64,000 nucleotides of DNA, from NCBI RefSeq assembly GCF_027921845.1, contig NZ_BSEN01000010.1:33923-97922 (forward strand), given 5' to 3'. The position numbers were made by a program, and so were the translations under genes. The notes below the pieces were generated by a model. It searched no databases. It saw nothing but the letters and a program-made list of their open reading frames with translations, and was not told where the DNA came from. This DNA is from Leifsonia poae (lineage in GTDB: Bacteria > Actinomycetota > Actinomycetes > Actinomycetales > Microbacteriaceae). Each line of letters starts with the position of its first letter. Positions within the stretch are counted from its first letter, which is position 1. Shown here piece after piece: positions 1-64,000 of this stretch.

Positions 1-38
1 CGGCCCCCCACCCGCCCCGACACCGGCGGAAAGCACCT

Positions 39-1022
39 ATGCGCTACTACCTGAACAAGCTCGGCTTCTACCTGATCGCCGGCTGGATCGCGATCACCCT
101 CAACTTCCTGCTCCCCCGGCTCGTCAAGGGCAGCCCGGTCGACGTGATCCTCGCGAAGACCCAAGGCGTCGGCCCGATGCCGCCCGAGGCGCGGCACGCG
201 CTCGAGCTGCAGTTCGGCGTCTCCCACGAGCCCCTGATCGTTCAGTACGGCCAGTACCTCCACAACCTCTTCACCGGAGACTTCGGCCTCTCGGTGAGTT
301 ACTACCCCACCCCCGCCATCGACGTCGTGATGCAGGCGCTGCCGTGGACCGTCGCCCTCGTCGGTCTCGCCACCGTGATCAGCTACGTCATCGGCATCGT
401 GTTCGGCTCCTGGCTCGGGTGGCGCCGAGGCACGTGGACCGATTCGATCCTGCCGGCCTCGACCTTCTTCTCGGCCATCCCGTACTTCTGGCTCGCCCTG
501 GTGCTGGTGTACATCTTCGGGTCGATCCTGCACTGGTTCCCGGTGAGCGGCGGCTACGACTTCACCATCACCCCCGGTTTCACACCCGAGTTCATCGGGT
601 CCGTCATCCTCTACGGCATGCTGCCCGCCATCACGATCATCCTCGCGTCGGTCTCGGGTCAGCTGCTCGGCACCCGCAACATGATGGTGTCGACGATGGC
701 GGAGGACTACGTAGTCACAGCCCGCGCCAAGGGCCTCCGGCCGCGCCGCGTCTTCGGCTCGTACGCCATGCGCAACGCCCTCCTGCCATCGGTGGCCGGC
801 TTCGCGATGTCGCTCGGCTTCATCGTGAACGGCTCCGTCGTGACCGAGAGCGTGTTCGGGTATCCGGGCGTCGGCTTCACCCTCCTCACCGCCGTGCAGA
901 ACAACGATTACCCGCTGATGCAGGCTCTGTTCCTCGTCATCACGCTCGCCGTGCTCGGCGCCAACCTCGTCGTCGACCTGATCTACGGCTTCATCGACCC
1001 CCGCACCCGCCTGGCGAACTGA
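39..1022 (+). CDS. Opp/Dpp-type ABC importer permease, DppB-like
   Basis: Cytoplasmic-membrane subunit of a peptide/glycoside-class ABC importer. The 327-aa protein has an N-terminal membrane anchor (about residues 10-28) and a C-terminal BPD_transp_1 domain with about five further hydrophobic segments. The cytoplasmic EAA-type loop is visible near residues 228-248 (AKGLRPRRVFGSYAMRN). The start is ATG with a GGAAAG ribosome site at 28-33. It is the first gene seen of a four-gene operon (39-3815) whose later genes overlap by 4 bp. No binding protein is present in the window, so it is probably encoded just left of position 1. The substrate cannot be read from sequence; the neighbouring sugar genes argue for an oligosaccharide or glycoside rather than a peptide. 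Confidence 0.93.
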   Translation: MRYYLNKLGFYLIAGWIAITLNFLLPRLVKGSPVDVILAKTQGVGPMPPEARHALELQFGVSHEPLIVQYGQYLHNLFTGDFGLSVSYYPTPAIDVVMQALPWTVALVGLATVISYVIGIVFGSWLGWRRGTWTDSILPASTFFSAIPYFWLALVLVYIFGSILHWFPVSGGYDFTITPGFTPEFIGSVILYGMLPAITIILASVSGQLLGTRNMMVSTMAEDYVVTARAKGLRPRRVFGSYAMRNALLPSVAGFAMSLGFIVNGSVVTESVFGYPGVGFTLLTAVQNNDYPLMQALFLVITLAVLGANLVVDLIYGFIDPRTRLAN

Positions 1023-1048
1023 GCCGAGAGGCGACCAAGGAGAGCACC

Positions 1049-2029
1049 ATGAGTTTCACCCAGCAAGAGCTCGCCGACCCCGAGCTGTCGGGGTCCGAAC
1101 CGGACCTTGCCGACGACGGCCCGCCCCGCACCGGCTTCTTCCGCGCCTCGGGGCGCGCATCCGGCAGGCGCAGCACCTCGCGCGGCTGGAAGTTCTGGGT
1201 CGGCATCGGCATCTGCGCCTTCTTCGCCGTGCTGGCCGTCATCGCGCCGTTCCTCGTGCCGAACCCGAATCAGTCGAGCCCTGTCGGTCTCCAGCCGCCG
1301 AGCGCCGAGCACTGGTTCGGGACCACCAACATCGGTCAGGATGTGCTCGGCCAGGTGATCGCGGGCACCACCGGCTCCGTCGTGATCGGCGTGGTGGCCG
1401 GTGCGATCACCGTGCTGCTGTCGATGATCTTCGGCATCGGCGGCGCATTCCTCGGCGGGATCTGGGACAACCTGTCGTCGCTGGTCAGCAACGTGTTCCT
1501 CGTCATCCCGGGCCTGCCGCTGCTGATCATCGTCACCGACTACGTCGAGTCGCGTGACATCATCGTGATCTCGGTCGTGATCGCCCTCGTCTCCTGGGCC
1601 GGCGCTGCCCGTGTGCTGCGGGCGCAGACCCTCTCCGTGAGGTCGCGCGACTACGTGGACGCGGCCCGCGTCGCCAGCGAGTCCAACTGGCGCATCATGC
1701 TGCGGGAGATCCTCCCGAACCTGATGCCCATCATCGCGTCGCAGTTCGTCTTCGGCGCGCTCGGCGCCATCCTGGCCGAGGCCGGTCTGTCGTTCCTCGG
1801 GCTCGGTGCGCCCGGCGGCAAATCGTGGGGAAGCATCCTGTTCTTCGCCCAGAACGCGCAGGCGATCACTCTGGGCGCCTGGTGGTGGTTCGTGCCGCCC
1901 GGCCTCTGCATCGCCATCCTCGGCGCGGCACTCGGCCTGATCAACTTCAGCATCGACGAGCGCATCAACCCGCGCCTGCGCACCGCCGCCATCGTGAAGC
2001 ACGCACGCAGAAAGGGGGCGACCGCATGA
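1049..2029 (+). CDS. Opp/Dpp-type ABC importer permease, DppC-like
   Basis: Second pore subunit of the plus-strand importer, 326 aa. The N-terminal ~50 residues are polar and cytoplasmic (Asp/Glu-rich, then Arg-rich). The first membrane helix is near residues 52-70, followed by the OppC-type periplasmic stretch ending in HWFGT, and then the BPD_transp_1 domain with its EAA loop (YVDAARVASESNWRIMLRE). The start ATG at 1049 is preceded by a consensus AAGGAG at 1037-1042. Its stop overlaps the next start (ATGA), so it is translationally coupled to the ATPase gene. It resembles the permease half of the fusion protein at 10005-12080, so the two importers are related. Confidence 0.93.
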   Translation: MSFTQQELADPELSGSEPDLADDGPPRTGFFRASGRASGRRSTSRGWKFWVGIGICAFFAVLAVIAPFLVPNPNQSSPVGLQPPSAEHWFGTTNIGQDVLGQVIAGTTGSVVIGVVAGAITVLLSMIFGIGGAFLGGIWDNLSSLVSNVFLVIPGLPLLIIVTDYVESRDIIVISVVIALVSWAGAARVLRAQTLSVRSRDYVDAARVASESNWRIMLREILPNLMPIIASQFVFGALGAILAEAGLSFLGLGAPGGKSWGSILFFAQNAQAITLGAWWWFVPPGLCIAILGAALGLINFSIDERINPRLRTAAIVKHARRKGATA

Positions 2030-2883
2030 GCGCGCCGCTGCTGAGCATCCGCAACCTGACCGTCGACTACCAGACGGACTCTCCCGTGCGTGCCGTGAAC
2101 AACGTGTTCCTCGACATCCGCCCCGGCGAGATCGTCGGACTCGCCGGCGAATCCGGATGCGGCAAGTCGACGCTCGCGTACACCGTCACCCGGCTGCTCC
2201 AGGCACCGGCCGAGATCACCGGCGGCTCGATCGAGTGGCGACGCGACGACGGCGGGATCACCGACGTGCTCTCGCTCGACGGGCCGGACCTGCGGGCATT
2301 CCGCTGGCAGGAGATCTCGATGGTCTTCCAGGGGGCGATGAGCGCCTTGAACCCCGTTCACCGCATCGGATCGCAAATCGAGGACGTCTTCATCGACCAC
2401 CGCAGCGGGCTCAACCGCCGCGAGCGCCGCGAACGCGCCGCCGAGCTGCTGCGCACGGTCGGCATCCCCGCCGACCGTCTACGCAGCTATCCGCACGAAC
2501 TCTCGGGCGGCATGCGGCAGCGGGTCATGATCGCGATGGCGCTCGCCCTTCGGCCGCGCCTGATCATCATGGACGAGCCGACCACCGCGCTCGACGTCGT
2601 CGTACAGCGCAACATCCTCGAGGAGATCGACCGCCTGCGAACGGAGTTCGGCTTCGCCGTGCTGTTCATCACCCACGACCTCGGACTGCTGCTCGAGATC
2701 AGCGACCGCGTCGGTGTGATGCTGTCCGGTCGCCTGGTCGAGCAGAACACACCGGACGTGCTGCTGGAGAACCCCTCGCACGAGTACACGCGGCACCTGC
2801 TCCGTTCCTTCCCCAGCCTGCGCGGCGACGTGCCGCTCACCGGATCCCGCTACATCGACAGCGGAGAAGAGGTCACCGCATGA
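2026..2883 (+). CDS. Opp/Dpp-type ABC importer ATP-binding protein, DppD-like
   Basis: Cytoplasmic ATPase subunit that powers the importer. The 285-aa protein shows Walker A GESGCGKST, the Q-loop region, the signature LSGGMRQR, Walker [13 protein letters not shown] and the H-loop (ITHDLG). The start ATG at 2026 overlaps the upstream stop by 4 bp. It is shorter than typical DppD/OppD: it stops soon after the ABC domain and lacks the C-terminal oligo_HPY extension with its Cys motif, which is present in both ATPases of the minus-strand system (for example [14 protein letters not shown]). The annotated function rests on family motifs; the substrate is unknown. Confidence 0.92.
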   Translation: MSAPLLSIRNLTVDYQTDSPVRAVNNVFLDIRPGEIVGLAGESGCGKSTLAYTVTRLLQAPAEITGGSIEWRRDDGGITDVLSLDGPDLRAFRWQEISMVFQGAMSALNPVHRIGSQIEDVFIDHRSGLNRRERRERAAELLRTVGIPADRLRSYPHELSGGMRQRVMIAMALALRPRLIIMDEPTTALDVVVQRNILEEIDRLRTEFGFAVLFITHDLGLLLEISDRVGVMLSGRLVEQNTPDVLLENPSHEYTRHLLRSFPSLRGDVPLTGSRYIDSGEEVTA

Positions 2884-3815
2884 CCACCCTCGAAGCCCTC
2901 CATCTGCGCAAGAACTACGAGATCAGAGGAACCGGCCTGAAGAACAAGATCCTCAAGGCGGTCGACGACGTGTCGATCGTGGTGCGCCCGGGCGAGTCGG
3001 TCGCCCTCGTAGGCGAGTCGGGCAGCGGGAAGTCGACCATCGCCAAGATGCTCATCCGTCTGATCGAGCCGACCGCAGGAGACATCACGCTCGACGGCGA
3101 GCGCATCGGTCGCGGCCGCGCCGCCACCACGCGCTACCGCTCGCGCGTGCAGATGGTGTTCCAGGATCCGTTCTCGTCGCTCAACCCGTCGCTGACCATC
3201 CGGCACCATCTCACGCGCCCGCTGCGCATCCACGGCATCGTGAGGAACCGGGCGGAGGAGGAGCGCGAGCTGCGCCGTCTGCTCGAATCCGTGAACCTCG
3301 GTCCGGCGGCGGCCGTGCTGGCGAAATACCCGCACGAACTCTCCGGCGGCCAGCGCCAACGCGTCGCGATCGCGCGCGCCCTCGCGCCCCGTCCCGAGGT
3401 GCTCATCGCGGACGAGCCGGTGTCGATGCTCGACGTCTCCATCCGGCTGGAGATCCTGCAGCTGCTGGACGACCTGAAGCGGGAGCGCAACCTGGCGGTG
3501 CTCTACATCACGCACGACCTGGCCACGGCGCGGCACTTCTCGTCGCAGATCGTGGTGATGCGCCACGGCCGGGTGGTCGAGCGCGGGGCATCGGGCGACG
3601 TGATCCTGAACCCGATCCACCCCTACACGCAACTGCTGGTGCGCGCAGCGCCCGACCCGCACTCGGAGATCTTCGAGATCGACGAGGAACGGTTCCGCCT
3701 CTCCCCCGAGGTGCTCATCACCGACATCGACCCCGGGCCGACACCCGACGCATCGCACTGGGCTCGCGCCTGGACCGACGACCCGGCGGCCGCGGAACTG
3801 CTCGCCTCGGTGTGA
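2880..3815 (+). CDS. Opp/Dpp-type ABC importer ATP-binding protein, DppF-like
   Basis: Second ATPase of the plus-strand importer, 311 aa. It shows Walker [10 protein letters not shown], signature LSGGQRQR, Walker B EVLIADEPVSMLD (Val after DEP, common in DppF/OppF) and a switch His in YITHDLATA. Its ATG overlaps the previous stop by 4 bp. Like its partner it lacks the Cys-containing oligo_HPY tail; the last ~45 residues are instead acidic and contain no Cys. The stop codon ends at 3815, and the convergent GntR gene ends at 3816, so the two genes abut with no space for a separate terminator. Confidence 0.92.
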   Translation: MTTLEALHLRKNYEIRGTGLKNKILKAVDDVSIVVRPGESVALVGESGSGKSTIAKMLIRLIEPTAGDITLDGERIGRGRAATTRYRSRVQMVFQDPFSSLNPSLTIRHHLTRPLRIHGIVRNRAEEERELRRLLESVNLGPAAAVLAKYPHELSGGQRQRVAIARALAPRPEVLIADEPVSMLDVSIRLEILQLLDDLKRERNLAVLYITHDLATARHFSSQIVVMRHGRVVERGASGDVILNPIHPYTQLLVRAAPDPHSEIFEIDEERFRLSPEVLITDIDPGPTPDASHWARAWTDDPAAAELLASV

Positions 3816-4583
3816 TCAGCGCGTGCGCGCGAAGAAGGTGCGGAGGCGGTAGCGATCGCCTGCGTAGGTGATCGTCGAGACGAACAGCGGGTGCTCTGCG
3901 CGGTCGACCGCGACCTGACGCATGACGAGCACCGGCTGCCCCGGCTCCAGCCCGAGATGGGCGGCGACGTCGGCCTGGGCACTCCGCGCCTCGATCGTCG
4001 CGTCCGCTCGCAAGGGCTCGACACCGGCGTCGGCGAGGCGCTGGTACAGCGAGTCGACGGCGAAGTCGGCCGAGGCCAGGTCGGGCGCGAGAGCGGCCGG
4101 GATGCGCGTGATGTCGACGGCGATCGGCACCTCGTCGAGCAGCCGAACGCGCTCGAGGTGGAAGAGGGGCGTGCCGGGGGCGACGGACAGTTCCTCGGCC
4201 TCGTCGAGCGTCGCGGACTTGGTCTCGGCGCGCAGCACCCGGGACGAGGCGACCAGCCCCATCCTCGTGGCGGTCTCGGTGAACGACTCCAGGCTGTTGG
4301 GGAACTCCTTGCCGACACTCGGCGCCTGCGCCACGTACCAGCCCCGGCCGTGCGACGCGCTCAGCACGCCGTCCTCGACGAGCTGCCCGAGCGCTTTGCG
4401 CAGAGTGACACGGGAGATGCTGAGCTGCTGGCAGAGCTCCCGCTCGGGAGGCAGGCGCATGCCCGGCTTCAGCACGCCGGTGGCGATCTCGTGCGTGATC
4501 AGGTTCACGGCCTGGATCCAGAGCGGCTCCGGGTAGTCAGGACGGATCGCCGCGACGGCGGCTCCCCCGCTGGCTTCACTCAT
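3816..4583 (-). CDS. GntR family transcriptional regulator, HutC/UTRA type
   Basis: DNA-binding repressor-type protein of 255 aa. The N-terminal winged helix (about residues 20-85) contains the GntR hallmark MRLPPERELCQQLSISRVTLRKAL in shortened form as PPERELCQQ and SRVTLRKAL, followed by the wing GRGWYV. The C-terminal half is a UTRA ligand-binding fold typical of HutC regulators of sugar and amino-acid uptake. I chose the ATG at 4583 because GGAGGG lies at 4592-4597; an upstream in-frame ATG at 4619 has no ribosome site. Lying between two glycoside importers, it is the obvious candidate regulator of the locus, and palindromes at 4656-4678 and an ATACCACT box at 4622-4629 lie in its promoter region. 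Confidence 0.93.
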   Translation of the reverse strand: MSEASGGAAVAAIRPDYPEPLWIQAVNLITHEIATGVLKPGMRLPPERELCQQLSISRVTLRKALGQLVEDGVLSASHGRGWYVAQAPSVGKEFPNSLESFTETATRMGLVASSRVLRAETKSATLDEAEELSVAPGTPLFHLERVRLLDEVPIAVDITRIPAALAPDLASADFAVDSLYQRLADAGVEPLRADATIEARSAQADVAAHLGLEPGQPVLVMRQVAVDRAEHPLFVSTITYAGDRYRLRTFFARTR

Positions 4584-4621
4584 CGGTTCCACCCTCCACT
4601 GTCCCCATGCACGCCTCATTC

Positions 4622-4629
4622 ATACCACT
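4622..4629 (-). promoter_or_regulatory. Candidate GntR operator half-site (GTGGTAT box) upstream of the regulator gene
   Basis: Reads AGTGGTAT on the minus strand, about 40 bp before the GntR start codon. The identical octamer occurs upstream of the Gfo/Idh gene (14879-14886), and GTGGTA also lies in the GH9 promoter (19321-19327) and at 15021-15027. Assignment to this GntR protein is inference from position and recurrence. Confidence 0.4.
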
Positions 4630-4655
4630 CGTTACCTTTTCGAGCCGATGCCGAG

Positions 4656-4678
4656 CCGAACCGGTTCGGAATATTCCG
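4656..4678. promoter_or_regulatory. Two overlapping perfect palindromes between the epimerase gene and gntR
   Basis: CCGAACCGGTTCGG (4656-4669, 14 bp, perfect) shares three bases with CGGAATATTCCG (4667-4678, 12 bp, perfect). The pair begins about 10 bp past the epimerase stop and lies about 75 bp upstream of the GntR start. Both palindromes lack a central spacer, which fits a dimer-binding operator better than an RNA hairpin terminator. Confidence 0.5.
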
Positions 4679-4687
4679 ATGTCCCGC

Positions 4688-5668
4688 TCACGGGCGCGCG
4701 ATCAGGCGGTCGAACGCCGCCGACAGCTCCTCGCTCACGCCGCGAGCATCCGGGGTGGTGTCGTGGTGGGCGATGATCTCCCTGGCACCCTGCGAGAAGC
4801 TCACCCGGGGAGCGAATCCGGGGACGAGCCGGCGCAGCTTGGCCGTATCGAAGAGCATGCTGTGCCGGAAGTCGTGCTCGAGCACCTCGCCCCAGCCCGG
4901 CCACTGCGCTGCGATCGACTCGCTCGACCGGTGCACGAGCCGCGGCGAGCGCACCCCTGCCGCGGCCGCGAGCTCGAGATGGATCTGGTCCCACGTGAGG
5001 ATGTCACCGCTGACCACATTGACGCTCTCCCCGACGGCGTGCTGGTTGCCGAGCAGTGGGTAGAAGGCCCTGGCGAAATCGCTGGAGTGCATCAACGTCC
5101 ACAACGACGTGCCGTCCCCGTGCACGATCACCGGTCGCCCCGTGCGCATCCGTTCGATGGCCGTCCACCCCGACAGCACGGGGATGGCCGTGCGGTCGTA
5201 GGTGTGGAACGGCCGCACGATCGTCAGCGGGAAGTCGCTCTCGCGATAGGCCTCTTCGAGGAAAAGCTCGCACGCGACCTTGTCGCGCCCGTAGCCGAAC
5301 ACCGGCTGCCTGCGCGGGCTCGACTCGGTGATCGGCAGGCTCGGCACCGGGCGGCCGAACACCGAGCAGGTGCTGATGAACACGTACTGCGAGGTGCGGT
5401 CGCGGAACAGTTCGACCTGCCCCTCGAGGTCGCGCGGGGTGAAGGCCACCCAGTTCACCACGGCGTCCCAGGTCTCGTCACCGAGCAGTTTGCCGAGGGA
5501 CTCCGGATCCCGCACATCGCCGTGCAGCGCCCGCACACCATCGCGAACGGTGCGACGCGGCTCTGACCGGGTGACGATCGTCACCTCGGCGCCCTGAGCG
5601 GCGGCCTCTTCCGCGGCCGCCGAGCCGATCATGCCGTTGCCGCCGAGGAACAGGATTCTGGTGCTCAT
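4688..5668 (-). CDS. NAD-dependent epimerase/dehydratase family protein (extended SDR)
   Basis: Predicted cytoplasmic NAD(P)-dependent sugar or keto-sugar oxidoreductase/epimerase, 326 aa. The Rossmann glycine motif is at residues 9-15 (GGNGMIG), the acidic/basic cofactor region follows, and the catalytic Tyr/Lys pair appears as YGRDK near residue 135, with a Ser/Thr-rich stretch STCSVFG before it. ATG at 5668 has GGGGAGAA upstream and overlaps the previous stop by 4 bp. It is the last gene of the minus-strand glycoside operon. The family acts on nucleotide or free sugars, so the exact substrate is open; context suggests reduction or epimerisation of an oxidised sugar. Confidence 0.88.
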   Translation of the reverse strand: MSTRILFLGGNGMIGSAAAEEAAAQGAEVTIVTRSEPRRTVRDGVRALHGDVRDPESLGKLLGDETWDAVVNWVAFTPRDLEGQVELFRDRTSQYVFISTCSVFGRPVPSLPITESSPRRQPVFGYGRDKVACELFLEEAYRESDFPLTIVRPFHTYDRTAIPVLSGWTAIERMRTGRPVIVHGDGTSLWTLMHSSDFARAFYPLLGNQHAVGESVNVVSGDILTWDQIHLELAAAAGVRSPRLVHRSSESIAAQWPGWGEVLEHDFRHSMLFDTAKLRRLVPGFAPRVSFSQGAREIIAHHDTTPDARGVSEELSAAFDRLIARP

Positions 5669-6432
5669 GCGGTTCTCCCCTGGGAAAGACCGCTGCCGAC
5701 GAGGTAGCGGTAGCTGGTTTCGAGTGCGTCGAAGGTGTCGACGTCCAGTCGTTCGAGTTCGACGATGTGCCAACGCAGACCGGACGACGCGGTGAGGATG
5801 GCGGACCAGTCCATCCGTCCGTCCCCGATCGGCGTCATCACGTCGTCGTCGTAGCTGTGTGCGGGTCCGTCTTTGATGTGCACCCGCTGCGCTCGGTCGC
5901 CCAGCCGGGTGAGCACCTCGGCCGGATCCGCACCACCCATCCGCGCCCAGTAGGCGTCGAGCTCGACCGTCACGCGGGGGTCGAGCAGGCCGAGCAGGAT
6001 GTCGTACGCCTGCCGCCCGTCGAACGCGTTCGTGAACTCGGCGAAATGATTGTGGTACGCGACGGCGAGTCCCCGGCCCGAGGCATTCTCGGCGGCCGCG
6101 TTCACCCGCTGCACCCCCCGCTCGATGCCCGCCGGACTGTCGAACTCCTCGCGCTCCATCGACCAGATCAGCGTGCCGGCGCCGAGCTCCTCTGCGTCGT
6201 CCAGGATGCGCTGCGCATCGGTGCCGGCCGGGAACGGCGTGTGCGCGCTGGTGATGGCGAGTCCCGCGGCTGCCGCGGCCTCCCGCACGCGCGACGGGCC
6301 GTATCGCTCGACGAGCCCATAGGTCTCGAGGCCGAGGTAGCCGATCCCCGCAACCCGTGCGAGGGTGCCCTCGAGGTCGGCCAGTGCGTGTTCGAGCACG
6401 GTGTAGCCCATCACGGCGATCGGAGCGGTCAC
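5665..6432 (-). CDS. TIM-barrel sugar phosphate isomerase/epimerase family protein
   Basis: Xylose-isomerase-like TIM barrel (AP endonuclease 2 superfamily), 255 aa, predicted cytoplasmic and metal-dependent. The order of barrel motifs fits the family: GIGYLGLETYG (strand 1), SAHTPFP (strand 2), YHNHFAEF (strand 4, metal/substrate region), VELDAYW, RVHIKDG and a C-terminal strand ending with IVELER. The start is GTG at 6432, overlapping the upstream ThuA-like gene by 4 bp. Family members include isomerases, epimerases and the beta-eliminating lyases of 3-keto-glycoside pathways. Next to Gfo/Idh and ThuA-like genes, a role in cleaving or isomerising an oxidised glycoside is plausible but not proven. 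Confidence 0.88.
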   Translation of the reverse strand: MTAPIAVMGYTVLEHALADLEGTLARVAGIGYLGLETYGLVERYGPSRVREAAAAAGLAITSAHTPFPAGTDAQRILDDAEELGAGTLIWSMEREEFDSPAGIERGVQRVNAAAENASGRGLAVAYHNHFAEFTNAFDGRQAYDILLGLLDPRVTVELDAYWARMGGADPAEVLTRLGDRAQRVHIKDGPAHSYDDDVMTPIGDGRMDWSAILTASSGLRWHIVELERLDVDTFDALETSYRYLVGSGLSQGRTA

Positions 6433-7097
6433 AGCGCGCCCGCCGCCCAGGCGATGGCCCGACGCACGAGCGTGCGCACCGACGGTTCACCCCACGAGCG
6501 CATGTCGTGTCCGAGGGCGAGGTACACCACGCGGCCGGCACCGACGGTGCGCGTGTACAGCACCGGGATCACCGCACCGTCGGCGTGATGACGCTGCGCG
6601 AGCACGTGCACGCCATCGTCGGCGAGCTCGAACTCGTAGTACTCGTCGAACAGATCGAAGTCGTCGAGACCGTCGGTGATCGGATGCTCGGCGACGATCT
6701 CGATCGTGTGGCGCCCCTCGTGGTGGCCCGGGCCGTGCGACAGGTAGCGGTTGCCCAGGAGCTCGAACATCGGCCGGTCGGCGGGATCGATGCCGTCGCC
6801 GTCCCAGCCCAGGATGTTCGCCCCGTGCACGCCGACCAGCCCCGTGCCGCCGGCGACGGCGGCGGCGAGCGCCTCCTGCTGAGCGGTGGGGAACTGGCCG
6901 CCGGCCGAATACAGCAGATAGACGTCGGCATCGGCCGTCTCCGGCCGTGGTTCGACGAAGCGGTTCATCCCCATCGCCCGGCGGGTCACCAGACCCGCCT
7001 CGATTCCGAGCTGCTGGAACACCTGCGATGCGGTGAGGAGGTCGTGGTGGATGTCGTCGCCGTTCACGACGACCAGTGCGTTGCGCGTGTCGCTCAT
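6429..7097 (-). CDS. ThuA domain-containing protein (copy 2)
   Basis: Class-I amidotransferase-like (ThuA) fold, 222 aa, no signal peptide. The N terminus NALVVVNGDDIHHDLLTAS matches the family's first strand and the conserved DxxHD region; GLVGVHGANILG and GHHEGRHTIEI are the other typical blocks, and the C terminus carries GRVVYLALGHD. ThuA proteins are associated with trehalose/disaccharide utilisation through 3-keto sugars in rhizobia, but their chemistry is poorly defined. It follows the binding-protein gene after an 89-bp gap containing a strong hairpin, and overlaps the isomerase gene. A paralogue lies at 13055-13750 in the same operon. Confidence 0.87.
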   Translation of the reverse strand: MSDTRNALVVVNGDDIHHDLLTASQVFQQLGIEAGLVTRRAMGMNRFVEPRPETADADVYLLYSAGGQFPTAQQEALAAAVAGGTGLVGVHGANILGWDGDGIDPADRPMFELLGNRYLSHGPGHHEGRHTIEIVAEHPITDGLDDFDLFDEYYEFELADDGVHVLAQRHHADGAVIPVLYTRTVGAGRVVYLALGHDMRSWGEPSVRTLVRRAIAWAAGAL

Positions 7098-7137
7098 CTC
7101 TCGTTCTTCTTCATCGTCGCGGGGAGGGTAAGGCGCA

Positions 7138-7176
7138 CCGACGGCGGACCGGCCCTCGCGTCCGGCCCGCCGTCGG
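7138..7176 (-). terminator. Long hairpin directly after the binding-protein gene
   Basis: Arms 7138-7152 and 7162-7176 pair over 15 bp with one mismatch around a 9-nt loop. There is no following T-run, so it probably stabilises the upstream binding-protein mRNA or reduces read-through rather than ending transcription completely. A comparable hairpin follows the other binding-protein gene (43967-43996). Confidence 0.6.
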
Positions 7177-7186
7177 TCTCAGTCGA

Positions 7187-8848
7187 TCAGGCGATCGGCT
7201 TGAGCTTCAGCGCGACCACCGGGTTGGGGTACGGCGCGAAGTACGGGTCCTGCTCGCTCGGCCAGCCGGTGACCTTCGCCGAACTCCAGTCGCCGTAGTT
7301 GCCCCAGTAGAACATGACGATCATCGGCAGCTGGTCGATCCAGATGCCCTCGATCTGCTCCAGGATCTGCGCGCGCTCCTCGTCCGAGGTGGCGAGCGGG
7401 TACTTGGCGAACAGCTCCTTGGCGACCGGGTCGTTGAACCGCTCGATGTTCTCGAACGTCGGCGTCGCTTTGCCGATGGGGTAGTACTTGTTCGGGTTCA
7501 TCATCGAGTCGTAGATGTTGAACGCGCGCGGCGCCGGCCCGACGGGGTAGCCGATGGTCGACTGGAAGGTGCCGTCGGCGGTGATCTTGTTGATGTCGTT
7601 CACCGACGTGGTGTCGATGTCGAGCTTGATGCCGAGGTCCTTCAGCTGCGACACGAGCACCTGGGCGCGGGACGCGATATCGGTGTACGACGCCGGGAAG
7701 CTGACGGAGAACTCGACCCGCTTGCCGCCCTTCTCGTAGTACCCGTCGCTGCCCTTGGTGTAGCCGGCATCCGTGAGCTGCTTCTCGGCGGCGGGCTTGT
7801 CCTGCTTGAAGACCAGGTCTTTGTACTTGCTCGCCACCTCGCTCTCGAACGCGGGCATCGGCAGGCCGGTCTGGCTCGTGGCCGCCGGGGAGTCCGTCGC
7901 CGCTCCGACCTGCTCCCGGTCGACGCCGAGGCTGATCGCCCGCCGCACGGCGATGTCGCTGAGCGGCCACTTCTCGAGGTTCGGGATGAGGCCGTCAGAG
8001 CCCACCACGGGAGCCCAGTAGTGGTTGTCCTTGCTCTTCGAGGTGTAGGTCTTCTCGGCGTCGGCGATGTATGTGCCGCTCCAGTCGGCCTGACCCTGTA
8101 CGAGCGCGTTGGTCTGACCCTGGTTGTCCTTGTACGGGATGAACCGGATGCCGGCGATTTTGGCCGGAGCCTGCCAGTAGTCCTTGTTCGTCTTCAGCAC
8201 GAAGCTCTGGGGCGAGAAGGTGTCGAGTTCGAACGGGCCGGTGCCGACCGGGTTCTTGTCGACATAGGTGGTCGGGTCGCCGACCTTCGACCAGATGTGC
8301 TTGGAGACGATCGCGGCCGAGACCAGCGAGGTGAACTTCGTCTCCGACGGATCCTTGAACGTCATCACGACCGTGTTCGCGTCCTTCGCCGTGATGGTGT
8401 CGAAGTCGACGCCTCCGACGTTGAGAGCCGGATACTTTTTGAGCAGCTCGTAGGTGAACACGACGTCGTCTGCCGAGAACGGCTTGCCGTCGGTCCACTT
8501 CACGCCCTGCTGCAGGTCGAGCGTCAGTGTCTTGTTGCTGTTCGACCAGGTCCACTTCTTCGCGAGCCACGGGATGTCTTTGCCGATGTCGACGTTGTTG
8601 ATCTGCACGAGCGGCTCGTAGATGAACCCGCCGGCGCCCTGGTTGGTATAGGTCGCCCCCTGCGCCGTGTTCGGCAGGTAGGGGTTGAACGACTGGGTCA
8701 GCGAGTCCGCCTGACTCGCGACGTTGAGGATCAGTCCGTCACCCGACCCGCCACTGCTCGACGAGCACGCGGCGAGCGGGACGATCAGTCCGGCGGCCAG
8801 CGTCGCACCGATGATGGTGCGGGCGAGCGTTGCCTTTCTGCGTTTCAT
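7187..8848 (-). CDS. ABC transporter substrate-binding lipoprotein, family 5 (SBP_bac_5)
   Basis: Extracytoplasmic ligand-binding subunit of the minus-strand importer, 553 aa. A lipoprotein signal occupies residues 1-28 (basic KRRK, hydrophobic core, lipobox LAAC), so it should be anchored to the outer face of the membrane. Family-5 features follow: an SFNPYLP opening, [20 protein letters not shown] near residue 130 (quoted in part: [15 protein letters not shown]), and a long two-lobed domain. ATG at 8848 has GGGAG at 8856-8860 and overlaps the ATPase stop. Family 5 binds peptides, nickel or oligosaccharides; the surrounding sugar genes favour a glycoside. Confidence 0.93.
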
Positions 8849-10008
8849 TGCTGTTCTCCCTTAGTACGTGTTGTGTGTGTTGGAGCGTTCGCGGGGCCGG
8901 TGCGCACGATGCGCCCGGCCGGCCGCACCTCGGTGCGGCGGTATACGGCGGCGTTCTCGGCGCGCCCTTCGGCGGCCTCCGCGTCGTCGGCGTAGAGCCA
9001 GCAGTTCGCCCACTGGCCGTTCTCGAGCTCGAAACGGGGAGGCGCCTGCGTCGCGCAGCGCTCCATGGCGAACGGGCATCGGGGATGGAACCGGCACCCG
9101 GCGGGCGGATCGATGAGACTCGGTGGCTGACCGATGTCGCGCGGTGCGGCATCGTCGTCGCGCGACGGATCCGGCGCCGACGAGATGAGCAGCTGCGTGT
9201 ACGGATGCGCCGCGTTCTGGGTGACCTGCTCGCTCGGACCGGCCTCGACGAGCTGCCCGGCGTACATCACCGTGGTGTCCTCGGCGAAGTAACGGGCGGA
9301 CGCGATGTCGTGCGTCACGTAGAGCAGCGCGACTCCGCGATCCTCCACCAGCCGGCGCAGCAGGTTGAGCACGCCGAGCCGGATGGAGACGTCGAGGCTC
9401 GAGACGGGCTCGTCGGCGAGGAACACATCCGGGTTGGCCGCGAGCGCTCGCGCGATCGAGATCCGCTGGAGCTGACCGCCCGAGAGCTCGTGCGGGAACT
9501 TCTCGGTGAACTGCCGCGCCGGCCGCAGGTTGACCTGTGCCAGCAAGTCCTCGATCACGGCCTTCTGCTCTCTCGCCGTCTTCGCCGGGTGATGGATGCG
9601 CACGGCGCGCGACAGCGTTCGCGCGATGGTCGCGACCGGGTTGAATGACCCGAACGGGTCCTGCAGGATCAACTGCACCCGGCTCACGTGAGCGCGGAGC
9701 GCCTTGCCTCCTCGCACGCGCACCGCCGTGCCGCGGTAACGGACTTCACCGCCGGTGAGCGGATAGAGCTGCGCGAGCAGGCGCGCGAACGTCGACTTGC
9801 CCGACCCCGACTCCCCCACCAGCGCCATGATGCGTCCGGCGTGCAGGCTCAGCGAGACGTCGTCGACCGCGTGCACCACGCGGCGCGGGCCCCGCCGGAA
9901 GAGCGACCCTCGCACCGCGAAGTGCTTGGTGACGTGCACGGCCTCCAGCACGGGCACATCGCCCCTCTCGGAGCTGGCAGCATTCGTCATGGCGTCGACA
10001 GCGCTCAT
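8845..10008 (-). CDS. Opp/Dpp-type ABC importer ATP-binding protein, DppF-like
   Basis: ATPase of the minus-strand importer, 387 aa. An N-terminal extension of about 25 residues precedes the ABC domain, which shows Walker [10 protein letters not shown], signature LSGGQLQR, Walker [13 protein letters not shown] and H-loop VTHDIAS. The C-terminal oligo_HPY domain carries the Cys motif [14 protein letters not shown], as in canonical DppF/OppF. ATG at 10008 overlaps the upstream fusion-gene stop by 4 bp; an internal ATG at 9990 is a less likely alternative. It should pair with the ATPase domain fused to the permease encoded just upstream. Confidence 0.92.
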
Positions 10009-12080
10009 CGAGCGTCCTCCAGTTCGGCGAAGTCGGAATCGTCGGCGCTGAGAGCGGAAGCGGCTGCACCGTCGCCCTCGTAGAGCAGGCACGCGGCCTC
10101 CGGCTGACGCCATTCCGCGGGCCCGGCGAGCGGGATCAGCGGGGGCACCACTGTCGTGCAGCGGTCGAAGGCGAGTGGGCAGCGGTCGGCGAAGGCGCAT
10201 CCGGCCGGGAGCCTGCGAAGGTCGGGTGGTGAACCGGGGATGCCGGTGAGCTCGTGCTTCGGACCGGAGAGCGTCGGGAACGACGCGAGCAGCCCCTGGC
10301 TGTACGGGTGGCGGGGATTCCGGTAGAACTCCTTGGCATCGGCCAGCTCCACCACGCGTCCGGCGTACATCACCGCGATGGTGTCGGAGAGCTCGATCAG
10401 CAGCGAGAGATCGTGCGTGATGAAGATCACCGAGAAGCCGAGACGCTCCTTCAGCTCGATGATCTTCTCGATGATCTGGCGCTGGATCACCACATCGAGG
10501 GCGGTGGTCGGCTCGTCCATCACGATGATCTCAGGGTCGAGCGCGAGGCCGACCGCGATCATGGCCCTCTGCCGCATGCCGCCGGAGAGCTCGTGCGGGT
10601 AGGCGTTCACCCGGTCGGTCTGGATGCCGACGAGCCCGAGCAGCTCGATCACCCTGGCGGCCCGTTCCTGCTTGGTCATGTCGGGTCGGTGCGCCCGCAA
10701 CGAGTCGTCGAGCTGCGCGCCGATCGTCAGGATGGGATTGAGGGCGTGCATCGCGGACTGGAAAACGATCGACAGCTCCTCCCAGCGGAAGTCGCGCAGC
10801 TCCGAGTCGCTCATCGAGAGGATGTCGGTCTTCGTTCCGTCGGCGTTCGTATAGAGCATCTCGCCACCGCTGATCTGCGCGGGCGGCTTGTGCAGCCGGG
10901 TGATCGCGTAGGCCAGAGTCGACTTGCCGCTTCCCGACTCCCCGGCGATACCGAGCACCTCGCCGCGACGAAGAGTCAGCGACACATCGTTCACCGCCGG
11001 CGTCACCGAGTTCTCGCCGATGTAGTCGACCGTGAGGTTGCGCACCTCGAGGATCACATCGCTCGTGACCGGGTCGAACGGCACCGGCGCCGATCGCTCG
11101 CCGCGCTTGCGCTGCGGGCGCTTCACGATCGCCTGGCGCTTGGCCTTCGCCTGCGCCCTCTGGGCCTTCTTCGTCCCGATGCCCGCCTGCCGCAGCCGCG
11201 GGTTGATGAACTCGTCGATGCCGAAGTTCACCAGCGAGAGCCCGGTGCCGAGGAGCGCGATCGCGAGGCCGGCAGGCACGAACCACCACCACGCACCGGT
11301 GAGCATCGCGCTCGACACCTGCGCCCAGTAGAGGATCGTTCCCCACGACCACTCGGTGACGTTCGTGAGGCCGAGGAACGCGAGGCTCGCCTGGGTGAGG
11401 ATCGCACCCGTCACTGTGCCGAGGAACGACGCGGCGATGATGGCGATCTGGTTCGGGAAGATGTCGCGGAAGATGATCCTCGACGTCCGCTCGCCCGTCG
11501 CCCGTGCCGCCTCGACGAAGTCGCGCTTGCGCAGCGACAGCGTCTGCGCACGCAAGACGCGTGCGCCCCACGCCCACCCCGTGATGGAGATCACCAAGAT
11601 GATGCCGAGCGAGCCGGTCTTCGGCAGGTACGACGCGAGGATCACCGTCAGGGGCAGGGCCGGGATGACGAGGAACACGTTCGCCAGCAGCGACAGCAGC
11701 TCGTCGGTGAGACCGCCGAGGTAACCGGCGGCGAGTCCGACCAGCACCGACAGCACCGTGGCGACGATCGCCGCGCCGACACCGACGAGCATCGAGACCT
11801 GCGTGCCGTAGAGCATCTGCGAGAGGATGTCCTGCCCGGTCTGGGTCGTTCCGAGCCAGTGCTCCGGGCTCGGCGGCATCAGGGTCTGCTTGCTCACCGC
11901 CGAGGGGTCGTACGGGGCGATCCACGGACCGATGACCGCCAGCACGCAGAAGATGAAGACGACGATGACGCCGGTCAGTGTCCACGGACGCCGGAACGCG
12001 CGCAGCCAGGCGAACCGGGAGGAGGCCTCGAGGGGTTCCGACGATTCGGCCTCGGCGACGGTCGTGGTGGTGATGGCCAT
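10005..12080 (-). CDS. Fused ABC importer permease (DppC-like) and ATP-binding protein (DppD-like)
   Basis: A single 691-aa polypeptide joins two subunits that are separate in the plus-strand importer. Residues ~35-300 are a DppC-type permease (HWLGT periplasmic motif, EAA loop [19 protein letters not shown]). Residues ~303-335 form a very basic linker rich in Lys, Arg, Gln and Ala. Residues ~343-691 are an ABC ATPase with Walker [10 protein letters not shown], signature LSGGMRQR, Walker [13 protein letters not shown] and an oligo_HPY Cys tail ([15 protein letters not shown]). The reading frame is open across the junction, so the fusion is not a sequencing gap. It begins 3 bp after the upstream permease stop. 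Confidence 0.92.
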
Positions 12081-12083
12081 GGG

Positions 12084-13058
12084 TCAGCCCTCTCGTGTGC
12101 GTGGGTCGAGGAAGACGTAGAGGATGTCGGCGAGCATGTTCGCGATCAGCACGGTGATCGTGATCACCAGGAAGATGCCCTGCATCAGCGGGTAATCCTG
12201 GGCCTGGGCCGCCTTGAACAGCACGGTGCCGATTCCCGGATAGTTGAAGACCACCTCGGTGACGATCGAGCCGCCGACCACGAAGCCGAGCGACATCGCG
12301 AAACTCGAGAACGAGGGCAGGATGGCGTTGCGCGCTGCGTACGTGTACATGACCCGGCGCTTGGACAGCCCCTTCGCCTCGGCCAACCGCACGTAGTCCT
12401 CGCTGACGGTGGTGACCATCATGTTGCGCATCCCGATCAGCCAGCCGCCGATGCTCGCGACCACGATCGTGAGCGCGGGCAGGGTCGCGTAGTAGACCGA
12501 GCTGCCGATGAATCCCCAGTTGAGTCCGATCGTCTCCGTCACCGAGTAGCCGCCGGAAAGGGGGAACCACCGCAGGATGATGGAGAAGATCAGCACGACG
12601 CAGATCGCGAACCAGAAGTACGGGATCGACGAGAGCAGGGTCGTCACGGGGATGAGGCCGTCCAGCCAACTCCCCCGCTTCCAGCCGACGATCATGCCGA
12701 GTCCGGTTCCGATGACGAAGCCGAGCACGGTGCAGACGCTGATCAGGATCAGCGTCCAGCCGATGCTGCTCGCGAGCACGTCGGCGACCGGCGTCGGGTA
12801 GTAGGCGTACGAGATGCCGAAGTTGCCGGAGAACAGGTTGCGCCAGTAGTCGAGGTACTGCTGCCACAGGCTCGCGTCGCTCTGCCCGAAGAGCACGCGC
12901 AGGGCCTCGATGGCCTGCGGTGACAGCTTGCCGTGGAACTTCGCGATGAGCGCATCCGCCGGGCTGCCCGGCATGATGCGCGGCAGCAGGAAGTTCAGGC
13001 TGATCGCCGCCCATGCCGTGATGACATAGAAAACGGCTCTCCGCAGAAGCACTCTCAT
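12084..13058 (-). CDS. Opp/Dpp-type ABC importer permease, DppB-like
   Basis: Pore subunit of the minus-strand importer, 324 aa, clearly paralogous to the protein at 39-1022 (shared N-terminal pattern AISLNFLLPR...GSPAD). It has an N-terminal anchor helix, the FGISYAYYPTP stretch and a C-terminal BPD_transp_1 domain with EAA loop AEAKGLSKRRVMYTYAARN. ATG at 13058 overlaps the ThuA stop by 4 bp. It should pair with the permease half of the downstream fusion protein. Confidence 0.92.
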   Translation of the reverse strand: MRVLLRRAVFYVITAWAAISLNFLLPRIMPGSPADALIAKFHGKLSPQAIEALRVLFGQSDASLWQQYLDYWRNLFSGNFGISYAYYPTPVADVLASSIGWTLILISVCTVLGFVIGTGLGMIVGWKRGSWLDGLIPVTTLLSSIPYFWFAICVVLIFSIILRWFPLSGGYSVTETIGLNWGFIGSSVYYATLPALTIVVASIGGWLIGMRNMMVTTVSEDYVRLAEAKGLSKRRVMYTYAARNAILPSFSSFAMSLGFVVGGSIVTEVVFNYPGIGTVLFKAAQAQDYPLMQGIFLVITITVLIANMLADILYVFLDPRTREG

Positions 13059-13750
13059 GCGGTTCGATCCTCGCTCTCGGTGTGGTGGATGCTGGAGGGG
13101 GCGAGCCAGTCGGCGGCCTCCGTGAGGATGGCGCGCACGCCGGGTTCGGCCCAGGCGCGCATGTCATGACCGAACTGCACGAAGCACACGCGTCCCCGCC
13201 CGAAACGGTGGGCCGTCACGAGCGGTTCCCGCCCGTCCGCCGACACGCGGTCGGCGAGCACCTCGACGCCGTCGGCGAGCGACAGCCGGTAGTGCTCATG
13301 AGTGAGCTCGAACGGCTCGACCGCGCTCGTCATCGGGTGCCCCGCGAGCGCAACACCGAATCGGCTCTCATGCGGCAGCGGTCCGTGATCGACGAAGCGC
13401 GCGCCGATCAGGCGGGCCAGCTCCTGGTCGTCGTCGAAGAATGCCGTGGAGTGCACGGCGAGCAGCCCGCTCCCCCGGCTCACCGCGGCGGCGAGCCCCG
13501 CTCGTTCTGCCGCCGTGAACGTTCCGGCAGCGCGGTAGAGCACGACGAGGTCGTCGTCGAGTGGCTCGGCGAGACAGGCCGTCCCGATCCGGACGCGGGC
13601 CACGAACCCTGCGGCAGCCAGGATGTCCTGCAATTCGACGCTGGCCGTGAAGAGGTCTTCGTACACGTCGTCGCCCGCGATCACCACCTGGGCGGTGCGC
13701 GTCGGCGTGCGTGTGGTCATCCCGGAAGTCGTCATCGTCTTCGTGTGCAT
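13055..13750 (-). CDS. ThuA domain-containing protein (copy 1)
   Basis: ThuA/class-I amidotransferase-like protein, 231 aa, cytoplasmic. After a variable Thr-rich N terminus it shows VVIAGDDVYEDLFTAS, GLLAVHSTAF, the VDHGPLPHESRFGVAL region and the C-terminal block GRVCFVQFGHD, parallel to copy 2 at 6429-7097. The ATG at 13750 shares its first base with the last base of the upstream TGA (TGATG), indicating coupling; internal ATGs (MTTSG, MTTRT) are alternatives. Two diverged ThuA paralogues in one operon could act on different intermediates or form a heteromer; this is inference. Confidence 0.85.
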   Translation of the reverse strand: MHTKTMTTSGMTTRTPTRTAQVVIAGDDVYEDLFTASVELQDILAAAGFVARVRIGTACLAEPLDDDLVVLYRAAGTFTAAERAGLAAAVSRGSGLLAVHSTAFFDDDQELARLIGARFVDHGPLPHESRFGVALAGHPMTSAVEPFELTHEHYRLSLADGVEVLADRVSADGREPLVTAHRFGRGRVCFVQFGHDMRAWAEPGVRAILTEAADWLAPSSIHHTESEDRTA

Positions 13751-14829
13751 CAGTAGGTCGACCGCAGTTCGCCGGTCGGCGCCCACAGTCCTTGTTCGAG
13801 GCCGCTGAGCAGGGCGTTGTCCCGCGTCTCGAGCGGCAGCGCAACACGGCGCCGGGACCGGCTGCTCTCGTACGTCGCGAAGATCAACTCCGCACCGGCG
13901 AGCCCGTGACGCATCGCCAGTTCAGGCTCGCGATCCGTCTCCAGCCCGTCGACCAGATCGGCGACCGCCGCTGCAGTGCACGCGAAGATCGCCGGGTCGA
14001 TGCCGTGATCCCAGTGATCGGAGTTCGTGTCATAGGGAGAGGCGAACCGCAGGTCCTTCTCTCCGAAGCGGTGCACGATGCACTCCGAGCCGCGCACCAC
14101 GATGCGTCCGCGGGTGCCCTGCACGATCAGCCCGAGGCCGTTCTCGCGGTTGAGGACCGGCGTCGCCGGTTCGCGACCGGTCGAGACGACCGCACGCACG
14201 CCGTCCGCCCACGCCACCTGGGTGATCGACGAGGTCTCGACGAAGGCTCCGTACACATAGCGATTGGTGGTGACGTCGATCTGGCCGATGACCCACTCGG
14301 CGGGCGCATCCGACCGGTAGAACAGGATGAGGTCGAGGATGTGGCTGCCCCAGTCGAGCAGGTTGGGGCAGTATCCCTCGATGCTCACCAGGTCGCCGAT
14401 GGAGCCGGCGGCGAGTTGCTCGCGGGCGAAACGGTGCACCGGCTCGAATCGGCGCTGCAGGTTGACGGTGAGCTGCACACCGGTGCTCTCGGCGAGACGG
14501 GCCATGTCGACGGCGTCGCCGTAGCTGAGCGCGATGGGCTTCTCGCAGTGGATGGCGCGCACGCCGGCGTCGATCGCTGCCCCGACCGCGTCGAGGTGGT
14601 AGCCGGGAGGAGTGCAGACGCTGACGATATCGGGCCTGACTGCCTCGAGCATCTCGCGGTAGTCGTCGTAGATCCCGGGAATGCCCAGCTCTCCGGCCAG
14701 AGCTGTGGCAGTCTGGAGGTTCACGTCCGCCACCGCGCTGAGACGCACACGGTCGTCCGAGAGGTAGGCCGCCGCATGCACGCGACCCTGGCCTCCGGCG
14801 GCGATCACCGCCGCACGATACGTCTGCAT
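13750..14829 (-). CDS. Gfo/Idh/MocA family NAD(P)-dependent oxidoreductase
   Basis: Sugar or glycoside dehydrogenase, 359 aa, cytoplasmic. The N-terminal Rossmann domain has a glycine-rich turn AAGGQGRVH (residues 10-18). The catalytic Lys lies in EKP at residues 96-98, and the C-terminal domain carries the family's His motif as DWGSHILD. The start ATG at 14829 is set by GGGAGAAG just upstream, although the frame stays open to 15036. It is the first gene of the minus-strand glycoside operon. In characterised analogues, Gfo/Idh enzymes of such clusters oxidise glycosides at C3; the exact substrate is unknown. Confidence 0.92.
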   Translation of the reverse strand: MQTYRAAVIAAGGQGRVHAAAYLSDDRVRLSAVADVNLQTATALAGELGIPGIYDDYREMLEAVRPDIVSVCTPPGYHLDAVGAAIDAGVRAIHCEKPIALSYGDAVDMARLAESTGVQLTVNLQRRFEPVHRFAREQLAAGSIGDLVSIEGYCPNLLDWGSHILDLILFYRSDAPAEWVIGQIDVTTNRYVYGAFVETSSITQVAWADGVRAVVSTGREPATPVLNRENGLGLIVQGTRGRIVVRGSECIVHRFGEKDLRFASPYDTNSDHWDHGIDPAIFACTAAAVADLVDGLETDREPELAMRHGLAGAELIFATYESSRSRRRVALPLETRDNALLSGLEQGLWAPTGELRSTY

Positions 14830-14862
14830 TTCTTCTCCCTTGAATAGCCGAGCGCGGTACTG

Positions 14863-14886
14863 AATGTATCCCAAACTAATACCACT
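14863..14886 (-). promoter_or_regulatory. Promoter of the glycoside operon with embedded GTGGTAT box
   Basis: A -10-like TACATT lies at 14863-14868 on the minus strand, and AGTGGTAT (14879-14886) sits in the -35/spacer region, where a bound repressor would block polymerase. GTAT and ATAC ends form an imperfect dyad around TAGTTTGGG. No good -35 hexamer is visible. The 224-bp divergent region 14830-15053 holds no gene. Confidence 0.45.
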
Positions 14887-15041
14887 TGATGCCAGCGTAA
14901 GACGAAAAGTGAACGGTAACAAGAGGTGGTTCTTAATTTCACAAGCTGGAAACGTGCGGTGAACGGCGAATGACGACTCCGGAGGCTGTTTTCGAGCCGA
15001 TACGGCCGCGTTCCACGTAGTACCACCAGGCACCACCGCCC

Positions 15042-15047
15042 TACACT
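15042..15047 (+). promoter_or_regulatory. -10 box of a leaderless transcript (zinc-type dehydrogenase)
   Basis: TACACT ends 6 nt before the ATG at 15054, so transcription should begin at or next to the start codon; no ribosome site is present. A TACCACC sequence at 15021-15027 lies in the -35 region. Confidence 0.6.
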
Positions 15048-15053
15048 GATGCC

Positions 15054-16001
15054 ATGCTGATCAGTCGCGTCGTCGCCCCCCGCACCTCCCGCATCGTCGA
15101 GCTCCCCACACCCGCGCCGGCGCGCGGCCAGGTGCTCGTGGAGATCCTCGCCAGCGGTGTCTGCACATCCGATCTCGGTCCCTGGCTGCGGGGGCCGCAG
15201 GGCGACGACCCCATCGAGCTCGGCCACGAGACGGCCGGTCGAGTGATCGCGGTCGGTTCCTGGAACTCACGGTGGCGCGAAGGCGACCTCGTCACCGGCC
15301 TGGGCGGCCCCGGCTTCGCCACGCATGCCGTGCTCGACGACGAGTGGCTCCTGCCCGTTCCCGCCGGGATCGATCCGGCGCTGTCGATCGGCGAGCCGAT
15401 CGCCACCCTCGAGGAGGCGATCAGTCGCACCCCGATCGGTGCCGGGAGCCGCGTCGCCGTCGTCGGGCTCGGATTCATGGGCCTCGGCCTGCTGCAGCTC
15501 GCCCGCACCCGCGCGCCGCGCACCATTATCGGCGTCGACCCGAATCCCGAGGCCCGTCGTCGCGCACGAGAACTCGGCGCCCAGGTCGTGCTGCATCCGG
15601 ATGAGGTGGCGGGGTACGTCGCGTCGCAACCGGACGCCGGCTCCGCCGACCCTCGCGCCGACGTGGTGCTCGAAGCGACTGGTGTCACTCCGGGCCTGGA
15701 GACGGCGTCCCCGCTGGTCGCGCCCTTCGGCACCCTCTGCATCGTCGGCTATCACCACGCCGGAACCGCGATGCTCGACATGGAGCTCTGGTACAAGGGC
15801 GCGACGGTCGTGAACGGCTTCTGCCCCGACCGCCCCCGCGTGATGCAGGCGATGGATGCGGCGCTCGGGCTCGTCGCAAGCCGGCGCTTCACATACGCGC
15901 CCCTGGTGACGCATCGGTTCGGACTCGACGGCGTCGACGAGGCGTACACACTGATGTCCGAGCGGGACCCCGGTTTCGTCAAGGCCGTCGTCACCCCCTG
16001 A
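15054..16001 (+). CDS. Zinc-binding alcohol/sugar dehydrogenase, MDR superfamily
   Basis: NAD(P)-dependent medium-chain dehydrogenase, 315 aa. The GroES-like domain carries the catalytic zinc ligands Cys37 (GVCTSD) and His58-Glu59 (ELGHETAG). The Rossmann domain shows VVGLGFMGLG. The structural-zinc lobe with four closely spaced Cys, found in classical ADHs, is absent and the enzyme is somewhat short. It is divergent from the Gfo/Idh gene and probably leaderless. In this neighbourhood it could oxidise or reduce a sugar or sugar alcohol released from imported glycosides; no specific substrate can be assigned. Confidence 0.88.
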   Translation: MLISRVVAPRTSRIVELPTPAPARGQVLVEILASGVCTSDLGPWLRGPQGDDPIELGHETAGRVIAVGSWNSRWREGDLVTGLGGPGFATHAVLDDEWLLPVPAGIDPALSIGEPIATLEEAISRTPIGAGSRVAVVGLGFMGLGLLQLARTRAPRTIIGVDPNPEARRRARELGAQVVLHPDEVAGYVASQPDAGSADPRADVVLEATGVTPGLETASPLVAPFGTLCIVGYHHAGTAMLDMELWYKGATVVNGFCPDRPRVMQAMDAALGLVASRRFTYAPLVTHRFGLDGVDEAYTLMSERDPGFVKAVVTP

Positions 16002-16032
16002 TCGGGCCCCGGCGACAGTGGAAAAGAATTCC

Positions 16033-16081
16033 TTTACCAATCGAAGACCAAAGCTGTACATTCACGGGTAAACGCTTTCCC
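16033..16081 (+). promoter_or_regulatory. APC permease promoter with LacI-type operator
   Basis: -35 TTTACC (16033-16038) and -10 TACATT (16057-16062) are 18 bp apart. The near-palindrome GGGTAAACGCTTTCCC (16066-16081), centred on CG as in LacI-family sites, covers the expected transcription start. Its core GTAAACGCTT is identical to the operator core at 42567-42576. Confidence 0.6.
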
Positions 16082-16103
16082 ACCAATGACGAAGGGAATA
16101 CCC

Positions 16104-17531
16104 GTGACCCACACGACGCCATCGACGGCCGCCTCGGCGCCCGGCTCCGCACGCTCCGCGACCGGCGCAGCCGGCCCCGGCCAGCCCCGCCTCCGGCGAG
16201 CGCTCGGCACCCCCGCCCTCCTTCTGTTCGGGCTGGCCTACATGCTTCCACTCGCGGTCTTCACCACCTACGGCCTCGTGACCGACACCACGAAGGGCCA
16301 CCTGGCCGGCGCATACCTGGTGACCACGATCGCGATGCTGTTCACCGCGTACAGCTACGCCAACATGGTGCGCGCCTATCCGGTCGCCGGCTCCGCCTAC
16401 ACCTACACTCAGCGCTCGTTCGGCCGTCATCTCGGATTCCTGACCGGCTGGACGCTGCTGCTCGACTACCTCGCGCTGCCGCTGCTGAACTACCTGGTGA
16501 TCGGCATCTATCTGAACGCGGCCTTCCCCGCCATCCCGGCGTGGGTGTTCGTCGTGGTGTCCGTCGTGCTCGTCACGGTGCTGAACGTGATCGGCATCAC
16601 CCTCGTCTCGAGTGCGAACCTCGCGCTCGTCGGCGTGCAGATCGTCTTCATCGTGGTCTTCGTCGTCACCGGCATCGCCTACCTCACCGGCGCGGCGCAA
16701 CTGCCCGACCTGCTGTCGCCGTTCTTCTCCGCCGGCACCCCGCTGTCCGCGATCGCGGCCGGATCGGCCATCCTCGCGCTCGCCTTCCTCGGCTTCGACG
16801 CGGTCTCGACCCTGTCGGAGGAGGCGAAGGACGCGAAGAAGTCCATCCCGCGCGCGATCATGCTCTGCACGCTGGCCGGCGGCCTGCTGTTCATCGTCAC
16901 GGCGTACATCGCCGGCCTGGTCTTCCCCGATTACGCGAACTTCACCGACCTCGACTCCGCGCCGCTCGATGTGATGACCCGTATCGGCGGAAGCGCTCTC
17001 TTCACCTTCTTCACCGCCGCGTACATCGCCGGCAGCTTCGCGTCGGCCATGACGTCGCAGGCGAGCGTCGCGCGCATCCTGTACGCGATGGGCCGGGACG
17101 GCCAGCTCCCCAAGCGCGTCTTCGGGGTGGTGCACGCGCGCTTCAAGACCCCCTGGCTGGCCGTTATCGTGGTGGGTGCGGTCGGGCTGGTCGGCGCCCT
17201 GCTGCTGCCGTTGGATGTTGCCGCCTCCGTCATCTCGTTCGGGGCGCTGGTGGCCTTCAGCTTCGTCAACCTCGCCGTCATCAAGCACTACGTGATCGAC
17301 CGCAGGCAGCGTGGCCCGAAAGCCGTCGTCGCCTACATCGTGGCGCCCGCCATCGGCTTCGCCCTGACGGTCTGGCTCTGGACGAGCCTCTCCATCACGA
17401 CGTTCGTCGCCGGCGGCATCTGGGTGCTGGCCGGCGTCGTCATCCTCGCGCTGATCACCGGCGGCTTCCGGCACAAACCCCCGGTGATGGACTTCTCCGA
17501 AGAGGACCCGGCACCGCTCCCCGCGCAGTGA
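16104..17531 (+). CDS. APC family amino acid permease
   Basis: Polytopic membrane transporter with about 12 predicted helices, 475 aa from the chosen start. I prefer GTG at 16104 because GAAGGGA (16091-16097) is properly spaced; an ATG at 16086 would add six residues and has no ribosome site. APC features include the broken first helix (LLLFGLAYMLPLAVFTTYG), the conserved FLGFDAVSTLSEEAKDAKK region around residues 230-250 (quoted in part: FDAVSTLSEEAKDAKK) and a soluble acidic C terminus. Probably a proton-coupled amino acid or amine importer. The operator upstream suggests sugar-linked LacI control, which is unusual for an amino acid carrier. Confidence 0.9.
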   Translation: MTHTTPSTAASAPGSARSATGAAGPGQPRLRRALGTPALLLFGLAYMLPLAVFTTYGLVTDTTKGHLAGAYLVTTIAMLFTAYSYANMVRAYPVAGSAYTYTQRSFGRHLGFLTGWTLLLDYLALPLLNYLVIGIYLNAAFPAIPAWVFVVVSVVLVTVLNVIGITLVSSANLALVGVQIVFIVVFVVTGIAYLTGAAQLPDLLSPFFSAGTPLSAIAAGSAILALAFLGFDAVSTLSEEAKDAKKSIPRAIMLCTLAGGLLFIVTAYIAGLVFPDYANFTDLDSAPLDVMTRIGGSALFTFFTAAYIAGSFASAMTSQASVARILYAMGRDGQLPKRVFGVVHARFKTPWLAVIVVGAVGLVGALLLPLDVAASVISFGALVAFSFVNLAVIKHYVIDRRQRGPKAVVAYIVAPAIGFALTVWLWTSLSITTFVAGGIWVLAGVVILALITGGFRHKPPVMDFSEEDPAPLPAQ

Positions 17532-17532
17532 C

Positions 17533-17559
17533 CTGCGCGCCGGACGTCAGCCCGCGCAG
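17533..17559. terminator. Bidirectional hairpin between convergent APC and GH9 genes
   Basis: CTGCGCG (17533-17539) pairs with CGCGCAG (17553-17559). It spans the 15-bp gap between the two stop codons and could serve both transcripts. No T-run on either side, so strength is uncertain. Confidence 0.4.
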
Positions 17560-19307
17560 ACGGCCAGCAGGAACCACGCCGAGTGCGGGATCCACTGCTC
17601 GGCCCAGCGCCACTCGTTGCCGTCCGGCGCGTCCGCCGGCAGGAACGCGATACCGCGTTCCTCGCCCCATCCGCTCGTGATGCCGTTGACGATGCCGCCC
17701 GGACTGTTCTGGTAGACGCCGGAGTACTCGACGTTGGCACGTCCGCGACCCTGCAGCATGCAGACGTCGAACGGGTTCAGGCCGCCGACCCAGGCCGTGA
17801 TGTCTGCGCTCAGCCGGGCGAGCCTGTCCCGTGTCCCCTCCGGGCAGTCGTCGAGGAGCGCTGATCGGCTCGCGGCGAAGGCGATTGACGAGATGCCCGC
17901 GTTCTCCCCCTGCCACCAGTACCCGGTCTCGTTGTCGTGCGGGAAGAAGAACGAATCGTGCGCTGCGCCACCGACCGGCTGCACGAGCTGGCGCGGGTAG
18001 CCGAACGGATTGTCGACGGCGTCGGTGCGGGCGAGGATGCCCTCCACCAGGGTGATCGCCGTCGCCCGTGCCGATCGGGCGTCGTCCACGCGATCGGCGA
18101 TGCCGCCCTCGTCGAGCACGTCCGCCCACCGCAGCAGCGCGACGATCGGGAGCCCGGGCTCAGCCGCGTGGAAGAACGGCCTGCCTTCGCTGTCGGCCAC
18201 GAGGAAGGCGGCGTCCGCTGCGTCGTGCCGCACTCGGGCCGCGAGGGCGCGAGCCCTGCGCTGAGCCGCTGCGGCGAACCGCGTGACGTCGGCACCGGCG
18301 ATCCGGCTCGCTCGCACGAGCTCGGCCGCCGCGATCAGGGCGCAGTAGTCGTCGAGCACCGTCTCTTCGCCGTCGAAGAGGTACTCCGTGTTGTGCTCCT
18401 CCAGGTGGTCGAACCCGCGGATTGCTGCGGCCAGGTAGGCCTCCGCGTCGAAGTCCCCCCGCGCATCCGCTGTCGAGGCGAGTGCGAGTGCCGCGATCGC
18501 GAGCCCGCCACCGTGCCGGTACGCCGCCTGCCAGCGCTGGGTGCGCACGCTGTCCTGCAGCGGTGCATTGATCACGCGTTCGTCGAGGTCCTTGGTGAGC
18601 GCGTCGAAGATGCCGGTGTAGAAGTAGCCTTCCGGAGCTTGGAAGCGCACCAGGAAGTCGGCACCGAACAGTCCCTCATCGCGCAGCCGGGGATACTGGC
18701 TGGTCTCGAAATCCGGATGCGCGCGCCGCAGCTCATCGCCGGCCGTGAGCAGCGCCCACGCGCACAGCGGGATCTGCTGCGGGCTCATCGTGCGGGTATA
18801 CGTGAGGTGGCTCAGGAACTTGCTGTAGTCGCCCGAGGCATCGAGCCACCCTCCACGCGCATCGACGGTGCGACCGGAGTCGTCGCCATAGAACCGCGCT
18901 GCCGCGTCTTTGCGCTCGATCTCGCCGCTCGACCGCTGCGACCGGAAGTAGGCGGTGACATCCGAGACGACGAGCGACGGGATGCGGTGTTCGCCGACCT
19001 CGAACACCTCGCTCGCCACGCGGGTTCCGTCGACCTGCGCGACCAGCCGGTAACGGCCGGGCTCGGTGAGCCCGGTGAGATCGACACGCTGGAAGACCGC
19101 GGTCGACCAGGCGTCGACCCGCGCGGGCGTGCCGAGCGGGAGGTCGACCGCGACGGCGTCGCCGCGCTCGGGCTCCACGGCAACGGATGCGACGTGGGCG
19201 CCCGCGGTCGCGATCACCGCGGCCTTCGGAGACCGTGCGTCGTAGCCCAGATGATCGACCAGCACCGTCGCACGTCGTCCGACCGATTCCACGAGCCCTC
19301 CCGGCAT
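17547..19307 (-). CDS. Glycoside hydrolase family 9 protein, cytoplasmic
   Basis: Inverting glycosidase candidate, 586 aa. Residues ~12-105 are the Ig-like N-terminal domain common in GH9 (CelD_N), followed by an (alpha/alpha)6 catalytic domain. The catalytic Asp region reads GGWLDASGD (residues 152-160), with one residue more than the DAGD of secreted endoglucanases, followed by SHLTYTRTMSPQQIP; the C-terminal acid region includes GNEWRWAEQWIPHS. There is no signal peptide, so it should act on imported oligosaccharides. ATG at 19307 follows a TATACG -10 box by 10 nt, so the mRNA is probably leaderless. Activity could be exo-glucosidase, exo-glucosaminidase or related. Confidence 0.85.
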   Translation of the reverse strand: MPGGLVESVGRRATVLVDHLGYDARSPKAAVIATAGAHVASVAVEPERGDAVAVDLPLGTPARVDAWSTAVFQRVDLTGLTEPGRYRLVAQVDGTRVASEVFEVGEHRIPSLVVSDVTAYFRSQRSSGEIERKDAAARFYGDDSGRTVDARGGWLDASGDYSKFLSHLTYTRTMSPQQIPLCAWALLTAGDELRRAHPDFETSQYPRLRDEGLFGADFLVRFQAPEGYFYTGIFDALTKDLDERVINAPLQDSVRTQRWQAAYRHGGGLAIAALALASTADARGDFDAEAYLAAAIRGFDHLEEHNTEYLFDGEETVLDDYCALIAAAELVRASRIAGADVTRFAAAAQRRARALAARVRHDAADAAFLVADSEGRPFFHAAEPGLPIVALLRWADVLDEGGIADRVDDARSARATAITLVEGILARTDAVDNPFGYPRQLVQPVGGAAHDSFFFPHDNETGYWWQGENAGISSIAFAASRSALLDDCPEGTRDRLARLSADITAWVGGLNPFDVCMLQGRGRANVEYSGVYQNSPGGIVNGITSGWGEERGIAFLPADAPDGNEWRWAEQWIPHSAWFLLAVCAG

Positions 19308-19317
19308 CAAGACAATT

Positions 19318-19346
19318 CGTATACCACGCAGACCATTACGGTACCA
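19318..19346 (-). promoter_or_regulatory. GH9 promoter with repeated TGGT boxes
   Basis: -10-like TATACG at 19318-19323 overlaps GTGGTATAC. Two more TGGT elements lie upstream, beginning (minus strand) at 19335 and 19346, i.e. spaced 9 and 11 nt. Shared GTGGTAT with the GntR and Gfo/Idh promoters suggests common regulation. Confidence 0.4.
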
Positions 19347-19450
19347 GCGGCGGTCGTCCTCGTGCCGGATGTATCGCCGCGCCGACGGTCGGCTGTCGCT
19401 CGAGTCCCGTGAATCGGGAGCCGGACCTCCGTCGGCGCGGCGAGTCTGTG

Positions 19451-19477
19451 CGGGCGGCGGACCTGCGCCGCCGCCCG
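19451..19477 (-). terminator. GC hairpin downstream of the MFS gene
   Basis: CGGGCGGCGG (19451-19460) and CCGCCGCCCG (19468-19477) form a perfect 10-bp stem with a 7-nt loop, 7 bp past the MFS stop. No T-run. A smaller hairpin TCCCG/CGGGA lies at about 19407-19421. Confidence 0.55.
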
Positions 19478-19484
19478 GTCCCGC

Positions 19485-20933
19485 TCAGCGGCGGAGGATG
19501 CGCGGCCCCGCGCCGAACGCCGCGACGCAGAGCACCGCCGCCAGCGCGAAGGCGCCGGCGAACGGCCAGCCACCGCCGAGCGGCCCCAGCGCCGAGAACA
19601 CGATCGCCGCCACGGCCAGCGCGATCGCCGAGCCGATGGCATCCGCGATCGACAGCGCCGAGCTGTTGAAGCCCTGGTTCTCGATCGTCGAGTACTCGAG
19701 CGTCAGCACACCGAGCCGCGGATAGACGATGCCCATCCCGGCGCCTGCGAAGGCCCAGCCGACGATGACCACCGCCGGCGCGAGATCGAGGATCGCCGTC
19801 GCCAGCAGCGACGCGACAGCGATACTGAGACCGATCGCCCCGGCGAGCGCCGTGACGCGGTGCGTGATCTGCGGGTACCGCCCCTGCACCCACGACGCGG
19901 CCGACCAGCTCAGACCGGCCGCGGTCAGCGCCAGACCGGCGAGCGTCGGGCTCACCTGATGCTGACTCACCAGCAGGTACGGCACGTACACCTCCGACGC
20001 GAAGAAGGTACCGGCGACGATCGAGCGCAGCAGGATGACGCTCGGCAGCCCGCGCGCAGCCCGCAGCGTCCCCTTCGGCAAGAGGGGGCGGAGCGCGAAC
20101 AGGGCGACGGCGATGCCGAGCACCGGCGCGATCCACTGCACCGCTCCCTGCACGTCGGCGGCGAGGTTCAGTACGAGCACGGCGACCGCGACGAGCACGG
20201 CCCAGCCGATCCTCCGGATGTCCCACGGAGGCCGCTCGCTGGTCGCGTCGGGCGCGTGCACGCCCCGCATCGCCGGCACCACCATCAGCATCGCGAGCAC
20301 CACGAGTGCGACGACACCGAGGAACACCCAGCGCCAGCCGACCGTGTCCGACAGCAGTCCGGCGATCACCGGTCCGATCAGCGACGGGATGACCCAGGCC
20401 GCCGCGAAGCCGGCGAAGATCCGGGCGTGCAGCACCGGCGGGTACACGCGGGCGACGATCACATAGAGCGCGACGGTCAGCGCTCCCCCGCCGAAGCCGT
20501 GCACGAGGCGGCCGGCGACGAAGGCGCCCATGCTGGTCGCCGTGCCCGCGATCAGCAGGCCTATCACGAACAGGCCGACGGACGCGAACAGCGCGTTGCG
20601 GGGATTCCCGCGATCCGACCAGGCGCCGGCGAGCACCATGCCGACGACACTCACCGCGAGCGGGCCGGCGAACGCGAACGCGTAGAGACCGGCACCGTCG
20701 AGCTCGCGGCTGACGGTCGGCATGATCGTCGTGACCGCGAGCGCCTCGAACGCCGAGAGCATGATGAGGGCGCACATCCCGATGCTCACCCAGCGGTAAC
20801 GCGGGTTCAGCACTCCACCAGGGGGCGGGAGGTCGGCGGGTGCTGTTCCGGTCTGCGTCGCCATGTTCTCAGTATCCAGGCTCCCGGCGACGTTCGCGCT
20901 GGCAGTGGTGCTCTCGGTCTCGTCAATCGGCAT
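19485..20933 (-). CDS. MFS transporter (drug/efflux-type), SoxR-linked
   Basis: Integral membrane carrier, 482 aa, with a 40-residue hydrophilic N terminus and about 12-14 helices. MFS signatures include [14 protein letters not shown] after helix 2 and [20 protein letters not shown] in helix 5 (motif C-like, typical of antiporters; quoted in 20 residues). Divergent from soxR with a shared perfect sox box, so it is likely induced by redox-active compounds and exports them. Start ATG 20933; -10 TAGGCT ends 6 nt upstream, implying a leaderless mRNA. An internal ATG about 23 codons in (MATQTG) is an alternative start. Confidence 0.9.
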
Positions 20934-20939
20934 GGTGCG

Positions 20940-20967
20940 AGCCTAGAACCTCAACTATGGTTGAGGT
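20940..20967. promoter_or_regulatory. SoxR box with divergent leaderless promoters
   Basis: ACCTCAAC-TATG-GTTGAGGT (20948-20967) is a perfect 8+8 inverted repeat containing the canonical CCTCAA-N6-TTGAGG SoxR box at 20949-20966. The MFS -10 TAGGCT occupies 20940-20945 (minus); the soxR ATG begins at 20970, so the box covers soxR's own -10 region (TATGGT, 20956-20961). Confidence 0.85.
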
Positions 20968-20969
20968 CA

Positions 20970-21431
20970 ATGTCTCCGACGCCGCCCGTTCTCACCGTCG
21001 GCGAGGTCGCCACCCGCAGCGGCGTCGCCGTGTCGGCGCTGCACTTCTACGAGCGTCAGGGGCTCATCGCGAGCGAACGCACGGCCGGCAATCAACGTCG
21101 CTATCGGCGCGATGTGCTGCGGCGGGTGGCGTTCATCCGGGTCTCGCAACGCGTGGGCGTCCCGCTCGCCGACATCCGGATGGCGCTCGATTCCCTCCCG
21201 GAGGGCCGCACGCCCACCAAGAAGGATTGGGCGCGGCTGTCCCGGCTCTGGCGCGACGAGCTGGATGCGCGCATCCGGGACCTGGAGCATCTGCGCAACG
21301 ATCTGACCGGGTGCATCGGATGCGGGTGTCTGAGCCTGCGCACGTGCGTGCTGCAGAACCCGTCGGATGTCCTCGGCGCCGACGGTCCCGGGCCGCGGCG
21401 CTGGCTGGACGACGACTCCACGAGCGGATGA
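20970..21431 (+). CDS. soxR: Redox-sensitive MerR-family regulator SoxR
   Basis: 153-aa transcription factor. The N-terminal MerR winged helix ([20 protein letters not shown]) is followed by a dimerisation helix. Cys115, 118, 120 and 126 sit in [12 protein letters not shown], the CX2CXCX5C motif that binds the SoxR [2Fe-2S] cluster. It regulates by oxidation state of this cluster, in many non-enteric bacteria in response to redox-active small molecules, and usually controls efflux genes, here the divergent MFS gene. ATG at 20970 lies only 3 bp after the sox box, so the mRNA is leaderless or nearly so and autorepression is likely. Confidence 0.95.
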
Positions 21432-21465
21432 GTATCGCCGTCAGCCGGCCTGGCGGGCAGCGGCA

Positions 21466-21515
21466 GCGGAGGGCTAGGCGTGCAGCGTCCGCGGAGGGCT
21501 AGGCGTGCAGCGCCC
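21466..21515. repeat. 25-bp tandem duplication at the 3' end of the LacI gene
   Basis: Copies 21466-21490 and 21491-21515 differ at one base. The second copy contains the LacI stop codon and its last codons (...RALHA), so the 3' terminus of the gene has been duplicated downstream. Lies between convergent soxR and lacI genes. Confidence 0.85.
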
Positions 21516-22521
21516 GCGTCGACGCCCGCACGATCAGCTCGGGCTGGATGTTGCCGGGGGTCGGCTCCGTCCGCCCGTCGATCTCAGCGAGCAGCCGGGC
21601 GACGCAGCGCCGCGCGAGCTCGGTGAAGTCCTGCCGCACGGTCGTCAGCGGGGGCCAGAAGTGCGCGGCCTCGGGGATGTCGTCGAAGCCCACGACGCTG
21701 ACGTCGCCCGGGATGTCCCGGCCGAGCTCATGGGCGGCGTGGTAGAGGCCGAGCGCCATCTGGTCGTTCGAAGCGAACACCGCGGTCACCGCGGGGTCGG
21801 CGAGGAGCGCGAGCCCGGCCTCGTACCCGCGGGCCGCGGTCCAGTCGCCGCGCGGCGCCTCCGGGACGGGCAGTCCGGCGGCGATCATCTCCTGTTCGTA
21901 GCCCCGCAGGCGGGCGAAGGCCTCGATCCATTCGGTCGGCCCGGAGAGATGCACGATGTTCGTGTGGCCGAGATCGATGAGGTGCCGCGTCGCCGCCCTG
22001 GCACCGGCGACCTGGTCGACCGACAGCTCGTTCTCCGCGTAGGCGGTGCCGGCCTGGAGAGTGACGTACGGCACGTCGACGCCGATGGCGACGATCTCGT
22101 CGAGCACGCGATCGGCCGGCGCGATGACGATGATGCCCTCGACGGCCTGCGCGATCAGGTGTTCGAGCCCGGCCGCGATGCCGTCGGCCGAGAGGTCGCC
22201 GAGGTGCGCGACCGTCACGTAGTAGCCGGCCTCGCGTCCCGCATCCTGGATGGCGCCCATACTCGACACCGGACCGTAGAGCGCCGCCGCCGATGCCGCG
22301 AGCACGCCGATTGTGTTCGAGCGGGCCGTGACCAGCGCACGCGCTGCGCGGTTCGGCCGGTAGCGGAGTTCGTCCATCGCACTGAGTACGCGGTCGCGGG
22401 TGGTGTCCCGGATGCTCGGATGCCCGTTGATCACCCGCGAGACGGTCTGATGCGACACCCCCGCGAGGCGCGCGACATCGCGCATGCTCGCGGCTCTGCC
22501 TTGAGGCTGTTCGTGTGTCAC
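21499..22521 (-). CDS. LacI family transcriptional regulator
   Basis: Sugar-responsive repressor, 340 aa. The N-terminal helix-turn-helix and hinge (MRDVARLAGVSHQTVSRVIN, residues 13-32; RPNRAARAL) are followed by a periplasmic-binding-protein-like effector domain with VFASNDQMALGL and VVGFDDIPEA blocks. The start is GTG at 22521; an internal ATG at MRDV is possible. No cognate sugar operon adjoins it; its neighbours are soxR and an APC permease. A promoter with CATAAT (22572-22577) lies upstream and is overlapped on its -35 side by GATCGATC repeats. Confidence 0.92.
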   Translation of the reverse strand: MTHEQPQGRAASMRDVARLAGVSHQTVSRVINGHPSIRDTTRDRVLSAMDELRYRPNRAARALVTARSNTIGVLAASAAALYGPVSSMGAIQDAGREAGYYVTVAHLGDLSADGIAAGLEHLIAQAVEGIIVIAPADRVLDEIVAIGVDVPYVTLQAGTAYAENELSVDQVAGARAATRHLIDLGHTNIVHLSGPTEWIEAFARLRGYEQEMIAAGLPVPEAPRGDWTAARGYEAGLALLADPAVTAVFASNDQMALGLYHAAHELGRDIPGDVSVVGFDDIPEAAHFWPPLTTVRQDFTELARRCVARLLAEIDGRTEPTPGNIQPELIVRASTRALHA

Positions 22522-22571
22522 GACACCCCGTCCGATCGGTTGCGCACGCCCCCGGGCGGCTGATTCCCCTT

Positions 22572-22603
22572 ATTATGCCGGGGATCGATCAGATCGATCG
22601 ATC
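22572..22603 (-). promoter_or_regulatory. LacI gene promoter with GATCGATC repeats
   Basis: CATAAT (22572-22577, minus strand) is one base from the -10 consensus. The spacer/-35 region consists of GATCGATC (22583-22590) and GATCGATCGATC (22592-22603), self-complementary sequences that could be an autoregulatory site. Confidence 0.4.
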
Positions 22604-22609
22604 AGACAG

Positions 22610-22696
22610 CACAATTCCGGAACATCGCGCCCGACCATCGGCGCGCCCCGCACAACTCCGGAACTCTGCGGGCGATCGCCGCCGGAGTTCCGGAAC
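22610..22696. repeat. Cluster of CAAYTCCGGAA palindromic elements
   Basis: ACAATTCCGGAAC (from 22611), ACAACTCCGGAACT (22652-22665) and the perfect 12-bp palindrome AGTTCCGGAACT (22685-22696). TCCGGAACT (22657-22665) pairs with AGTTCCGGA (22685-22693) across a 19-nt loop, giving a terminator-like fold after the APC gene. The same motif recurs at 59651-59740. Confidence 0.65.
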
Positions 22697-24033
22697 TACG
22701 AGCGCGCGGCGCGGACCCGGCGCGACCGCGCGGCACGGACCCGGCGTGTGCGGGCGATCAGTCCGACGAGCACCGCGACGAGCGCCAGCGCGATCGGCGC
22801 GATGAGGTGCCAGCCCGCCAGCACGAGGAGGCCGGCGGCGAACACGCACGAGAGCAGCGCCATCCACCAGCCGAGCGACCAGCGCGGCAGCAGCACCAAC
22901 GCCGACGCGACACCGACCGCGTAGACCGCTGCGGCGATGCTCGTGTGAATCAGGATGAACGGCTGAAGGTCCCCGCTCGCCAGCACCACCACGGAGTACG
23001 CCGCCATGACGATGGCCGAGAGCAGCAGGCCGCGCCGCGCGACCCCGCCGTTCTCCGCTCCGCGCCCGAACCACCGCGGGAGATCGCCGTCGCGTCCCAT
23101 CGCTGCGCCGAGCTTGCTGAACGCGGCCAGGTACGCGTTGAACACGCCCGTCACCACGATCGCGGCGATGACCGCGACGATGATCCCGCCGCCCTTTCCG
23201 GTCGAGACGACGACCAGATCGAGCAGCGGCACCTGGCTCGTCGACGCGGTCGATCCGAGCACCAGCACCGTGACGGTCTGGATGGCGAGGTAGGCGGCGG
23301 AGACGATGAGAAGAGCGAGCGCTGTCGCCCGCGGGATGTCACGCCGCGGATTGCGGAACTCTCCGCCGATGCCCGCGACGGCCTCCCAGCCCGCGAACGC
23401 CCAGATGTAGAGGCTCATCGCGAGCCCGACGCCCTCCCAGCCGTGCGGGAGGAGCGGCTGGAGGTTCGACGGATCGCTGTGCGGCGCTGCGGCGGCCAGC
23501 ACGAACACCAGTACGCCCACGAGCGCCGCCGAGAGCACGAGCTGCAGCCAGCCGGCGAAGCGCACCCCGAACGCCGTGACGATCACCGGGATCACCATCA
23601 GGCCGATCGCGATCAAGGTCGCCGTGAGGGCGTCGCCACCGACCACCGCCACGATGTAGCGCGCGGTCATCAACGCCGCGATCGGGGCTCCGATGGGGGT
23701 GCCGAAGAAGAACCAGTAGCCGATCACACGTGCCGCCGTCGGCCCGAACGCGCGACGGGTGAAGGTGGCGACGCCTCCGGCATCCGGATGCCGTCGCGAG
23801 AGGGCGGCAAACGTCGACGCGAGCGGGATCGAGATGAGAGCGAGGGCGGCGACGGCGAGGATGGAACCGGGACCGGCGACCGCGGCGGCGAGCGCGGGCA
23901 GCACGAGCACGCCGGTTCCGAGCACGGCCGCGATGTAGAGCGCCGTGCCGCCCGCGAGCCCGAGGTGGCCGTGGGGAACCGGCTCGTCGACCAGCCCCGG
24001 GGCATGCGCCAGCGAGGGCCCGCGATCCGTCAT
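22696..24033 (-). CDS. APC family amino acid permease (YjeH-like)
   Basis: Membrane transporter of 445 aa with about 12 helices. The N-terminal stretch GLAGGTALYIAAVLGTGVLV is the broken-helix APC motif; IWAFAGWEAVAGIGGEFRNP in the middle is the conserved helix-6 region with trailing basic loop. Resemblance is to the YjeH/L-methionine and branched-chain exporter branch (inferred). The C terminus ends in an exact duplication RRVRAARS-RRVRAARS encoded by a 24-bp tandem repeat. ATG at 24033 is 6 nt after CATCAT, a possible weak -10, so the transcript may be leaderless. Confidence 0.87.
   Translation of the reverse strand: MTDRGPSLAHAPGLVDEPVPHGHLGLAGGTALYIAAVLGTGVLVLPALAAAVAGPGSILAVAALALISIPLASTFAALSRRHPDAGGVATFTRRAFGPTAARVIGYWFFFGTPIGAPIAALMTARYIVAVVGGDALTATLIAIGLMVIPVIVTAFGVRFAGWLQLVLSAALVGVLVFVLAAAAPHSDPSNLQPLLPHGWEGVGLAMSLYIWAFAGWEAVAGIGGEFRNPRRDIPRATALALLIVSAAYLAIQTVTVLVLGSTASTSQVPLLDLVVVSTGKGGGIIVAVIAAIVVTGVFNAYLAAFSKLGAAMGRDGDLPRWFGRGAENGGVARRGLLLSAIVMAAYSVVVLASGDLQPFILIHTSIAAAVYAVGVASALVLLPRWSLGWWMALLSCVFAAGLLVLAGWHLIAPIALALVAVLVGLIARTRRVRAARSRRVRAARS
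22699..22746. repeat. 24-bp in-frame tandem repeat at the APC C terminus
   Basis: 22699-22722 and 22723-22746 differ at two bases and encode two identical copies of RRVRAARS at the end of the permease. Confidence 0.85.
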
Positions 24034-24065
24034 GTCACCATGATGGCGCGGGCCCCCGACATCGC

Positions 24066-26213
24066 CTACTGCGCGGTCAGGTCGTAGAGTGTCACCCCAC
24101 CCACCGTCGTCGCGGTGAAGTTCTGCTCCACCCAGGCCGCGATCGAGCTGGACGCGCTGCTCCCCCCGTTCGCCTGCCCGACGCTCCCACCGATGAAGTA
24201 GTGGATCTCACCGGCCGCGACCATGGCTTTGAACTCGGCGAGGGTCGGCGACGGGTCGGAGCCGTTGAAGCCGCCGATCGGCATCACGGCCTCCTGCGTC
24301 GCCAGCTGGTAGGCGGCGGCCGAGTTGGACCCGATGGCCGCGGCCACCCAGGTGTACTTCGACGCGTCCGCCTTCAGCAGCGCCTGCACCGAGGAACTGA
24401 CCGAGCTCGAGCCGAGCAGGCCGCCCGCACCGCCCTGAGCGCCGCCGGCCGCGGTGCCCGTTCCGGCGCCGGTGCCCGCGCCGGTGCCCGCGCCGGTCCC
24501 GCCCTGCGTCGCTCCGCCGGGCGGCGTTCCGCCGAAGCCGCCCTGCGTACCGGTGCCACCCTGCGTGCCGGTGCCACCCTGCGTGCCGGCCCCGGCGGGA
24601 GGGGTGCCCCCTGGGCCGCCCTGCCCGCGACCCTGGCCGCCGAATCCGCCACCCGGGCCTCCCATCGACCCGGCCACGGTCGGCCCCGCCGTCACGATGG
24701 AGCCGCTGTGCCCCGTCGTCACCGTCTGGATCGAGTACGCAGCCGGAGCGAGCAGCGCCCCCGTCAGCGTCGTCGCGATGGTCGCGATGACCAGGAGGCG
24801 CCCCTTCGGCGACAGCAGCACCAGAGTGGCCGCGATCACCGAGACGATCGCGACGACGACCTTGAGCCATGGCAGCCAGTCCGCCGCCCGGTCGAGCAGC
24901 ACCCACGCCCACGCCGCGGTGCCGAGGATCACGACCGCGGCGACGATGCGCACCCACAGCTTTTCTCGCGCGGCCCACACCGCACCGGCCCCGATCGCGA
25001 CCACGCCGGCGAGCGCCGGGGCGAGAGCGACCGTGTAGTACGCGTGGAAGATGCCGGCCATGAAGCTGAAGGCGACGGCGGTGACCACGAGCCAGCCGCC
25101 GAACAGCAGCAGGGTCGCGCGCCGCGCATCCGTGCGTGCGGCCGTCCTGCCCAGAATCAGAGCGACGACGAAGAGTACGAGGGCCGCGGGCAGCAGCCAG
25201 GAGATCTGACCGCCGATCTCGTTCTCGAAGAGCCGGAAGAAACCGGTGGCGCCCCACATGCCGCCGGCCGCCGCTCCCCCGCCCGCGCCTCCGGTCACGC
25301 TGCCGGTCTCGCTGCCCGTGAGGCGCCCGAGCCCGTTGTAGCCGAAGGTGAGCTCGAGGAAGCTGTTGGTCTGCGAGCCGCCGATGTACGGACGCATCGA
25401 GGCCGGCACGAGTTCCACGATGGCCACCCACCAGCCGGCCGAGACGACGACCGCACCGAGGGCCGCGAACAGGTGACCGAACCGCTTCTTCCACGAGATC
25501 GGCGCCGCCGCGAGGTAGACGCCCGCGAGCACCGGCAGGATGAGGAACGCCTGCAGCTGCTTGGTGAGGAAGCCGAAGCCGATGGCGACGCCCGCCCAGA
25601 TGACCCAGCGGATCCTGCCCGACTCGATTCCGCGGAGCGTGAAGTACGTCGCCGCCGTCAGCAGGAGCACCAGCAGAGCATCCGGGTTGTTGAACCGGAA
25701 CATCAGCGCCGCGACGGGCGTGATCGCGAGCGCACCGCCAGCCAGCAGGGCCGTCTGCGCCGAGAAGTGCCGTCGCACGATGCAGTAGACGATGGCGACG
25801 GTCGCGACGCCCATCAGGGCCTCCGGCACCAGGATGCTCCACGAGCTCAGCCCGAACAGGCGCACCGACAGGGCCATGATCCAGAGGCTCGCCGGCGGTT
25901 TGTCGACGGTGATCGAGTTCGCGGCATCCGAGGACCCGTAGAAGAAGGCCTCCCAGTTGACGGAGCCCGCCTGCACCGCGGCCGAGTAGAACGAGTTCGC
26001 CCAGCCGCTCGCCGCGAGGTCCCAGATGTAGAGGAAGGCGGTGACGGCGAGCAGGCCGAGCAGTGCGGGCCGCTCCCATGCCGCCGAGTCGGCACGGCCC
26101 CGGATGAGCCATCGACCCGCGGCGCGCAGCCGCGAGGGCGGGGGCGCGAGATCGGCCGGATGCGCGGCTGGTGAGTAGTCCACGGCGGGACGGTCCTGCG
26201 TTGTGGAGGTCAT
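24066..26213 (-). CDS. GT39-family membrane glycosyltransferase (ArnT/YkcB-like) with Gly-rich loop
   Basis: Polyprenyl-phosphate-sugar dependent transferase candidate, 715 aa. About 12-13 membrane helices occupy residues ~45-500; the first external loop contains DAANSITVDKPPASLW with the conserved acidic residue and DKPP of the family. Residues ~520-610 are a low-complexity Gly/Thr/Gln/Pro segment (repeats of GTQGG and GAGT), and residues ~610-715 form an extracytoplasmic domain ending VTLYDLTAQ. It overlaps the upstream GT2-GtrA gene by 4 bp; that enzyme should supply the lipid-linked sugar. Probable role: glycosylation of an envelope polymer or protein. Confidence 0.87.
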   Translation of the reverse strand: MTSTTQDRPAVDYSPAAHPADLAPPPSRLRAAGRWLIRGRADSAAWERPALLGLLAVTAFLYIWDLAASGWANSFYSAAVQAGSVNWEAFFYGSSDAANSITVDKPPASLWIMALSVRLFGLSSWSILVPEALMGVATVAIVYCIVRRHFSAQTALLAGGALAITPVAALMFRFNNPDALLVLLLTAATYFTLRGIESGRIRWVIWAGVAIGFGFLTKQLQAFLILPVLAGVYLAAAPISWKKRFGHLFAALGAVVVSAGWWVAIVELVPASMRPYIGGSQTNSFLELTFGYNGLGRLTGSETGSVTGGAGGGAAAGGMWGATGFFRLFENEIGGQISWLLPAALVLFVVALILGRTAARTDARRATLLLFGGWLVVTAVAFSFMAGIFHAYYTVALAPALAGVVAIGAGAVWAAREKLWVRIVAAVVILGTAAWAWVLLDRAADWLPWLKVVVAIVSVIAATLVLLSPKGRLLVIATIATTLTGALLAPAAYSIQTVTTGHSGSIVTAGPTVAGSMGGPGGGFGGQGRGQGGPGGTPPAGAGTQGGTGTQGGTGTQGGFGGTPPGGATQGGTGAGTGAGTGAGTGTAAGGAQGGAGGLLGSSSVSSSVQALLKADASKYTWVAAAIGSNSAAAYQLATQEAVMPIGGFNGSDPSPTLAEFKAMVAAGEIHYFIGGSVGQANGGSSASSSIAAWVEQNFTATTVGGVTLYDLTAQ
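24438..24660. repeat. Low-complexity Gly-rich coding repeats in the GT39 gene
   Basis: Contains an 18-bp tandem unit (gccaccctgcgtgccggt type, encoding GTQGGT) and short GGTGCCCGCGCC units encoding GTGAGT. They lie within the external Gly-rich segment and are prone to length variation. Confidence 0.7.
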
Positions 26214-27487
26214 GATCCGTTCACTTCCTGTCGGAGTTCAGTGGAGCCGGGGAGGTCGTGCTGGTCGGGGAGCGCGCTGAGTCGCGCCGGGTCGGCGGGC
26301 CCTGCGCGGCGGCTGCGGAACACCCAGAGGCGCAGCAGCAGGAAGCGCACGAGCGTCGCCGCCAGGTTGGCGACAGTGAGCACGATCAGCTCGGCCCGGG
26401 CGCCGGCCTGGGGCATGGCGAGATGCAGCACGGCGAGCGACCCGCTGGTCATCAGCCAGGCGATGCCGAACACGATCAGGCCCTGGAACTGGTGCCGCAT
26501 CGCACCCGCCGGGCCGCGCACGCCGAAGGTGAACCGGCGGTTGGCCCAGGTGTTGGCGAGCGTGGTCAGCAGCAGTGCGGTGAAGTTCGCGACCTGCGCC
26601 GTGAGCACGGACTGCAGAGCCAGGTAGAGCACGGCGTACGCCGCCGTCGACAGCAGCCCGACGATCCCGAACCGCACCACCTGCCCGAAGAAGCTGGGCG
26701 GCCGGGGCGGGTCGAACGGGCGCCTGCCGAGCTCGGCGTACACCGACTCCAGTGGGATGCGGCCGCGCGCGATGTTGGTGCCGACGCGCAGCATCCCCTT
26801 GAGGTCTTCGCGCGCCGTCGAGACGATGTCGACCGAGCTCTGCGGGTCGTCCACCCAGTCCACCGGGATCTCGTGGATGCGCAGCCCGGCACGTTCGGCG
26901 AGAATCAGCAGCTCGGTGTCGAAGAACCAGGCGTCGTCCTCCACGAGCGGGAGCAGCCGGTCGGCGACATCCCGCCTGATCGCCTTGAACCCGCACTGGG
27001 CGTCGCTGAAGCTGACCGCCATCGTGCGGCGCAGCAGCAGGTTGTAGCTGCGCGAGATGAACTCGCGCTTGCCGCCGCGGGTGACGCGGGCGCTGCGGCC
27101 GAGGCGCGTGCCGATGGCGAGATCGGAGTGGCCGGAGAGCAATGGGGCGACGAGGGGCGGGAGCGCCGCCAGGTCGGTGGAGAGGTCTTCGTCGAGGTAG
27201 ACGAGGACCTCCGCGGGCGACGACCCCCACACGTGCTTGAGCGCTCGCCCTCGTCCCTTCTGGGCGAGGTGCACGGCGTGCACGTGAGGGAGCCGCACGG
27301 CGAGCGCATCCGCGATGGAAGCGGTGGCGTCGGTGCTGGCGTTATCCGCGACGGTGATGCGCCAGGTCTGTTCGATCTGGGCGCTCAGGTAGGCGTGCAG
27401 CTGACGGATCGACTGGTCGAGCGTCGCCTGCTCGTTGTAGACAGGCACGACGATGTCGAGTGCGAGGGTTCCAGGTGGGTGCGACAT
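26210..27487 (-). CDS. Bifunctional GT2 glycosyltransferase / GtrA-like membrane protein
   Basis: 425-aa fusion. Residues ~1-240 are a DPM1/GtrB-like GT2 domain (VVPVYNEQATLDQSI, NASTDATASIA, metal-binding VYLDEDLST, FKAIRRDVADRLLP). Residues ~285-400 are a four-helix GtrA domain (RFGIVGLLSTAAYAVLYLAL). Together they would transfer a sugar from a nucleotide donor to polyprenyl phosphate and flip it, feeding the GT39 transferase encoded by the overlapping downstream gene. ATG at 27487 has GGTGGGGG upstream. Three GTGAC/GTTAC elements precede it (27505-27530). Confidence 0.9.
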   Translation of the reverse strand: MSHPPGTLALDIVVPVYNEQATLDQSIRQLHAYLSAQIEQTWRITVADNASTDATASIADALAVRLPHVHAVHLAQKGRGRALKHVWGSSPAEVLVYLDEDLSTDLAALPPLVAPLLSGHSDLAIGTRLGRSARVTRGGKREFISRSYNLLLRRTMAVSFSDAQCGFKAIRRDVADRLLPLVEDDAWFFDTELLILAERAGLRIHEIPVDWVDDPQSSVDIVSTAREDLKGMLRVGTNIARGRIPLESVYAELGRRPFDPPRPPSFFGQVVRFGIVGLLSTAAYAVLYLALQSVLTAQVANFTALLLTTLANTWANRRFTFGVRGPAGAMRHQFQGLIVFGIAWLMTSGSLAVLHLAMPQAGARAELIVLTVANLAATLVRFLLLRLWVFRSRRAGPADPARLSALPDQHDLPGSTELRQEVNGS

Positions 27488-27504
27488 GCCCCCACCATTT
27501 CGCC

Positions 27505-27530
27505 GTTACATTCCTGTGACCTTTGGTGAC
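27505..27530 (-). promoter_or_regulatory. Helically phased GTCAC/GTAAC direct repeats upstream of the GT operon
   Basis: On the minus strand GTCAC (27526-27530), GTCAC (27516-27520) and GTAAC (27505-27509) recur every 10-11 bp, the spacing bound by OmpR/PhoP-type response regulators. A TTCACA pair precedes the response regulator gene at ~57215-57230. Linkage between them is speculative. Confidence 0.3.
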
Positions 27531-27605
27531 CCTATGTGCGGCTCATGCCTTTTCTGCGCAGTTCCTATGCGCGCCGAGAGGCGTCCCACCGTGGACCGCG
27601 TCGGG

Positions 27606-28754
27606 TCAGTCCTGTGCGCCGGCGAGCTGGGCGTGATGTTCGGCGTGCGTGGCGGCGGGCACGGCGTCACTCCGCGCGCCGGCAGCGGTGCCGACCCGCT
27701 CGTCACCGCCCACCGCACCCGCGTTGCGCAGGAACACGATGATCCAGCTGAAGATCAACACTGCCGCCACCAGTTCGACCGCGGTGAGGTTGTAATACCC
27801 GACGGCGAAGAACACCGCGAGCACCACGATCACCCCCAGGTAGACGTACCCCAGCAGCACGAAGACCCGCGGCATCGCCGGGATAAGCCAGCGCAGAGCG
27901 ATCACGAGTGCGCCGAAGACGGCCGCCATCCCGGTCGCCACGGAGTTGTGCAGCACGAAGAACCGGTCGACCGGGAACAGCCCGACGCAGGCGAGGAAGA
28001 TGCCGATGAGCACCAGTGCCGTGCCGACGAGCCGGCGCCCGCGCTGCTCGGCGGCCGTAGTCGCGGTCAGGTGCGCCGTCGCCGCGTGGGCGATCGTGGT
28101 GACGATGACGCCGGCGACGATCAGCGTCAGGTTGAAGGCGAACGCAGACACGTCGTCCGTCATCCCGAGTGCACTGAGGTTCTTCTGCCACCAATGGGGA
28201 TCCGAGGAGCTGAGCATGCTGGCGAACACCCCGACGACGAGGAACAGCGCGAGCACGAACGACAGCAGCATCGGCGTGAGCTGAACGGAGGAGAGGAACA
28301 CGACGTAGGCGGTCACCGCCATCGCGACCCCGGCGAGAACGGCCGCGGGAATGGTGAACACCACGGCGCCGATGAAGCTGCGCTCCACGACGTCGGCGAT
28401 GCCGATCCAGCCGAGAAGCGCGATGATCCCGTGCGCGAAGGCGAGAGCGGCGATGTCGAACCAGTGCAGCTCGAGCATGGCCGCTCGGCGATCGCCCGAC
28501 CCGCTCCGGATGCGCACCAGCACCCGCCCGAGCACGAACACGACAACCGCCACGGCCGCGCCTCCGTATGAGACGATCTCGCCGAGCGAGCCCCGGCCGG
28601 AGATCGGCAGGTCGCGTCCCCAGGCGACGAACAGCGTCACCAGCCCGCCGACGACGAATGCGGCAGCACCGATGACGAGGGCGACGGACTCGACGGACTC
28701 CGCGGTGGCGACGGGCCGCCGCAGCACCCCTTCGATCGACGACGACTGGCTCAC
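27606..28754 (-). CDS. DUF998 domain-containing membrane protein
   Basis: 382-aa membrane protein with about nine to ten hydrophobic segments and no catalytic motif that I recognise. The central SSDPHWWQKNLSALGMTDD stretch and the following helices match the DUF998 pattern (HWWQKNLSALG). The N and C termini are cytoplasmic-type, the latter Ala/His-rich. Start GTG at 28754 has an excellent GGGAGGAGGAG ribosome site. Function unknown. It stands alone between the GT2-GtrA gene and the winged-helix regulator. Confidence 0.82.
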   Translation of the reverse strand: MSQSSSIEGVLRRPVATAESVESVALVIGAAAFVVGGLVTLFVAWGRDLPISGRGSLGEIVSYGGAAVAVVVFVLGRVLVRIRSGSGDRRAAMLELHWFDIAALAFAHGIIALLGWIGIADVVERSFIGAVVFTIPAAVLAGVAMAVTAYVVFLSSVQLTPMLLSFVLALFLVVGVFASMLSSSDPHWWQKNLSALGMTDDVSAFAFNLTLIVAGVIVTTIAHAATAHLTATTAAEQRGRRLVGTALVLIGIFLACVGLFPVDRFFVLHNSVATGMAAVFGALVIALRWLIPAMPRVFVLLGYVYLGVIVVLAVFFAVGYYNLTAVELVAAVLIFSWIIVFLRNAGAVGGDERVGTAAGARSDAVPAATHAEHHAQLAGAQD

Positions 28755-28847
28755 CGCTCCTCCTCCCGGCCGGCGGCAGGCGGCCGGTCCCGGGGCGAAC
28801 CTATCAGCCCACTGTGTCCAGCTCTCGCCGAGCGGCGGTCAGGGCGG

Positions 28848-29153
28848 TCAGCCGGCCGGGTCGAGGATGCTGCGCAGCGTCGCCGTGTAGTCCTCGAACG
28901 CGCGCCGGCCGGTCGTGGTCAGCGCGAGATAGGTGACCGGCACCCGGCCGCGGTGCGCCTTCTCGACCGTCACGTAGCCGGCCTCCTCGAGCTTGCGCAG
29001 GTGGGTGGCGAGATTGCCGGCGGTGAGGTCGAGCAGTTCCTGCAGCCGCGGGAACGACATGCTCCCATCGCCGGGGACCGTCGCGAGGGTGGCCGTGATC
29101 CTGAGGCGCACGGCCGCGTGGATGACCGGGTCGAGTTCGTCCACGCCCGTCAC
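28848..29153 (-). CDS. Small winged-helix DNA-binding regulator
   Basis: 101-aa regulator of the MarR/ArsR-like single winged-helix type (PF13601-like). Features: an N-terminal helix with DPVIHAAVRLRI, the HTH FPRLQELLDLTAGNLATHLRKLEEAGYV (in part: DLTAGNLATHLRKLEEAGYV) and a wing with RVPVTYLALTTTGRRAF. GTG at 29153 overlaps the upstream membrane-protein stop by 4 bp, so the two are co-expressed. Such pairs typically control their own operon; a perfect inverted repeat ACTTTGT-AAC-ACAAAGT sits at the operon promoter. Confidence 0.87.
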   Translation of the reverse strand: MTGVDELDPVIHAAVRLRITATLATVPGDGSMSFPRLQELLDLTAGNLATHLRKLEEAGYVTVEKAHRGRVPVTYLALTTTGRRAFEDYTATLRSILDPAG

Positions 29154-29758
29154 CGCCGCACGGAGCGCAGCGTGACGATCGCGCCCGTGCCGTAGATGAC
29201 GAGACCGGCGATCGCCATGACGAGCAGGTTGGGGCCGAGGCCGAGGAACGGCGCCAGCCCTCCGACGACCAGCAGGGCGATACCGAGGGCGAGCTGCACT
29301 TTGTCGTGCCAGAGAGCGGCGCCCGCCAGGTAGAGGGTTCCGCACATCAGTGCGTACGCGCTCGGGAAGAAGAGGCCGGCGAGGTCACCGGACATCCCCT
29401 GGGAGACGAGGCCGATGCCGAGCAGCGCGAACGCCACCGAGCACACCGACCACGAGATGCCGTAGACGGTGCCGGCGAACTGCGACTGTCCGCGCAGGCC
29501 ACGGCCGATGCGCGACCCGATGATCCCGGATGCGACGATCGAGCCGACGATGAGCACGCCGAACACGATCCCCGCCGGCACCGGGGCGAAGACCCCCAGC
29601 ACAGCGAGGTAGAGGGCGAGGAAGCCGACGAGCCAGGCGAAGGCCCAGACGGCGTACAGCCAGACGACGGGGAGGCGCGTTTCACGGTCGACGCGGCGCT
29701 GCTGACCATCGATGAGGTCGAGCATCTCCCGCGCGTCGCCGGAGGGTTTCTCGTTCAT
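29150..29758 (-). CDS. Hypothetical membrane protein co-transcribed with a winged-helix regulator
   Basis: 202 aa from ATG 29758. A cytoplasmic N terminus of about 25 residues (MNEKPSGDAREMLDLIDGQQ) is followed by about five to six hydrophobic segments in tight pairs; no catalytic motif is recognisable. The -10-like TACAAA ends 6 nt before the ATG, so the transcript is probably leaderless. Association with the overlapping regulator gene is the only functional clue; similar pairs in actinobacteria are unassigned. Confidence 0.8.
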   Translation of the reverse strand: MNEKPSGDAREMLDLIDGQQRRVDRETRLPVVWLYAVWAFAWLVGFLALYLAVLGVFAPVPAGIVFGVLIVGSIVASGIIGSRIGRGLRGQSQFAGTVYGISWSVCSVAFALLGIGLVSQGMSGDLAGLFFPSAYALMCGTLYLAGAALWHDKVQLALGIALLVVGGLAPFLGLGPNLLVMAIAGLVIYGTGAIVTLRSVRR

Positions 29759-29762
29759 GTGT

Positions 29763-29779
29763 ACTTTGTAACACAAAGT
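29763..29779. promoter_or_regulatory. Perfect inverted repeat operator ACTTTGT-N3-ACAAAGT
   Basis: Seven-base arms (29763-29769, 29773-29779) with AAC between them. It overlaps the -10 region of the membrane protein/winged-helix operon, which fits autorepression. Confidence 0.65.
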
Positions 29780-29803
29780 GGTCTGCACAAGCAAGAAGTT
29801 TGT

Positions 29804-30073
29804 TCAGAGCCCGGCCTGCGTCGCGAGCATCTCCACCGCGAGACGCCAGTCGCGCACCTCCTGCCCCTGACCGCCATCCTCTTCGCCGGGCAGCAGCGCG
29901 CGGAACAGCGGCCACACCGTTCCCGCCGTGCGCACCTCTTCGACGAGCCCCAGGTACTCGCCCCCGTAGTAGACCTCCCAGGCCGCCGCGGCGGTCGGGC
30001 TGTACATCAGGGTCAGCGGCAGCACGCCGTAGCTGTAGACCGCGTGCTGGTGGAGCAGCTCCTTGCCCGACAT
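29804..30073 (-). CDS. Small hypothetical protein
   Basis: 89 aa, no signal peptide or membrane segment, not recognised. Hydrophobic/aromatic N-terminal half (YSYGVLPLTLMYSP, VYYGGEYLGLVEEV) and acidic C-terminal half. The coding call rests on consistent GC-rich codon use and a promoter-like TATCCT ending exactly 6 nt before the ATG, the arrangement shared by a dozen other genes in the window. Confidence 0.65.
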   Translation of the reverse strand: MSGKELLHQHAVYSYGVLPLTLMYSPTAAAAWEVYYGGEYLGLVEEVRTAGTVWPLFRALLPGEEDGGQGQEVRDWRLAVEMLATQAGL

Positions 30074-30079
30074 GGCGCA

Positions 30080-30085
30080 AGGATA
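30080..30085 (-). promoter_or_regulatory. -10 box of a leaderless transcript (89-aa protein)
   Basis: TATCCT on the minus strand, 6 nt before ATG 30073. Confidence 0.55.
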
Positions 30086-30154
30086 TGCGTGTCCGCCCCC
30101 TCCGTGAAGCGGTCGGGTCGCCGCATCACGTCCTGGGCGCGCAGGATGCGGCGC

Positions 30155-31282
30155 TCAGGCCACGAACAGCCCGTCGCCGGTGACCGCGCCACTGGTCGCA
30201 TGCGTCACGGTCACGGCCTCGGCGACGACGTCGCGCAAGCGGCCGCGACGTGCGAACGCCTCACGCTGCCGCCCGGCACCGCCGCCCCCGGCGATGATGC
30301 GGCGCACGCCCTCGCACGCCTCTTCCTCGTCGCCGTTCGCCGCGAGGGCGGGACGCACGTGGTCGAGCAGCGTCGCCACGGCGTCCGCGGCCTGCGTCTC
30401 ACGCCAATGCACCGGATGCGGCAGCCGCCCGTTCACGCCGGTCAGCGCCGCCTGCCATCCCGCGAGCCGCAGCGCGGCCGACGGCACAGTGACCGGCTCG
30501 ACGCCGGCGCGCCACTCCTCCACCGCCGTCTCGACGAGGGCCCGCACCAGCACCGCCAGCGTCACGGTGTCCCTGGCGTCGAGGCAGACGTCGGAGACGC
30601 GGATCTCGATCGTGGGCTGCTTGTGCGACAGCCGCGCATCCAGGTAGAGCATTCCGGCATCGAGGATCACACCGGTGTTCACGAGTATTTCCTCGAACGC
30701 GTCGTAGGCCTCGACCGAGCCGAACACGTCGGTGGGGCCGGCGCTCTGCCACTGATGCCACGCGGTGAAGCGGAAGCTCGCGTATCCGGTGTCCGTGCCG
30801 TTCGCGAAGGGCGAGTTCGCGCTGAGCGCCAGGAGCACGGGCAGCCAGTTGCGGATGCGGTCGAGCACGGCAACGCCCTCCTCGCGCGACTCGATGCCGA
30901 CGTGCACGTGCAGGCCGCAGACGAGGGTCCCGCTCGCGGTGGCGCCGTAGCGCTCCATCATGGCGTTGTACCGCAGGTCGTCGGTCGCGTGCGGCCGGAA
31001 GCGCATGGGCGACATCGCGAGAGCGACCGCCCGCGCGCCCATCGGCACGACGAGCGCATCAGCGCTGCTGCGGGCGGCGACCACGTCGGCGAAGAGCGCG
31101 GCGGCGGAGGTCTGCGGACGGCTTTGCGTCTCCAGCATCTCCTGGTTGATCTCCGACGAGATCTGCGGGCTGTCATCGTTCTGCTCGCCCACGGCGTTCA
31201 GGGCGTCGACGGCCAGCGCCAGCGGAACCCCCGTCCGCGCATCGACCAGAAGGAGTTCCTCCTCGACGCCGAATGTCCTCAT
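30155..31282 (-). CDS. Carboxylate-amine ligase, YbdK family (GCS2-like)
   Basis: ATP-dependent ligase related to glutamate-cysteine ligase type 2, 375 aa, cytoplasmic. It opens with GVEEELLLVD, the family hallmark, followed by SSEINQEMLETQS, LHVHVGI (metal/ATP site) and EIRVSDVCLDARD. Enzymes of this family have weak gamma-glutamyl-cysteine ligase activity and the physiological product is often unknown. ATG at 31282 is 6 nt after CATACT, so a leaderless mRNA is likely. It is divergent from the histidine phosphatase gene with 92 bp between starts. Confidence 0.9.
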   Translation of the reverse strand: MRTFGVEEELLLVDARTGVPLALAVDALNAVGEQNDDSPQISSEINQEMLETQSRPQTSAAALFADVVAARSSADALVVPMGARAVALAMSPMRFRPHATDDLRYNAMMERYGATASGTLVCGLHVHVGIESREEGVAVLDRIRNWLPVLLALSANSPFANGTDTGYASFRFTAWHQWQSAGPTDVFGSVEAYDAFEEILVNTGVILDAGMLYLDARLSHKQPTIEIRVSDVCLDARDTVTLAVLVRALVETAVEEWRAGVEPVTVPSAALRLAGWQAALTGVNGRLPHPVHWRETQAADAVATLLDHVRPALAANGDEEEACEGVRRIIAGGGGAGRQREAFARRGRLRDVVAEAVTVTHATSGAVTGDGLFVA

Positions 31283-31288
31283 GCGAGC

Positions 31289-31294
31289 AGTATG
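31289..31294 (-). promoter_or_regulatory. -10 box of a leaderless transcript (YbdK-type ligase)
   Basis: CATACT, 6 nt before ATG 31282 on the minus strand. Confidence 0.5.
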
Positions 31295-31361
31295 CCCATA
31301 CGGCCCGAAAACGCCAAGCAATCCTCGTTTTCCTCGGCCTTTTCCCGGACAACGCCGGGCG

Positions 31362-31367
31362 TACACT
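31362..31367 (+). promoter_or_regulatory. -10 box of a leaderless transcript (histidine phosphatase)
   Basis: TACACT, 7 nt before ATG 31375. Confidence 0.55.
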
Positions 31368-31374
31368 CCCCGCC

Positions 31375-32145
31375 ATGACGGTCAGCAGGGTGATTCTGGT
31401 ACGACACGGAGAAAGCACGGCGAACGTGGCTGCGACGGCCGCCGAGGCGGCCGGGCTCGAGACGATCGCGGTCGAGACGCGGGATGCCGACGTGCCCCTC
31501 TCACCCCTGGGACGACAGCAGGCGGCGGCCCTCTCGGAGCGACTCTCCGCCGTCGTCGACGACAGCCCCCGCATCTGGAGCTCGCCGTACCGGCGCGCGA
31601 TCGAGACCGCGCAGCTCGCGCTCGGCGCCGAAGTGCCGCTGATCATCGACGAGCGCCTCCGCGACCGCGAGCTCGGCATCCTCGACGCTCTCACCAGCCG
31701 AGGTGTCGACGCACGGCTCCCGGCAGAAGCCGCGCGGCGTCGCTGGGTCGGCAAGTTCTACTACAGGCCCCCGGGAGGCGAGTCGTGGACGGACGTCGCC
31801 CTCCGGCTGCGCTCCTTTCTGCGCGACGCGCTGACGCCGACCCGTCCCGACGTCGTCGATGGGGGTCCCGGCGGCCCGGCCCCCACCCGGTCGGGGAGCA
31901 CGCTCGTCGTGTTCGCGCACGACGCGGTGGTCAGCCTGGTGCGCTACATCCTGCTCGGATACACCGAACAGGAGCTCGAGGAGTTCCTCCTCACGCGCGT
32001 CGTGGCCAACGCGTCCGTCACGACGCTGCTGCTCGATGCGTCCGCCGTCTGGCGGGTCGAGACCTTCTCAGACGACCGGCATCTTCAGGAGGCCGGACTG
32101 CCCACCACCGAGCATCAGGGAGCCGCCCGTGTCGAAGCGAACTGA
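31375..32145 (+). CDS. Histidine phosphatase superfamily protein
   Basis: 256-aa phosphoglycerate-mutase-like phosphatase. The catalytic His11 lies in VRHGEST; the second His is in VVFAHDAVV, and Arg/Glu in SSPYRRAIETA and RLRDRELG complete the active site. Substrate unknown; the family covers broad-specificity phosphomonoesterases and mutases. The start ATG 31375 is close to a TACACT promoter. Its 3' end overlaps the NAD(P)HX dehydratase start by 17 bp, so the two form an operon. Confidence 0.9.
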   Translation: MTVSRVILVRHGESTANVAATAAEAAGLETIAVETRDADVPLSPLGRQQAAALSERLSAVVDDSPRIWSSPYRRAIETAQLALGAEVPLIIDERLRDRELGILDALTSRGVDARLPAEAARRRWVGKFYYRPPGGESWTDVALRLRSFLRDALTPTRPDVVDGGPGGPAPTRSGSTLVVFAHDAVVSLVRYILLGYTEQELEEFLLTRVVANASVTTLLLDASAVWRVETFSDDRHLQEAGLPTTEHQGAARVEAN

Positions 32146-33028
32146 CTCGCACACCGCGATCCAGGTGGACGACGCGTTCCTCCGCCGCTGGCCGCTCCCG
32201 GAGCCGAGCGGATCGAAGCGTTCGCGCGGCGAGGTGCTCGTCGTCGGCGGCGCTCCCCGCTCGCCGGGCGCCGCGATGCTCGCGGGCAGGGCCGCGCTGC
32301 GGGTCGGCGCCGGACGCCTGACCCTGGCGGTGGCCGGATCGGTCGCGACCGCCGTCGCCGTCGAGGTGGCCGAGAGCGGGATCGTTCCCCTCGAGGAATC
32401 ATCGGACGGTCACGTCGTCGGCCGGTCCGTCCGCCGGGCCGAGAGCGATCTCGCCGGCGCCGACGCCGTGCTCCTCGGTCCGGGACTCGACGACATCCGG
32501 GAGACCAGACGGATGCTCCGCGACGCGGGCGGGCTGGTGGCGCCCCGTGCGACCGTGGTGCTCGACGCGTTCGCGCTCGGTGCCATCGCCGGCCGTCCGC
32601 ACCTGGCTCGCGCCCGCTCGCGCATCCTGACCCCGAACCTCGACGAAGCCGAGCTGCTGCTCGGGCGACCGCGTTCGCGGGATGCGGAGGGCACGCGCGG
32701 CGCCGACCGCGACGTGACCGAGATCGCCCGCCGGTACGACGCCGTCGTCAGCTGTCACAGCACCATCGCGTCTCCCGACGGCCGCCTGTTCCACATCCTC
32801 GACGGCGGCCCCGGCCTCGGCACCTCGGGCAGTGGGGACGCCCTCGCCGGAGCCATCGCCGGACTCGCCGCCCGAGGGTGCGACCCGGTGCAGGCCGCGG
32901 TCTGGGGAACCGCTCTGCATGCGGCTGCAGGCCGTGCGCTGGCGTCAGAGGTCGGGACGCTCGGCTTTCTGGCCGGCGAGATCGTCGACCGCCTGCCGCG
33001 TGAATTGGCGGCCGTCGAGCAGCGATAG
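32129..33028 (+). CDS. nnrD: ADP/ATP-dependent NAD(P)H-hydrate dehydratase
   Basis: Metabolite-repair enzyme that dehydrates damaged NAD(P)HX, 299 aa, ribokinase-like fold. It shows EVLVVGGAPRSPGAAMLAGRA near residue 35 (in part GGAPRSPGAAMLAG), NLDEAELLLG, and the anion-hole motif GTSGSGDALAGAIAG. It is the stand-alone dehydratase (YjeF_C/CARKD type) without the fused epimerase domain. The start is GTG at 32129 with AGGGAG upstream, inside the end of the phosphatase gene. The gene symbol follows the family convention. Confidence 0.88.
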   Translation: MSKRTDSHTAIQVDDAFLRRWPLPEPSGSKRSRGEVLVVGGAPRSPGAAMLAGRAALRVGAGRLTLAVAGSVATAVAVEVAESGIVPLEESSDGHVVGRSVRRAESDLAGADAVLLGPGLDDIRETRRMLRDAGGLVAPRATVVLDAFALGAIAGRPHLARARSRILTPNLDEAELLLGRPRSRDAEGTRGADRDVTEIARRYDAVVSCHSTIASPDGRLFHILDGGPGLGTSGSGDALAGAIAGLAARGCDPVQAAVWGTALHAAAGRALASEVGTLGFLAGEIVDRLPRELAAVEQR

Positions 33029-33069
33029 GCTCGGCGGAGAATTGCCGACCACCGCGATGGGATGACGCC

Positions 33070-34056
33070 TTGGCCTTCTTCGACCTGCCCCTCGACGAGC
33101 TCCGCACCTACACCCCGGAGGTGCGACGCCCGGCCGACCTCGACGCCTTCTGGGGTCGCACGCTGGCGGAGGCCGCCGCGCATCCGATCGATGTCACCCT
33201 CACGCCGGTCGACACCGGATTCGTGCTCGTCGACACGTTCGATGTCGAATTCAGCGGCTTCGCCGGGGACCGCATCCGGGGCTGGCTGCGGGTGCCGCAC
33301 GGCAGCGAGCCGGGCACACTCCCCGCCGTGGTGCAGTTCGTCGGCTACGGCGGCGGGCGCGGTCTCGCCAGCGAGCCGTCGGCGTGGGCCCAGGCCGGCT
33401 ATGCGCACTTCGTGATGGACACCCGCGGGCAGGGCTCCGGCTGGAGCATCGGCGACACGGCCGACGAGCTGCACGGCGCTGCCGGGCCCGCGCATCCGGG
33501 GTTCATGACCCGCGGCATCCGCAACCGCGACCACTACTACTACCGTCGGCTCTTCACGGATGGCGTTCGCGCGGTGGAGGCCGTGCGCTCCCTCGACCTC
33601 GTCGACCCCGGTCTCGTCTTCGCGAGCGGGGGAAGCCAGGGCGGCGGCATCGCCCTGGCCGTCGCCGGGCTCACGCCGGGTCTTGCCGGTGTCATGCCCG
33701 ACGTGCCGTTCCTCTGCCACTTCGAGCGCGCCATCGTGATCACCGACGCCAACCCGTTCGGCGAGATCGCGAGCTACCTGCGCGTCCACCGCGACGAGGT
33801 GGAGGATGTGCTCGACACGCTCTCGAACTTCGACGGAGTGAACCTCGTCGCGACCGCCGATGCCCCCGCCCTCTTCTCGGTGGCACTGATGGACGAGATC
33901 GTCCCGCCGTCGACCGTCTTCGCGGCCCACAACAGGTATCCCGCCGAGAAGGAGATCATCGTGTACCCGTTCAACGGACACGAGGGCGGCCAGCTGTTCC
34001 AGGAGGAGCGGAAGCTGCGCTGGGCCAACGCCCGGGTCGCGGCCATGCGCGCTTGA
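33070..34056 (+). CDS. Acetylxylan esterase / cephalosporin-C deacetylase family (AXE1)
   Basis: Cytoplasmic alpha/beta-hydrolase esterase, 328 aa, that deacetylates short oligosaccharides in the characterised family. N terminus AFFDLPLDELRTYTPEVRRP is the family opening; nucleophile Ser189 lies in GGSQGG; Asp in MDEIVPPST and His in NGHEGG complete the triad. The start codon is TTG at 33070 (GGGAT upstream), chosen because the family always begins at this point. No signal peptide, so it probably acts on imported acetylated xylo-oligosaccharides. A TAGGCT promoter-like box lies at 33026-33031. Confidence 0.9.
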   Translation: MAFFDLPLDELRTYTPEVRRPADLDAFWGRTLAEAAAHPIDVTLTPVDTGFVLVDTFDVEFSGFAGDRIRGWLRVPHGSEPGTLPAVVQFVGYGGGRGLASEPSAWAQAGYAHFVMDTRGQGSGWSIGDTADELHGAAGPAHPGFMTRGIRNRDHYYYRRLFTDGVRAVEAVRSLDLVDPGLVFASGGSQGGGIALAVAGLTPGLAGVMPDVPFLCHFERAIVITDANPFGEIASYLRVHRDEVEDVLDTLSNFDGVNLVATADAPALFSVALMDEIVPPSTVFAAHNRYPAEKEIIVYPFNGHEGGQLFQEERKLRWANARVAAMRA

Positions 34057-34072
34057 GCCCGGCCGACTGCGC

Positions 34073-34624
34073 TCACCTGTTCCCGGCCGCACCGGCTTCG
34101 GCGGGAAGGCGACGCGCGAGCACCTGACCGGGCCACTCGCCGACGGTGAACGTGTCGGTGCGTGTGTAGCCGCAGGACTCGTAGAAGCGCACGAGGTCCC
34201 CGTTGCCACCGGCATAGCAGTCGACCCGCAGCAGGTCCACGCCGGCCGCGCGCGCCTCGTCGTCCGCGAAGGCGAGCAGGCGACGCCCCACGCCCCGCGC
34301 GCGCGGATCGCGCGACCCGATCAGCACCTTCACGTAGAGTTCTGGCTCCGTCGCCGCCGGCACATAGTCGGTCGCGTCACCGAGGATGAGGGCACCGACG
34401 ACCCCGGCCTCCGGATGCTCCGCCACCCACGCTCCCCGCTCCGCCACCCAGCCCGTCACCCGGTCGACCTGCCGCTGCTGCGTCGAGAACGGCTCGCGCC
34501 CCCACTGCGCATCGTTGCCGATCTCGGCGAACCAGGCGATCGCGTCATCGAACAGCCGGAGCACCGCTGCAGCATCGGCGGGCACGGCGTTGCGGATGCG
34601 GATCTCGGTCGTGACGTCGGTCAT
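34073..34624 (-). CDS. GNAT family N-acetyltransferase
   Basis: 183-aa acyl-CoA dependent transferase. The acetyl-CoA binding motif A reads RDPRARGVGRRLL (around residues 118-130), with motif B near ESCGYTRTD. N-terminal variation is typical of substrate-specific GNATs; the substrate is unknown. ATG 34624 has AGGGAG spaced correctly. Stands downstream of, and on the same strand as, the alpha/beta hydrolase/VOC pair, with 37 bp between. Confidence 0.87.
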   Translation of the reverse strand: MTDVTTEIRIRNAVPADAAAVLRLFDDAIAWFAEIGNDAQWGREPFSTQQRQVDRVTGWVAERGAWVAEHPEAGVVGALILGDATDYVPAATEPELYVKVLIGSRDPRARGVGRRLLAFADDEARAAGVDLLRVDCYAGGNGDLVRFYESCGYTRTDTFTVGEWPGQVLARRLPAEAGAAGNR

Positions 34625-34661
34625 CGGTGCTCCCTGCTCAGTCGGCGCGATAAGAACATTC

Positions 34662-35348
34662 TCAGCGGTCGAGCGTTCGCCCGGGCGACAGCACGAGATC
34701 GGCGACCTGCACCGGATGCGAGAGGTTCGCGAGATGCCCACCGTCCACGTCGTCGATCGGAAGGCCGAGACGCTCCCGGGCGACCCGCCGCTGGAAGTCC
34801 AAGGGGAAGAAGCGGTCGTCGCGACCGGAGATGACTCTGGTCGGCACTGCCGGCCACGCCTCGAAGTCGCAGGGTGTCGAGAAGGCTTCCTCCGCCTCCG
34901 AGCCCTCGTGGTGGCTGAGCTCCTCGCGCTGCTCGGCGGTGAGGTCGTGGGTGAAGTAGGTCTCCAGATCGAAGCCGGTGTCCGGATCCCGCCCCGCCGC
35001 GAGGTCGTTACGACGAACCGCATCCTCATACCCGGTCGCCGCCCACCACTCGCCGGCCGTCTCGCCCGGCACGGGGATCATCGCGTTGAGGAACACCAGA
35101 CCCCGCACGGGGAGCCGCTGCGCGGCGAGCGCGGCGGTGAAGGCGCCCATCGACTGGGAGGCGAGCACCACCTCGTCGCTACCGGCCGCGGCCTCGACCG
35201 TCTGCCGCGTGTACTCGGTGAGCCCGTTCGTCCCACCGGCCGCGAAGTCGACGGCGACAGCGTCGTGTCCGCGGCGGTGCAACTCCTCGACGACGAGGTG
35301 CCAGATCCAGCCGGCCCCTCCTGCACCGGGGAGGAACAGGTACCTCAT
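34662..35348 (-). CDS. Alpha/beta hydrolase
   Basis: 228-aa serine hydrolase. Oxyanion region LPGAGGAGWIWH at the N terminus, nucleophile Ser66 in SQSMGA, Asp in SGRDDRFFP and His in DGGHLANL. It resembles the salicylate-esterase/hydroxynitrile-lyase-like EstC group (inferred from the short length and PGAGG opening). It overlaps the upstream VOC gene by 4 bp. Substrate unknown. Confidence 0.85.
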   Translation of the reverse strand: MRYLFLPGAGGAGWIWHLVVEELHRRGHDAVAVDFAAGGTNGLTEYTRQTVEAAAGSDEVVLASQSMGAFTAALAAQRLPVRGLVFLNAMIPVPGETAGEWWAATGYEDAVRRNDLAAGRDPDTGFDLETYFTHDLTAEQREELSHHEGSEAEEAFSTPCDFEAWPAVPTRVISGRDDRFFPLDFQRRVARERLGLPIDDVDGGHLANLSHPVQVADLVLSPGRTLDR

Positions 35349-35764
35349 GCGATGGCGATCGAGCCGTCGTCGGCGATCTCCCACGACGGGTTGTACGCCA
35401 CCTCCCAGACGTGGCCGTCGAGGTCGGCGAAGTAGCCGGAGTAGCCGCCCCAGAACACGCGCTCCGGGGCCTTCAGGATGCGCGCGCCCGCCGCCTCCGC
35501 CTGCGCGAACACGGCGTCGACCTCCTCGACGGACCGCTCATTGAGGGCGATGGTCACGCCGCTGAAGGTTCCGTCGATCGGATGCCGTGCGTCCTCCTCG
35601 AGATCGGAGCGGCCGAACAGGGAGAGGCCGATCCCGTTCAGCTGATAGAAGCAGACGCCGTCCTGGGCCGCGGCAGGGGTCCAGCCGAGGCCGTCCTCGT
35701 AGAAGGCGCGCGCCCGCGCCAGATCGTCGACGCCGAACGTGACAAGTGAGATGCGCTGTTCCAT
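35345..35764 (-). CDS. VOC family (glyoxalase-fold) protein
   Basis: 139 aa with two beta-alpha-beta-beta-beta modules (RISLVTFGVDDLARARAFYE; then VTIALNERSVEEVDAVF and YSGYFADLDGHVWEVAYNP). The terminal DxDGHxWE is the usual metal-ligand Glu region. Family functions include dioxygenase, glyoxalase and antibiotic-binding proteins; nothing more specific can be said. Leaderless, with TATGGT 6 nt before the ATG. Confidence 0.87.
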   Translation of the reverse strand: MEQRISLVTFGVDDLARARAFYEDGLGWTPAAAQDGVCFYQLNGIGLSLFGRSDLEEDARHPIDGTFSGVTIALNERSVEEVDAVFAQAEAAGARILKAPERVFWGGYSGYFADLDGHVWEVAYNPSWEIADDGSIAIA

Positions 35765-35770
35765 GCCGCG

Positions 35771-35776
35771 ACCATA
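35771..35776 (-). promoter_or_regulatory. -10 box of a leaderless transcript (VOC/hydrolase operon)
   Basis: TATGGT on the minus strand, 6 nt before ATG 35764. Confidence 0.55.
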
Positions 35777-35831
35777 CCCCGGACCCGCGACACGGGGGCG
35801 CCGAGGATCACCCGGCCGGCGCGACGAGCAG

Positions 35832-36986
35832 CTAGCGGGCCAGCGCCTGGTCGATGTCCGCCAGCAGGTCCGCCACGTCCTCGAGTCCGACCGAGAGCCG
35901 GATGACGTTGTCGGGCACCTCGAGCTCGGTTCCGCGCACCGAGGCGTGCGTCATCTCCGACGGGTAGCCGATGAGCGACTCGACGCCGCCGAGCGACTCC
36001 GCGAGCTGGAAGATCTCCGTCGACTCCGCGAACCGGCGTGCGGCCGCCGCTCCCCCGGCGAGCGCCACCGAGAGCATCCCGCCGAACCGGCTCATCTGAC
36101 GCGCGGCGAGTTCGTGGCCCGGGTGCTCCGGCAGTCCGGGATAGTAGACCGCGTCGATGCCGGCATGGCCGACCAAGCGCTCGGCCAGGGCCTGCGCGTT
36201 CTCGGAGTGGCGCTGCATCCGCACATCCAGTGTTTTGATCCCGCGGGTGGTCAGCCACGCATCCAGGGGCGCCGAGACCGCGCCGGCGGCGAACTGGATG
36301 AACTGCACCTTCTCGGCGAGCTGCTCGTCATCGATGACGAGAGCGCCGCCGATCACGTCGGTGTGACCGCCGAGGTACTTCGTCGTGGAGTGCACGACAA
36401 CATCGGCGCCGAGCGCCAGCGGCTGCTGCAGTGCGGGCGACGCGAAGGTGTTGTCGACGACGACGAGAGCGCCGACCGACCGGCCGAGCTCCGCGAGGGC
36501 GGCGACGTCGCTGATCTTCATCAGCGGGTTGCTCGGTGTCTCGATCCAGAGCACGCGGGTGCGTTCCGTGCCGAGTGCTCCGCGCGCCGCGTCGAGGTCC
36601 GTCAGATCCACCGTCGTGTTCCGGATGCCCCACGCGCCGTGGATCCGGTTGATCAGCCGGTGCGTGCCGCCGTAGACGTCGTTGCCGAGCACCACGTGGT
36701 CGCCGGGCTGCAGTACCGCGCGCAGCAGGGCGTCCTCGGCCGCGAGGCCGGAAGCGAACGAGAGCGCGCGCTTGCCGCCCTCGAGCGCAGCCAGCTGGGT
36801 CTCGAGGGAGCTGCGGGTCGGGTTGCCGGCGCGGCCGTACTCGTAACCGCCCCGCAGCCCTCCGACGCCGTCCTGCACGAACGTCGAGGTCTGGTAGATC
36901 GGCGGGATGATCGCGCCGGTGGTCGGGTCGAACTCCTGGCCGGCGTGGATCGCGCGCGTGCTGAAGCCGTGACTGCTGTCGTTCAT
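35832..36986 (-). CDS. metB: Cystathionine gamma-synthase/lyase (Cys/Met metabolism PLP enzyme)
   Basis: 384-aa PLP-dependent enzyme. HAGQEFDPTTGAIIPPIYQTS and YEYGRAGNPTR are the family's N-terminal blocks; the PLP lysine is Lys203 in HSTTKYLGGHTD, with preceding VVVDNTFASP. It lies 23 bp downstream of cystathionine beta-synthase in the same operon. With CBS it can run transsulfuration; whether it acts as gamma-synthase or gamma-lyase is not decided by sequence. The neighbour CBS makes the reverse direction (homocysteine to cysteine) plausible, so the metB symbol is tentative. Confidence 0.88.
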   Translation of the reverse strand: MNDSSHGFSTRAIHAGQEFDPTTGAIIPPIYQTSTFVQDGVGGLRGGYEYGRAGNPTRSSLETQLAALEGGKRALSFASGLAAEDALLRAVLQPGDHVVLGNDVYGGTHRLINRIHGAWGIRNTTVDLTDLDAARGALGTERTRVLWIETPSNPLMKISDVAALAELGRSVGALVVVDNTFASPALQQPLALGADVVVHSTTKYLGGHTDVIGGALVIDDEQLAEKVQFIQFAAGAVSAPLDAWLTTRGIKTLDVRMQRHSENAQALAERLVGHAGIDAVYYPGLPEHPGHELAARQMSRFGGMLSVALAGGAAAARRFAESTEIFQLAESLGGVESLIGYPSEMTHASVRGTELEVPDNVIRLSVGLEDVADLLADIDQALAR

Positions 36987-37009
36987 CGTCTGCTTTCTCG
37001 TGGTGCGGG

Positions 37010-38374
37010 TCATTCGCTGAGGAAGTTGAGGAGGTCCTGCCGGGTGAGCACCGCGACCGGCTTGCCATCCTCGGTCACGAGGAGGGCGTTCGTCGTCGCA
37101 AGTGCGGCACGCGCGGCGCTGACCGACTCGTTGATCCCGATCAGGTCGAGCGGCTCGCCGAGGAACGCGCCCACGTCGTCCGACATCTGGGCGCGGCCGC
37201 TGAACACCGCGTCGACCAGAGACGTCTCGTCGAGCGCGCCCGCCACCTCGCCCATCACCACGGGCGGCTCGGCGGTCAGCACCGGCAGCTGCGACACCCC
37301 GTAGGTGTTCATGATCTGGATGGCGTCCCGCACCGTGTCCGACGGATGCGCGTGAACCAGGTCGGGCAGGTCGCGGCGCTTGGTACGGATGACGTCGTGC
37401 ACCGTCGACTCGTCGGGAACGTCGCTGAAACCGTAGGAGCGCATCCACTTGTCGTTGAAGATCTTGCCCAGGTAGCCGCGCCCGCCATCGGGCAGGATGA
37501 CCACGACGATGTCGTCGGCGGTCAGGGACTCCGCCGCACGCAGCGCGGCGACGACGGCCATGCCGCTCGATCCGCCGACGAGGATGCCCTCTTCGCGCGC
37601 CAGCCGGCGGGTCATCGCGAACGAGTCGGCGTCCGAGACGGCGATCACCTCGTCGACGACGCTGGGGTCGTAGGCCGACGGCCAGAAGTCCTCGCCGACG
37701 CCCTCGACGAGATACGGCCGTCCGGTGCCGCCCGAGTAGACGGAGCCTTCCGGGTCGGCGCCGATGATGCGCACCCGCCCGTCGGAGGCCTCCTTGAGGA
37801 AGCGCCCGGTGCCGCTGATGGTGCCACCCGTGCCGACGCCGGCGACCAGGTGCGTGATGCGCTGGTCGGTGTCGCGCCAGATCTCGGGACCGGTCGTCTC
37901 GTAGTGGCTGCGCGGTCCGTTGGGGTTGGCGTACTGGTTGGGCTTGAACGCGCCGGGGATCTCGGTCACCAGGCGGTCGGAGACGCTGTAGTAGGAGTCG
38001 GGGTGATCCGGGGCGACCGAGGTCGGGGTCACCACGATCTCGGCGCCGTAGGCGGTCAGCACGTTGCGCTTGTCCTCGCCGACCTTGTCCGGGAGCACGA
38101 ACACGCACCGGTAGCCGCGCTGCTGCGCGACCAGTGCCAGTCCCACTCCGGTGTTGCCGCTCGTCGGCTCGACGATCGTCCCGCCGGGTTTCAGCAGACC
38201 GTCCCGCTCCGCGGCATCGATGATGCGCGTCGCGATCCGGTCTTTCGATGAACCTCCGGGGTTCAGGTACTCGAGCTTGACGAGCACCGTCGCCGCGATC
38301 CCGTCGACAACCTTGTTGAGCTTGACGAGGGGAGTGTTGCCGACCAAATCGATGATGGTCTCTGCGTAATCCAC
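37010..38374 (-). CDS. cbs: Cystathionine beta-synthase
   Basis: 454-aa PLP enzyme joining serine and homocysteine. Catalytic domain 1-~330 with PLP Lys44 in NPGGSSKDR, the phosphate loop GVGTGGTISGTG and the SGNTGVG substrate loop. Residues ~335-454 form a C-terminal pair of CBS domains, the regulatory Bateman module, which distinguishes it from short cysteine synthases. No N-terminal haem domain. Start GTG at 38374, 7 nt after TACGGT, implies a leaderless mRNA. First gene of the transsulfuration operon. Confidence 0.92.
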   Translation of the reverse strand: MDYAETIIDLVGNTPLVKLNKVVDGIAATVLVKLEYLNPGGSSKDRIATRIIDAAERDGLLKPGGTIVEPTSGNTGVGLALVAQQRGYRCVFVLPDKVGEDKRNVLTAYGAEIVVTPTSVAPDHPDSYYSVSDRLVTEIPGAFKPNQYANPNGPRSHYETTGPEIWRDTDQRITHLVAGVGTGGTISGTGRFLKEASDGRVRIIGADPEGSVYSGGTGRPYLVEGVGEDFWPSAYDPSVVDEVIAVSDADSFAMTRRLAREEGILVGGSSGMAVVAALRAAESLTADDIVVVILPDGGRGYLGKIFNDKWMRSYGFSDVPDESTVHDVIRTKRRDLPDLVHAHPSDTVRDAIQIMNTYGVSQLPVLTAEPPVVMGEVAGALDETSLVDAVFSGRAQMSDDVGAFLGEPLDLIGINESVSAARAALATTNALLVTEDGKPVAVLTRQDLLNFLSE

Positions 38375-38381
38375 GCGACCA

Positions 38382-38387
38382 ACCGTA
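38382..38387 (-). promoter_or_regulatory. -10 box of a leaderless transcript (cbs operon)
   Basis: TACGGT on the minus strand, 7 nt before GTG 38374. Confidence 0.55.
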
Positions 38388-38483
38388 ACAGCGCGGCGGT
38401 GATTCGCTCAGTGGGTTACGTGCCGCCGCTCAGGTGCGCAGGGCGGCCACCTCTGTGCCGGATGCCCGGGAAGACCGCCACCG

Positions 38484-38489
38484 TAGAAT
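38484..38489 (+). promoter_or_regulatory. -10 box of a leaderless transcript (DtxR/MntR family gene)
   Basis: TAGAAT, 6 nt before ATG 38496. Confidence 0.6.
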
Positions 38490-38495
38490 CGACGC

Positions 38496-39164
38496 ATGCC
38501 CGTGTCTGAGCTCTCGACCGTCGCACAGGACTATCTGAAGGTCATCTGGTCGGCGACGGAATGGTCCGAGACCCCGATCACGGTCAAGCAGCTCGCCGAG
38601 CGCCTCGGCGTGCGCGCGGCCACCATCTCCGACGGCATCCGGCGGCTCGCCGACCAGGGGATGCTCGTGCACGAGCCGTACGGCGGCATCGAGCTCACCG
38701 CGACCGGCCGGCGGCACGCGGTCGCGATGGTGCGCAGGCACCGGCTGATCGAGACGTTCCTGGTCGAGGAGCTCGGCTACGGCTGGGACGAGGTGCATGA
38801 CGAGGCCGAGGTGCTCGAGCACGCCGTCTCCGACAACCTCATCGAGCGCATCGACCGCCGGCTCGGCTTCCCGTCACGCGACCCGCACGGCGACCCCATC
38901 CCGAGCGCCGACGGCACCCCGCACCTCCCGGATGCCCGCCCGCTGATCTCTGCGGAAACAGGTGTTCCCCTCGTGGTCTCGCGCATCTCGGATGCCGACC
39001 CGGCCGTGCTCCGTTACCTCGCCGACCGCGGCATCCGGCTCGACACCCGGCTGAGCATCGACGAGCACCGCGAGTTCGCCGGCGACGTGACGCTGCGGCT
39101 CGACGACGGCGAGGTCGTGCTCGGTGCGACCGCCGCCGGCGCCGTCTGGGTCACCGGCGCCTGA
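38496..39164 (+). CDS. mntR: DtxR/MntR family metal-dependent transcriptional regulator
   Basis: 222-aa metalloregulator. The N-terminal winged helix (AQDYLKVIWSATEW, GVRAATISDGIRRLADQGM) is followed by the metal-binding dimerisation domain with conserved His/Glu residues in RRHRLIETFLVEELGYGWDE and DEAEVLEHAVS, and a C-terminal SH3-like FeoA domain (~residues 145-222). It converges on an Nramp manganese importer 18 bp away whose promoter has a DtxR-type palindrome, so a manganese-sensing MntR role is more likely than iron. The symbol is inferred from this context. Confidence 0.87.
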   Translation: MPVSELSTVAQDYLKVIWSATEWSETPITVKQLAERLGVRAATISDGIRRLADQGMLVHEPYGGIELTATGRRHAVAMVRRHRLIETFLVEELGYGWDEVHDEAEVLEHAVSDNLIERIDRRLGFPSRDPHGDPIPSADGTPHLPDARPLISAETGVPLVVSRISDADPAVLRYLADRGIRLDTRLSIDEHREFAGDVTLRLDDGEVVLGATAAGAVWVTGA

Positions 39165-39186
39165 CCGTTCCTGCCCGGGCGGTCAG
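39161..39186. terminator. Bidirectional hairpin formed by the two stop codons of mntR and the Nramp gene
   Basis: CTGACCG (39161-39167) pairs with CGGTCAG (39180-39186); the mntR TGA and the Nramp TGA both lie in the stem. Loop 12 nt. Confidence 0.45.
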
Positions 39187-40433
39187 CCGCCGACCCAGCC
39201 CGCGATCGTCAGCACCACGAGCGTCACGTTCAGCACGACGACCAGGGTGGCGATCCCGAAGCCGAGCACGCGCATCCCGCGGCCGTCGGCCCTCTCCCCC
39301 ATCACCGCACGTGACCCGGTGAGCCGCAGCAGCGGGATCATCGCGAACGGGATGCCCAGGCTCAGGAACACCTGGCTCACGACCAGCGCCCAGGTGGGCT
39401 CGACGCCCAGCGCGAGGATGACGATGGCCGGGATGAGCGTGACGATACGGCGGGTCAGCAACGGGATGCGCACCTTCAGCAGCCCGGCCATGATCGTCGC
39501 CCCGGCGTAGCTCCCGACCGACGTCGAGGCGAGCCCGGAGGCGAGCAGGCCGATCGCGAAGACGGCGGCGATGACCGGTCCGAGCGCGTCGCCGATGGCC
39601 GCGTGCGCCCCCTCGATGGTGTCCGTCCCCGCGACGCCGCCGAGGGAGGCCGCGGCCAGCAGGAGCATCGCGATGTTGACCGCTCCGGCGAGCGCGAGGG
39701 CTGCGAGCACGTCGATCTTGGTCGCACGCAGCAGGCGGCCGACGGTGCCCGGCGACATCGAGTGGCCGTGGCGGTCGCGGGCGAGCGCCGAGTGAAGGTA
39801 GATCGCGTGCGGCATCACGGTCGCGCCGAGCATGCTCGCCGCGAGCAGCACGGTGGGGGCGCCGTCGAACCGCGGCACGAGGCCTCCCGCCGCCGCCCGC
39901 CAGTCGACCGGGCTCACGAAGAGGCCGGCGAGGAAGCCGATGGCGATCACGCCGAGGAGCCCCAGGATGACCATCTCGAAGGGCCGCTGACCCCGCCTGG
40001 TCTGGATCGCGAGGATGCCGATGGCCACCAGCCCGACGATCAGTCCGCCGAGGGGCAGCGGGAGCCCGAAGAGCAGGTTGAGCGCGATCGCTCCGCCGAT
40101 GACCTCGGCGAGATCCGTGGCGGCGGCCACCAGCTCGGCCTGGGCCCAGAACGCGCGCCGGGTGCCCGTGCCGAGCCGGGAACCGAGCAGCTCCGGAAGG
40201 CTCGAGCCGGTGACGATCCCGAGCTTGGCCGATTGGTACTGCACGAAGACCGCGATCGCGTTCGCGGCGACCAGCACCCAGACCAGCAGGTAGCCGTAGC
40301 GGGCGCCCGCGGTGAGATTGGCGGCGACGTTCCCCGGGTCGACGTAGGCGATCGCGGCGACGAAGGCCGGTCCGAGCAGCAGGAGCAGGCGCGCGCGCGA
40401 CCGACCCGTGCGCCGCGCGACCTCGACCGCCAT
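39183..40433 (-). CDS. mntH: Nramp family divalent metal transporter, MntH-like
   Basis: Proton-coupled manganese importer, 416 aa, about 11 membrane helices. The metal-site signatures are present: DPGN at residues 32-35 (helix 1) and MPH at 207-209 (helix 6). I chose the ATG at 40433 because GAGGGG lies just upstream; an in-frame TTG at 40451 would add six residues. The promoter contains TGTTAG-N6-CTAACA, which suggests repression by the convergent DtxR-type regulator when manganese is plentiful. Confidence 0.92.
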   Translation of the reverse strand: MAVEVARRTGRSRARLLLLLGPAFVAAIAYVDPGNVAANLTAGARYGYLLVWVLVAANAIAVFVQYQSAKLGIVTGSSLPELLGSRLGTGTRRAFWAQAELVAAATDLAEVIGGAIALNLLFGLPLPLGGLIVGLVAIGILAIQTRRGQRPFEMVILGLLGVIAIGFLAGLFVSPVDWRAAAGGLVPRFDGAPTVLLAASMLGATVMPHAIYLHSALARDRHGHSMSPGTVGRLLRATKIDVLAALALAGAVNIAMLLLAAASLGGVAGTDTIEGAHAAIGDALGPVIAAVFAIGLLASGLASTSVGSYAGATIMAGLLKVRIPLLTRRIVTLIPAIVILALGVEPTWALVVSQVFLSLGIPFAMIPLLRLTGSRAVMGERADGRGMRVLGFGIATLVVVLNVTLVVLTIAGWVGG

Positions 40434-40452
40434 TCGATGCCCCTCATCCAAT

Positions 40453-40470
40453 TGTTAGCCGAGCCTAACA
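40453..40470 (-). promoter_or_regulatory. DtxR/MntR-type operator over the mntH promoter
   Basis: Perfect 6+6 palindrome TGTTAG-N6-CTAACA, related to the TTAGG...CCTAA boxes of the DtxR family. On the minus strand it contains TAGGCT (40462-40467), the likely -10 box, so binding would block initiation. Confidence 0.65.
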
Positions 40471-40497
40471 CTTGGTACGCGCCCGCAGCAGCCGCCG

Positions 40498-40555
40498 TCG
40501 AGTCCGGGAGAAATCAGGATCCGTGGCCTCGGAACGCGATTTCTCCCGGACTCGA
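40498..40555. repeat. Long perfect inverted repeat downstream of the ABC exporter gene
   Basis: Arms 40498-40515 and 40538-40555 are 18-bp perfect complements (TCGAGTCCGGGAGAAATC) separated by 22 nt, beginning 8 bp past the ABC stop. Could be its terminator or a dispersed palindromic element; the element at 59651-59700 also has a 22-nt spacer and a TCCGG core. Confidence 0.7.
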
Positions 40556-40563
40556 TCGGGGCG

Positions 40564-42453
40564 TCAGTTGTCGAGGGCGGGCTCGGAGCCCTGCACCTGC
40601 TCGCGGTACAGGCGCGAGTAGACGCCGTCGAGCCCGAGCAGCTCGCGGTGCGTCCCGCGCTCCACCACCTGGCCGTGGTCGATCACGAAGATCACGTCGG
40701 CGGCCACGATGGTCGAGAGGCGGTGGGCGATCGCGATGGTCGTGCGTCCGCGGGAGGCGGTGTCGAGCGCCTGCTGCACCACGCGCTCCGAGATCGAGTC
40801 GAGGGCGCTCGTCGCCTCGTCGAGGATGAGCACCTCGGGGTTCTTCAGCAGCACGCGCGCGATCGCGATGCGCTGCTTCTCGCCACCGGAGAGGCGGTAG
40901 CCGCGCTCCCCCACCACCGTGTCGTAGCCGTCGGGGAAGCCGGCGATCGTGTCGTGGATGTTGGCGTTGCGCGTCGCCGCCTCGATCTCGGCCTGCGTCG
41001 CATCCGGTTTCGCGTAGCGGAGGTTCTCGGCGATGGTGGCGTGGAACAGGTACGTCTCCTGCGACACCACGCCGATGTGCGACACCAGCGACTCCTGCTG
41101 GAGGGCGCGGATCTCCGTCTCGCCGAACAGGATGCGCCCGCTCGTCGCGTCGTAGAAGCGCGGGATGAGGTAGGACACCGTCGTCTTGCCGGCCCCGGAC
41201 GGCCCGACGAACGCGGCGAACTCCCCCGGCTCGATCACGAACGAGACGTCGTCGAGGGTGTTGCGCTCCTCGGGGCGCGCATCCGGATAGCGGAAGACCA
41301 CGTGATCGAACTCGATGCGCCCGAGCTCGCGGTTCGGGTCGACCGGCACGGCGTCGGGGCGGTCCGCGATGGCCGGCTTGAGGTCGAGGTACTCGAAGAT
41401 GCGCGCGAAGAGCGCACCGGAGGTCTGCAGGTCGAGCGCGACACGCATCAGGCCGAGCAACGGGAAGAGGAGCCGCGCCTGCACCGTCGTGAAGGCGACG
41501 ATCGTTCCGGCCGTGATGTCGTTCGCGCCGCCGAGGATCAGCCAGCCCGACACGAGGTAGACGATGGCGGGGATCGACGAGAGGAAGATGTTGACCATCG
41601 CGAAGAACCACTGGCCGCTCATCGCCTGCGACACCTGCAGGCGGATCTGGTTCTGGTTCTCGTCGGAGTAGCGGCCGACCTCGGTGGCCTGCCGGTTGAA
41701 GCTCTTCGACAGCAGGATGCCCGACACGCTCAGCGTCTCCTGCGTGATCGCCGTCATGTCCGAGAGCGACTCCTGAGTCTTCGTGGCGATGCGCGCCCGC
41801 ACCTGTCCGACCCGGCGCTGGGCGATCACCAGGATCGGCATGAGCACCACCGCCACGATGGTCAGCTGCCAGTTGAGCAGCAGCATCGCGACGAACGCGG
41901 CGATCACTGTGACCGTGTTGCCGAGGATGCTCGACATGGTGTTGGTGAGCACGTTGGCCACCCCGCCGACGTCGTTCTGCAGGCGCGACTGGATGATGCC
42001 CGTCTTCGTCTTGGTGAAGAAGCTCAGCTCCATCGACTGCAGGTGCGAGAACAGCCGCACCCGCAACGCGCCCATCACCTTGTTGCCGACAGACGCGGTG
42101 AGATACGTCTGCCACACGCCGAGCAGCGCCGAGCCGACGAAGACCACGATCATCGTGATGACGATGGTGATCAGCACGGGCATGTCGGGGCCGCCGGTCT
42201 TCGGGAACAGCCCGTCGTCGAAGGCGCGCTGAGTGAGGAGCGGAGGCACCACCGAGAGGGCCGCACCGATCAGCACGAGACCCATCGTGACGATGATCGC
42301 GGTGCGGTGCGGTGCGAAGAGGCCGCCGATGCGGCGCAGCAGATTCGGGATCTTCGGAGCCGTCGCGTTGAGTGCCTTCTGGGCGGCGACGTCGCCTCCG
42401 CTGACGCGACCGCGACCTCCGCCACCGCCGCCCGCTCCGCGCATCCCGCTCAT
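40564..42453 (-). CDS. ABC transporter permease/ATP-binding protein (MsbA-like exporter)
   Basis: 629-aa half-transporter that should act as a dimer. A Gly/Arg-rich N terminus of ~20 residues precedes the six-helix exporter domain (~50-345); the nucleotide-binding domain (~385-620) shows Walker A GPSGAGKTT, signature LSGGEKQR, Walker B EVLILDEATSALD and the H-loop IAHRLS. Exported substrate (lipid, peptide or drug) is unknown. ATG 42453 lies 6 nt after TACCCT, so the transcript is leaderless; a second ATG three codons later is less likely. Confidence 0.9.
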   Translation of the reverse strand: MSGMRGAGGGGGGRGRVSGGDVAAQKALNATAPKIPNLLRRIGGLFAPHRTAIIVTMGLVLIGAALSVVPPLLTQRAFDDGLFPKTGGPDMPVLITIVITMIVVFVGSALLGVWQTYLTASVGNKVMGALRVRLFSHLQSMELSFFTKTKTGIIQSRLQNDVGGVANVLTNTMSSILGNTVTVIAAFVAMLLLNWQLTIVAVVLMPILVIAQRRVGQVRARIATKTQESLSDMTAITQETLSVSGILLSKSFNRQATEVGRYSDENQNQIRLQVSQAMSGQWFFAMVNIFLSSIPAIVYLVSGWLILGGANDITAGTIVAFTTVQARLLFPLLGLMRVALDLQTSGALFARIFEYLDLKPAIADRPDAVPVDPNRELGRIEFDHVVFRYPDARPEERNTLDDVSFVIEPGEFAAFVGPSGAGKTTVSYLIPRFYDATSGRILFGETEIRALQQESLVSHIGVVSQETYLFHATIAENLRYAKPDATQAEIEAATRNANIHDTIAGFPDGYDTVVGERGYRLSGGEKQRIAIARVLLKNPEVLILDEATSALDSISERVVQQALDTASRGRTTIAIAHRLSTIVAADVIFVIDHGQVVERGTHRELLGLDGVYSRLYREQVQGSEPALDN

Positions 42454-42459
42454 GTGTTC

Positions 42460-42465
42460 AGGGTA
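42460..42465 (-). promoter_or_regulatory. -10 box of a leaderless transcript (ABC exporter)
   Basis: TACCCT on the minus strand, 6 nt before ATG 42453. Confidence 0.55.
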
Positions 42466-42554
42466 ACCCCGGCCGCTGACGCCGGTGGGCGACGCCGTAT
42501 TCGCTCCGCTACGGGCGAAACGACGGTGTCCCATCGTGTGATCCAACCGTGATG

Positions 42555-42603
42555 CAAGCGCTTGACGTAAACGCTTGCATTGCCCCCGTACGCGGGGTAG
42601 CGT
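42555..42603 (+). promoter_or_regulatory. Sugar-importer promoter with two LacI-type operators
   Basis: -35 TTGCAT (42575-42580) and -10 TAGCGT (42598-42603) are 17 bp apart. CAAGCGCTTG (42555-42564) is a perfect palindrome, and GTAAACGCTTGCAT (42567-42580) is a second LacI-family site that overlaps the -35. The LacI gene at 46252 is the likely regulator. Confidence 0.7.
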
Positions 42604-42661
42604 CTCGACCGGGCGCATCCGAGCGCCTGCACCAAGAAGCTCACGCTCAACGAGGAGTGAA

Positions 42662-43948
42662 ATGAAAGCAGCACGTCTCTCCGTGATTGCCGGAGTTGCC
42701 ATCGTCGGTATCGCCCTGGCGGGTTGTACCGGCGGCGGGTCAGGAGGCAGCGGCGGCGGCGGCGACGCCGGCCAGAACCTCACGGGCAAGGGCCCGATCA
42801 CCTACGTTCAGGGCAAGGACAACTCGAACGTCGTGCGACCGCTCATCGACAAGTGGAACGCAGCCCACCCGGACGAAAAGGTCACCTTCAAGGAGCAGTC
42901 CGACCAGGCCGACCAGCAGCACGACGACCTCGTGCAGCACTTCCAGGCCAAGGATGCGAACTACGACGTCGTCGACGTCGACGTCGTATGGACCGGCGAG
43001 TTCGCGGCCAAGGGCTGGTTGCAGCCGCTGAAGGACACCTTCAAGATGGACAACTCGGCGCTCCTGGCACCGACCGTCAAGTCCGGAACGTACAACGGAA
43101 CGCAGTACGCGGCCCCGCAGACCTCCGACGGCGGCATCCTGTACTACCGCAAGGATCTGGTGCCGACCCCGCCGAAGACGTGGGACGAGATGATCAAGGA
43201 CTGCGACATCGCCAAGGCCAAGGGCATCGGATGCTACGCCGGCCAGTTCGCGAAGTACGAAGGCCTGACGGTGAACGTGGCTGAGGCCATCAACACCAAC
43301 GGCGGCACCATCGTCGGTGACGACGGCAAGACCGTCACGGTCGACAGCGCCGAGGCCAACGCGGGACTGACCCGACTGGTCGACGGCTTCAAGAACGGGC
43401 AGATCCCGGCTGAGGCCATCACCTACCAGGAGGAGCAGGGACGCCAGGCCTTCGAGGCGGGCAAGCTCCTGTTCCTGCGCAACTGGCCGTACGTGTACAA
43501 CCTGGCGAAGACCGACGGAAGCTCGACGGTGAAGACCACCTTCGGTGTCGCTCCGCTGCCGGGTGTGACCGCCGACAAGCCGGGCGTCTCCAGCCTGGGT
43601 GGCCACAACGCCGCGATCAGCGTCTACTCCAAGCACAAGGCGACCGCCTTCGAGTTCCTGAAGTTCCTGCAGAGCGAAGAGACCCAGAAGTTCTTCGTGA
43701 CCCAGGGATCGCTGGCACCCGTGCTCTCGTCGCTGTACGACGACGCCAGCCTGAACACCCAGCTGCCGTACCTGTCGACCCTGAAGACGTCGATCGAGAA
43801 CGCGGTCCCGCGTCCCGTCTCGCCGTTCTACCCGGCCATCACCAAGGCCGTTCAGGACAACGCGTACACGGCTCTGAAGGGCGACGTGAGCGTCGACCAG
43901 GCGCTGAAGAACATGGCGTCCGCCATCAAGACGGCGAGCGCCGGATAA
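42662..43948 (+). CDS. ABC sugar transporter substrate-binding lipoprotein (family 1)
   Basis: 428-aa binding protein, anchored outside the membrane. Residues 1-24 are a lipoprotein signal with lipobox LAGC, followed by a Gly/Ser-rich spacer. The mature part shows family-1 features: ITYVQGKDNSNVVRPLIDKW, YDVVDVDVVWTGEFAAKGWL, the hinge PQTSDGGILYYRKDL and the C-terminal EFLKFLQSEETQKFF (each up to 20 residues). Similar to trehalose/maltose-type proteins (LpqY/ThuE group), inferred. ATG 42662 has GAGGAG upstream. The two permeases and LacI downstream complete the cassette; the ATPase is absent and presumably a shared MsiK-type protein encoded elsewhere. Confidence 0.92.
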   Translation: MKAARLSVIAGVAIVGIALAGCTGGGSGGSGGGGDAGQNLTGKGPITYVQGKDNSNVVRPLIDKWNAAHPDEKVTFKEQSDQADQQHDDLVQHFQAKDANYDVVDVDVVWTGEFAAKGWLQPLKDTFKMDNSALLAPTVKSGTYNGTQYAAPQTSDGGILYYRKDLVPTPPKTWDEMIKDCDIAKAKGIGCYAGQFAKYEGLTVNVAEAINTNGGTIVGDDGKTVTVDSAEANAGLTRLVDGFKNGQIPAEAITYQEEQGRQAFEAGKLLFLRNWPYVYNLAKTDGSSTVKTTFGVAPLPGVTADKPGVSSLGGHNAAISVYSKHKATAFEFLKFLQSEETQKFFVTQGSLAPVLSSLYDDASLNTQLPYLSTLKTSIENAVPRPVSPFYPAITKAVQDNAYTALKGDVSVDQALKNMASAIKTASAG

Positions 43949-43966
43949 CCCACGGGCAACGGTCAC

Positions 43967-43996
43967 CGGGCGGCGGGAACCTTCCCGCCGCCCGGT
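43967..43996 (+). terminator. Perfect 14-bp hairpin between binding-protein and permease genes
   Basis: CCGGGCGGCGGGAA (43967-43980) and TTCCCGCCGCCCGG (43983-43996) with a 2-nt CC centre. No T-run; it likely protects the binding-protein mRNA and lowers permease expression. Confidence 0.7.
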
Positions 43997-44033
43997 CCAC
44001 CCTCACCCGATCCATCTGCTTCGGAGGCCTCAC

Positions 44034-45068
44034 ATGTCAACGTCGAACGTCGTCGCCCCGCCTGATACGAGTAACCCCAAGTCGCCCGAGAAGCGCGCCG
44101 GGGTGAAGAAGAACCGCCAGCAAGAGAGTCGCTGGGCGTTCTACCTGATCATTCCCACGATCATCCTGCTCGCGATCGTCATCGGCTATCCGGTGGTCAG
44201 CGCGATCATCATGTCGTTCCAGAAGGACGCCGGCCTCGACCCGGCCACCGGCCTGTTCGTGCAGGGCGGCTTCGCCGGATTCCAGAACTACGCGCACTGG
44301 CTGTTCCAGCAGTGCGCCGGGCCGAACGGCGAGACGATCACCTGCCCGCCGGGCAACCTCGGCTCGCAGTTCTGGAACGCCGTCTTCGTCACCTTCTTCT
44401 TCACGGTGACGACCGTCGTGTTCGAGACCATCCTCGGCATGTGGTTCGCGTTCATCATGAACCGCACCTTCCGCGGCCGCGGCCTCGTCCGCGCCGCCAT
44501 CCTGGTGCCGTGGGCCATCCCCACCGCCGTCACCGCGAAGCTCTGGTTCTTCATCTTCTCGGTCGCCGGTGTCGCCAACGCCGTCCTCGGAGCGCACATC
44601 CTCTGGACCAGTGACGAATGGGCATCGCGCTTCGCGGTGATCATTGCCGACACCTGGAAGACCACGCCGTTCATGGCGCTGCTCATCCTGGCCGGTCTGC
44701 AGATCATCCCGGAAGAGGTGTACGAGGCCGCCAAGGTCGACGGCGCCACCACGTGGCAGCGCTTCTGGCGCGTGACCATGCCGCTCGTGAAGCCCGCTCT
44801 GCTGGTCGCCGTGCTGTTCCGCGTTCTCGACGCGCTGCGCATCTACGACCTGCCCGCCATCCTCACCGGCGGAGGTGGTGGCACCGGTAATGCCACGACC
44901 ACGCTCTCGATCCTGGTGGTCGACCAGATCAGGCAGGGCTTCAACAGCGCCTCCGCCCTCTCGACCATCACCTTCATCATCATCTTCCTGGTCGCGTTCA
45001 TCTTCGTGAGGTTCCTCGGAACGAACGTCGTGAGAACGCAGGAAGCCCAGCAGAAGGGAACGAAGTGA
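44034..45068 (+). CDS. Sugar ABC transporter permease (MalF/ThuF-like)
   Basis: 344-aa inner-membrane subunit with a Lys/Arg-rich cytoplasmic N terminus (~35 residues) and six helices. The EAA loop reads EVYEAAKVDGATTWQRFWRV, typical of family-1 sugar importers. Between helices 1 and 2 there is a Cys-containing external loop (QQCAGPNGETITCPPGN). ATG 44034 has GGAGG at 44023-44027. It ends inside the start of the next permease gene (TGATG), so the two are coupled. Confidence 0.92.
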   Translation: MSTSNVVAPPDTSNPKSPEKRAGVKKNRQQESRWAFYLIIPTIILLAIVIGYPVVSAIIMSFQKDAGLDPATGLFVQGGFAGFQNYAHWLFQQCAGPNGETITCPPGNLGSQFWNAVFVTFFFTVTTVVFETILGMWFAFIMNRTFRGRGLVRAAILVPWAIPTAVTAKLWFFIFSVAGVANAVLGAHILWTSDEWASRFAVIIADTWKTTPFMALLILAGLQIIPEEVYEAAKVDGATTWQRFWRVTMPLVKPALLVAVLFRVLDALRIYDLPAILTGGGGGTGNATTTLSILVVDQIRQGFNSASALSTITFIIIFLVAFIFVRFLGTNVVRTQEAQQKGTK

Positions 45069-45982
45069 TGACCACCGTCGCCGGCCCCGCTGCCGCCACC
45101 GCCGAGGCGAACGCGCTTCCCCGCACCAGGACCAAGAGCAGGACCAAGAGCCGCAATCGCAACCAGGGCATCCGCACCGGGTTGAGCGCGCTGGTCATCG
45201 TCCTCTGGTGTCTGCTGCCGTTCTACTGGATGGTCGTGACGTCATTCCGCGACGTCGGGTACACGTTCGAGACCACCCCGGTGCCGACCCACTTCACCTG
45301 GGACAACTACGTCACGGCGTTCTCGACGCAGCTCGGCAACCACCTCGGCCAGGCACTGCTGAACTCCCTGTTCATCGGTGTCTGCGTCACGATCATCGCG
45401 CTGGCCGTCGGAACGTTCGCCTCGTACGCTCTCGCCCGCCTGGACTTCAAGTTCAAGGGCATCGTGCTCGGCATCATCCTCGGCGCGTCGATGTTCCCCG
45501 GCGTCGCGCTCATCACGCCGTTGTTCCAGCTGTTCACCAACATCGGCTGGATGGGGACGTACCAGGCGCTGATCATCCCGGAGATCTCGTTCGTGCTGCC
45601 GCTCACGGTCTACACGCTCACCTCCTTCTTCCGGGAGATGCCGTGGGACCTGGAGGAGGCCGCCCGCATCGACGGCTGCACCAGGGCTCAGGCGTTCCGG
45701 CGGATCATCCTGCCGCTGGCAGCGCCCGCTGTGTTCACCACGGCGATCCTGGCGTTCATCTCCTCCTGGAACGAGTACCTGATCTCCAGTCAGCTGTCGA
45801 GCGACGCGACCCAGCCGGTGACGGTGGCCATCGCCTCGTTCGCCGGCAGCCAGCCGCACCAGGAGCCGTACACCGCCGTCATGGCGGCCGGCACCATCGT
45901 GACGGTTCCGCTCGTGATCCTGGTGCTGATCTTCCAGCGCCGGATCGTGGCGGGCCTCACCGCCGGTGGCGTGAAGGGCTGA
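45068..45982 (+). CDS. Sugar ABC transporter permease (MalG/ThuG-like)
   Basis: 304-aa second permease. A basic N terminus with TRTKSRTKSRNRNQ precedes six helices; EAA loop EEAARIDGCTRAQAFRRIIL. ATG 45068 shares one base with the upstream TGA; AGAAGGGAA upstream serves as ribosome site (a GTG directly before the ATG is an alternative). Works with the 44034 gene product and the 42662 binding protein. Confidence 0.92.
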   Translation: MTTVAGPAAATAEANALPRTRTKSRTKSRNRNQGIRTGLSALVIVLWCLLPFYWMVVTSFRDVGYTFETTPVPTHFTWDNYVTAFSTQLGNHLGQALLNSLFIGVCVTIIALAVGTFASYALARLDFKFKGIVLGIILGASMFPGVALITPLFQLFTNIGWMGTYQALIIPEISFVLPLTVYTLTSFFREMPWDLEEAARIDGCTRAQAFRRIILPLAAPAVFTTAILAFISSWNEYLISSQLSSDATQPVTVAIASFAGSQPHQEPYTAVMAAGTIVTVPLVILVLIFQRRIVAGLTAGGVKG

Positions 45983-45984
45983 TC

Positions 45985-46239
45985 ATGCGCTGGGACGATT
46001 CGCTGGAACTGGTCGATGTCGGTATCGGCATCACCGGATTCTTCGCGTTCGCGTTCCTGATCGTGACCGGGGTCGTCGAGCTCACCGGCGGCGACGCCCT
46101 GGGCTGGGCGCTCACGCTGCTCGCGCTCGTCCTCGTGCTCGTCCTCCTCTGGCAGGCGCGCCGCCGCATCGTCGCGGCGCGCCGGCCGGTGGACGAGGAG
46201 GACGCGCACGTGGCGGATACATCCCAACGACACTCCTGA
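45985..46239 (+). CDS. Small two-helix membrane protein of the sugar-importer operon
   Basis: 84 aa with two hydrophobic segments (about residues 13-32 and 38-56) and an Arg-rich then acidic C terminus (ARRRIVAARRPVDEEDAHV). ATG 45985 is 2 bp after the ThuG-like stop, with AAGGGC at 45974-45979. Not recognised beyond its topology; its position suggests an accessory role in the importer. Confidence 0.75.
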   Translation: MRWDDSLELVDVGIGITGFFAFAFLIVTGVVELTGGDALGWALTLLALVLVLVLLWQARRRIVAARRPVDEEDAHVADTSQRHS

Positions 46240-46251
46240 CCAGGCGCGACG

Positions 46252-47277
46252 ATGACGGGGATCGATGAGGTCGCGCGCGCGACGGGGGTGTCGACGGCGA
46301 CCGTGTCCCGCGCCCTCCGGGGCCTGCCCAACGTCTCCGAAACGACGCGGGCGGCGGTGCGCCGGGCCGCCGACGAGCTCGGCTACGTCGCCTCCTCGAG
46401 CGCATCCGGACTGGCCAGCGGGCGCACCCTCGCGATGGGCGTCGTCGTCCCGTCGGTGAGCCGCTGGTTCTACACCAGCGTGCTCGAAGGCGTCGACGCC
46501 GAGCTGCGCTCCGCGAGCTACGACATGATCCTGTTCAATCTCGGCGGGCACCGCGGCGACAGGGAGAGGGTGTTCCACCGCTCGATCCTGCGCAAGAGGA
46601 CGGACGCGCTGCTCGCGCTCTGTCTCGACTTCACAGCGGATGAGCGTCACCAGCTGGCCTCCATCGCGCACCCGACCATCGTGGTCGGCGGACCGGTGAA
46701 GGGGCTCCGCAGCGTCGGCATCGACGAGAAGGGCACGGCGCGGACGGCGACCGAGCACCTGATCCAGCTCGGTCACTGCGACATCGCCCACCTCGGCGGC
46801 GAAGACGAGGAGGGCCTCAACAAGCAGGTCCCGATCGGGCGCCTGCACGGATTCCAGGCCGCGATGCGGGATGCCGGGCTCCCGGTGCGACCGGAATGGA
46901 TCATCCCCGGTGGGTTCTCGCTGCCGGAGAGCCGTGCAGCGATGAACGCGCTGCTCGATCGCGCGGGCCCGCGGCCGACGGCGGTGTTCGCCGGCTCCGA
47001 CGAGATGGCGATGGGGGCCATCCTGGCCGCGTACGACCACGGACTGCGCGTTCCGGACGACCTGTCGGTGATCGGGATCGACAACCACGATTTCGCCGAG
47101 TCGTTCGGGCTGACGACGATGGCGCAGGACCCGTTCGACCAGGGAGCCGTCGCCGCGCGCATCCTGCTCGACGAGCTCGGCGGCGCAGAACCGCGCACCC
47201 GCTCGGTGCGGATGCCGGCCTCCCTCATCGTGCGGTCCTCGACGGCCGCACCGGCCGCGGTGCCTGCTCTCGCCTGA
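46252..47277 (+). CDS. LacI family regulator of the sugar-importer operon
   Basis: 341-aa repressor. HTH/hinge: TGIDEVARATGVSTATVSRA (residues 2-21) and LGYVASSSASGLASG. The effector domain shows VFAGSDEMAMGAI and VIGIDNHDFAESFG. It is the last gene of the importer operon, 12 bp after the small membrane protein, so control of the operators at 42555-42580 is likely. Inducer probably an alpha-glucoside such as trehalose or maltose; inferred from the transporter family only. Confidence 0.92.
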   Translation: MTGIDEVARATGVSTATVSRALRGLPNVSETTRAAVRRAADELGYVASSSASGLASGRTLAMGVVVPSVSRWFYTSVLEGVDAELRSASYDMILFNLGGHRGDRERVFHRSILRKRTDALLALCLDFTADERHQLASIAHPTIVVGGPVKGLRSVGIDEKGTARTATEHLIQLGHCDIAHLGGEDEEGLNKQVPIGRLHGFQAAMRDAGLPVRPEWIIPGGFSLPESRAAMNALLDRAGPRPTAVFAGSDEMAMGAILAAYDHGLRVPDDLSVIGIDNHDFAESFGLTTMAQDPFDQGAVAARILLDELGGAEPRTRSVRMPASLIVRSSTAAPAAVPALA

Positions 47278-47641
47278 GCGGGTACGACCGCCTCGTGACG
47301 CGCGGGGGCCTGTACGTGCGCGTGCGCATCCGCGCATCCTGAGCGGGTTGCCGCCGCTTTCCCGGCCCGTCGGCACAGAAGGAGCCTCTCGGCCTGAGAG
47401 GATTGTCGGGCAGACGATGACGGGAGCGCGACTTTCGGGTAGTCACGATCCCGTCGGAGCGGTCATGCGCGTTCGACCGCGAGGTCACGCGCCGGCCGTC
47501 AGAATCGCCTGCCCGCTCGGGCTTCGGCACGGCGCGGGAGGGGCCGCCCCCATTAGGGTAGGGGCGGCCTCTCGCCCCTTCGAACCGGCGGCCGGAGACG
47601 TGTGGCCCGCAGGACCGTGCGATGACGGAGTCGTCCCGCCT
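47278..47641. other. Gene-free 364-bp region between convergent genes
   Basis: No credible coding or tRNA sequence. It holds a CCTCTC-GGCCT-GAGAGG hairpin at about 47385-47401 and a longer one, GGCCGCCCC (47542-47550) with GGGGCGGCC (47561-47569), loop 10 nt. Either could end transcription from the LacI or kinase side. The rest shows no recognisable structure. Confidence 0.5.
47542..47569. terminator. Perfect 9-bp GC hairpin in the convergent intergenic region
   Basis: GGCCGCCCC and GGGGCGGCC with loop CATTAGGGTA; no T-run. About 73 bp past the minus-strand kinase stop and 265 bp past the lacI stop. Confidence 0.45.
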
Positions 47642-48199
47642 CTACACGGACGGATACCGGCTGTGCTCACCCGACGGCGCGAGCGCGAAGGCGCGGATGA
47701 TCGCGTCGGCGGCCTCCTCCGGCGAGAGCTGCTCGGTGTCGATGCGCAGGTCGACGGGAGGGATCTCGCCGTCCGCCTCGTCGCTGCGGAGCCGGCGCAG
47801 CGTCTCGACGTCGGTCAGCTTGGCGAACTCGTGCCGGTCGGCGCGGCCGATCCGTCGCTCCTGCTCCGCCGAGCTGACCGCGAGTTGCACGAAGGACACC
47901 CGCCCGCCGTGCTCCTCGACCGCGGCGCGCGCCCGGTCGGCGAAGCCCGCGAGGACCGTGGGCTCGGGCGCGAAGGTGAAGATCAGGGAGGTGCCGGCGC
48001 GTGCGGCTTCGCGGAAGGTGGAGATCCAGAACTCCTCACGCAACGTCACGAACGGTGGCGTTCCGAAGGTGAAGACGGCCGTCAGGGCATCCACGATGAG
48101 ATGGTTGTGGAAGACGCCGAAGTTCAATCGCGCGCCGAGAGCGCGGGCCACCGTCAGCTTTCCCGCAGCAGCGGCACCGTGCACGAAGACCAGATCCAT
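47642..48199 (-). CDS. P-loop NTPase / small-molecule kinase-like protein
   Basis: 185-aa cytoplasmic protein with shikimate-kinase-like size and fold cues. The phosphate loop HGAAAAGKLTVARAL (residues 7-21) fits GxxxxGK followed by Leu-Thr instead of the usual Ser/Thr directly after Lys. LIFTFAPEPTVLAG and a RIGRADRHEFAKL lid-like region follow. Substrate unknown. Leaderless with TAGCAT 6 nt before ATG 48199. Confidence 0.8.
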   Translation of the reverse strand: MDLVFVHGAAAAGKLTVARALGARLNFGVFHNHLIVDALTAVFTFGTPPFVTLREEFWISTFREAARAGTSLIFTFAPEPTVLAGFADRARAAVEEHGGRVSFVQLAVSSAEQERRIGRADRHEFAKLTDVETLRRLRSDEADGEIPPVDLRIDTEQLSPEEAADAIIRAFALAPSGEHSRYPSV

Positions 48200-48205
48200 C
48201 GTCCG

Positions 48206-48211
48206 ATGCTA
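48206..48211 (-). promoter_or_regulatory. -10 box of a leaderless transcript (P-loop protein)
   Basis: TAGCAT on the minus strand, 6 nt before ATG 48199. Confidence 0.55.
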
Positions 48212-48244
48212 CGACGGGAGACCCGCACAGCGGTCAGGCGCGCG

Positions 48245-49483
48245 TCAGCTCGCGTCACCGACCGAGAGCGCCTCGGCCTCCTCGATCGCGGACTCCTCGA
48301 CGCCGTCGACGCGCTTGAGGTGCTTGTGGCCGATGATGATCAGGGCGGTGGCGACAAGCACCGAGACCGCGCCGGCGAAGAACGGCGTCGACGGGGAGAT
48401 CGAGCCGGCGAGGAGCGTGGCCGTGGGCGGAGCAATCGCACCGCCGAGGAACCGCACGCCGGAGTACGCGCTCGAGGCGACGGGCCGGGGCAGGTCGGTG
48501 GCCTCCATGACGCACTCGGTGAGCACCGTGTTCAGGATGCCCAGCAGCAGGCCCCCGACGATGACGCAGACGATGAGCCCGGCGAGCGACCGGATGAGCA
48601 GGCCCGCAGCGAGCAGGTCGACGGCGAGCAGCGGCATCACGATCTGCAGCACGCGGGTGCGGGGCAGCCGGCTCGTCAGCAGCGGAGCGCCCCAGACCGA
48701 CGTGATGGCGAGCGCGAGTCCCCAGCCGAAGAAGATCAGGCCGAGCGTGATCGCGTCTTCGACGCCGAGCGGCACGAGGGCGAACGGTGTGTACGCGAGC
48801 AGCACGAAGAAGCCGATGTTGTAGAACAGCGCTGCCGCGGCGAGGAAGCCGAGCGCGGGCTTCGCGAGAGCACGGAACGGCGCGGAGACCGAGGTCGGTA
48901 CCGGCTTCTCCGGGTTCTTCTTGAGCAGCAGCACGATCGCGATGAAGCCGATCGCCATCAGCGTCGCGGTGCCGAAGAACGGACCGCGCCAGCTCCAGCT
49001 GCCGAGCAGGCCGCCGAGAAGCGGGCCGATCGCGATGCCGAGGCCGAGCGCCGCCTCGTACAGGATGATCGCCGACGAGGTTCCGCCGGACGCCGCACCG
49101 ACGATGGTCGCCAGCGCGGTCGAGATGAAGAGCGCGTTGCCGAGGCCCCAGCCGGCGCGGAAGCCGATGATCGACTCGACGTTCTGCGAGAGGCCGGCCG
49201 CGAGGGCGAAGACGACGATCAGCGCGAGGCCGATCAGGAGGGTCTTCTTGGCGCCGATGCGGCTGGAGATCCAGCTGCTGAAGAACATGGCGATGCCCGT
49301 GATGAGCAGGTAGCTCGTGAAGAGCATCTCGGTCTGCGTCGGGGTGGCCTCGAGGCTCTTGGCGATCGCGGGGAGGATGGGGTCGACGAGCCCGATGCCC
49401 ATGAAGGCGATGACGGACGCGAAGGCGACCGCCCAGACGGCGGTCGGCTGTTTGAGGATGTTGTTGGGCTTGTCGTGGCTCAT
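48245..49483 (-). CDS. MFS transporter (DHA1-type drug efflux)
   Basis: 412-aa membrane carrier with 12 predicted helices. Motif D1-like FMGIGLVDPILPAIAKSLEA and motif A SSWISSRIGAKKTLLIGL (loop 2-3) are clear, and GPLLGGLLGSWSW in helix 5 is the antiporter motif. The C terminus is acidic and cytoplasmic. Lies 65 bp downstream of a MarR-family gene on the same strand, so it is probably a MarR-controlled exporter of a toxic compound. ATG 49483 has no clear ribosome site. Confidence 0.9.
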   Translation of the reverse strand: MSHDKPNNILKQPTAVWAVAFASVIAFMGIGLVDPILPAIAKSLEATPTQTEMLFTSYLLITGIAMFFSSWISSRIGAKKTLLIGLALIVVFALAAGLSQNVESIIGFRAGWGLGNALFISTALATIVGAASGGTSSAIILYEAALGLGIAIGPLLGGLLGSWSWRGPFFGTATLMAIGFIAIVLLLKKNPEKPVPTSVSAPFRALAKPALGFLAAAALFYNIGFFVLLAYTPFALVPLGVEDAITLGLIFFGWGLALAITSVWGAPLLTSRLPRTRVLQIVMPLLAVDLLAAGLLIRSLAGLIVCVIVGGLLLGILNTVLTECVMEATDLPRPVASSAYSGVRFLGGAIAPPTATLLAGSISPSTPFFAGAVSVLVATALIIIGHKHLKRVDGVEESAIEEAEALSVGDAS

Positions 49484-49548
49484 AGAGGTGCGTGTGCTCC
49501 GATGTGCGTTCGTGGTGTGGTGTGGTGAGTGAGTGAGCCGGACCGCGG

Positions 49549-50010
49549 TCAGCGGGCGCCGGCGAGTGCTTCGGTGGCGGCGGCCGAGAGGTCGACGCGG
49601 GAGCCGATGATGCGCACGGCGCTGCGGAGCGCCTCGACCTCGTCGTCGCCGAGGTCGGCGAAGAGCGGCACGAGCGCGGCCGAGAGCTGATCGCGCCAGG
49701 CCTTGAGCGCGGCGGCGCCCTTGGGCGTGATCGCGATCTGCCAGGCCCGTGCGTCATCGGTGTCGGCGATGCGCTTGACCCATTCCGCCTCGACGAGGTT
49801 GCGGACGATCTTGGTCATCGTCGGCTGCGACACTCTGCTGTTCGCGGCGAGTTCGCCGAGGCGCATGGCGCCGGAGGTCTGCAGCACGCTCAGCGTGCGC
49901 CAGGTGGCGGGCGACTCGGTGTTGCCGGTGACCCGCGCGGCGAGGCGCGCGAGGCGATGGCTGGCGACCACCAGGTCGCCGAGGATCTCATGGAGTTCGT
50001 TGTCGGGCAT
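49549..50010 (-). CDS. MarR family transcriptional regulator
   Basis: 153-aa winged-helix repressor: N-terminal dimer helix, recognition region SRVSQPTMTKIVRNLVEAEW (residues ~58-77) and wing DTDDARAWQIAITPKG. First gene of a MarR-MFS operon. ATG 50010 is 6 nt after a perfect TATAAT, so the mRNA is leaderless. The dyad around GCTAGC (50027-50032) in the divergent promoter region is a candidate autoregulatory site. Confidence 0.92.
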   Translation of the reverse strand: MPDNELHEILGDLVVASHRLARLAARVTGNTESPATWRTLSVLQTSGAMRLGELAANSRVSQPTMTKIVRNLVEAEWVKRIADTDDARAWQIAITPKGAAALKAWRDQLSAALVPLFADLGDDEVEALRSAVRIIGSRVDLSAAATEALAGAR

Positions 50011-50016
50011 GCATCA

Positions 50017-50034
50017 ATTATATATAGCTAGCCT
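50017..50034 (-). promoter_or_regulatory. marR promoter: consensus TATAAT and ATAGCTAGCCTAT dyad
   Basis: TATAAT (50017-50022, minus strand) ends 6 nt before ATG 50010. Directly upstream, GCTAGC (50027-50032) lies in the dyad ATAGC-TA-GCcTAT, a plausible MarR site covering the promoter. Confidence 0.6.
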
Positions 50035-50100
50035 ATGCAAATCAAGCAGTCGTTCGTATTCTTGTTTGCGATATTTCTCATTCGATGCTTTACTACACGG

Positions 50101-51600
50101 ATGCGCCGCCCGACTGAGCACGAGACCGTCGTCCGCCTCGCAGAACTCGAAGACGGGCCGGCCTATCACACCGGCCTCAAGCGCCGCCATATCCAGATGA
50201 TCGCGGTGGGAGGGGCGATCGGAACGGGCCTCTTCCTCGGGGCCGGCGGGCGCCTGGCCTCCGCCGGGCCGAGCCTGCTCGTCGTCTACGCGGTGTGCGG
50301 GGTCTTCGCGTTCTTCATCCTGCGGGCGCTCGGCGAGCTCGTGCTGCACCGGCCCGACTCCGGCTCGTTCGTCTCGTACGCCCGCGAGTTCTACGGGGAG
50401 AAGCTCGCCTTCGTCACCGGGTGGATGTACTGGATCTACTGGGCGATGGTCGCGATCGTCGACGTCACCGCCATCGCCCTCTACTTCTCGTTCTTCGGCC
50501 GCTACGTCCCCTTCTTCTCCGTCGTGCCGCAATGGGCGTTCGCCCTGTTCGCACTGGTCGCCGTGCTGCTGCTGAACCTGCTGCCCGTCGTCGTCTTCGG
50601 GGAGCTCGAGTTCTGGTTCTCCGCCATCAAGGTCGGCGCCCTCGTCGTGTTCCTGGTGATCGGCATCCTGTTCGTGGTCCTCGGCACCCCGGTCGCCGGC
50701 CACTCCCCCGGTTTCTCGCTGATCGGCGACAACGGCGGGGTGTTCCCCAATGGAGTGCTGCCGACGGTGCTGGTGGTGCAGGGGGTCGTCTTCGCCTACG
50801 GCGCGATCGAGCTCGTCGGCACCGCGGCCGGTGAGACCGCCGACCCCCGCAAGACGCTGCCGCGAGCGATCAACACGGTCATCCTGCGCATCGGCATCTT
50901 CTACGTCGGCTCGGTGCTGCTGCTGTCGCTGCTGCTCCCGTTCGACGCGTACACCGCCGGCGAGAGTCCGTTCGTCACCGTCTTCGCCTCGATCGGGGTG
51001 GAGGGAGCCGACACGATCATGAACCTGGTCGTGCTCACGGCCGCCCTCTCCTCGCTGAACGCCGGGCTCTACTCGACCGGGCGCATCGCGCGGTCGCTGG
51101 CGCTGCGCGGAGCCGCACCCGCCTTCACCGCCCGGCTCAGCCGGTCCGGGGTCCCGTACGGCGGAATCGGGGTGACCGCCGCGGTCGCGCTCCTCGGAGT
51201 CGGACTCAACGCGGTCGTACCGGCCGAGGCCTTCGAGATCGGCATCAACCTGACCGCGATCGGAACGCTCACCACCTGGTCGGTCATCGTGCTCTGCCAG
51301 CTGCGGCTCCGGCGCAGCTCCGACCGGGGCGAGCTCCCCCGGTCGGCGTTCCGGATGCCCGGCGCGCCCTTCACGAGCTACCTCACGCTCGCCTTCCTGG
51401 TCGGCGTCGGAGTGCTCATCCTGTTCGACTACCCGAACGGGACCCTGACCTTCGGGGCGGCGATCGTCGTCGTCGTTCCGAGCCTGATCGCCGGGTGGTA
51501 CGCGGTGCGCGGGCGGGTGCGTCGGCTGCAGGCGCTTCGCGCGGAGCGGGCGGAGCGGGCGGAGGAGTCCGACTACTCCGGCAGCGCAGCGAGCACGTAG
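50101..51600 (+). CDS. APC family amino acid permease (AnsP/GabP-like)
   Basis: 499 aa from ATG 50101, about 12 helices. [20 protein letters not shown] (residues ~24-43) is the hallmark of the amino acid transporter (AAT) branch that includes GabP, AnsP, CycA. Family landmarks continue with [20 protein letters not shown] and [13 protein letters not shown]. The frame stays open to an ATG at 50035, but the extra 22 residues are unlike the family. Divergent from marR. It overlaps the convergent methyltransferase gene by 28 bp at the 3' ends. Confidence 0.9.
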
Positions 51601-52220
51601 GCCTGCGGCACCTTCTCGGGGGCGCGTGGCGCTCGCTCGAGCCACACGGTCTCGACCAGACCGGCCTCCGCCAGCAGCATCCGGATGCGCGCCGGCGACT
51701 GACGGTACGCGTCCAGCGCGATGTCGTGCCCGTACGCCTTCGTCAGGTGCACGACGTCGTCACCCACCTGGAAGGCGAGCAGCAGGAGGCCGCCCGGGCG
51801 GAGCACGCGGGCGAACTCGGCGAACAGCTCGCCCTGACGCTCGGGCGGTGTGTGGATGACCGAGTACCAGGCGACGGCGCCGGCGAGCTCGTCGCCGCCG
51901 AGCGGAAGCGCCGCCATGCTGCCGACCTCGAAGCGCAGACCAGGGTGGCTGCTGCGCGCCACGTCGATCATGCCGGGCGACAGGTCGATCCCGAAGGCAT
52001 CGAGCCCCAGCTCGACGAGCTGCGCGGTGACGCGGCCGGGGCCGCAGCCCAGATCGGCGACAGCGCCTCCACCGGCGGCCAGCACCTCTTCGGCGAACGC
52101 CGAGAGCATCGCCCGGTCCAGGGGCTTGCTCGCGAGCTCGTCGCGCAGGAGCGCGGCGTAGTCGGACGCCACAGTGTCGTAGGCGAGACGGGTGGCGGCG
52201 ACATCGGCGTGCTCGGACAT
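51573..52220 (-). CDS. Class I SAM-dependent methyltransferase
   Basis: 215-aa Rossmann methyltransferase. Motif [12 protein letters not shown] (around residues 54-64), post-[10 protein letters not shown], and motif [16 protein letters not shown] are clear. Substrate unknown. ATG 52220 is 7 nt after TAGGCT, so leaderless. The last 28 bp overlap the tail of the convergent permease gene. Confidence 0.88.
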
Positions 52221-52227
52221 GTGACCG

Positions 52228-52233
52228 AGCCTA
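52228..52233 (-). promoter_or_regulatory. -10 box of a leaderless transcript (methyltransferase)
   Basis: TAGGCT on the minus strand, 7 nt before ATG 52220. Confidence 0.55.
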
Positions 52234-52258
52234 GAGGCGGGGGGCGACAGAACGCACG

Positions 52259-52287
52259 AGTGCCCCCGGTTACCGGCCGGGGGCACT
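52259..52287 (-). terminator. Perfect 11-bp hairpin after the 47-aa ORF
   Basis: AGTGCCCCCGG (52259-52269) and CCGGGGGCACT (52277-52287), loop 7 nt, 16 bp beyond the small ORF's stop. Because the methyltransferase promoter lies on its far side, the hairpin most likely ends minus-strand transcription coming from the small ORF. Confidence 0.6.
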
Positions 52288-52303
52288 GTCGTGAGGATGG
52301 AGG

Positions 52304-52447
52304 CTACCGCAGGTTCGGCCCGAAGTGGGCGACGCTGCGGTAGAGATCCGGCGGGTGCGCGGCGCGCGCCCTGGCCTCACCGGAGAAGACGGCGACAGCG
52401 AGCTGTCGCCAGTATGCGGCGTAGTCACGCCAGTGATGGGTATTCAT
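52304..52447 (-). CDS. Candidate small protein (47 aa)
   Basis: ATG 52447, sequence opening MNTHHWRDYAAYWRQLAVAV and ending FGPNLR: an aromatic/basic amphipathic stretch followed by a polar tail; no similarity recognised. AGAAAGAA precedes the start as a weak ribosome site. The main support is a strong terminator-like hairpin 16 bp past the stop and an otherwise empty interval of about 500 bp between the methyltransferase and rplL. Confidence 0.4.
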   Translation of the reverse strand: MNTHHWRDYAAYWRQLAVAVFSGEARARAAHPPDLYRSVAHFGPNLR

Positions 52448-52592
52448 CGTGGTTCTTTCTGGATGTGCGTCCTTGCACACCGGCTGCACGCGAGTGATGA
52501 CTCGCACGCAGGCGCGATCGGACGCGGGATGACCGCCCACCGGTCGGTGGACGGAGTCGGGCATCCGCGTCGTCGACGTCTCTTAACGCACA

Positions 52593-52626
52593 GAGGGCGT
52601 CGCCCCGTTGCGGGGGCGACGCCCTC
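52593..52626 (-). terminator. Strong hairpin downstream of rplL
   Basis: GAGGGCGTCGCCCC (52593-52606) and GGGGCGACGCCCTC (52613-52626), perfect 14-bp stem, loop GTTGCG; second terminator of the rplJL operon. No T-run directly after it. Confidence 0.7.
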
Positions 52627-52702
52627 ACAACGCGGAATGCTTCGGTTAGGAAGGAGTCCGCGTCGCGCTATGCGTCAGGCGATGTCACCTGCGGCAGAAA
52701 GA

Positions 52703-52715
52703 GCCCCGATGGGGC
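52703..52715 (-). terminator. Small intrinsic terminator directly after rplL
   Basis: On the minus strand GCCCC-ATC-GGGGC is followed by TCTTTCT, 5 bp after the rplL stop. Confidence 0.6.
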
Positions 52716-52720
52716 ACTGA

Positions 52721-53110
52721 CTACTTGAGGGTGACGGTGGCGCCAGCCTCTTCGAGCTGAGCCTTCGCCTTCTCGGCGGTCTCCTTGTTGGCGCCCTCGA
52801 GCACGTTGCTCGGTGCACCGTCAACGAGGGCCTTGGCCTCACCGAGGCCGAGGCTGGTGAGGGCACGCACCTCCTTGATGACCTGGATCTTCTTCTCACC
52901 GGCCGACTCGAGGACGACGTCGAAGGAATCCTTCTCCTCGACCTCTTCGGCAGCGGCGCCAGCGCCACCGGCAGCCGGGGCGGCAACGGCGACGGGGGCG
53001 GCGGCGGTGACCTCGAAGGTCTCCTCGAACTTCTTCACGAACTCGCTCAGCTCGATGAGCGTGAGCTCCTTGAACGCGTCGAGCAGCTCGTCAGTCGACA
53101 GCTTTGCCAT
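52721..53110 (-). CDS. rplL: 50S ribosomal protein L7/L12
   Basis: 129-aa stalk protein that recruits translation factors. N-terminal dimerisation domain ([20 protein letters not shown]), Ala/Pro/Gly hinge at about residues 36-55, and the conserved C-terminal domain [20 protein letters not shown] with [11 protein letters not shown]. Ribosome site CTAAGGAG. Second gene of the rplJ-rplL operon. Confidence 0.98.
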
Positions 53111-53169
53111 GATTTTCTCCTTAGTGTTTTCGTGTACTCAACCGCGTGGCAGTCATCCCGGGGGATGGA

Positions 53170-53685
53170 CTACGCAGCGGACTCCTGCTTCTCACGCAGC
53201 GCGTCGACCGTGCGAACGGCCTGCGACAGCGGTGCGTTGAACAGATATGCGGCTCCGAACAGCGAGGCCTTGAAGGCACCGGCGAGCTTCGCCAGCAGAA
53301 CTTCACGAGACTCGAGGTCGGCGAGCTTGCCTACCTCTTCTGCGGTCAGCGGGTTACCGTCGAAGTAACCACCCTTGACCACCAGGAGAGGGTTTGCCTT
53401 GGTGAAGTCACGCAGCGACTTCGCGACGGCGACGGGGTCGCCGCTCACGAATGCGATCGCGGACGGGCCGACGAGCTCGTCATCGAACGACGAGATCCCC
53501 GCGTTGTTCGCGGCGATCTTGGTCAGCGTGTTCTTCACCACGGCGTACGTAGCGTGCTCACTGATCGAAGTGCGCAGCTGCTTGAGCTGAGCGACAGTGA
53601 GACCGCGGTACTCGGTCAGCAGAACGGCCGTCGAGGTCTTGAAGAGATCTTCAAGCTCGGCAACCGTGGCTTCCTTGTTCGCCAT
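53170..53685 (-). CDS. rplJ: 50S ribosomal protein L10
   Basis: 171-aa protein that anchors the L7/L12 stalk. The N-terminal rRNA-binding part ([44 protein letters not shown]) is standard; the C-terminal helix that binds L12 dimers is intact ([20 protein letters not shown]). ATG 53685 has AGAGGAG upstream. Expression is likely controlled through the structured leader at 53686-53896. Confidence 0.97.
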
Positions 53686-53896
53686 GGCCTACTCCTCTAT
53701 GTTTGCGTCGCACACCGCGGAGGCGATGTGCGCCTCGACCACCGGGCAAGAAAAAAGCTCCGGCGCAAGGGCACGGAGCTGGCGACGCAGACAGGGCCTG
53801 CGAGACTTACTTCATACACCTGCGCGGGCCCCCACGTGAGTGGAACTTCGATCGTGCACTTGCGCGCACGACGACCAGCGGTCTTTGGCTCCGTAC
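53686..53896 (-). ncRNA. L10 leader of the rplJ-rplL mRNA with attenuator
   Basis: About 200-nt untranslated leader. It ends with AGCTCCG (53774-53780 on the minus strand) pairing with CGGAGCT (53756-53762), followed at once by six T residues, an attenuator-type terminator, and a second small hairpin AGGCG/CGCCT (53721-53735) before the ribosome site. This matches the known autoregulatory L10 leader, where L10-L12 binding controls expression. Confidence 0.75.
53756..53780 (-). terminator. Attenuator hairpin in the rplJ leader
   Basis: 7-bp stem with 11-nt loop followed by TTTTTT on the minus strand, about 70 bp before the rplJ ATG. Confidence 0.8.
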
Positions 53897-53926
53897 AGAC
53901 TACGGGATGCCCGCGCCCTCGCGCAA
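53897..53926 (-). promoter_or_regulatory. rplJ-rplL promoter
   Basis: Minus strand -35 TTGCGC (53921-53926), 18-bp spacer, -10 TAGTCT (53897-53902). It lies just past the stop of the upstream hydrolase gene. Confidence 0.6.
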
Positions 53927-53941
53927 ATCCCGGCGGCCGCG

Positions 53942-54718
53942 TCAGCGGTGCGCGGCCAGGAAGGCGGCGATGTCGCCGGCGAAGTGCGGATGGAGCGGGA
54001 TGCCGCCGTGCGCGCGGTCGCGGTAGACGATGTGCGTCGCGCGCGGCAGCCGCCTGGCCGTCTCGCGGCCCAGGTCGGCCGGATAGAAAATGTCGCGGCC
54101 GCCCGAGATCACGAGGGTCGGAGCGGCGACGCGACCGAGTCGGCCGAAGACGTCGTACTCGTCTTCGGCTCGGACCAGCGCGACGAGGCTCTCGGCGTCC
54201 TCGGGCGCGAGCGCCAGCCGAGCGACCATCCGGATCACGGGATCGAGGTGGCTCGAGTTCATCGTGGCGCTCGCGAGTTCCGCCGTGGCCCGACGATCCC
54301 CCGCCTCGAGGAGCGCCGCATACCGACGCTGCACGGCTCGGCCCCGCCCGCTCAGCCGCGCCGCGCCGGCGGCGACGACCAGCGTCGACACCAACTCCGG
54401 ATGATCGACCGCGAGCTGCAGGGCGACGCTCGCGCCCGTCGACAGGCCCATCACCGCGACGGGCCCGTCGAAGCGGCGCCGGATGTGCCGGGCGTAGACC
54501 TCGGCGACCTCCGCCATGTCGAACGAGAACGGAAGGTAGGCGGGCCGGCCGACCGCTTCGACCCGCATGACGCGAGCGGGACCGCGAACGATCACCCGCT
54601 CGATCAGCAGATCGGCGCCGCGCGGATTGGCGACCTCGGCGGGAAGCGCCCTGATGAAGAGCAGCGGCGGCGAATCCACGCGCCCGTACGACGCGGTCGC
54701 GAGGATGTCCGGGATCAC
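53942..54718 (-). CDS. Alpha/beta hydrolase encoded with a two-component system
   Basis: 258-aa serine hydrolase: nucleophile Ser93 in MGLSTGAS, Asp in ISGGRDIFYP and His near the C terminus in RAHGGIPLHPHF. The usual HG oxyanion motif near the N terminus is replaced by LLFIRALPAE. Start GTG 54718 overlaps the histidine kinase stop by 4 bp, so it is translated with the sensor genes. Substrate unknown; it might act on the signal molecule. Confidence 0.83.
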   Translation of the reverse strand: MIPDILATASYGRVDSPPLLFIRALPAEVANPRGADLLIERVIVRGPARVMRVEAVGRPAYLPFSFDMAEVAEVYARHIRRRFDGPVAVMGLSTGASVALQLAVDHPELVSTLVVAAGAARLSGRGRAVQRRYAALLEAGDRRATAELASATMNSSHLDPVIRMVARLALAPEDAESLVALVRAEDEYDVFGRLGRVAAPTLVISGGRDIFYPADLGRETARRLPRATHIVYRDRAHGGIPLHPHFAGDIAAFLAAHR

Positions 54719-56409
54719 GGCAGGCGGTCGCCCGTCGTCTCCGGCTCCATCGACTCAGGAGCCTCCGCGTCCGCTGCATCCGCAGCGGTCGCGGCATCCG
54801 CGGCATCCGCGGCATCCGCAGCAGTCGCGGCATCCGCGTCGGTCGCGGCATCCGTGGCTTTCGGCGCCGGGGCGGGGCCGTCGATCGGCAGCGACACGGT
54901 GAACACCGTCTCTCCCGGCTCGCTCACCACCGAGACCTCGCCGCCGTGCGCCTCGACGACGGCGTGCACGATCGCGAGGCCGAGACCCGTCGATCCTGTG
55001 GCACGGTTGCGCGAGCCGTCCCCGCGGGCGAACCGCTCGAAGAGCGTCGCCTGCAGGTCTTCCGGGATCCCCGGACCGTTGTCGGTCACCGTGATCAGCG
55101 CGCGTCCGGCGTCGCGGTCCTCGGCGAGCGCGGCGACGACGCGGGTGCCCTCCGGGGTGTGGACGCGGGCGTTCGCCAGCAGATTGACGACGACCTGCTG
55201 CAACCGTGCACGGTCTCCGATGATCTCCACGGGCTCGTCGGGCAGCGAGATCGACCAGTTGTGGTCGGGACCGGCCGCGTGGGCGTCGCCGAGCGCGTCG
55301 ATCAGGAGCATCGACAGGTCGACGGGATCCCGGTCGAGCTCGCGGCCCTCGTCGAGCCGCGCAAGCAGCAGCAGATCCTCGACCAGCGATGTCATGCGCG
55401 TCGCCTCGGACTCGATGCGCCCGAGCGAGCGGGTCACGTCGGTCGGCAGCTCGTGCGGGGAGCGGCGGGTGAGCTCGGCGTATCCACGAATCGACGCGAG
55501 CGGCGTGCGCAGTTCGTGGCTGGCGTCCGCCACGAACTGGCGGACCTTCTGCTCGCTCGCCTGGCGGGCGGTGAGGGCGGAGGCGACGTGGCCGAGCATC
55601 CGGTTCAGTGCGGAGCCGACCTTGCCGACCTCGGTGTGGGGGTCGGTGTCGGCCTCGGGCACGCGCACCGAGAGCGCGACGTCGCCGCGGTCGAGCGGCA
55701 TCTCGGCGACCGCCTGCGCGGTGGCGGTGACGCGGTCGAGCGGACGCATCGCCAGTCGCACGATGAAGCTGGCCAGGAGGAACGCGAAGATCAGCCCGGC
55801 GAGGGTGACGAGCGCGATCACCAGCGTCAGCTGGCTGACCGTGGCGTTCACCTCGCTGAGCGGCAGCCCGATGATCACCGAGTCGCCGTTGGTGAGCTCG
55901 GCGGCGGCCACGCGGTAGTCGCCGAGCGTCGAACCCAGATTGACCGTGCGCGGCTGGCGATCGGCCGGGATCGTGAGCAGGTCGTGGGTCACGATCGGGA
56001 CGACCTGCGGGGCGGCCGGGGTGGACGGCGCGGTCGTCGGGCGGTCGCGCAGGATGACCGGGTACAGCAGCATCTGGCCGCTGCGCACCACGCCGAAGGT
56101 CCCGACCGGCTGGCCGGGGGTGTTCACGATGCGCACCACGTCGGGCCCGGTCGGCGAGTCGCCGTAGACCTGGTCGGCCGCGTGCTGGCCGCGATCGACG
56201 GCGCTGGTGAGCTGCCCGTCGAGGCGGTCCATCAGGTACCCCTGCAGAGCGAAGACGCTCACCGTGCCGATCGCGGCGCCCAGCACAGCGAGCATCGCGA
56301 CCACGACGAGCACGACCCGGCTGCGCAGCGTCCACGACCGGAAACGGCGGAGCCGTTCGAATCGCGCGCGCATCGAGGTGCCGCCGTTCGACGGGACGGC
56401 ACTCGTCAC
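54715..56409 (-). CDS. Sensor histidine kinase with Ala/Asp-repeat tail
   Basis: 564-aa membrane kinase. TM1 ~30-55, an extracytoplasmic domain ~60-190, TM2 ~192-220, HAMP ~222-285, phospho-acceptor His298 in DASHELRTPLASIRGYAEL, and HATPase_c with NLLANARVH, DNGPGIPE and GSTGLGLAI. The last ~40 residues are a low-complexity tail of ATDAD/AADA repeats. GTG 56409 overlaps the response regulator stop by 4 bp; MRARFERL 12 codons in is an alternative start. Probably senses envelope state and controls the divergent ABC pair. Confidence 0.92.
   Translation of the reverse strand: MTSAVPSNGGTSMRARFERLRRFRSWTLRSRVVLVVVAMLAVLGAAIGTVSVFALQGYLMDRLDGQLTSAVDRGQHAADQVYGDSPTGPDVVRIVNTPGQPVGTFGVVRSGQMLLYPVILRDRPTTAPSTPAAPQVVPIVTHDLLTIPADRQPRTVNLGSTLGDYRVAAAELTNGDSVIIGLPLSEVNATVSQLTLVIALVTLAGLIFAFLLASFIVRLAMRPLDRVTATAQAVAEMPLDRGDVALSVRVPEADTDPHTEVGKVGSALNRMLGHVASALTARQASEQKVRQFVADASHELRTPLASIRGYAELTRRSPHELPTDVTRSLGRIESEATRMTSLVEDLLLLARLDEGRELDRDPVDLSMLLIDALGDAHAAGPDHNWSISLPDEPVEIIGDRARLQQVVVNLLANARVHTPEGTRVVAALAEDRDAGRALITVTDNGPGIPEDLQATLFERFARGDGSRNRATGSTGLGLAIVHAVVEAHGGEVSVVSEPGETVFTVSLPIDGPAPAPKATDAATDADAATAADAADAADAATAADAADAEAPESMEPETTGDRLP
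54769..54856. repeat. 9-bp GCGGCATCC-type coding repeat
   Basis: Imperfect tandem copies of GCGGCATCC/GCAGCGGTC encode the Asp-Ala tail of the histidine kinase; a candidate site for slippage-based length variation. Confidence 0.7.
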
Positions 56410-57164
56410 GTCGCCGCCTTGACCATGTACCCGGCTCCGCGCACGGTGTGGATCATCGGCGTACGACCGGAGTCGATCTTCTTGCGCAGGTAGGAGATGT
56501 ACAGCTCCACGACGCTCGACGAGCCGCCGAAGTCGTAGCTCCACACCCGGTCGAGGATCTGCGTCTTGCTCAGCACGCGACGCGGGTTGCGCATCAGGAA
56601 GCGCAGCAGCTCGAACTCGGTGGCGGTGAGCTGGATGGGATCGCCGTCGCGGTGCACCTCGTAGCTGTCCTCGTCGAGCACGAGGTCGCCGACGATGAGC
56701 ACGGGATCGTTCTGGTCGGCGACGGCGGCGCGCGACCGGCGCAGCAGTCCGCGGAGGCGTGCGACCAGCTCCTCGAGGCTGAACGGCTTGGTGACGTAGT
56801 CGTCGCCCCCGGCGGTCAGCCCGGCGATGCGGTCGTCGAGCGAGTCCTTGGCCGTGAGGAAGAGCACGGGCGCCTCGTTGCCGTCCGCGCGCATCCGGGA
56901 CAGCACCTGCAGGCCGTCGATGTCGGGGAGCATGATGTCCAGAACGACCACGTCCGGCTTGAACTCGCGCGAGATGGCGAGAGCCTGCTGTCCGTTCGAC
57001 GCGGTCTTCACCTCCCAGTCCTCGTAGTGCAGGGCCATCGACAACAGGTCGGTGAGGGTGGCCTCGTCGTCGACGACGAGCACGCGGATGGAGCTGCCAT
57101 CCGCCCGCCGGAGGAGGCTTCGGGTCTGGCTGGGGGCGGCGCCGGTGGCAGCGCGGGAGTTCAT
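56406..57164 (-). CDS. OmpR-family response regulator
   Basis: 252-aa DNA-binding partner of the kinase. The receiver domain has acidic VVDDEA, phospho-acceptor Asp76 in VVLDIMLPDIDG, Thr in LTAKDS and Lys in YVTKPFS. The C-terminal winged helix shows TATEFELLRFLMRNPRRVLS and VELYISYLRKKI. ATG 57164 has AAAGGTGA upstream; an earlier in-frame ATG at 57179 lacks one. It is divergent from the ABC permease gene, with phased TTCACA repeats between them. Confidence 0.93.
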   Translation of the reverse strand: MNSRAATGAAPSQTRSLLRRADGSSIRVLVVDDEATLTDLLSMALHYEDWEVKTASNGQQALAISREFKPDVVVLDIMLPDIDGLQVLSRMRADGNEAPVLFLTAKDSLDDRIAGLTAGGDDYVTKPFSLEELVARLRGLLRRSRAAVADQNDPVLIVGDLVLDEDSYEVHRDGDPIQLTATEFELLRFLMRNPRRVLSKTQILDRVWSYDFGGSSSVVELYISYLRKKIDSGRTPMIHTVRGAGYMVKAAT

Positions 57165-57341
57165 GGTCACCTTTCCCATTATCGCGAGCGGTCTCCGCAC
57201 GCACTATGAGCAACCTATGTGAAGTCTGTGAACCCGGTCCGCACCGGCACAGCGAAACCATAGCTTCGGCACAGTGCGCCCATAACGCCTGTGCTTAACG
57301 TCGCCCCGAACCCTTCGAATCCGAGAGAAAACGGAAGCCAC

Positions 57342-58928
57342 ATGTTCGGGACTTACCTGCGGCGCGAGCTCGTCAACCGCCGCAAACAGACGATCATCAT
57401 CGCGGTGGGCATGGCCCTCGCGATCGCGCTCGTCATCATCGTCAATTCGGTCTCGGCCGGCGTGAAGCAGGCTCAGGCCAGCGTTCTGGAGTCGGTCTAC
57501 GGGGTGGGCACCGACATCACGGTCACCGAACCCGCCACCGCGCAGGCGGCGACCGCGCAGCAGGGGCAGGGCGGCGGACCGCGCTTCGACTTCGGCGCCA
57601 ACGCCGGCAGCGACACAGGCACCTCACGCAAGGTCGACACCTCGCGCCTCGAGGCCGCCCGCGGGGCGACCACGATGGCGGACACCACGCTGGCGACCGT
57701 GCAGAAGGTCGACAACGTCAAGTCGGCCGCCGCTGTTCTCTCGCTCACCAACACCAGCTTCAGCGGAACCCTCCCGAACTTCCAGCAGCTCCGCGAGCAG
57801 CGCCAGGCCGCAGGAGGCGCGGGCGGCACCGAGACCCAGCCGACCGCTCCCCCGACCGGCGGCGCCGACGGAGCCGGCGGCAGCTCGTTCACCGTCGACT
57901 CGTTCTCGGCGCTCGGGCTCGACCCGGCCGGCAAGGCGGTCGGCCCCCTCGCCTCCGTCACCCTGACCGGCGGCCGCACCTTCACCTCGGCAGACGCGGG
58001 CAAGGATGTCGTCGTCCTCGACGCCGCCTACGCCAAGACCGCGAGCAAGGCCGTCGGAGACACCGTCACCATCGGAGGCACGGCGTTCAAGGTCATCGGT
58101 ATCGTGGCCGCGACCGGCAGCGACTCCACCACGGCGGCCAACACGTACATCCCCCTGGATGTCGCGCAGAAGCTCTCCGGTGAGACCAGCAAGGTCACCT
58201 CGGTGTACGTCACGGCCGCCTCGGCCAGCGACATCGACCAGATCAAGACCGACCTGACCAAGGCTCTCCCGAAGGCCACCGTGAGCACCCAGGCCGACCT
58301 GGCCTCGAGCGTCTCCGGATCGCTCGGCACGGCGGGTGAGCTCATCGCGAACCTCGGCACCTGGCTCTCGATCATCGTGCTCGCAGCGGCGTTCCTCATC
58401 GCCATCCTCTTCACCATCTCCGGCGTCACCCGGCGCACCCGCGAGTTCGGAACCCTCAAGGCGATCGGCTGGAGCAACGGCCGCATCACCGGGCAGGTGG
58501 CCGGCGAGTCCGTGGTGCAGGGCGTCATCGGCGGCGTGATCGGAATCGCCGTCGGCCTCCTCGGCGTGCTGATCATCAACCTGGTCGCGCCCACCCTCTC
58601 CGGCGGCATCGGCAACGGCTTCGCCACCGCCGCCGGAGGCACCGGCCGCGCCGCAACCGGCGCCGGCACGGGAACCGGCACCGGCGGCGCGGAGGGCGCC
58701 GCCGGTGGCGGATTCGGCGGAGGCGGTTTCGGCGGAGGCGCCTTCCAGGGCGCGAGGACCGCGGCGACCCAGGCCACGACGGACATCGCACTCCACGCCC
58801 CGGTCACCCTCTGGATCATCCTGATCGCCGTCGGCCTCGCCGTTCTCGGCGGTCTGATCGCCGGCGCCATCGGTGGATGGCGCGCATCCCGCCTGCGCCC
58901 GGCCGCGGCGCTCCGCTCGGTCGCCTAG
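57342..58928 (+). CDS. MacB-like ABC transporter permease (FtsX-type) with Gly-rich loop
   Basis: 528-aa membrane protein. TM1 ~20-40, a large extracytoplasmic MacB_PCD domain to ~345 that contains low-complexity Gly/Gln/Ala and Pro/Thr stretches, then the FtsX domain with helices near 350-375, 400-425 and 485-510. RRTREFGTLKAIGWSNGRIT is the FtsX cytoplasmic motif. A second Gly-rich segment (GGGFGGGGFGGGAFQG) lies between the last helices. ATG 57342 has GGAAG. Encoded with the ATPase at 58955; divergent from the two-component system that probably regulates it. Confidence 0.9.
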   Translation: MFGTYLRRELVNRRKQTIIIAVGMALAIALVIIVNSVSAGVKQAQASVLESVYGVGTDITVTEPATAQAATAQQGQGGGPRFDFGANAGSDTGTSRKVDTSRLEAARGATTMADTTLATVQKVDNVKSAAAVLSLTNTSFSGTLPNFQQLREQRQAAGGAGGTETQPTAPPTGGADGAGGSSFTVDSFSALGLDPAGKAVGPLASVTLTGGRTFTSADAGKDVVVLDAAYAKTASKAVGDTVTIGGTAFKVIGIVAATGSDSTTAANTYIPLDVAQKLSGETSKVTSVYVTAASASDIDQIKTDLTKALPKATVSTQADLASSVSGSLGTAGELIANLGTWLSIIVLAAAFLIAILFTISGVTRRTREFGTLKAIGWSNGRITGQVAGESVVQGVIGGVIGIAVGLLGVLIINLVAPTLSGGIGNGFATAAGGTGRAATGAGTGTGTGGAEGAAGGGFGGGGFGGGAFQGARTAATQATTDIALHAPVTLWIILIAVGLAVLGGLIAGAIGGWRASRLRPAAALRSVA

Positions 58929-58954
58929 CCGCCTTCGCTTCAAGGAGAAGAGAC

Positions 58955-59626
58955 ATGTACACCCTCACCAACGTCACCAAGACGTACACCCAGTCGAAGC
59001 GCACGGTCACGGCTCTCAACGACGTGACGCTCGAGATCCCGGATGGCCAGCTGGTCGCGATCCAGGGCCCGACGGGCGGCGGCAAGTCCACGCTGCTGCA
59101 GATGCTCGGCGCCCTCGACAGGCCGACCTCCGGCTCCGTTGTGCTCGAGAAGGCGAGCCTCTCCGGCCTCGGCGACGGCAAGCTCACCGCGATCCGGGCC
59201 AACGAGATCGGCTTCGTGTTCCAGGGCTTCAACCTGATCCCCACCCTCACCGCGCAGGAGAACGTGGAGACGGCGCTGGCCCCGCTCAAGGTCGGGGCCG
59301 AGGATCGCAAGCGACGCGCGGCCGAAGCACTCGCCTCGGTCGGTCTCGCCGACCGCGGCAGTCATCTGCCGTCGGAGCTGTCCGGCGGTCAGCAGCAGCG
59401 CGTCGCCATCGCCCGCGCGCTGGTCAAGGACCCCGATGTGCTGCTGGCCGACGAGCCGACGGGGAACCTCGACGAGGAGACCCGCGACGAGATCATGGAC
59501 CTGCTCGAGGGCCTGTGGCGCGACCGGGGTCTCACGCTGATCATCGTGACGCACGACTCCGCCGTGGCGCGGCGCGCGCAGCGCCGCCTGCACATCAAGC
59601 ACGGCCAGGTGAAGGACGTGGCGTAG
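58955..59626 (+). CDS. MacB/LolD-type ABC transporter ATP-binding protein
   Basis: 223-aa ATPase for the permease encoded 26 bp upstream. Walker A GPTGGGKST (Thr-Gly-Gly instead of the common Ser-Gly-Ser), Q-loop FVFQGFNLIPTLTAQENVE (19 residues), signature LSGGQQQR, Walker B VLLADEPTGNLD, H-loop VTHDSA. ATG 58955 follows a consensus AAGGAG (58942-58947). Confidence 0.92.
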   Translation: MYTLTNVTKTYTQSKRTVTALNDVTLEIPDGQLVAIQGPTGGGKSTLLQMLGALDRPTSGSVVLEKASLSGLGDGKLTAIRANEIGFVFQGFNLIPTLTAQENVETALAPLKVGAEDRKRRAAEALASVGLADRGSHLPSELSGGQQQRVAIARALVKDPDVLLADEPTGNLDEETRDEIMDLLEGLWRDRGLTLIIVTHDSAVARRAQRRLHIKHGQVKDVA

Positions 59627-59650
59627 CTGCCGACACGGTCCGCGACGAGT

Positions 59651-59740
59651 CACAACTCCGGAAGATTCGACCCCGCCGGGTCGGTTCTTCCGGAGTTGTG
59701 CCGTTCGAGGCGGCGCGTCGACCGAAGGTTCCGGAATTGC
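59651..59740. repeat. Inverted repeat and extra copy of the CAAYTCCGGAA element
   Basis: CACAACTCCGGAAG (59651-59664) and CTTCCGGAGTTGTG (59687-59700) are perfect 14-bp arms separated by 22 nt that contain an inner CGACCC/GGGTCG stem. GTTCCGGAATTGC (59728-59740) is a third, single copy. It lies between convergent genes and can end transcription from both sides. Same motif as at 22610-22696. Confidence 0.75.
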
Positions 59741-59752
59741 GCCGCGGGCGGC

Positions 59753-60370
59753 CTACGGAAGAACGACCAGCCCGAGTGCTTCCACGATCGCGACCGCCTG
59801 GCGCTCGTCGATCGTGGCACCGGTCAGCGTGACCGTCTGCGGGTCGATGCCGCCCAGGTCGCTGCCCTGCAGGTTGGCGCCGCTGAAGTCGGCTCGTTCG
59901 AACGCGGACGCCGAGAGGTCGCAGCCGACGATCGTCGCGCCACGGCACCGTGAGCGCGACAGATCGGCTTCGCGCAGCCGCACCCCGTCGAAGTCCGCCC
60001 CGCCCAGGTCGGCGCCGGAGAGCCCGACGAACGACCAGTTGCCGCCCTTCACCTTCAGCAGGCCGAAGTCGCAGGCGTCGAACGTGCTTCCGGTGAGCTT
60101 GCAGCGCTCGAAGGTGGCGTCGAAGAAGTTGCTGCGGCTGAAGGCGCAGTTCACGAACGCGCTGTCGGTGTGCGTGCTGACGTTGAAGCGCACGTTGGTG
60201 AAGGTGCACTCGGTGAACACGGTCGCGCGGCTGGTGAGCTCCGTCATGTCGACGTCGACGAACGCGACCCTGGTGTACTCGACCGCATCGAGATCGCGGC
60301 CGTACCAGTCCGCCCCGCGCACCGTCGTGTCGGTCAGGTCTTCGGGCGCGGGTTCGGGAGCGTCAGGCAT
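59753..60370 (-). CDS. Pentapeptide repeat protein
   Basis: 205 aa made largely of A(D/N)LXX-type repeats forming a right-handed beta-helix: NCAFSRSNFFDATFERCKLT, GADLGGADFDGVRLREADLS and ERADFSGANLQGSDLGG. Members include gyrase-protecting proteins of the Qnr/MfpA type, but many have unknown roles; no Qnr-specific loop is evident. I start at ATG 60370; an in-frame TTG four codons upstream is possible. Convergent with the ABC ATPase gene. Confidence 0.88.
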   Translation of the reverse strand: MPDAPEPAPEDLTDTTVRGADWYGRDLDAVEYTRVAFVDVDMTELTSRATVFTECTFTNVRFNVSTHTDSAFVNCAFSRSNFFDATFERCKLTGSTFDACDFGLLKVKGGNWSFVGLSGADLGGADFDGVRLREADLSRSRCRGATIVGCDLSASAFERADFSGANLQGSDLGGIDPQTVTLTGATIDERQAVAIVEALGLVVLP

Positions 60371-60407
60371 GCGTCCATCCAATCATCGACGGCCGACGCA
60401 CGACGGC

Positions 60408-60437
60408 CGACGGCGCCGACCTCGGCCGGCGCCGTCG
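60408..60437 (-). terminator. GC hairpin after the right-edge sugar operon
   Basis: CGACGGCGCCG (60408-60418) and CGGCGCCGTCG (60427-60437), perfect 11-bp stem with 8-nt loop, 33 bp past the isomerase stop. No T-run. Confidence 0.55.
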
Positions 60438-60470
60438 AACTGCCGCTGAGGGCCGAAGCCCCGCCGAGCA

Positions 60471-61517
60471 TCAGTCCTGGTTGCTGAACGCGGCGTCGAA
60501 CGACGCGGTCGGCTGCTTCCAGAGCAGCGAGCGGATATAGCCGACAGCCTCTTTCGCGCCGTGCAGGCGGTCCATGCCCGCATCCTCCCACTCGATCGAG
60601 ATCGGTCCGGTGTAGCCGATCGACTCGAGCGCGCGGAAGGAGTCCTCCCACGGCACGTCGCCGTGCCCGGTCGAGACGAAGTCCCAGCCGCGACGCGGGT
60701 CGCCCCAGGGCAGGTGCGAGCCGAGCACGCCGGCACGGCCGTTCTTCGGGCGCAGGCGCGTGTCCTTGCAGTCCACGTGGTAGATGCGGTCTTTGAAGTC
60801 GACGATGAAGCCGACCGGGTCGATGTCCTGCCACATCATGTGACTCGGGTCCCAGTTGAAGCCGAAGGCCTCGCGGTGGTCGATGACCTCGAGCGAACGG
60901 ACGCTCGACCAGTAGTCGTAGGCGATCTCCGACGGGTGAACCTCGTGGGCGAACCGCACACCCTCACCGTCGAACACGTCGAGGATGGGGTTCCAACGGT
61001 CGGCGAAGTCCTGGTAGCCGGCGTCGATCACGTCGGCGGGAACCGGCGGGAACTGGGCGACGTACGGCCAGATCTTCGAGCCCGTGAAGCCGACGACCGT
61101 GTCGACGCCGAGGCGCCGCGCGACCTTCGCGGTGAGCTTGAGCTCCTCGGCGGCGCGCTGACGCACGCCCTCCGGCTCGCCGTCGCCCCACACCTTCGAG
61201 CCGACGATCGCCTGGTGGCGGAAGTCGATCGGGTCGTCGCAGACGGCCTGCCCCTTGAGGTGGTTCGAGATCGCCCACACCGTGAGCCCGTACTTGTTCA
61301 GGATGTCGAGCCGGCCCTGCAGGTACTCGTCGTCCTCCGCAGCGCGCCACACGTCGAGGTGCTCTCCCGAGCAGGCGATCTCGAGGCCGTCGTAGCCCCA
61401 CTCGCTCGCGTACTTCGCGACCTCTTCGAGCGTGAGGTCGGCCCACTGCCCGGTGAAGAGCGTGACCGGATGCGTGCTCGCGAGCTCTGATCCTGTGGTG
61501 TTCGCGGTGTCAGTCAT
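60471..61517 (-). CDS. TIM-barrel sugar phosphate isomerase/epimerase family protein
   Basis: 348-aa xylose-isomerase-like protein. Barrel blocks: YDGLEIACSGEHLDVW, WAISNHLKGQAVCDDP, GFTGSKIWPY, RFAHEVHPSEIAYDYWSS, FNWDPSHMMWQDIDP, HVDCKDTRL and ISIEWEDAGMDR; the spaced Glu, Asp, His and Glu are the expected metal ligands. The longer length and GQAVCDDPIDFRHQ insert separate it from the 255-aa protein at 5665. It overlaps the Gfo/Idh gene by 8 bp and ends the operon. Confidence 0.9.
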   Translation of the reverse strand: MTDTANTTGSELASTHPVTLFTGQWADLTLEEVAKYASEWGYDGLEIACSGEHLDVWRAAEDDEYLQGRLDILNKYGLTVWAISNHLKGQAVCDDPIDFRHQAIVGSKVWGDGEPEGVRQRAAEELKLTAKVARRLGVDTVVGFTGSKIWPYVAQFPPVPADVIDAGYQDFADRWNPILDVFDGEGVRFAHEVHPSEIAYDYWSSVRSLEVIDHREAFGFNWDPSHMMWQDIDPVGFIVDFKDRIYHVDCKDTRLRPKNGRAGVLGSHLPWGDPRRGWDFVSTGHGDVPWEDSFRALESIGYTGPISIEWEDAGMDRLHGAKEAVGYIRSLLWKQPTASFDAAFSNQD

Positions 61518-62646
61518 CGTGTGTTCCCATCTCGATCCAGGTGCCGGACTCCGCGGAGTCGAGCACGGCATCCGTGACCCGCACGGCCCGCAGACCGTCG
61601 GTGAAGCGCGGCAGACCCTCGGGGTCGGCGCCGCCGATCGCCGCGTACGTGTCGGCGACGAATGCGTTGAACGCGTCCTGATAGCCCTGCGGATGCCCGG
61701 AGGGGACGACGCACAGTCGTGCCGCGTCGGCGGCGAGCTGATCGGCGTCGCGCGGGATCAGCAAGCTGCCCGCACGCTTGCCCACCCACAGGGTCTCCGG
61801 CTGCTCCTGATCGAAGACGACGCTCTCGGCGCTGCCGGAGATCTCGAGGAGGAGCCGGTTCTTGCGGCCGGGCGCGACCTGCGACACAAGCAGGGTGCCG
61901 AGGGCGCCGGAGCGGGTCTCGATCACGACCGCGACCGCGTCTTCCGTGGTGATGGCCGCGTGCGACGCACGCTCGGAGAACACGGTGCGCTTCGTAGCCG
62001 CGACCCGCGAGACGCGGTCGCCGCTGACGAACTCGACCAGGTCTACGAGGTGCGATCCGATGTCGGCGAAGGCGCGCGAGCGCCCGCCGAGCACCGAGTC
62101 GACGCGCCAGTTGTCGTCGTCGACGCCGAGCAGCCAGTCCTGCAGGTACGAGGCGTTGATGCTGAGCACCTGACCGGCCTCGCCCGAGCGGAAGCGCGCT
62201 CGCGCCTCGCGCACCATGGGGTGGAAGCGGTAGGCGAACGGAACGGTCGCCGTGAGCGTTCCGGCTGCGGCCACGAGGGCCTCGGCGTCGGCGACCGTCG
62301 TCGTCAGCGGCTTCTCGCACACGACGTGCTTGCCGGCCGCGAGCACCGCCGCCGCCTGCTCCGCGTGCAGCGCGTTGGGCGTGCACACGTGTACGACGTC
62401 GATGCTGTCGTCGGCCAGGAGTTGATCGAGCGAGTCGTACGCTCGGTCGAAACCGAGCGACTCGGCCACCCGGGCTGACTTCTCCGGGCTCGAGGACACC
62501 ACGCCGACCAGGTCGGCCCTGGCGGCACGGGCCGCCCGGGAATGGACCTCGGCCATGAATCCGCCGCCGACGATCGCGGTGCGCAGGCGCGGCACCGCGA
62601 TCGCCTCCGTGCGGCTGAGGCCGCCGTCGGTCTCGTTCTGCGCCAT
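61510..62646 (-). CDS. Gfo/Idh/MocA family oxidoreductase
   Basis: 378-aa sugar dehydrogenase. Rossmann turn VGGGFMAEVHSRA, catalytic CEKPLTTT and the His motif ADIGSHLVDL are intact; the C-terminal domain ends with EGLPRFTDGLRAVRVTDAVL, common in inositol/glucose-type members (within 20 residues). ATG 62646 has AAGGGCGG upstream. It lies 10 bp after another Gfo/Idh gene, and overlaps the isomerase gene. Substrate unknown. Confidence 0.92.
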   Translation of the reverse strand: MAQNETDGGLSRTEAIAVPRLRTAIVGGGFMAEVHSRAARAARADLVGVVSSSPEKSARVAESLGFDRAYDSLDQLLADDSIDVVHVCTPNALHAEQAAAVLAAGKHVVCEKPLTTTVADAEALVAAAGTLTATVPFAYRFHPMVREARARFRSGEAGQVLSINASYLQDWLLGVDDDNWRVDSVLGGRSRAFADIGSHLVDLVEFVSGDRVSRVAATKRTVFSERASHAAITTEDAVAVVIETRSGALGTLLVSQVAPGRKNRLLLEISGSAESVVFDQEQPETLWVGKRAGSLLIPRDADQLAADAARLCVVPSGHPQGYQDAFNAFVADTYAAIGGADPEGLPRFTDGLRAVRVTDAVLDSAESGTWIEMGTHDD

Positions 62647-62656
62647 CGGCCCGCCC

Positions 62657-63757
62657 TTAGAGCGTCGCCGCCTTCGGGTCCCAGTCCTCGGGGAGGGCGG
62701 GCGCGACTGCGACCGTGCTCTCCACGTCGACGGGGTGACCCGAAAGTCCGGCCTCGATGGTCGACACCATGACATCGAGCACGTGGTAGGCCTGCTCGCC
62801 GGAGGCGCGCTCCGGCACACCCGCCCGGATGGCCCTGGCCAGCTCGACGACGCCGGTCCCGCGGCTGCTCGTGGAGCCGGTCGCCGGGATCGTCTCGATG
62901 CCGTCGGCGCCGTGCACGATGAGGTCGCCCTCGAAGGTGTTGGGGTCGGGGACGACGACGGTTCCGTCGGCGCCGGCCACCTCGAACTGGGTACGGCCGA
63001 GCTTGGAGTCGAAGCTGAAGACGCTCTGCGCCGTCTGGCCGCTCTCGAACTGATAGAGCGCACTGACGTGCGTCGGCACGGTGACCTCGAACTCCTCGCC
63101 CGCACGGGGGCCGGAGCCGATGATCCGCTTCTCGCGAGCCTTCGAGGCGACCGCGCTGACGCGGGCGACCGGGCCGAAGAGCTGAACGAGGGCCGTCAGG
63201 TAGTACGGGCCGATGTCGAACAGCGGGCCGGCACCCTCCTGGAAGAGGAAGTCGGGGTTGGGGTGCCACGACTCGGGGCCGGGCGACTGCATCAGCGTGA
63301 GCGCAGTGAGCGGAACGCCAATGCTGCCGTTCTCGATCAGGCGACGAGCGGACTGGATGCCGGCGCCGAGGAAGGTGTCGGGCGCCGTCGCGACGCGCAG
63401 CCCCTTCTCGTGGGCGACCTCGAGCAGCTTCTGGCCGCTCACGCGATCGAGGGAGAACGGCTTCTCGCTCCACACGTTCTTGCCTGCCTCGAGCACCTGC
63501 AGCGCGACCTCGACGTGCACCTTGGGAAGGGTCAGGTTGACCACGATCTCGATGCCGTCGTCGGCGAGCAGCTCCTCGACCGTTCCCGAAGCGGGAATGC
63601 CGAAGGCCTCGGCCTGAGCACGTGCCCGCTCGAGGTCGATGTCGGCGACGAAGCGCACCTCGAGGTCGGGGAACGACGTCAGATTGGTGAGGTATTCCTT
63701 GCTGATGACCCCGGCTCCGATGATGCCGACGCCGACGCGACCGGTGCCGGCGCTCAC
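62657..63757 (-). CDS. Gfo/Idh/MocA family oxidoreductase
   Basis: 366-aa dehydrogenase. Rossmann turn GIIGAGVISKEYL, WSEKPFSLD as the catalytic Lys region, and FDIGPYYLTALVQLFGPV in place of the usual D-x-G-x-H, i.e. Tyr-Tyr where the common His lies; this variant is typical of one branch of the family. GTG 63757 overlaps the stop of the gene running in from the right edge by 4 bp. Together with the next dehydrogenase it probably carries out successive oxidation and reduction. Confidence 0.9.
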   Translation of the reverse strand: MSAGTGRVGVGIIGAGVISKEYLTNLTSFPDLEVRFVADIDLERARAQAEAFGIPASGTVEELLADDGIEIVVNLTLPKVHVEVALQVLEAGKNVWSEKPFSLDRVSGQKLLEVAHEKGLRVATAPDTFLGAGIQSARRLIENGSIGVPLTALTLMQSPGPESWHPNPDFLFQEGAGPLFDIGPYYLTALVQLFGPVARVSAVASKAREKRIIGSGPRAGEEFEVTVPTHVSALYQFESGQTAQSVFSFDSKLGRTQFEVAGADGTVVVPDPNTFEGDLIVHGADGIETIPATGSTSSRGTGVVELARAIRAGVPERASGEQAYHVLDVMVSTIEAGLSGHPVDVESTVAVAPALPEDWDPKAATL

Positions 63758-64000
63758 GCGAGACCCTTGGAGGTGAGGAAGGCGTAGCTGTCGGCGACGG
63801 CCTGGAAGCGGTCGCCGCGGGAGTCGTCGAGCTCGATGACGCGGAGGGCGTTCGGCGCGGCGGCGATGATCTCCTCGACCGGCAGCGAGCCCTGGCCGAC
63901 AGCCACCTGGTCCTTGGTCTCGGTGGTGCCGGGGCCGTCCTTGACGTGCAGCGCGACGACGCGGTCGCCGAACTTCTTCAGCAGCGCGACCGGGTCGTGG
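63754..64000 (-). CDS. Sugar phosphate isomerase/epimerase family protein (3' part)
   Basis: The last 81 residues of a TIM-barrel protein enter from the right edge: the sequence begins HDPVALLKKFGDRVVALHVKDG, cut here as DRVVALHVKDG, then VGQGSLPVEEIIAAAP and RVIELDDSRGD near the end. KDG, GxG and IELD are the last barrel strands with ligand Asp/Glu. The start lies outside the window. It overlaps the Gfo/Idh gene by 4 bp. Confidence 0.82.
   Translation of the reverse strand, partial: HDPVALLKKFGDRVVALHVKDGPGTTETKDQVAVGQGSLPVEEIIAAAPNALRVIELDDSRGDRFQAVADSYAFLTSKGLA

Follow-up and report, generated by a model that had tools for sequence, protein, structure and literature searches.

A conserved actinobacterial gene island tentatively assigned to the co-regulated import of an amino-sugar glycoside and its cleavage through 3-keto chemistry

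Besides hydrolysis, glycosides can be cleaved by oxidation of the sugar at C3 followed by elimination, a route recognised only recently and, to our knowledge, studied mainly for neutral sugars. The Thu system of rhizobia (ThuA/ThuB), which serves trehalose, pairs ThuA with a Gfo/Idh enzyme and proceeds through 3-keto disaccharides. The chitin-utilisation operon of Vibrio includes a family-5 binding protein for chitin oligosaccharides and an amino-sugar kinase, and is not known to contain a Gfo/Idh enzyme, TIM-barrel lyase, ThuA protein or copper amine oxidase (CuAO). VC0615 of that operon is described as a GH9 exo-enzyme (PMC6096475). For levoglucosan, PMC7676230 describes four enzymes from Bacillus smithii (LgdA, LgdB1, LgdB2 and LgdC), comprising a dehydrogenase that oxidises C3, two proteins annotated as 'sugar phosphate isomerase', dissimilar in sequence, that carry out elimination and hydration, and a Gfo/Idh enzyme responsible for reduction. 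From Agrobacterium, AtOGE is a 3-keto-O-glycoside beta-eliminase with metal ligands H132, D163, H189 and E233 and catalytic H134 (PMC10628242).

The locus analysed here, in and beside a window of 64,000 nucleotides (the whole stretch of DNA that was analysed), combines elements of each. It shares with the Thu system a ThuA protein accompanied by a Gfo/Idh enzyme, but differs in the class of importer, and in possessing two ThuA proteins, AtOGE-like TIM barrels and amine genes; with the Vibrio operon it shares a GH9 of exo-enzyme type, a family-5 binding protein of the chitin-oligosaccharide kind and a candidate amino-sugar kinase. Two TIM barrels and several Gfo/Idh enzymes recall the Lgd pathway, alongside which a sugar ABC importer also lies, whereas the Lgd gene map, in the part of PMC7676230 consulted, names no CuAO, kinase, SIS, ThuA, GH9 or GntR gene and the Lgd regulator is LacI-type. 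As in AtOGE, a TIM barrel carries the same metal ligands and catalytic histidine; in contrast, the first step in Agrobacterium is taken by the flavoenzyme GlycDH and here presumably by a Gfo/Idh enzyme, and amino-sugar or amine genes are not mentioned for the AtOGE system in the sections of PMC10628242 available. Our best reading is that the pathway would follow the scheme of the Lgd and AtOGE systems and supplement it with oxidation of an amine and salvage of an amino sugar. Among the matches listed for open-licence literature, none described this combination of genes, and no paper on chemistry of the 3-keto-glucosamine type appeared.

An earlier note on this DNA had proposed a candidate oxidoreductive glycoside-utilisation locus with two importers. 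All of the genes that it named are present with the families given, as judged by Pfam-type profile matches of their translations: Gfo/Idh (PF01408), TIM barrel (PF01261), SDR (PF01370), two ThuA proteins (PF06283; 108.8 and 74.0 bits against a cut-off of 33.4), Zn-type dehydrogenase (PF00107/PF08240) and a GH9 that begins with a CelD_N domain. Three of the families represented, SBP5, GntR-UTRA and Gfo/Idh, are broad, a point against the amino-sugar reading given below. The minus-strand operon is as tight as described, its nine junctions comprising five overlaps of 4 bases each and four gaps (3, 14, 68 and 89 bases), with the 14-base gap conditional on the start of ThuA2, for which there are three candidate start codons; Gfo_B probably starts at 14829 rather than at 15036. 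To the gene list of the note a GntR-UTRA repressor must be added, one importer gene proves to be a DppC-DppD fusion, and of the two Opp/Dpp importers, both of which exist, the second lies at 39-3815, outside the interval to which the note had assigned it (Table 1).

Table 1. Genes and predicted operator sites of the island, in window positions unless a contig is given.
Feature	Position	Strand	Basis or occurrence
Second importer, binding protein	C10:32165-33904		upstream of window
Second importer, DppB permease	39..1022	+	7/20 islands
Second importer, DppC permease	1049..2029	+	translation; matching position in genus islands
Second importer, DppD ATPase	2026..2883	+	translation
Second importer, DppF ATPase	2880..3815	+	7/20 islands
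GntR_B, GntR-UTRA repressor	3816..4619	-	20/20 islands (single broken GntR gene in G009)
Operator-like site at GntR_B start (overlaps first codons as called)	4610..4631	+	PWM 11.7, fourth best in 84 kb
SDR, epimerase/dehydratase type	4688..5668	-	PF01370; 20/20 islands
TIM_B, AtOGE-like putative 3-keto-glycoside beta-eliminase	5665..6432	-	active-site residues conserved; 20/20 islands
ThuA1	6429..7097	-	PF06283; 20/20 islands
Family-5 binding protein	7187..8848	-	family match; 20/20 islands
DppF ATPase	8845..10008 (ORF extends to 10200)	-	20/20 islands
DppC-DppD fusion	10005..12080	-	20/20 islands
DppB permease	12084..13058	-	20/20 islands
ThuA2 (start uncertain)	13055..13735 (ORF extends to 13786)	-	PF06283; 16/20 islands
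Gfo_B, Gfo/Idh dehydrogenase	13750..14829 (ORF extends to 15036)	-	PF01408; 18/20 islands
Predicted operator CCAAN5TACCAC, Gfo_B/ADH divergent promoter	14871..14885	+	PWM top match in 84 kb
ADH, Zn-dependent dehydrogenase	15054..16001	+	20/20 islands
APC amine/amino-acid permease	16086..17531	+	7/20 islands, all within window's genus
GH9, VC0615/PBPRA0520 exo-glucosaminidase/glucosidase type	17547..19307	-	near 11/20 islands
Two weak operator-like sites upstream of GH9	19313..19347	+	two-mismatch matches, number not above chance

The genes of the earlier note are real, but they are part of a larger unit, an island of ~25 genes spanning ~31 kb (C10:22.5-53.2 kb), the right part of which lies in the window. 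Immediately upstream of the window are two more Gfo/Idh genes (Gfo1 and Gfo2) and genes for another GntR repressor (GntR_A), CuAO, a second TIM barrel (TIM_A), a SIS protein, a BadF-type kinase, an aldehyde dehydrogenase (ALDH) and the binding protein of the second importer; a second operon, beyond the window edge, adjoins the last of these. Neither importer is a copy of the other, as judged by sequence: between the second binding protein and binding proteins of the first type from other islands, identity is only 31-33%. Of the 20 islands, 7 were found to have the second importer, namely 7 of the 8 from the window's genus, and the idea that it is unique to the window's genome was accordingly rejected. 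We tentatively regard the region, at a little below even confidence, as one co-regulated catabolic island that would import a nitrogen-bearing sugar conjugate and break it by oxidation.

To survey the island, we read 20 examples, eight from the window's genus, two from other genera of its family, and ten from the family of Actinacidiphila alni. Fifteen genes were called in all 20, a count that for TIM_B holds partly by construction, TIM_B having served as search query. Because the genes recur together in 20 islands, their association is not due to chance, and co-inheritance, the absence of which the note had named as grounds for abandoning its proposal, is borne out in two bacterial families. 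Correlations of genetic distance ranged from 0.85 to 0.97 (12 genes, 12 islands), partly reflecting the two-family structure of the sample, and joint movement of genes need not mean that they form one pathway. Within the genus, 8 of 28 genomes encode TIM_B at E<=1e-60, and the stretches read around it hold the island in each; these islands led us to reject the view, suggested by five sampled genomes lacking ThuA2, that the island is absent from the rest of the genus. ThuA2 and Gfo_B appear dispensable from their counts (Table 1), and the ThuA1 of one island (G818) is only ~50% identical and occupies a different position. In the stretches read, the variant islands G704 and G607 lack Gfo/Idh genes and G607 also lacks CuAO, from which it follows that the island's modules are separable; the module that they retain (ThuA1-TIM-SDR-GntR-SIS-BadF-ADH) lies near GH9 and GH20 in G704, and near GH9 and an ORF resembling GH1, by eye, in G607.

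The 3-keto route of oxidation and elimination, the supported part of the earlier proposal, draws on TIM_B, whose closest solved relative is AtOGE (77.8 bits, against 41.6 for the next). In the alignment, AtOGE H132, H134, D163 and H189 correspond to TIM_B H127, H129, D159 and H185, and E233, E39 and H66 to E225, E36 and H64, so that TIM_B possesses the metal ligands and, in H129, the catalytic histidine of the AtOGE type. All seven of these residues are identical across 12 aligned TIM_A and TIM_B sequences from six islands. TIM_B therefore appears to be a good candidate for a 3-keto-glycoside beta-eliminase, while TIM_A or a ThuA protein may be the hydratase; no dedicated hydratase was identified among the island genes. 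A TIM-Gfo2 pair was found in all 27 loci scanned.

For the oxidation step, the island offers three Gfo/Idh proteins (Gfo1, Gfo2 and Gfo_B). The motifs EKP and DWG[ST]H are conserved in six Gfo_B sequences, and a DxGxH-type motif occurs in Gfo_B and Gfo1 and is absent from Gfo2. Matches of the island Gfo/Idh proteins to the curated 3-dehydrogenase models BT_2158 and BT_2159 fell far below cut-off, and no curated 3-dehydrogenase model was reached. AlphaFold models had mean pLDDT values of 55 (Gfo_B of the window) and 42 (Gfo1 of A. alni), and both were left unused. IolG, IolE and IolM are among the best NCBIfam models, which might suggest catabolism of inositol or a rhizopine-like aminocyclitol. 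However, the scores lie far below the NCBIfam cut-offs (IolG 90.6, 72.4 and 142 against 355; IolE 41 and 34 against 290; IolM 77 against 450), and this explanation, which we judge extremely improbable, was set aside.

Among solved structures, Gfo1 is matched best by 6nor and 6jw6 (115 and 109 bits, with others of this broad family not far behind at 91 bits), which are probably GenD2 and KanD2, although their records name them only 'Putative NAD dependent dehydrogenase' and 'Dehydrogenase'. GenD2 is described as the 3''-dehydrogenase of gentamicin A2 (PMC4340712). Aminoglycoside-like pseudo-oligosaccharides, of the kanamycin or paromomycin type or their natural relatives, could on this basis be the substrate, with Gfo1 oxidising a C3 hydroxyl, CuAO the aminomethyl group, and the remainder being salvaged; a molecule bearing both kinds of group would account for CuAO beside the amino-sugar genes. 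The island would then be a complete oxidoreductive pathway comprising a KanD2/GenD2-like dehydrogenase, AtOGE-like lyases, CuAO, and amino-sugar phosphorylation and deamination, and a class of antibiotics, or their natural relatives, would become food. We consider this very unlikely, both as a substrate and as a complete pathway: the Gfo1 scores are weak for so broad a family and the identities of its relatives are tentative, no resistance gene was seen among the annotated genes, and an island carried by 8 of the 28 genomes in the genus suggests a common nutrient.

CuAO, SIS and BadF were called in all 20 islands. CuAO scores 825 bits against a cut-off of 651 for the primary-amine oxidase model NF008559 and, aligned to 1rjo, has the TPQ motif NYDY, the copper-ligand histidine and the base aspartate of the AGAO type. 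In a comparison with the phenylethylamine oxidase structure most channel residues are kept, which gave no pointer to substrate. Of the 15 genes found in all islands, Gfo1 and CuAO are on average the most similar to their counterparts in the window's island (mean identity 85.7% and 82.9%). SIS weakly resembles NagB-II and GlmS (NagB-II score 40.4 against a cut-off of 430 bits) and BadF weakly resembles NagK (38.5 against 370 bits), both matching superfamily-level models only. Orthologues of ALDH were not found in 11 of the 20 islands, but five of those 11 have another ALDH, of 34-37% identity, beside BadF or close to it. That a neutral, perhaps plant-derived, beta-glycoside is oxidised at C3 and cleaved, along the lines of the earlier note, with the amine genes being incidental, agrees with the AtOGE-like TIM barrels; given CuAO, SIS and BadF in every island, we regard it as quite improbable.

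The first binding protein has among its nearest solved relatives 1zty, a Vibrio-type chitin-oligosaccharide binding protein. GH9, which has no obvious signal peptide by eye, matches 3h7l, 6gdt and 5dgq (411-425 bits over residues 16-585) and belongs to the VC0615/PBPRA0520 type. Together with the GntR types, these two proteins suggest an amino-sugar substrate, to which SIS and BadF may point more weakly. Since CuAO, BadF, SIS, a chitin-oligosaccharide-type binding protein and a Vibrio-type GH9 are all present, the generic plant glycoside or cellodextrin envisaged earlier is unsupported. The same binding protein, GH9, kinase and GntR types, and the variant modules near GH9 with GH20 or a GH1-like ORF, would fit use of chitosan oligosaccharides, in which GH9 cuts imported (GlcN)n or mixed GlcN/GlcNAc oligomers, kinase and SIS feed GlcN to glycolysis, and the redox enzymes and CuAO handle by-products or minor linkages. 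This is unlikely, if the most serious of the alternatives: GH9 was not found near 9 of the 20 islands (two of which, acid and CBMA29, sit on contigs that stop at BadF), yet CuAO and Gfo1 are called in all 20 and are well conserved. Furthermore, a CH2-NH2 group is the usual substrate of copper amine oxidases, and GlcN oligomers have none. The hydrolytic arm by GH9 likewise cannot be upheld as a general feature of the island.

We thus return to an amino-sugar glycoside bearing a primary amine, whose uptake and 3-keto cleavage inside the cell by the island we propose with not quite even confidence. Computation shows joint inheritance, a shared operator, family membership and the conserved active-site residues of the TIM barrels; the reactions, their sequence and the substrate are all inferred, as follows. 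A Dpp-type importer would take up the intact molecule, NAD-dependent Gfo1 and/or Gfo_B would oxidise the sugar at C3, and TIM_B would beta-eliminate the aglycone. The product could then be hydrated by TIM_A and/or ThuA, and the 3-keto sugar reduced by Gfo2, ADH or SDR. Phosphorylation of the amino sugar by the BadF-type kinase may be followed by deamination or isomerisation by the SIS protein, while CuAO would convert the primary amine to an aldehyde for oxidation by ALDH. Where present, GH9 might hydrolyse ordinary beta-glucosaminyl or glucosyl bonds in parallel. If true, 3-keto chemistry would extend to nitrogen-bearing glycosides, joined in two actinobacterial families to the oxidation of amines and the salvage of amino sugars under a single operator. 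The island also constitutes a testable co-regulated gene set, for which Gfo1, TIM_B and CuAO would be the first enzymes for finding the substrate.

Most islands encode two GntR paralogues. The nearest solved relatives of GntR_B are the GntR-UTRA proteins YvoA (NagR) and DasR, whereas the operator here is mainly a CCAAN5TACCAC repeat and that of DasR a palindrome. One promoter of the window's island does contain a palindrome resembling that of DasR, TTGGTCTACACCAA, and the variant island G704 has one near match ahead of GntR_A; other islands have several weaker matches, inside Gfo1 or elsewhere, and the palindrome was set aside in favour of the repeat motif. When 396 genomes of the phylum were searched with GntR_A, the window's own was the only one to match at E<=1e-70. 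Each of the two main promoters holds one exact match to CCAAN5TACCAC, and the 4.07-Mb genome has no others. A reversed control pattern has three, and since the operator is no rarer than this control, the evidence lies in the location of its matches. With two mismatches, the motif occurs 13 times in the window against 16.4 expected, and by count the weak sites therefore carry no weight. A stray match was also noted in the G818 flank (L092:2179), and of 13 promoters compared, that of G009 had no match even to the relaxed motif.

A position weight matrix (PWM) built from 11 sites, all outside the window's genus, gave its three highest scores in ~40 kb to the promoters of A, B and GntR_B in 7/7 held-out genus islands. 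Within the overall reading, and with similar reserve, both GntR repressors, GntR_B being DasR/NagR-like, may be predicted to control the island through one type of operator. Sites upstream of GH9 were recovered in three of the five held-out genus islands that have this gene, and the site at the GntR_B start occupies the same place in 7/7. Across all eight members of the genus, the matrix locates both main promoters as well as the start of GntR_B.

The island, a putative catabolic unit of about 25 genes, lies in a 4.07-Mb genome of 15 contigs, the window spanning C10:33923-97922, and its genes are present as read; from them we infer all of its reactions and its substrate. The earlier note had described a tight minus-strand operon of dehydrogenase, ThuA-like, TIM-barrel, SDR and importer genes next to a Zn-type dehydrogenase and a GH9, an observation that was confirmed here through family matches and overlaps at 5 of the 9 gene junctions. 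From its promoter, this operon encodes Gfo_B (a Gfo/Idh protein), ThuA2, DppB, a DppC-DppD fusion, DppF, a family-5 binding protein (SBP), ThuA1, the TIM barrel TIM_B, an SDR and lastly the GntR repressor GntR_B, which has an operator-like site of its own. The Zn-type dehydrogenase (ADH) and an APC permease diverge from Gfo_B, followed on the minus strand by GH9, and a second minus-strand operon was identified within 20 kb upstream of the window (L006, C10:14000-33999).

Features of the island and its surroundings (C10, contig NZ_BSEN01000010.1; L numbers, stretches of DNA read)
Feature	Position	Strand	Context
CCAAN5TACCAC	C10:48793 (window 14871)		Gfo_B/ADH promoter, exact match
CCAAN5TACCAC	C10:32099		second importer/Gfo1 promoter, exact match
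Operon Gfo_B to GntR_B	window 3816-14829	-
DppC-DppD fusion	window 10005-12080		importer
Second importer, permeases and ATPases	window 39-3815
Second importer, binding protein	C10:32165-33904		divergent from second operon
Gfo1	C10:31016-32098	-	second operon
GntR_A	C10:30255-31043	-	second operon
Copper amine oxidase (CuAO)	C10:28257-30254	-	second operon
TIM_A	C10:27547-28257	-	second operon
Gfo2	C10:26423-27550	-	second operon
SIS protein, BadF-type kinase	between Gfo2 and ALDH in listed order	-	second operon
Aldehyde dehydrogenase (ALDH)	C10:23062-24438	-	second operon
Small membrane protein	L006:8530-9066	-	adjoins ALDH
Small membrane protein	L114:7875-8405	-	adjoins ALDH
Small membrane proteins	near L014:12873-13346, L033:16446-17135, L088:4493-5137		adjoin ALDH
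Third TIM_B relative	window 63754 to just beyond window end (C10:97676-98413)
Gfo/Idh, ThuA, Gfo/Idh run	L007:2010-5143 (C10:99909-103042)		just past window

An operator is common to the main promoters of the island. The repeat CCAAN5TACCAC, derived by eye from the Gfo_B/ADH promoters of 13 islands, is exact in 10 of them; genomes G750 and G818 carry CCAC in place of CCAA, and no match was found at this promoter in G009, a member of another genus of the window's family. Exact matches number two in the whole window genome and three for the reversed control, so that the evidence resides in their places rather than their number. Both sites were already known at the time the pattern was drawn up, so a separate matrix was built from 11 sites, all outside the window's genus. 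Over 84 kb (C10:14000-97922), its top score (31.8) fell at the Gfo_B/ADH promoter, the next two (19.0 and 12.0) at the second importer/Gfo1 promoter, and the fourth (11.7) where GntR_B starts. In seven genus islands fetched later (about 40 kb each), the same three promoters held the top three sites in 7/7, the exact pattern recurring at the second importer/Gfo1 site in all seven and at the Gfo_B/ADH site in two; further matrix sites lie upstream of GH9 in three of the five genus islands having that gene (G992, G980 and G995). These positions suggest that the same repressors control both operons and both importers, and perhaps GH9. Among solved structures, GntR_B is closest to YvoA/NagR (102 bits) and DasR (84 bits), which both sense phosphorylated amino sugars.

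The genes of the island are also inherited jointly. Twenty islands were read: the window's own, seven others of its genus, an Actinomycetales MAG and G009 of the same family, and ten of the A. alni family. Genes were assigned automatically anywhere in a stretch at an identity of at least 40% for most and 50% for the rest. Fifteen were called in 20/20 (GntR_B, ADH, DppB, the DppC-DppD fusion, DppF, SBP, ThuA1, TIM_B, SDR, Gfo1, CuAO, TIM_A, Gfo2, SIS and BadF), with three calls weaker than they look: ThuA1 in G818 (50% identical, beyond BadF), BadF in G750 (41%, beside GH9) and GntR in G009, where apparently one broken gene matches both GntR queries. Mean identity to the window's copy is highest, among the fifteen, for Gfo1 (85.7%) and CuAO (82.9%). 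GntR_A and Gfo_B were each called in 18/20 (where GntR_A was not called, a second GntR gene is present that scores nearer GntR_B), followed by ThuA2 (16/20), GH9 (11/20) and the ALDH orthologue (9/20); the APC permease and the second importer (7/20 each) are restricted to the window's genus. Both Gfo_B and ThuA2 are missing from G750 and G771, and ThuA2 alone from G818 and G009. Five islands without the ALDH orthologue (the MAG, A. yanglinensis, G765, G799 and G771) have a different ALDH (34-37% identity) adjoining BadF, in G765 one ORF further and on the other strand; the three scanned with NCBIfam passed no cut-off among the models listed. Pairwise protein distances for 12 genes across 12 islands, G009 and the later-fetched genus islands left out, correlate at 0.85-0.97, as expected of a unit, although sampling two families would by itself also push such values up.

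Islands were found through ThuA2 or TIM_B, and the counts of these two genes are therefore partly by construction. ThuA2 searches returned 3 of 299 genomes of the window's family (E<=1e-20, its own included) and, by a method reaching close relatives only, five loci among 84,980 species (three Actinacidiphila, one Streptomyces and one Actinomycetales MAG, apparently the contig of G268 from the family search, given an equal length of 92,375 and equal match identities). With TIM_B as query (E<=1e-60), hits came from 8 of the 28 genus genomes and from 11 of 297 in the A. alni family; of these 11, four were already known from ThuA2 and one, G704, has a variant island. GntR_A retrieved only the window's own genome among 396 of the phylum (E<=1e-70). 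The G009 island (L015) is a single run with one importer, and its several frame breaks, e.g. in ADH, CuAO and SIS, may reflect sequencing error, the genome being 86% complete.

Two variant islands, G704 (L094, L095) and G607 (L078, L096), with TIM_B about 50% identical, were not counted in the 20. Both carry ThuA1-TIM-SDR-GntR-SIS-BadF-ADH with GH9 in the neighbourhood, and within the stretches read neither has a Gfo/Idh gene; this indicates that the amino-sugar module is separable from the Gfo/CuAO module. G704 additionally has a GH20, a BPD_transp_1 permease and a CuAO accompanied by a GntR_A-like gene, while the stretch read in G607 contains no CuAO and an ORF resembling GH1 by eye. The variants apparently use a different transporter. 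A search of the window's class returned 30 TIM loci. All 27 that were scanned (L040-L066) have a Gfo2 homologue (45-57%) next to the TIM gene; of the three left out, the window's own and G355 have one too, and G607 does not.

The best solved relative of TIM_B is 8bvk (77.8 bits; next 41.6), the Agrobacterium O-glycoside beta-eliminase AtOGE, with metal ligands H132, D163, H189 and, weakly, E233, a catalytic H134 whose H134A mutant is inactive, and an alternative metal position at E39, H66 and E161 (PMC10628242). This eliminase site is conserved: the first five residues, E39 and H66 align with identical residues in TIM_B, the seven positions are invariant in 12 TIM_A/TIM_B sequences from six islands, and E161 is also kept (E157). 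The two TIM proteins and Gfo/Idh enzymes resemble the Lgd pathway, in which LgdB1 and LgdB2, each bearing a sugar phosphate isomerase annotation, are reported to eliminate and hydrate, and the Gfo/Idh protein LgdC to reduce (PMC7676230). None of the island's Gfo/Idh proteins reached the cut-off of the curated 3-dehydrogenase models. Gfo1 is closest among solved structures to 6nor (115 bits) and 6jw6 (109 bits; third 91), which are probably GenD2 and KanD2, although a literature search turned up no paper linking these codes to the two enzymes. GenD2 is described as a 3''-dehydrogenase of gentamicin A2 that on its own yielded no detectable product in vitro, partner enzymes being needed (PMC4340712). 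Catabolism of aminoglycoside-like molecules is a possible but improbable function of the island. A study of subsistence on aminoglycosides observed growth without any reduction of kanamycin, and calls the mechanism inconclusive (PMC4707250).

The remaining clues, each weak alone, jointly favour an amino-sugar glycoside as substrate. CuAO belongs to the primary-amine oxidases, and within them to the type of the Arthrobacter phenylethylamine oxidase: it scores 735 bits against 1rjo and 825 bits against the primary-amine oxidase model (cut-off 651), and the TPQ motif, the copper-binding histidines and the aspartate that serves as base all align with 1rjo. Its channel is largely like that of phenylethylamine oxidase, and thus no substrate can be read from it. 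The nine best solved relatives of SBP score 192-195 bits; they go by names of peptide or ABC-transporter binding proteins and, in the case of 1zty, by that of a chitin oligosaccharide binding protein. For SIS and BadF, membership of the respective superfamilies is supported, yet their scores fall far short of the cut-offs for NagB-II and NagK. GH9 matches 3h7l, 6gdt and 5dgq (411-425 bits); 6gdt is VC0615, for which activity towards both chitosan oligosaccharides and beta-glucosides is reported, while the homologous PBPRA0520 is reported to prefer chito- over cello-oligosaccharides (PMC6096475). The proposed chemistry, 3-keto cleavage, is of a known kind; for its coupling with amine oxidation and the salvage of amino sugars, our searches of the open-licence literature returned no description.

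Several smaller features were also observed. Small, apparently multi-pass membrane proteins, which may be related to one another, lie behind ALDH in several islands, with no Pfam family match in the five scanned. A third TIM_B relative (33% identity) has one TGA inside the match, the Gfo/Idh, ThuA, Gfo/Idh run just past the window follows a regulator-like ORF, and searching the whole genome gave a total of five ThuA genes.
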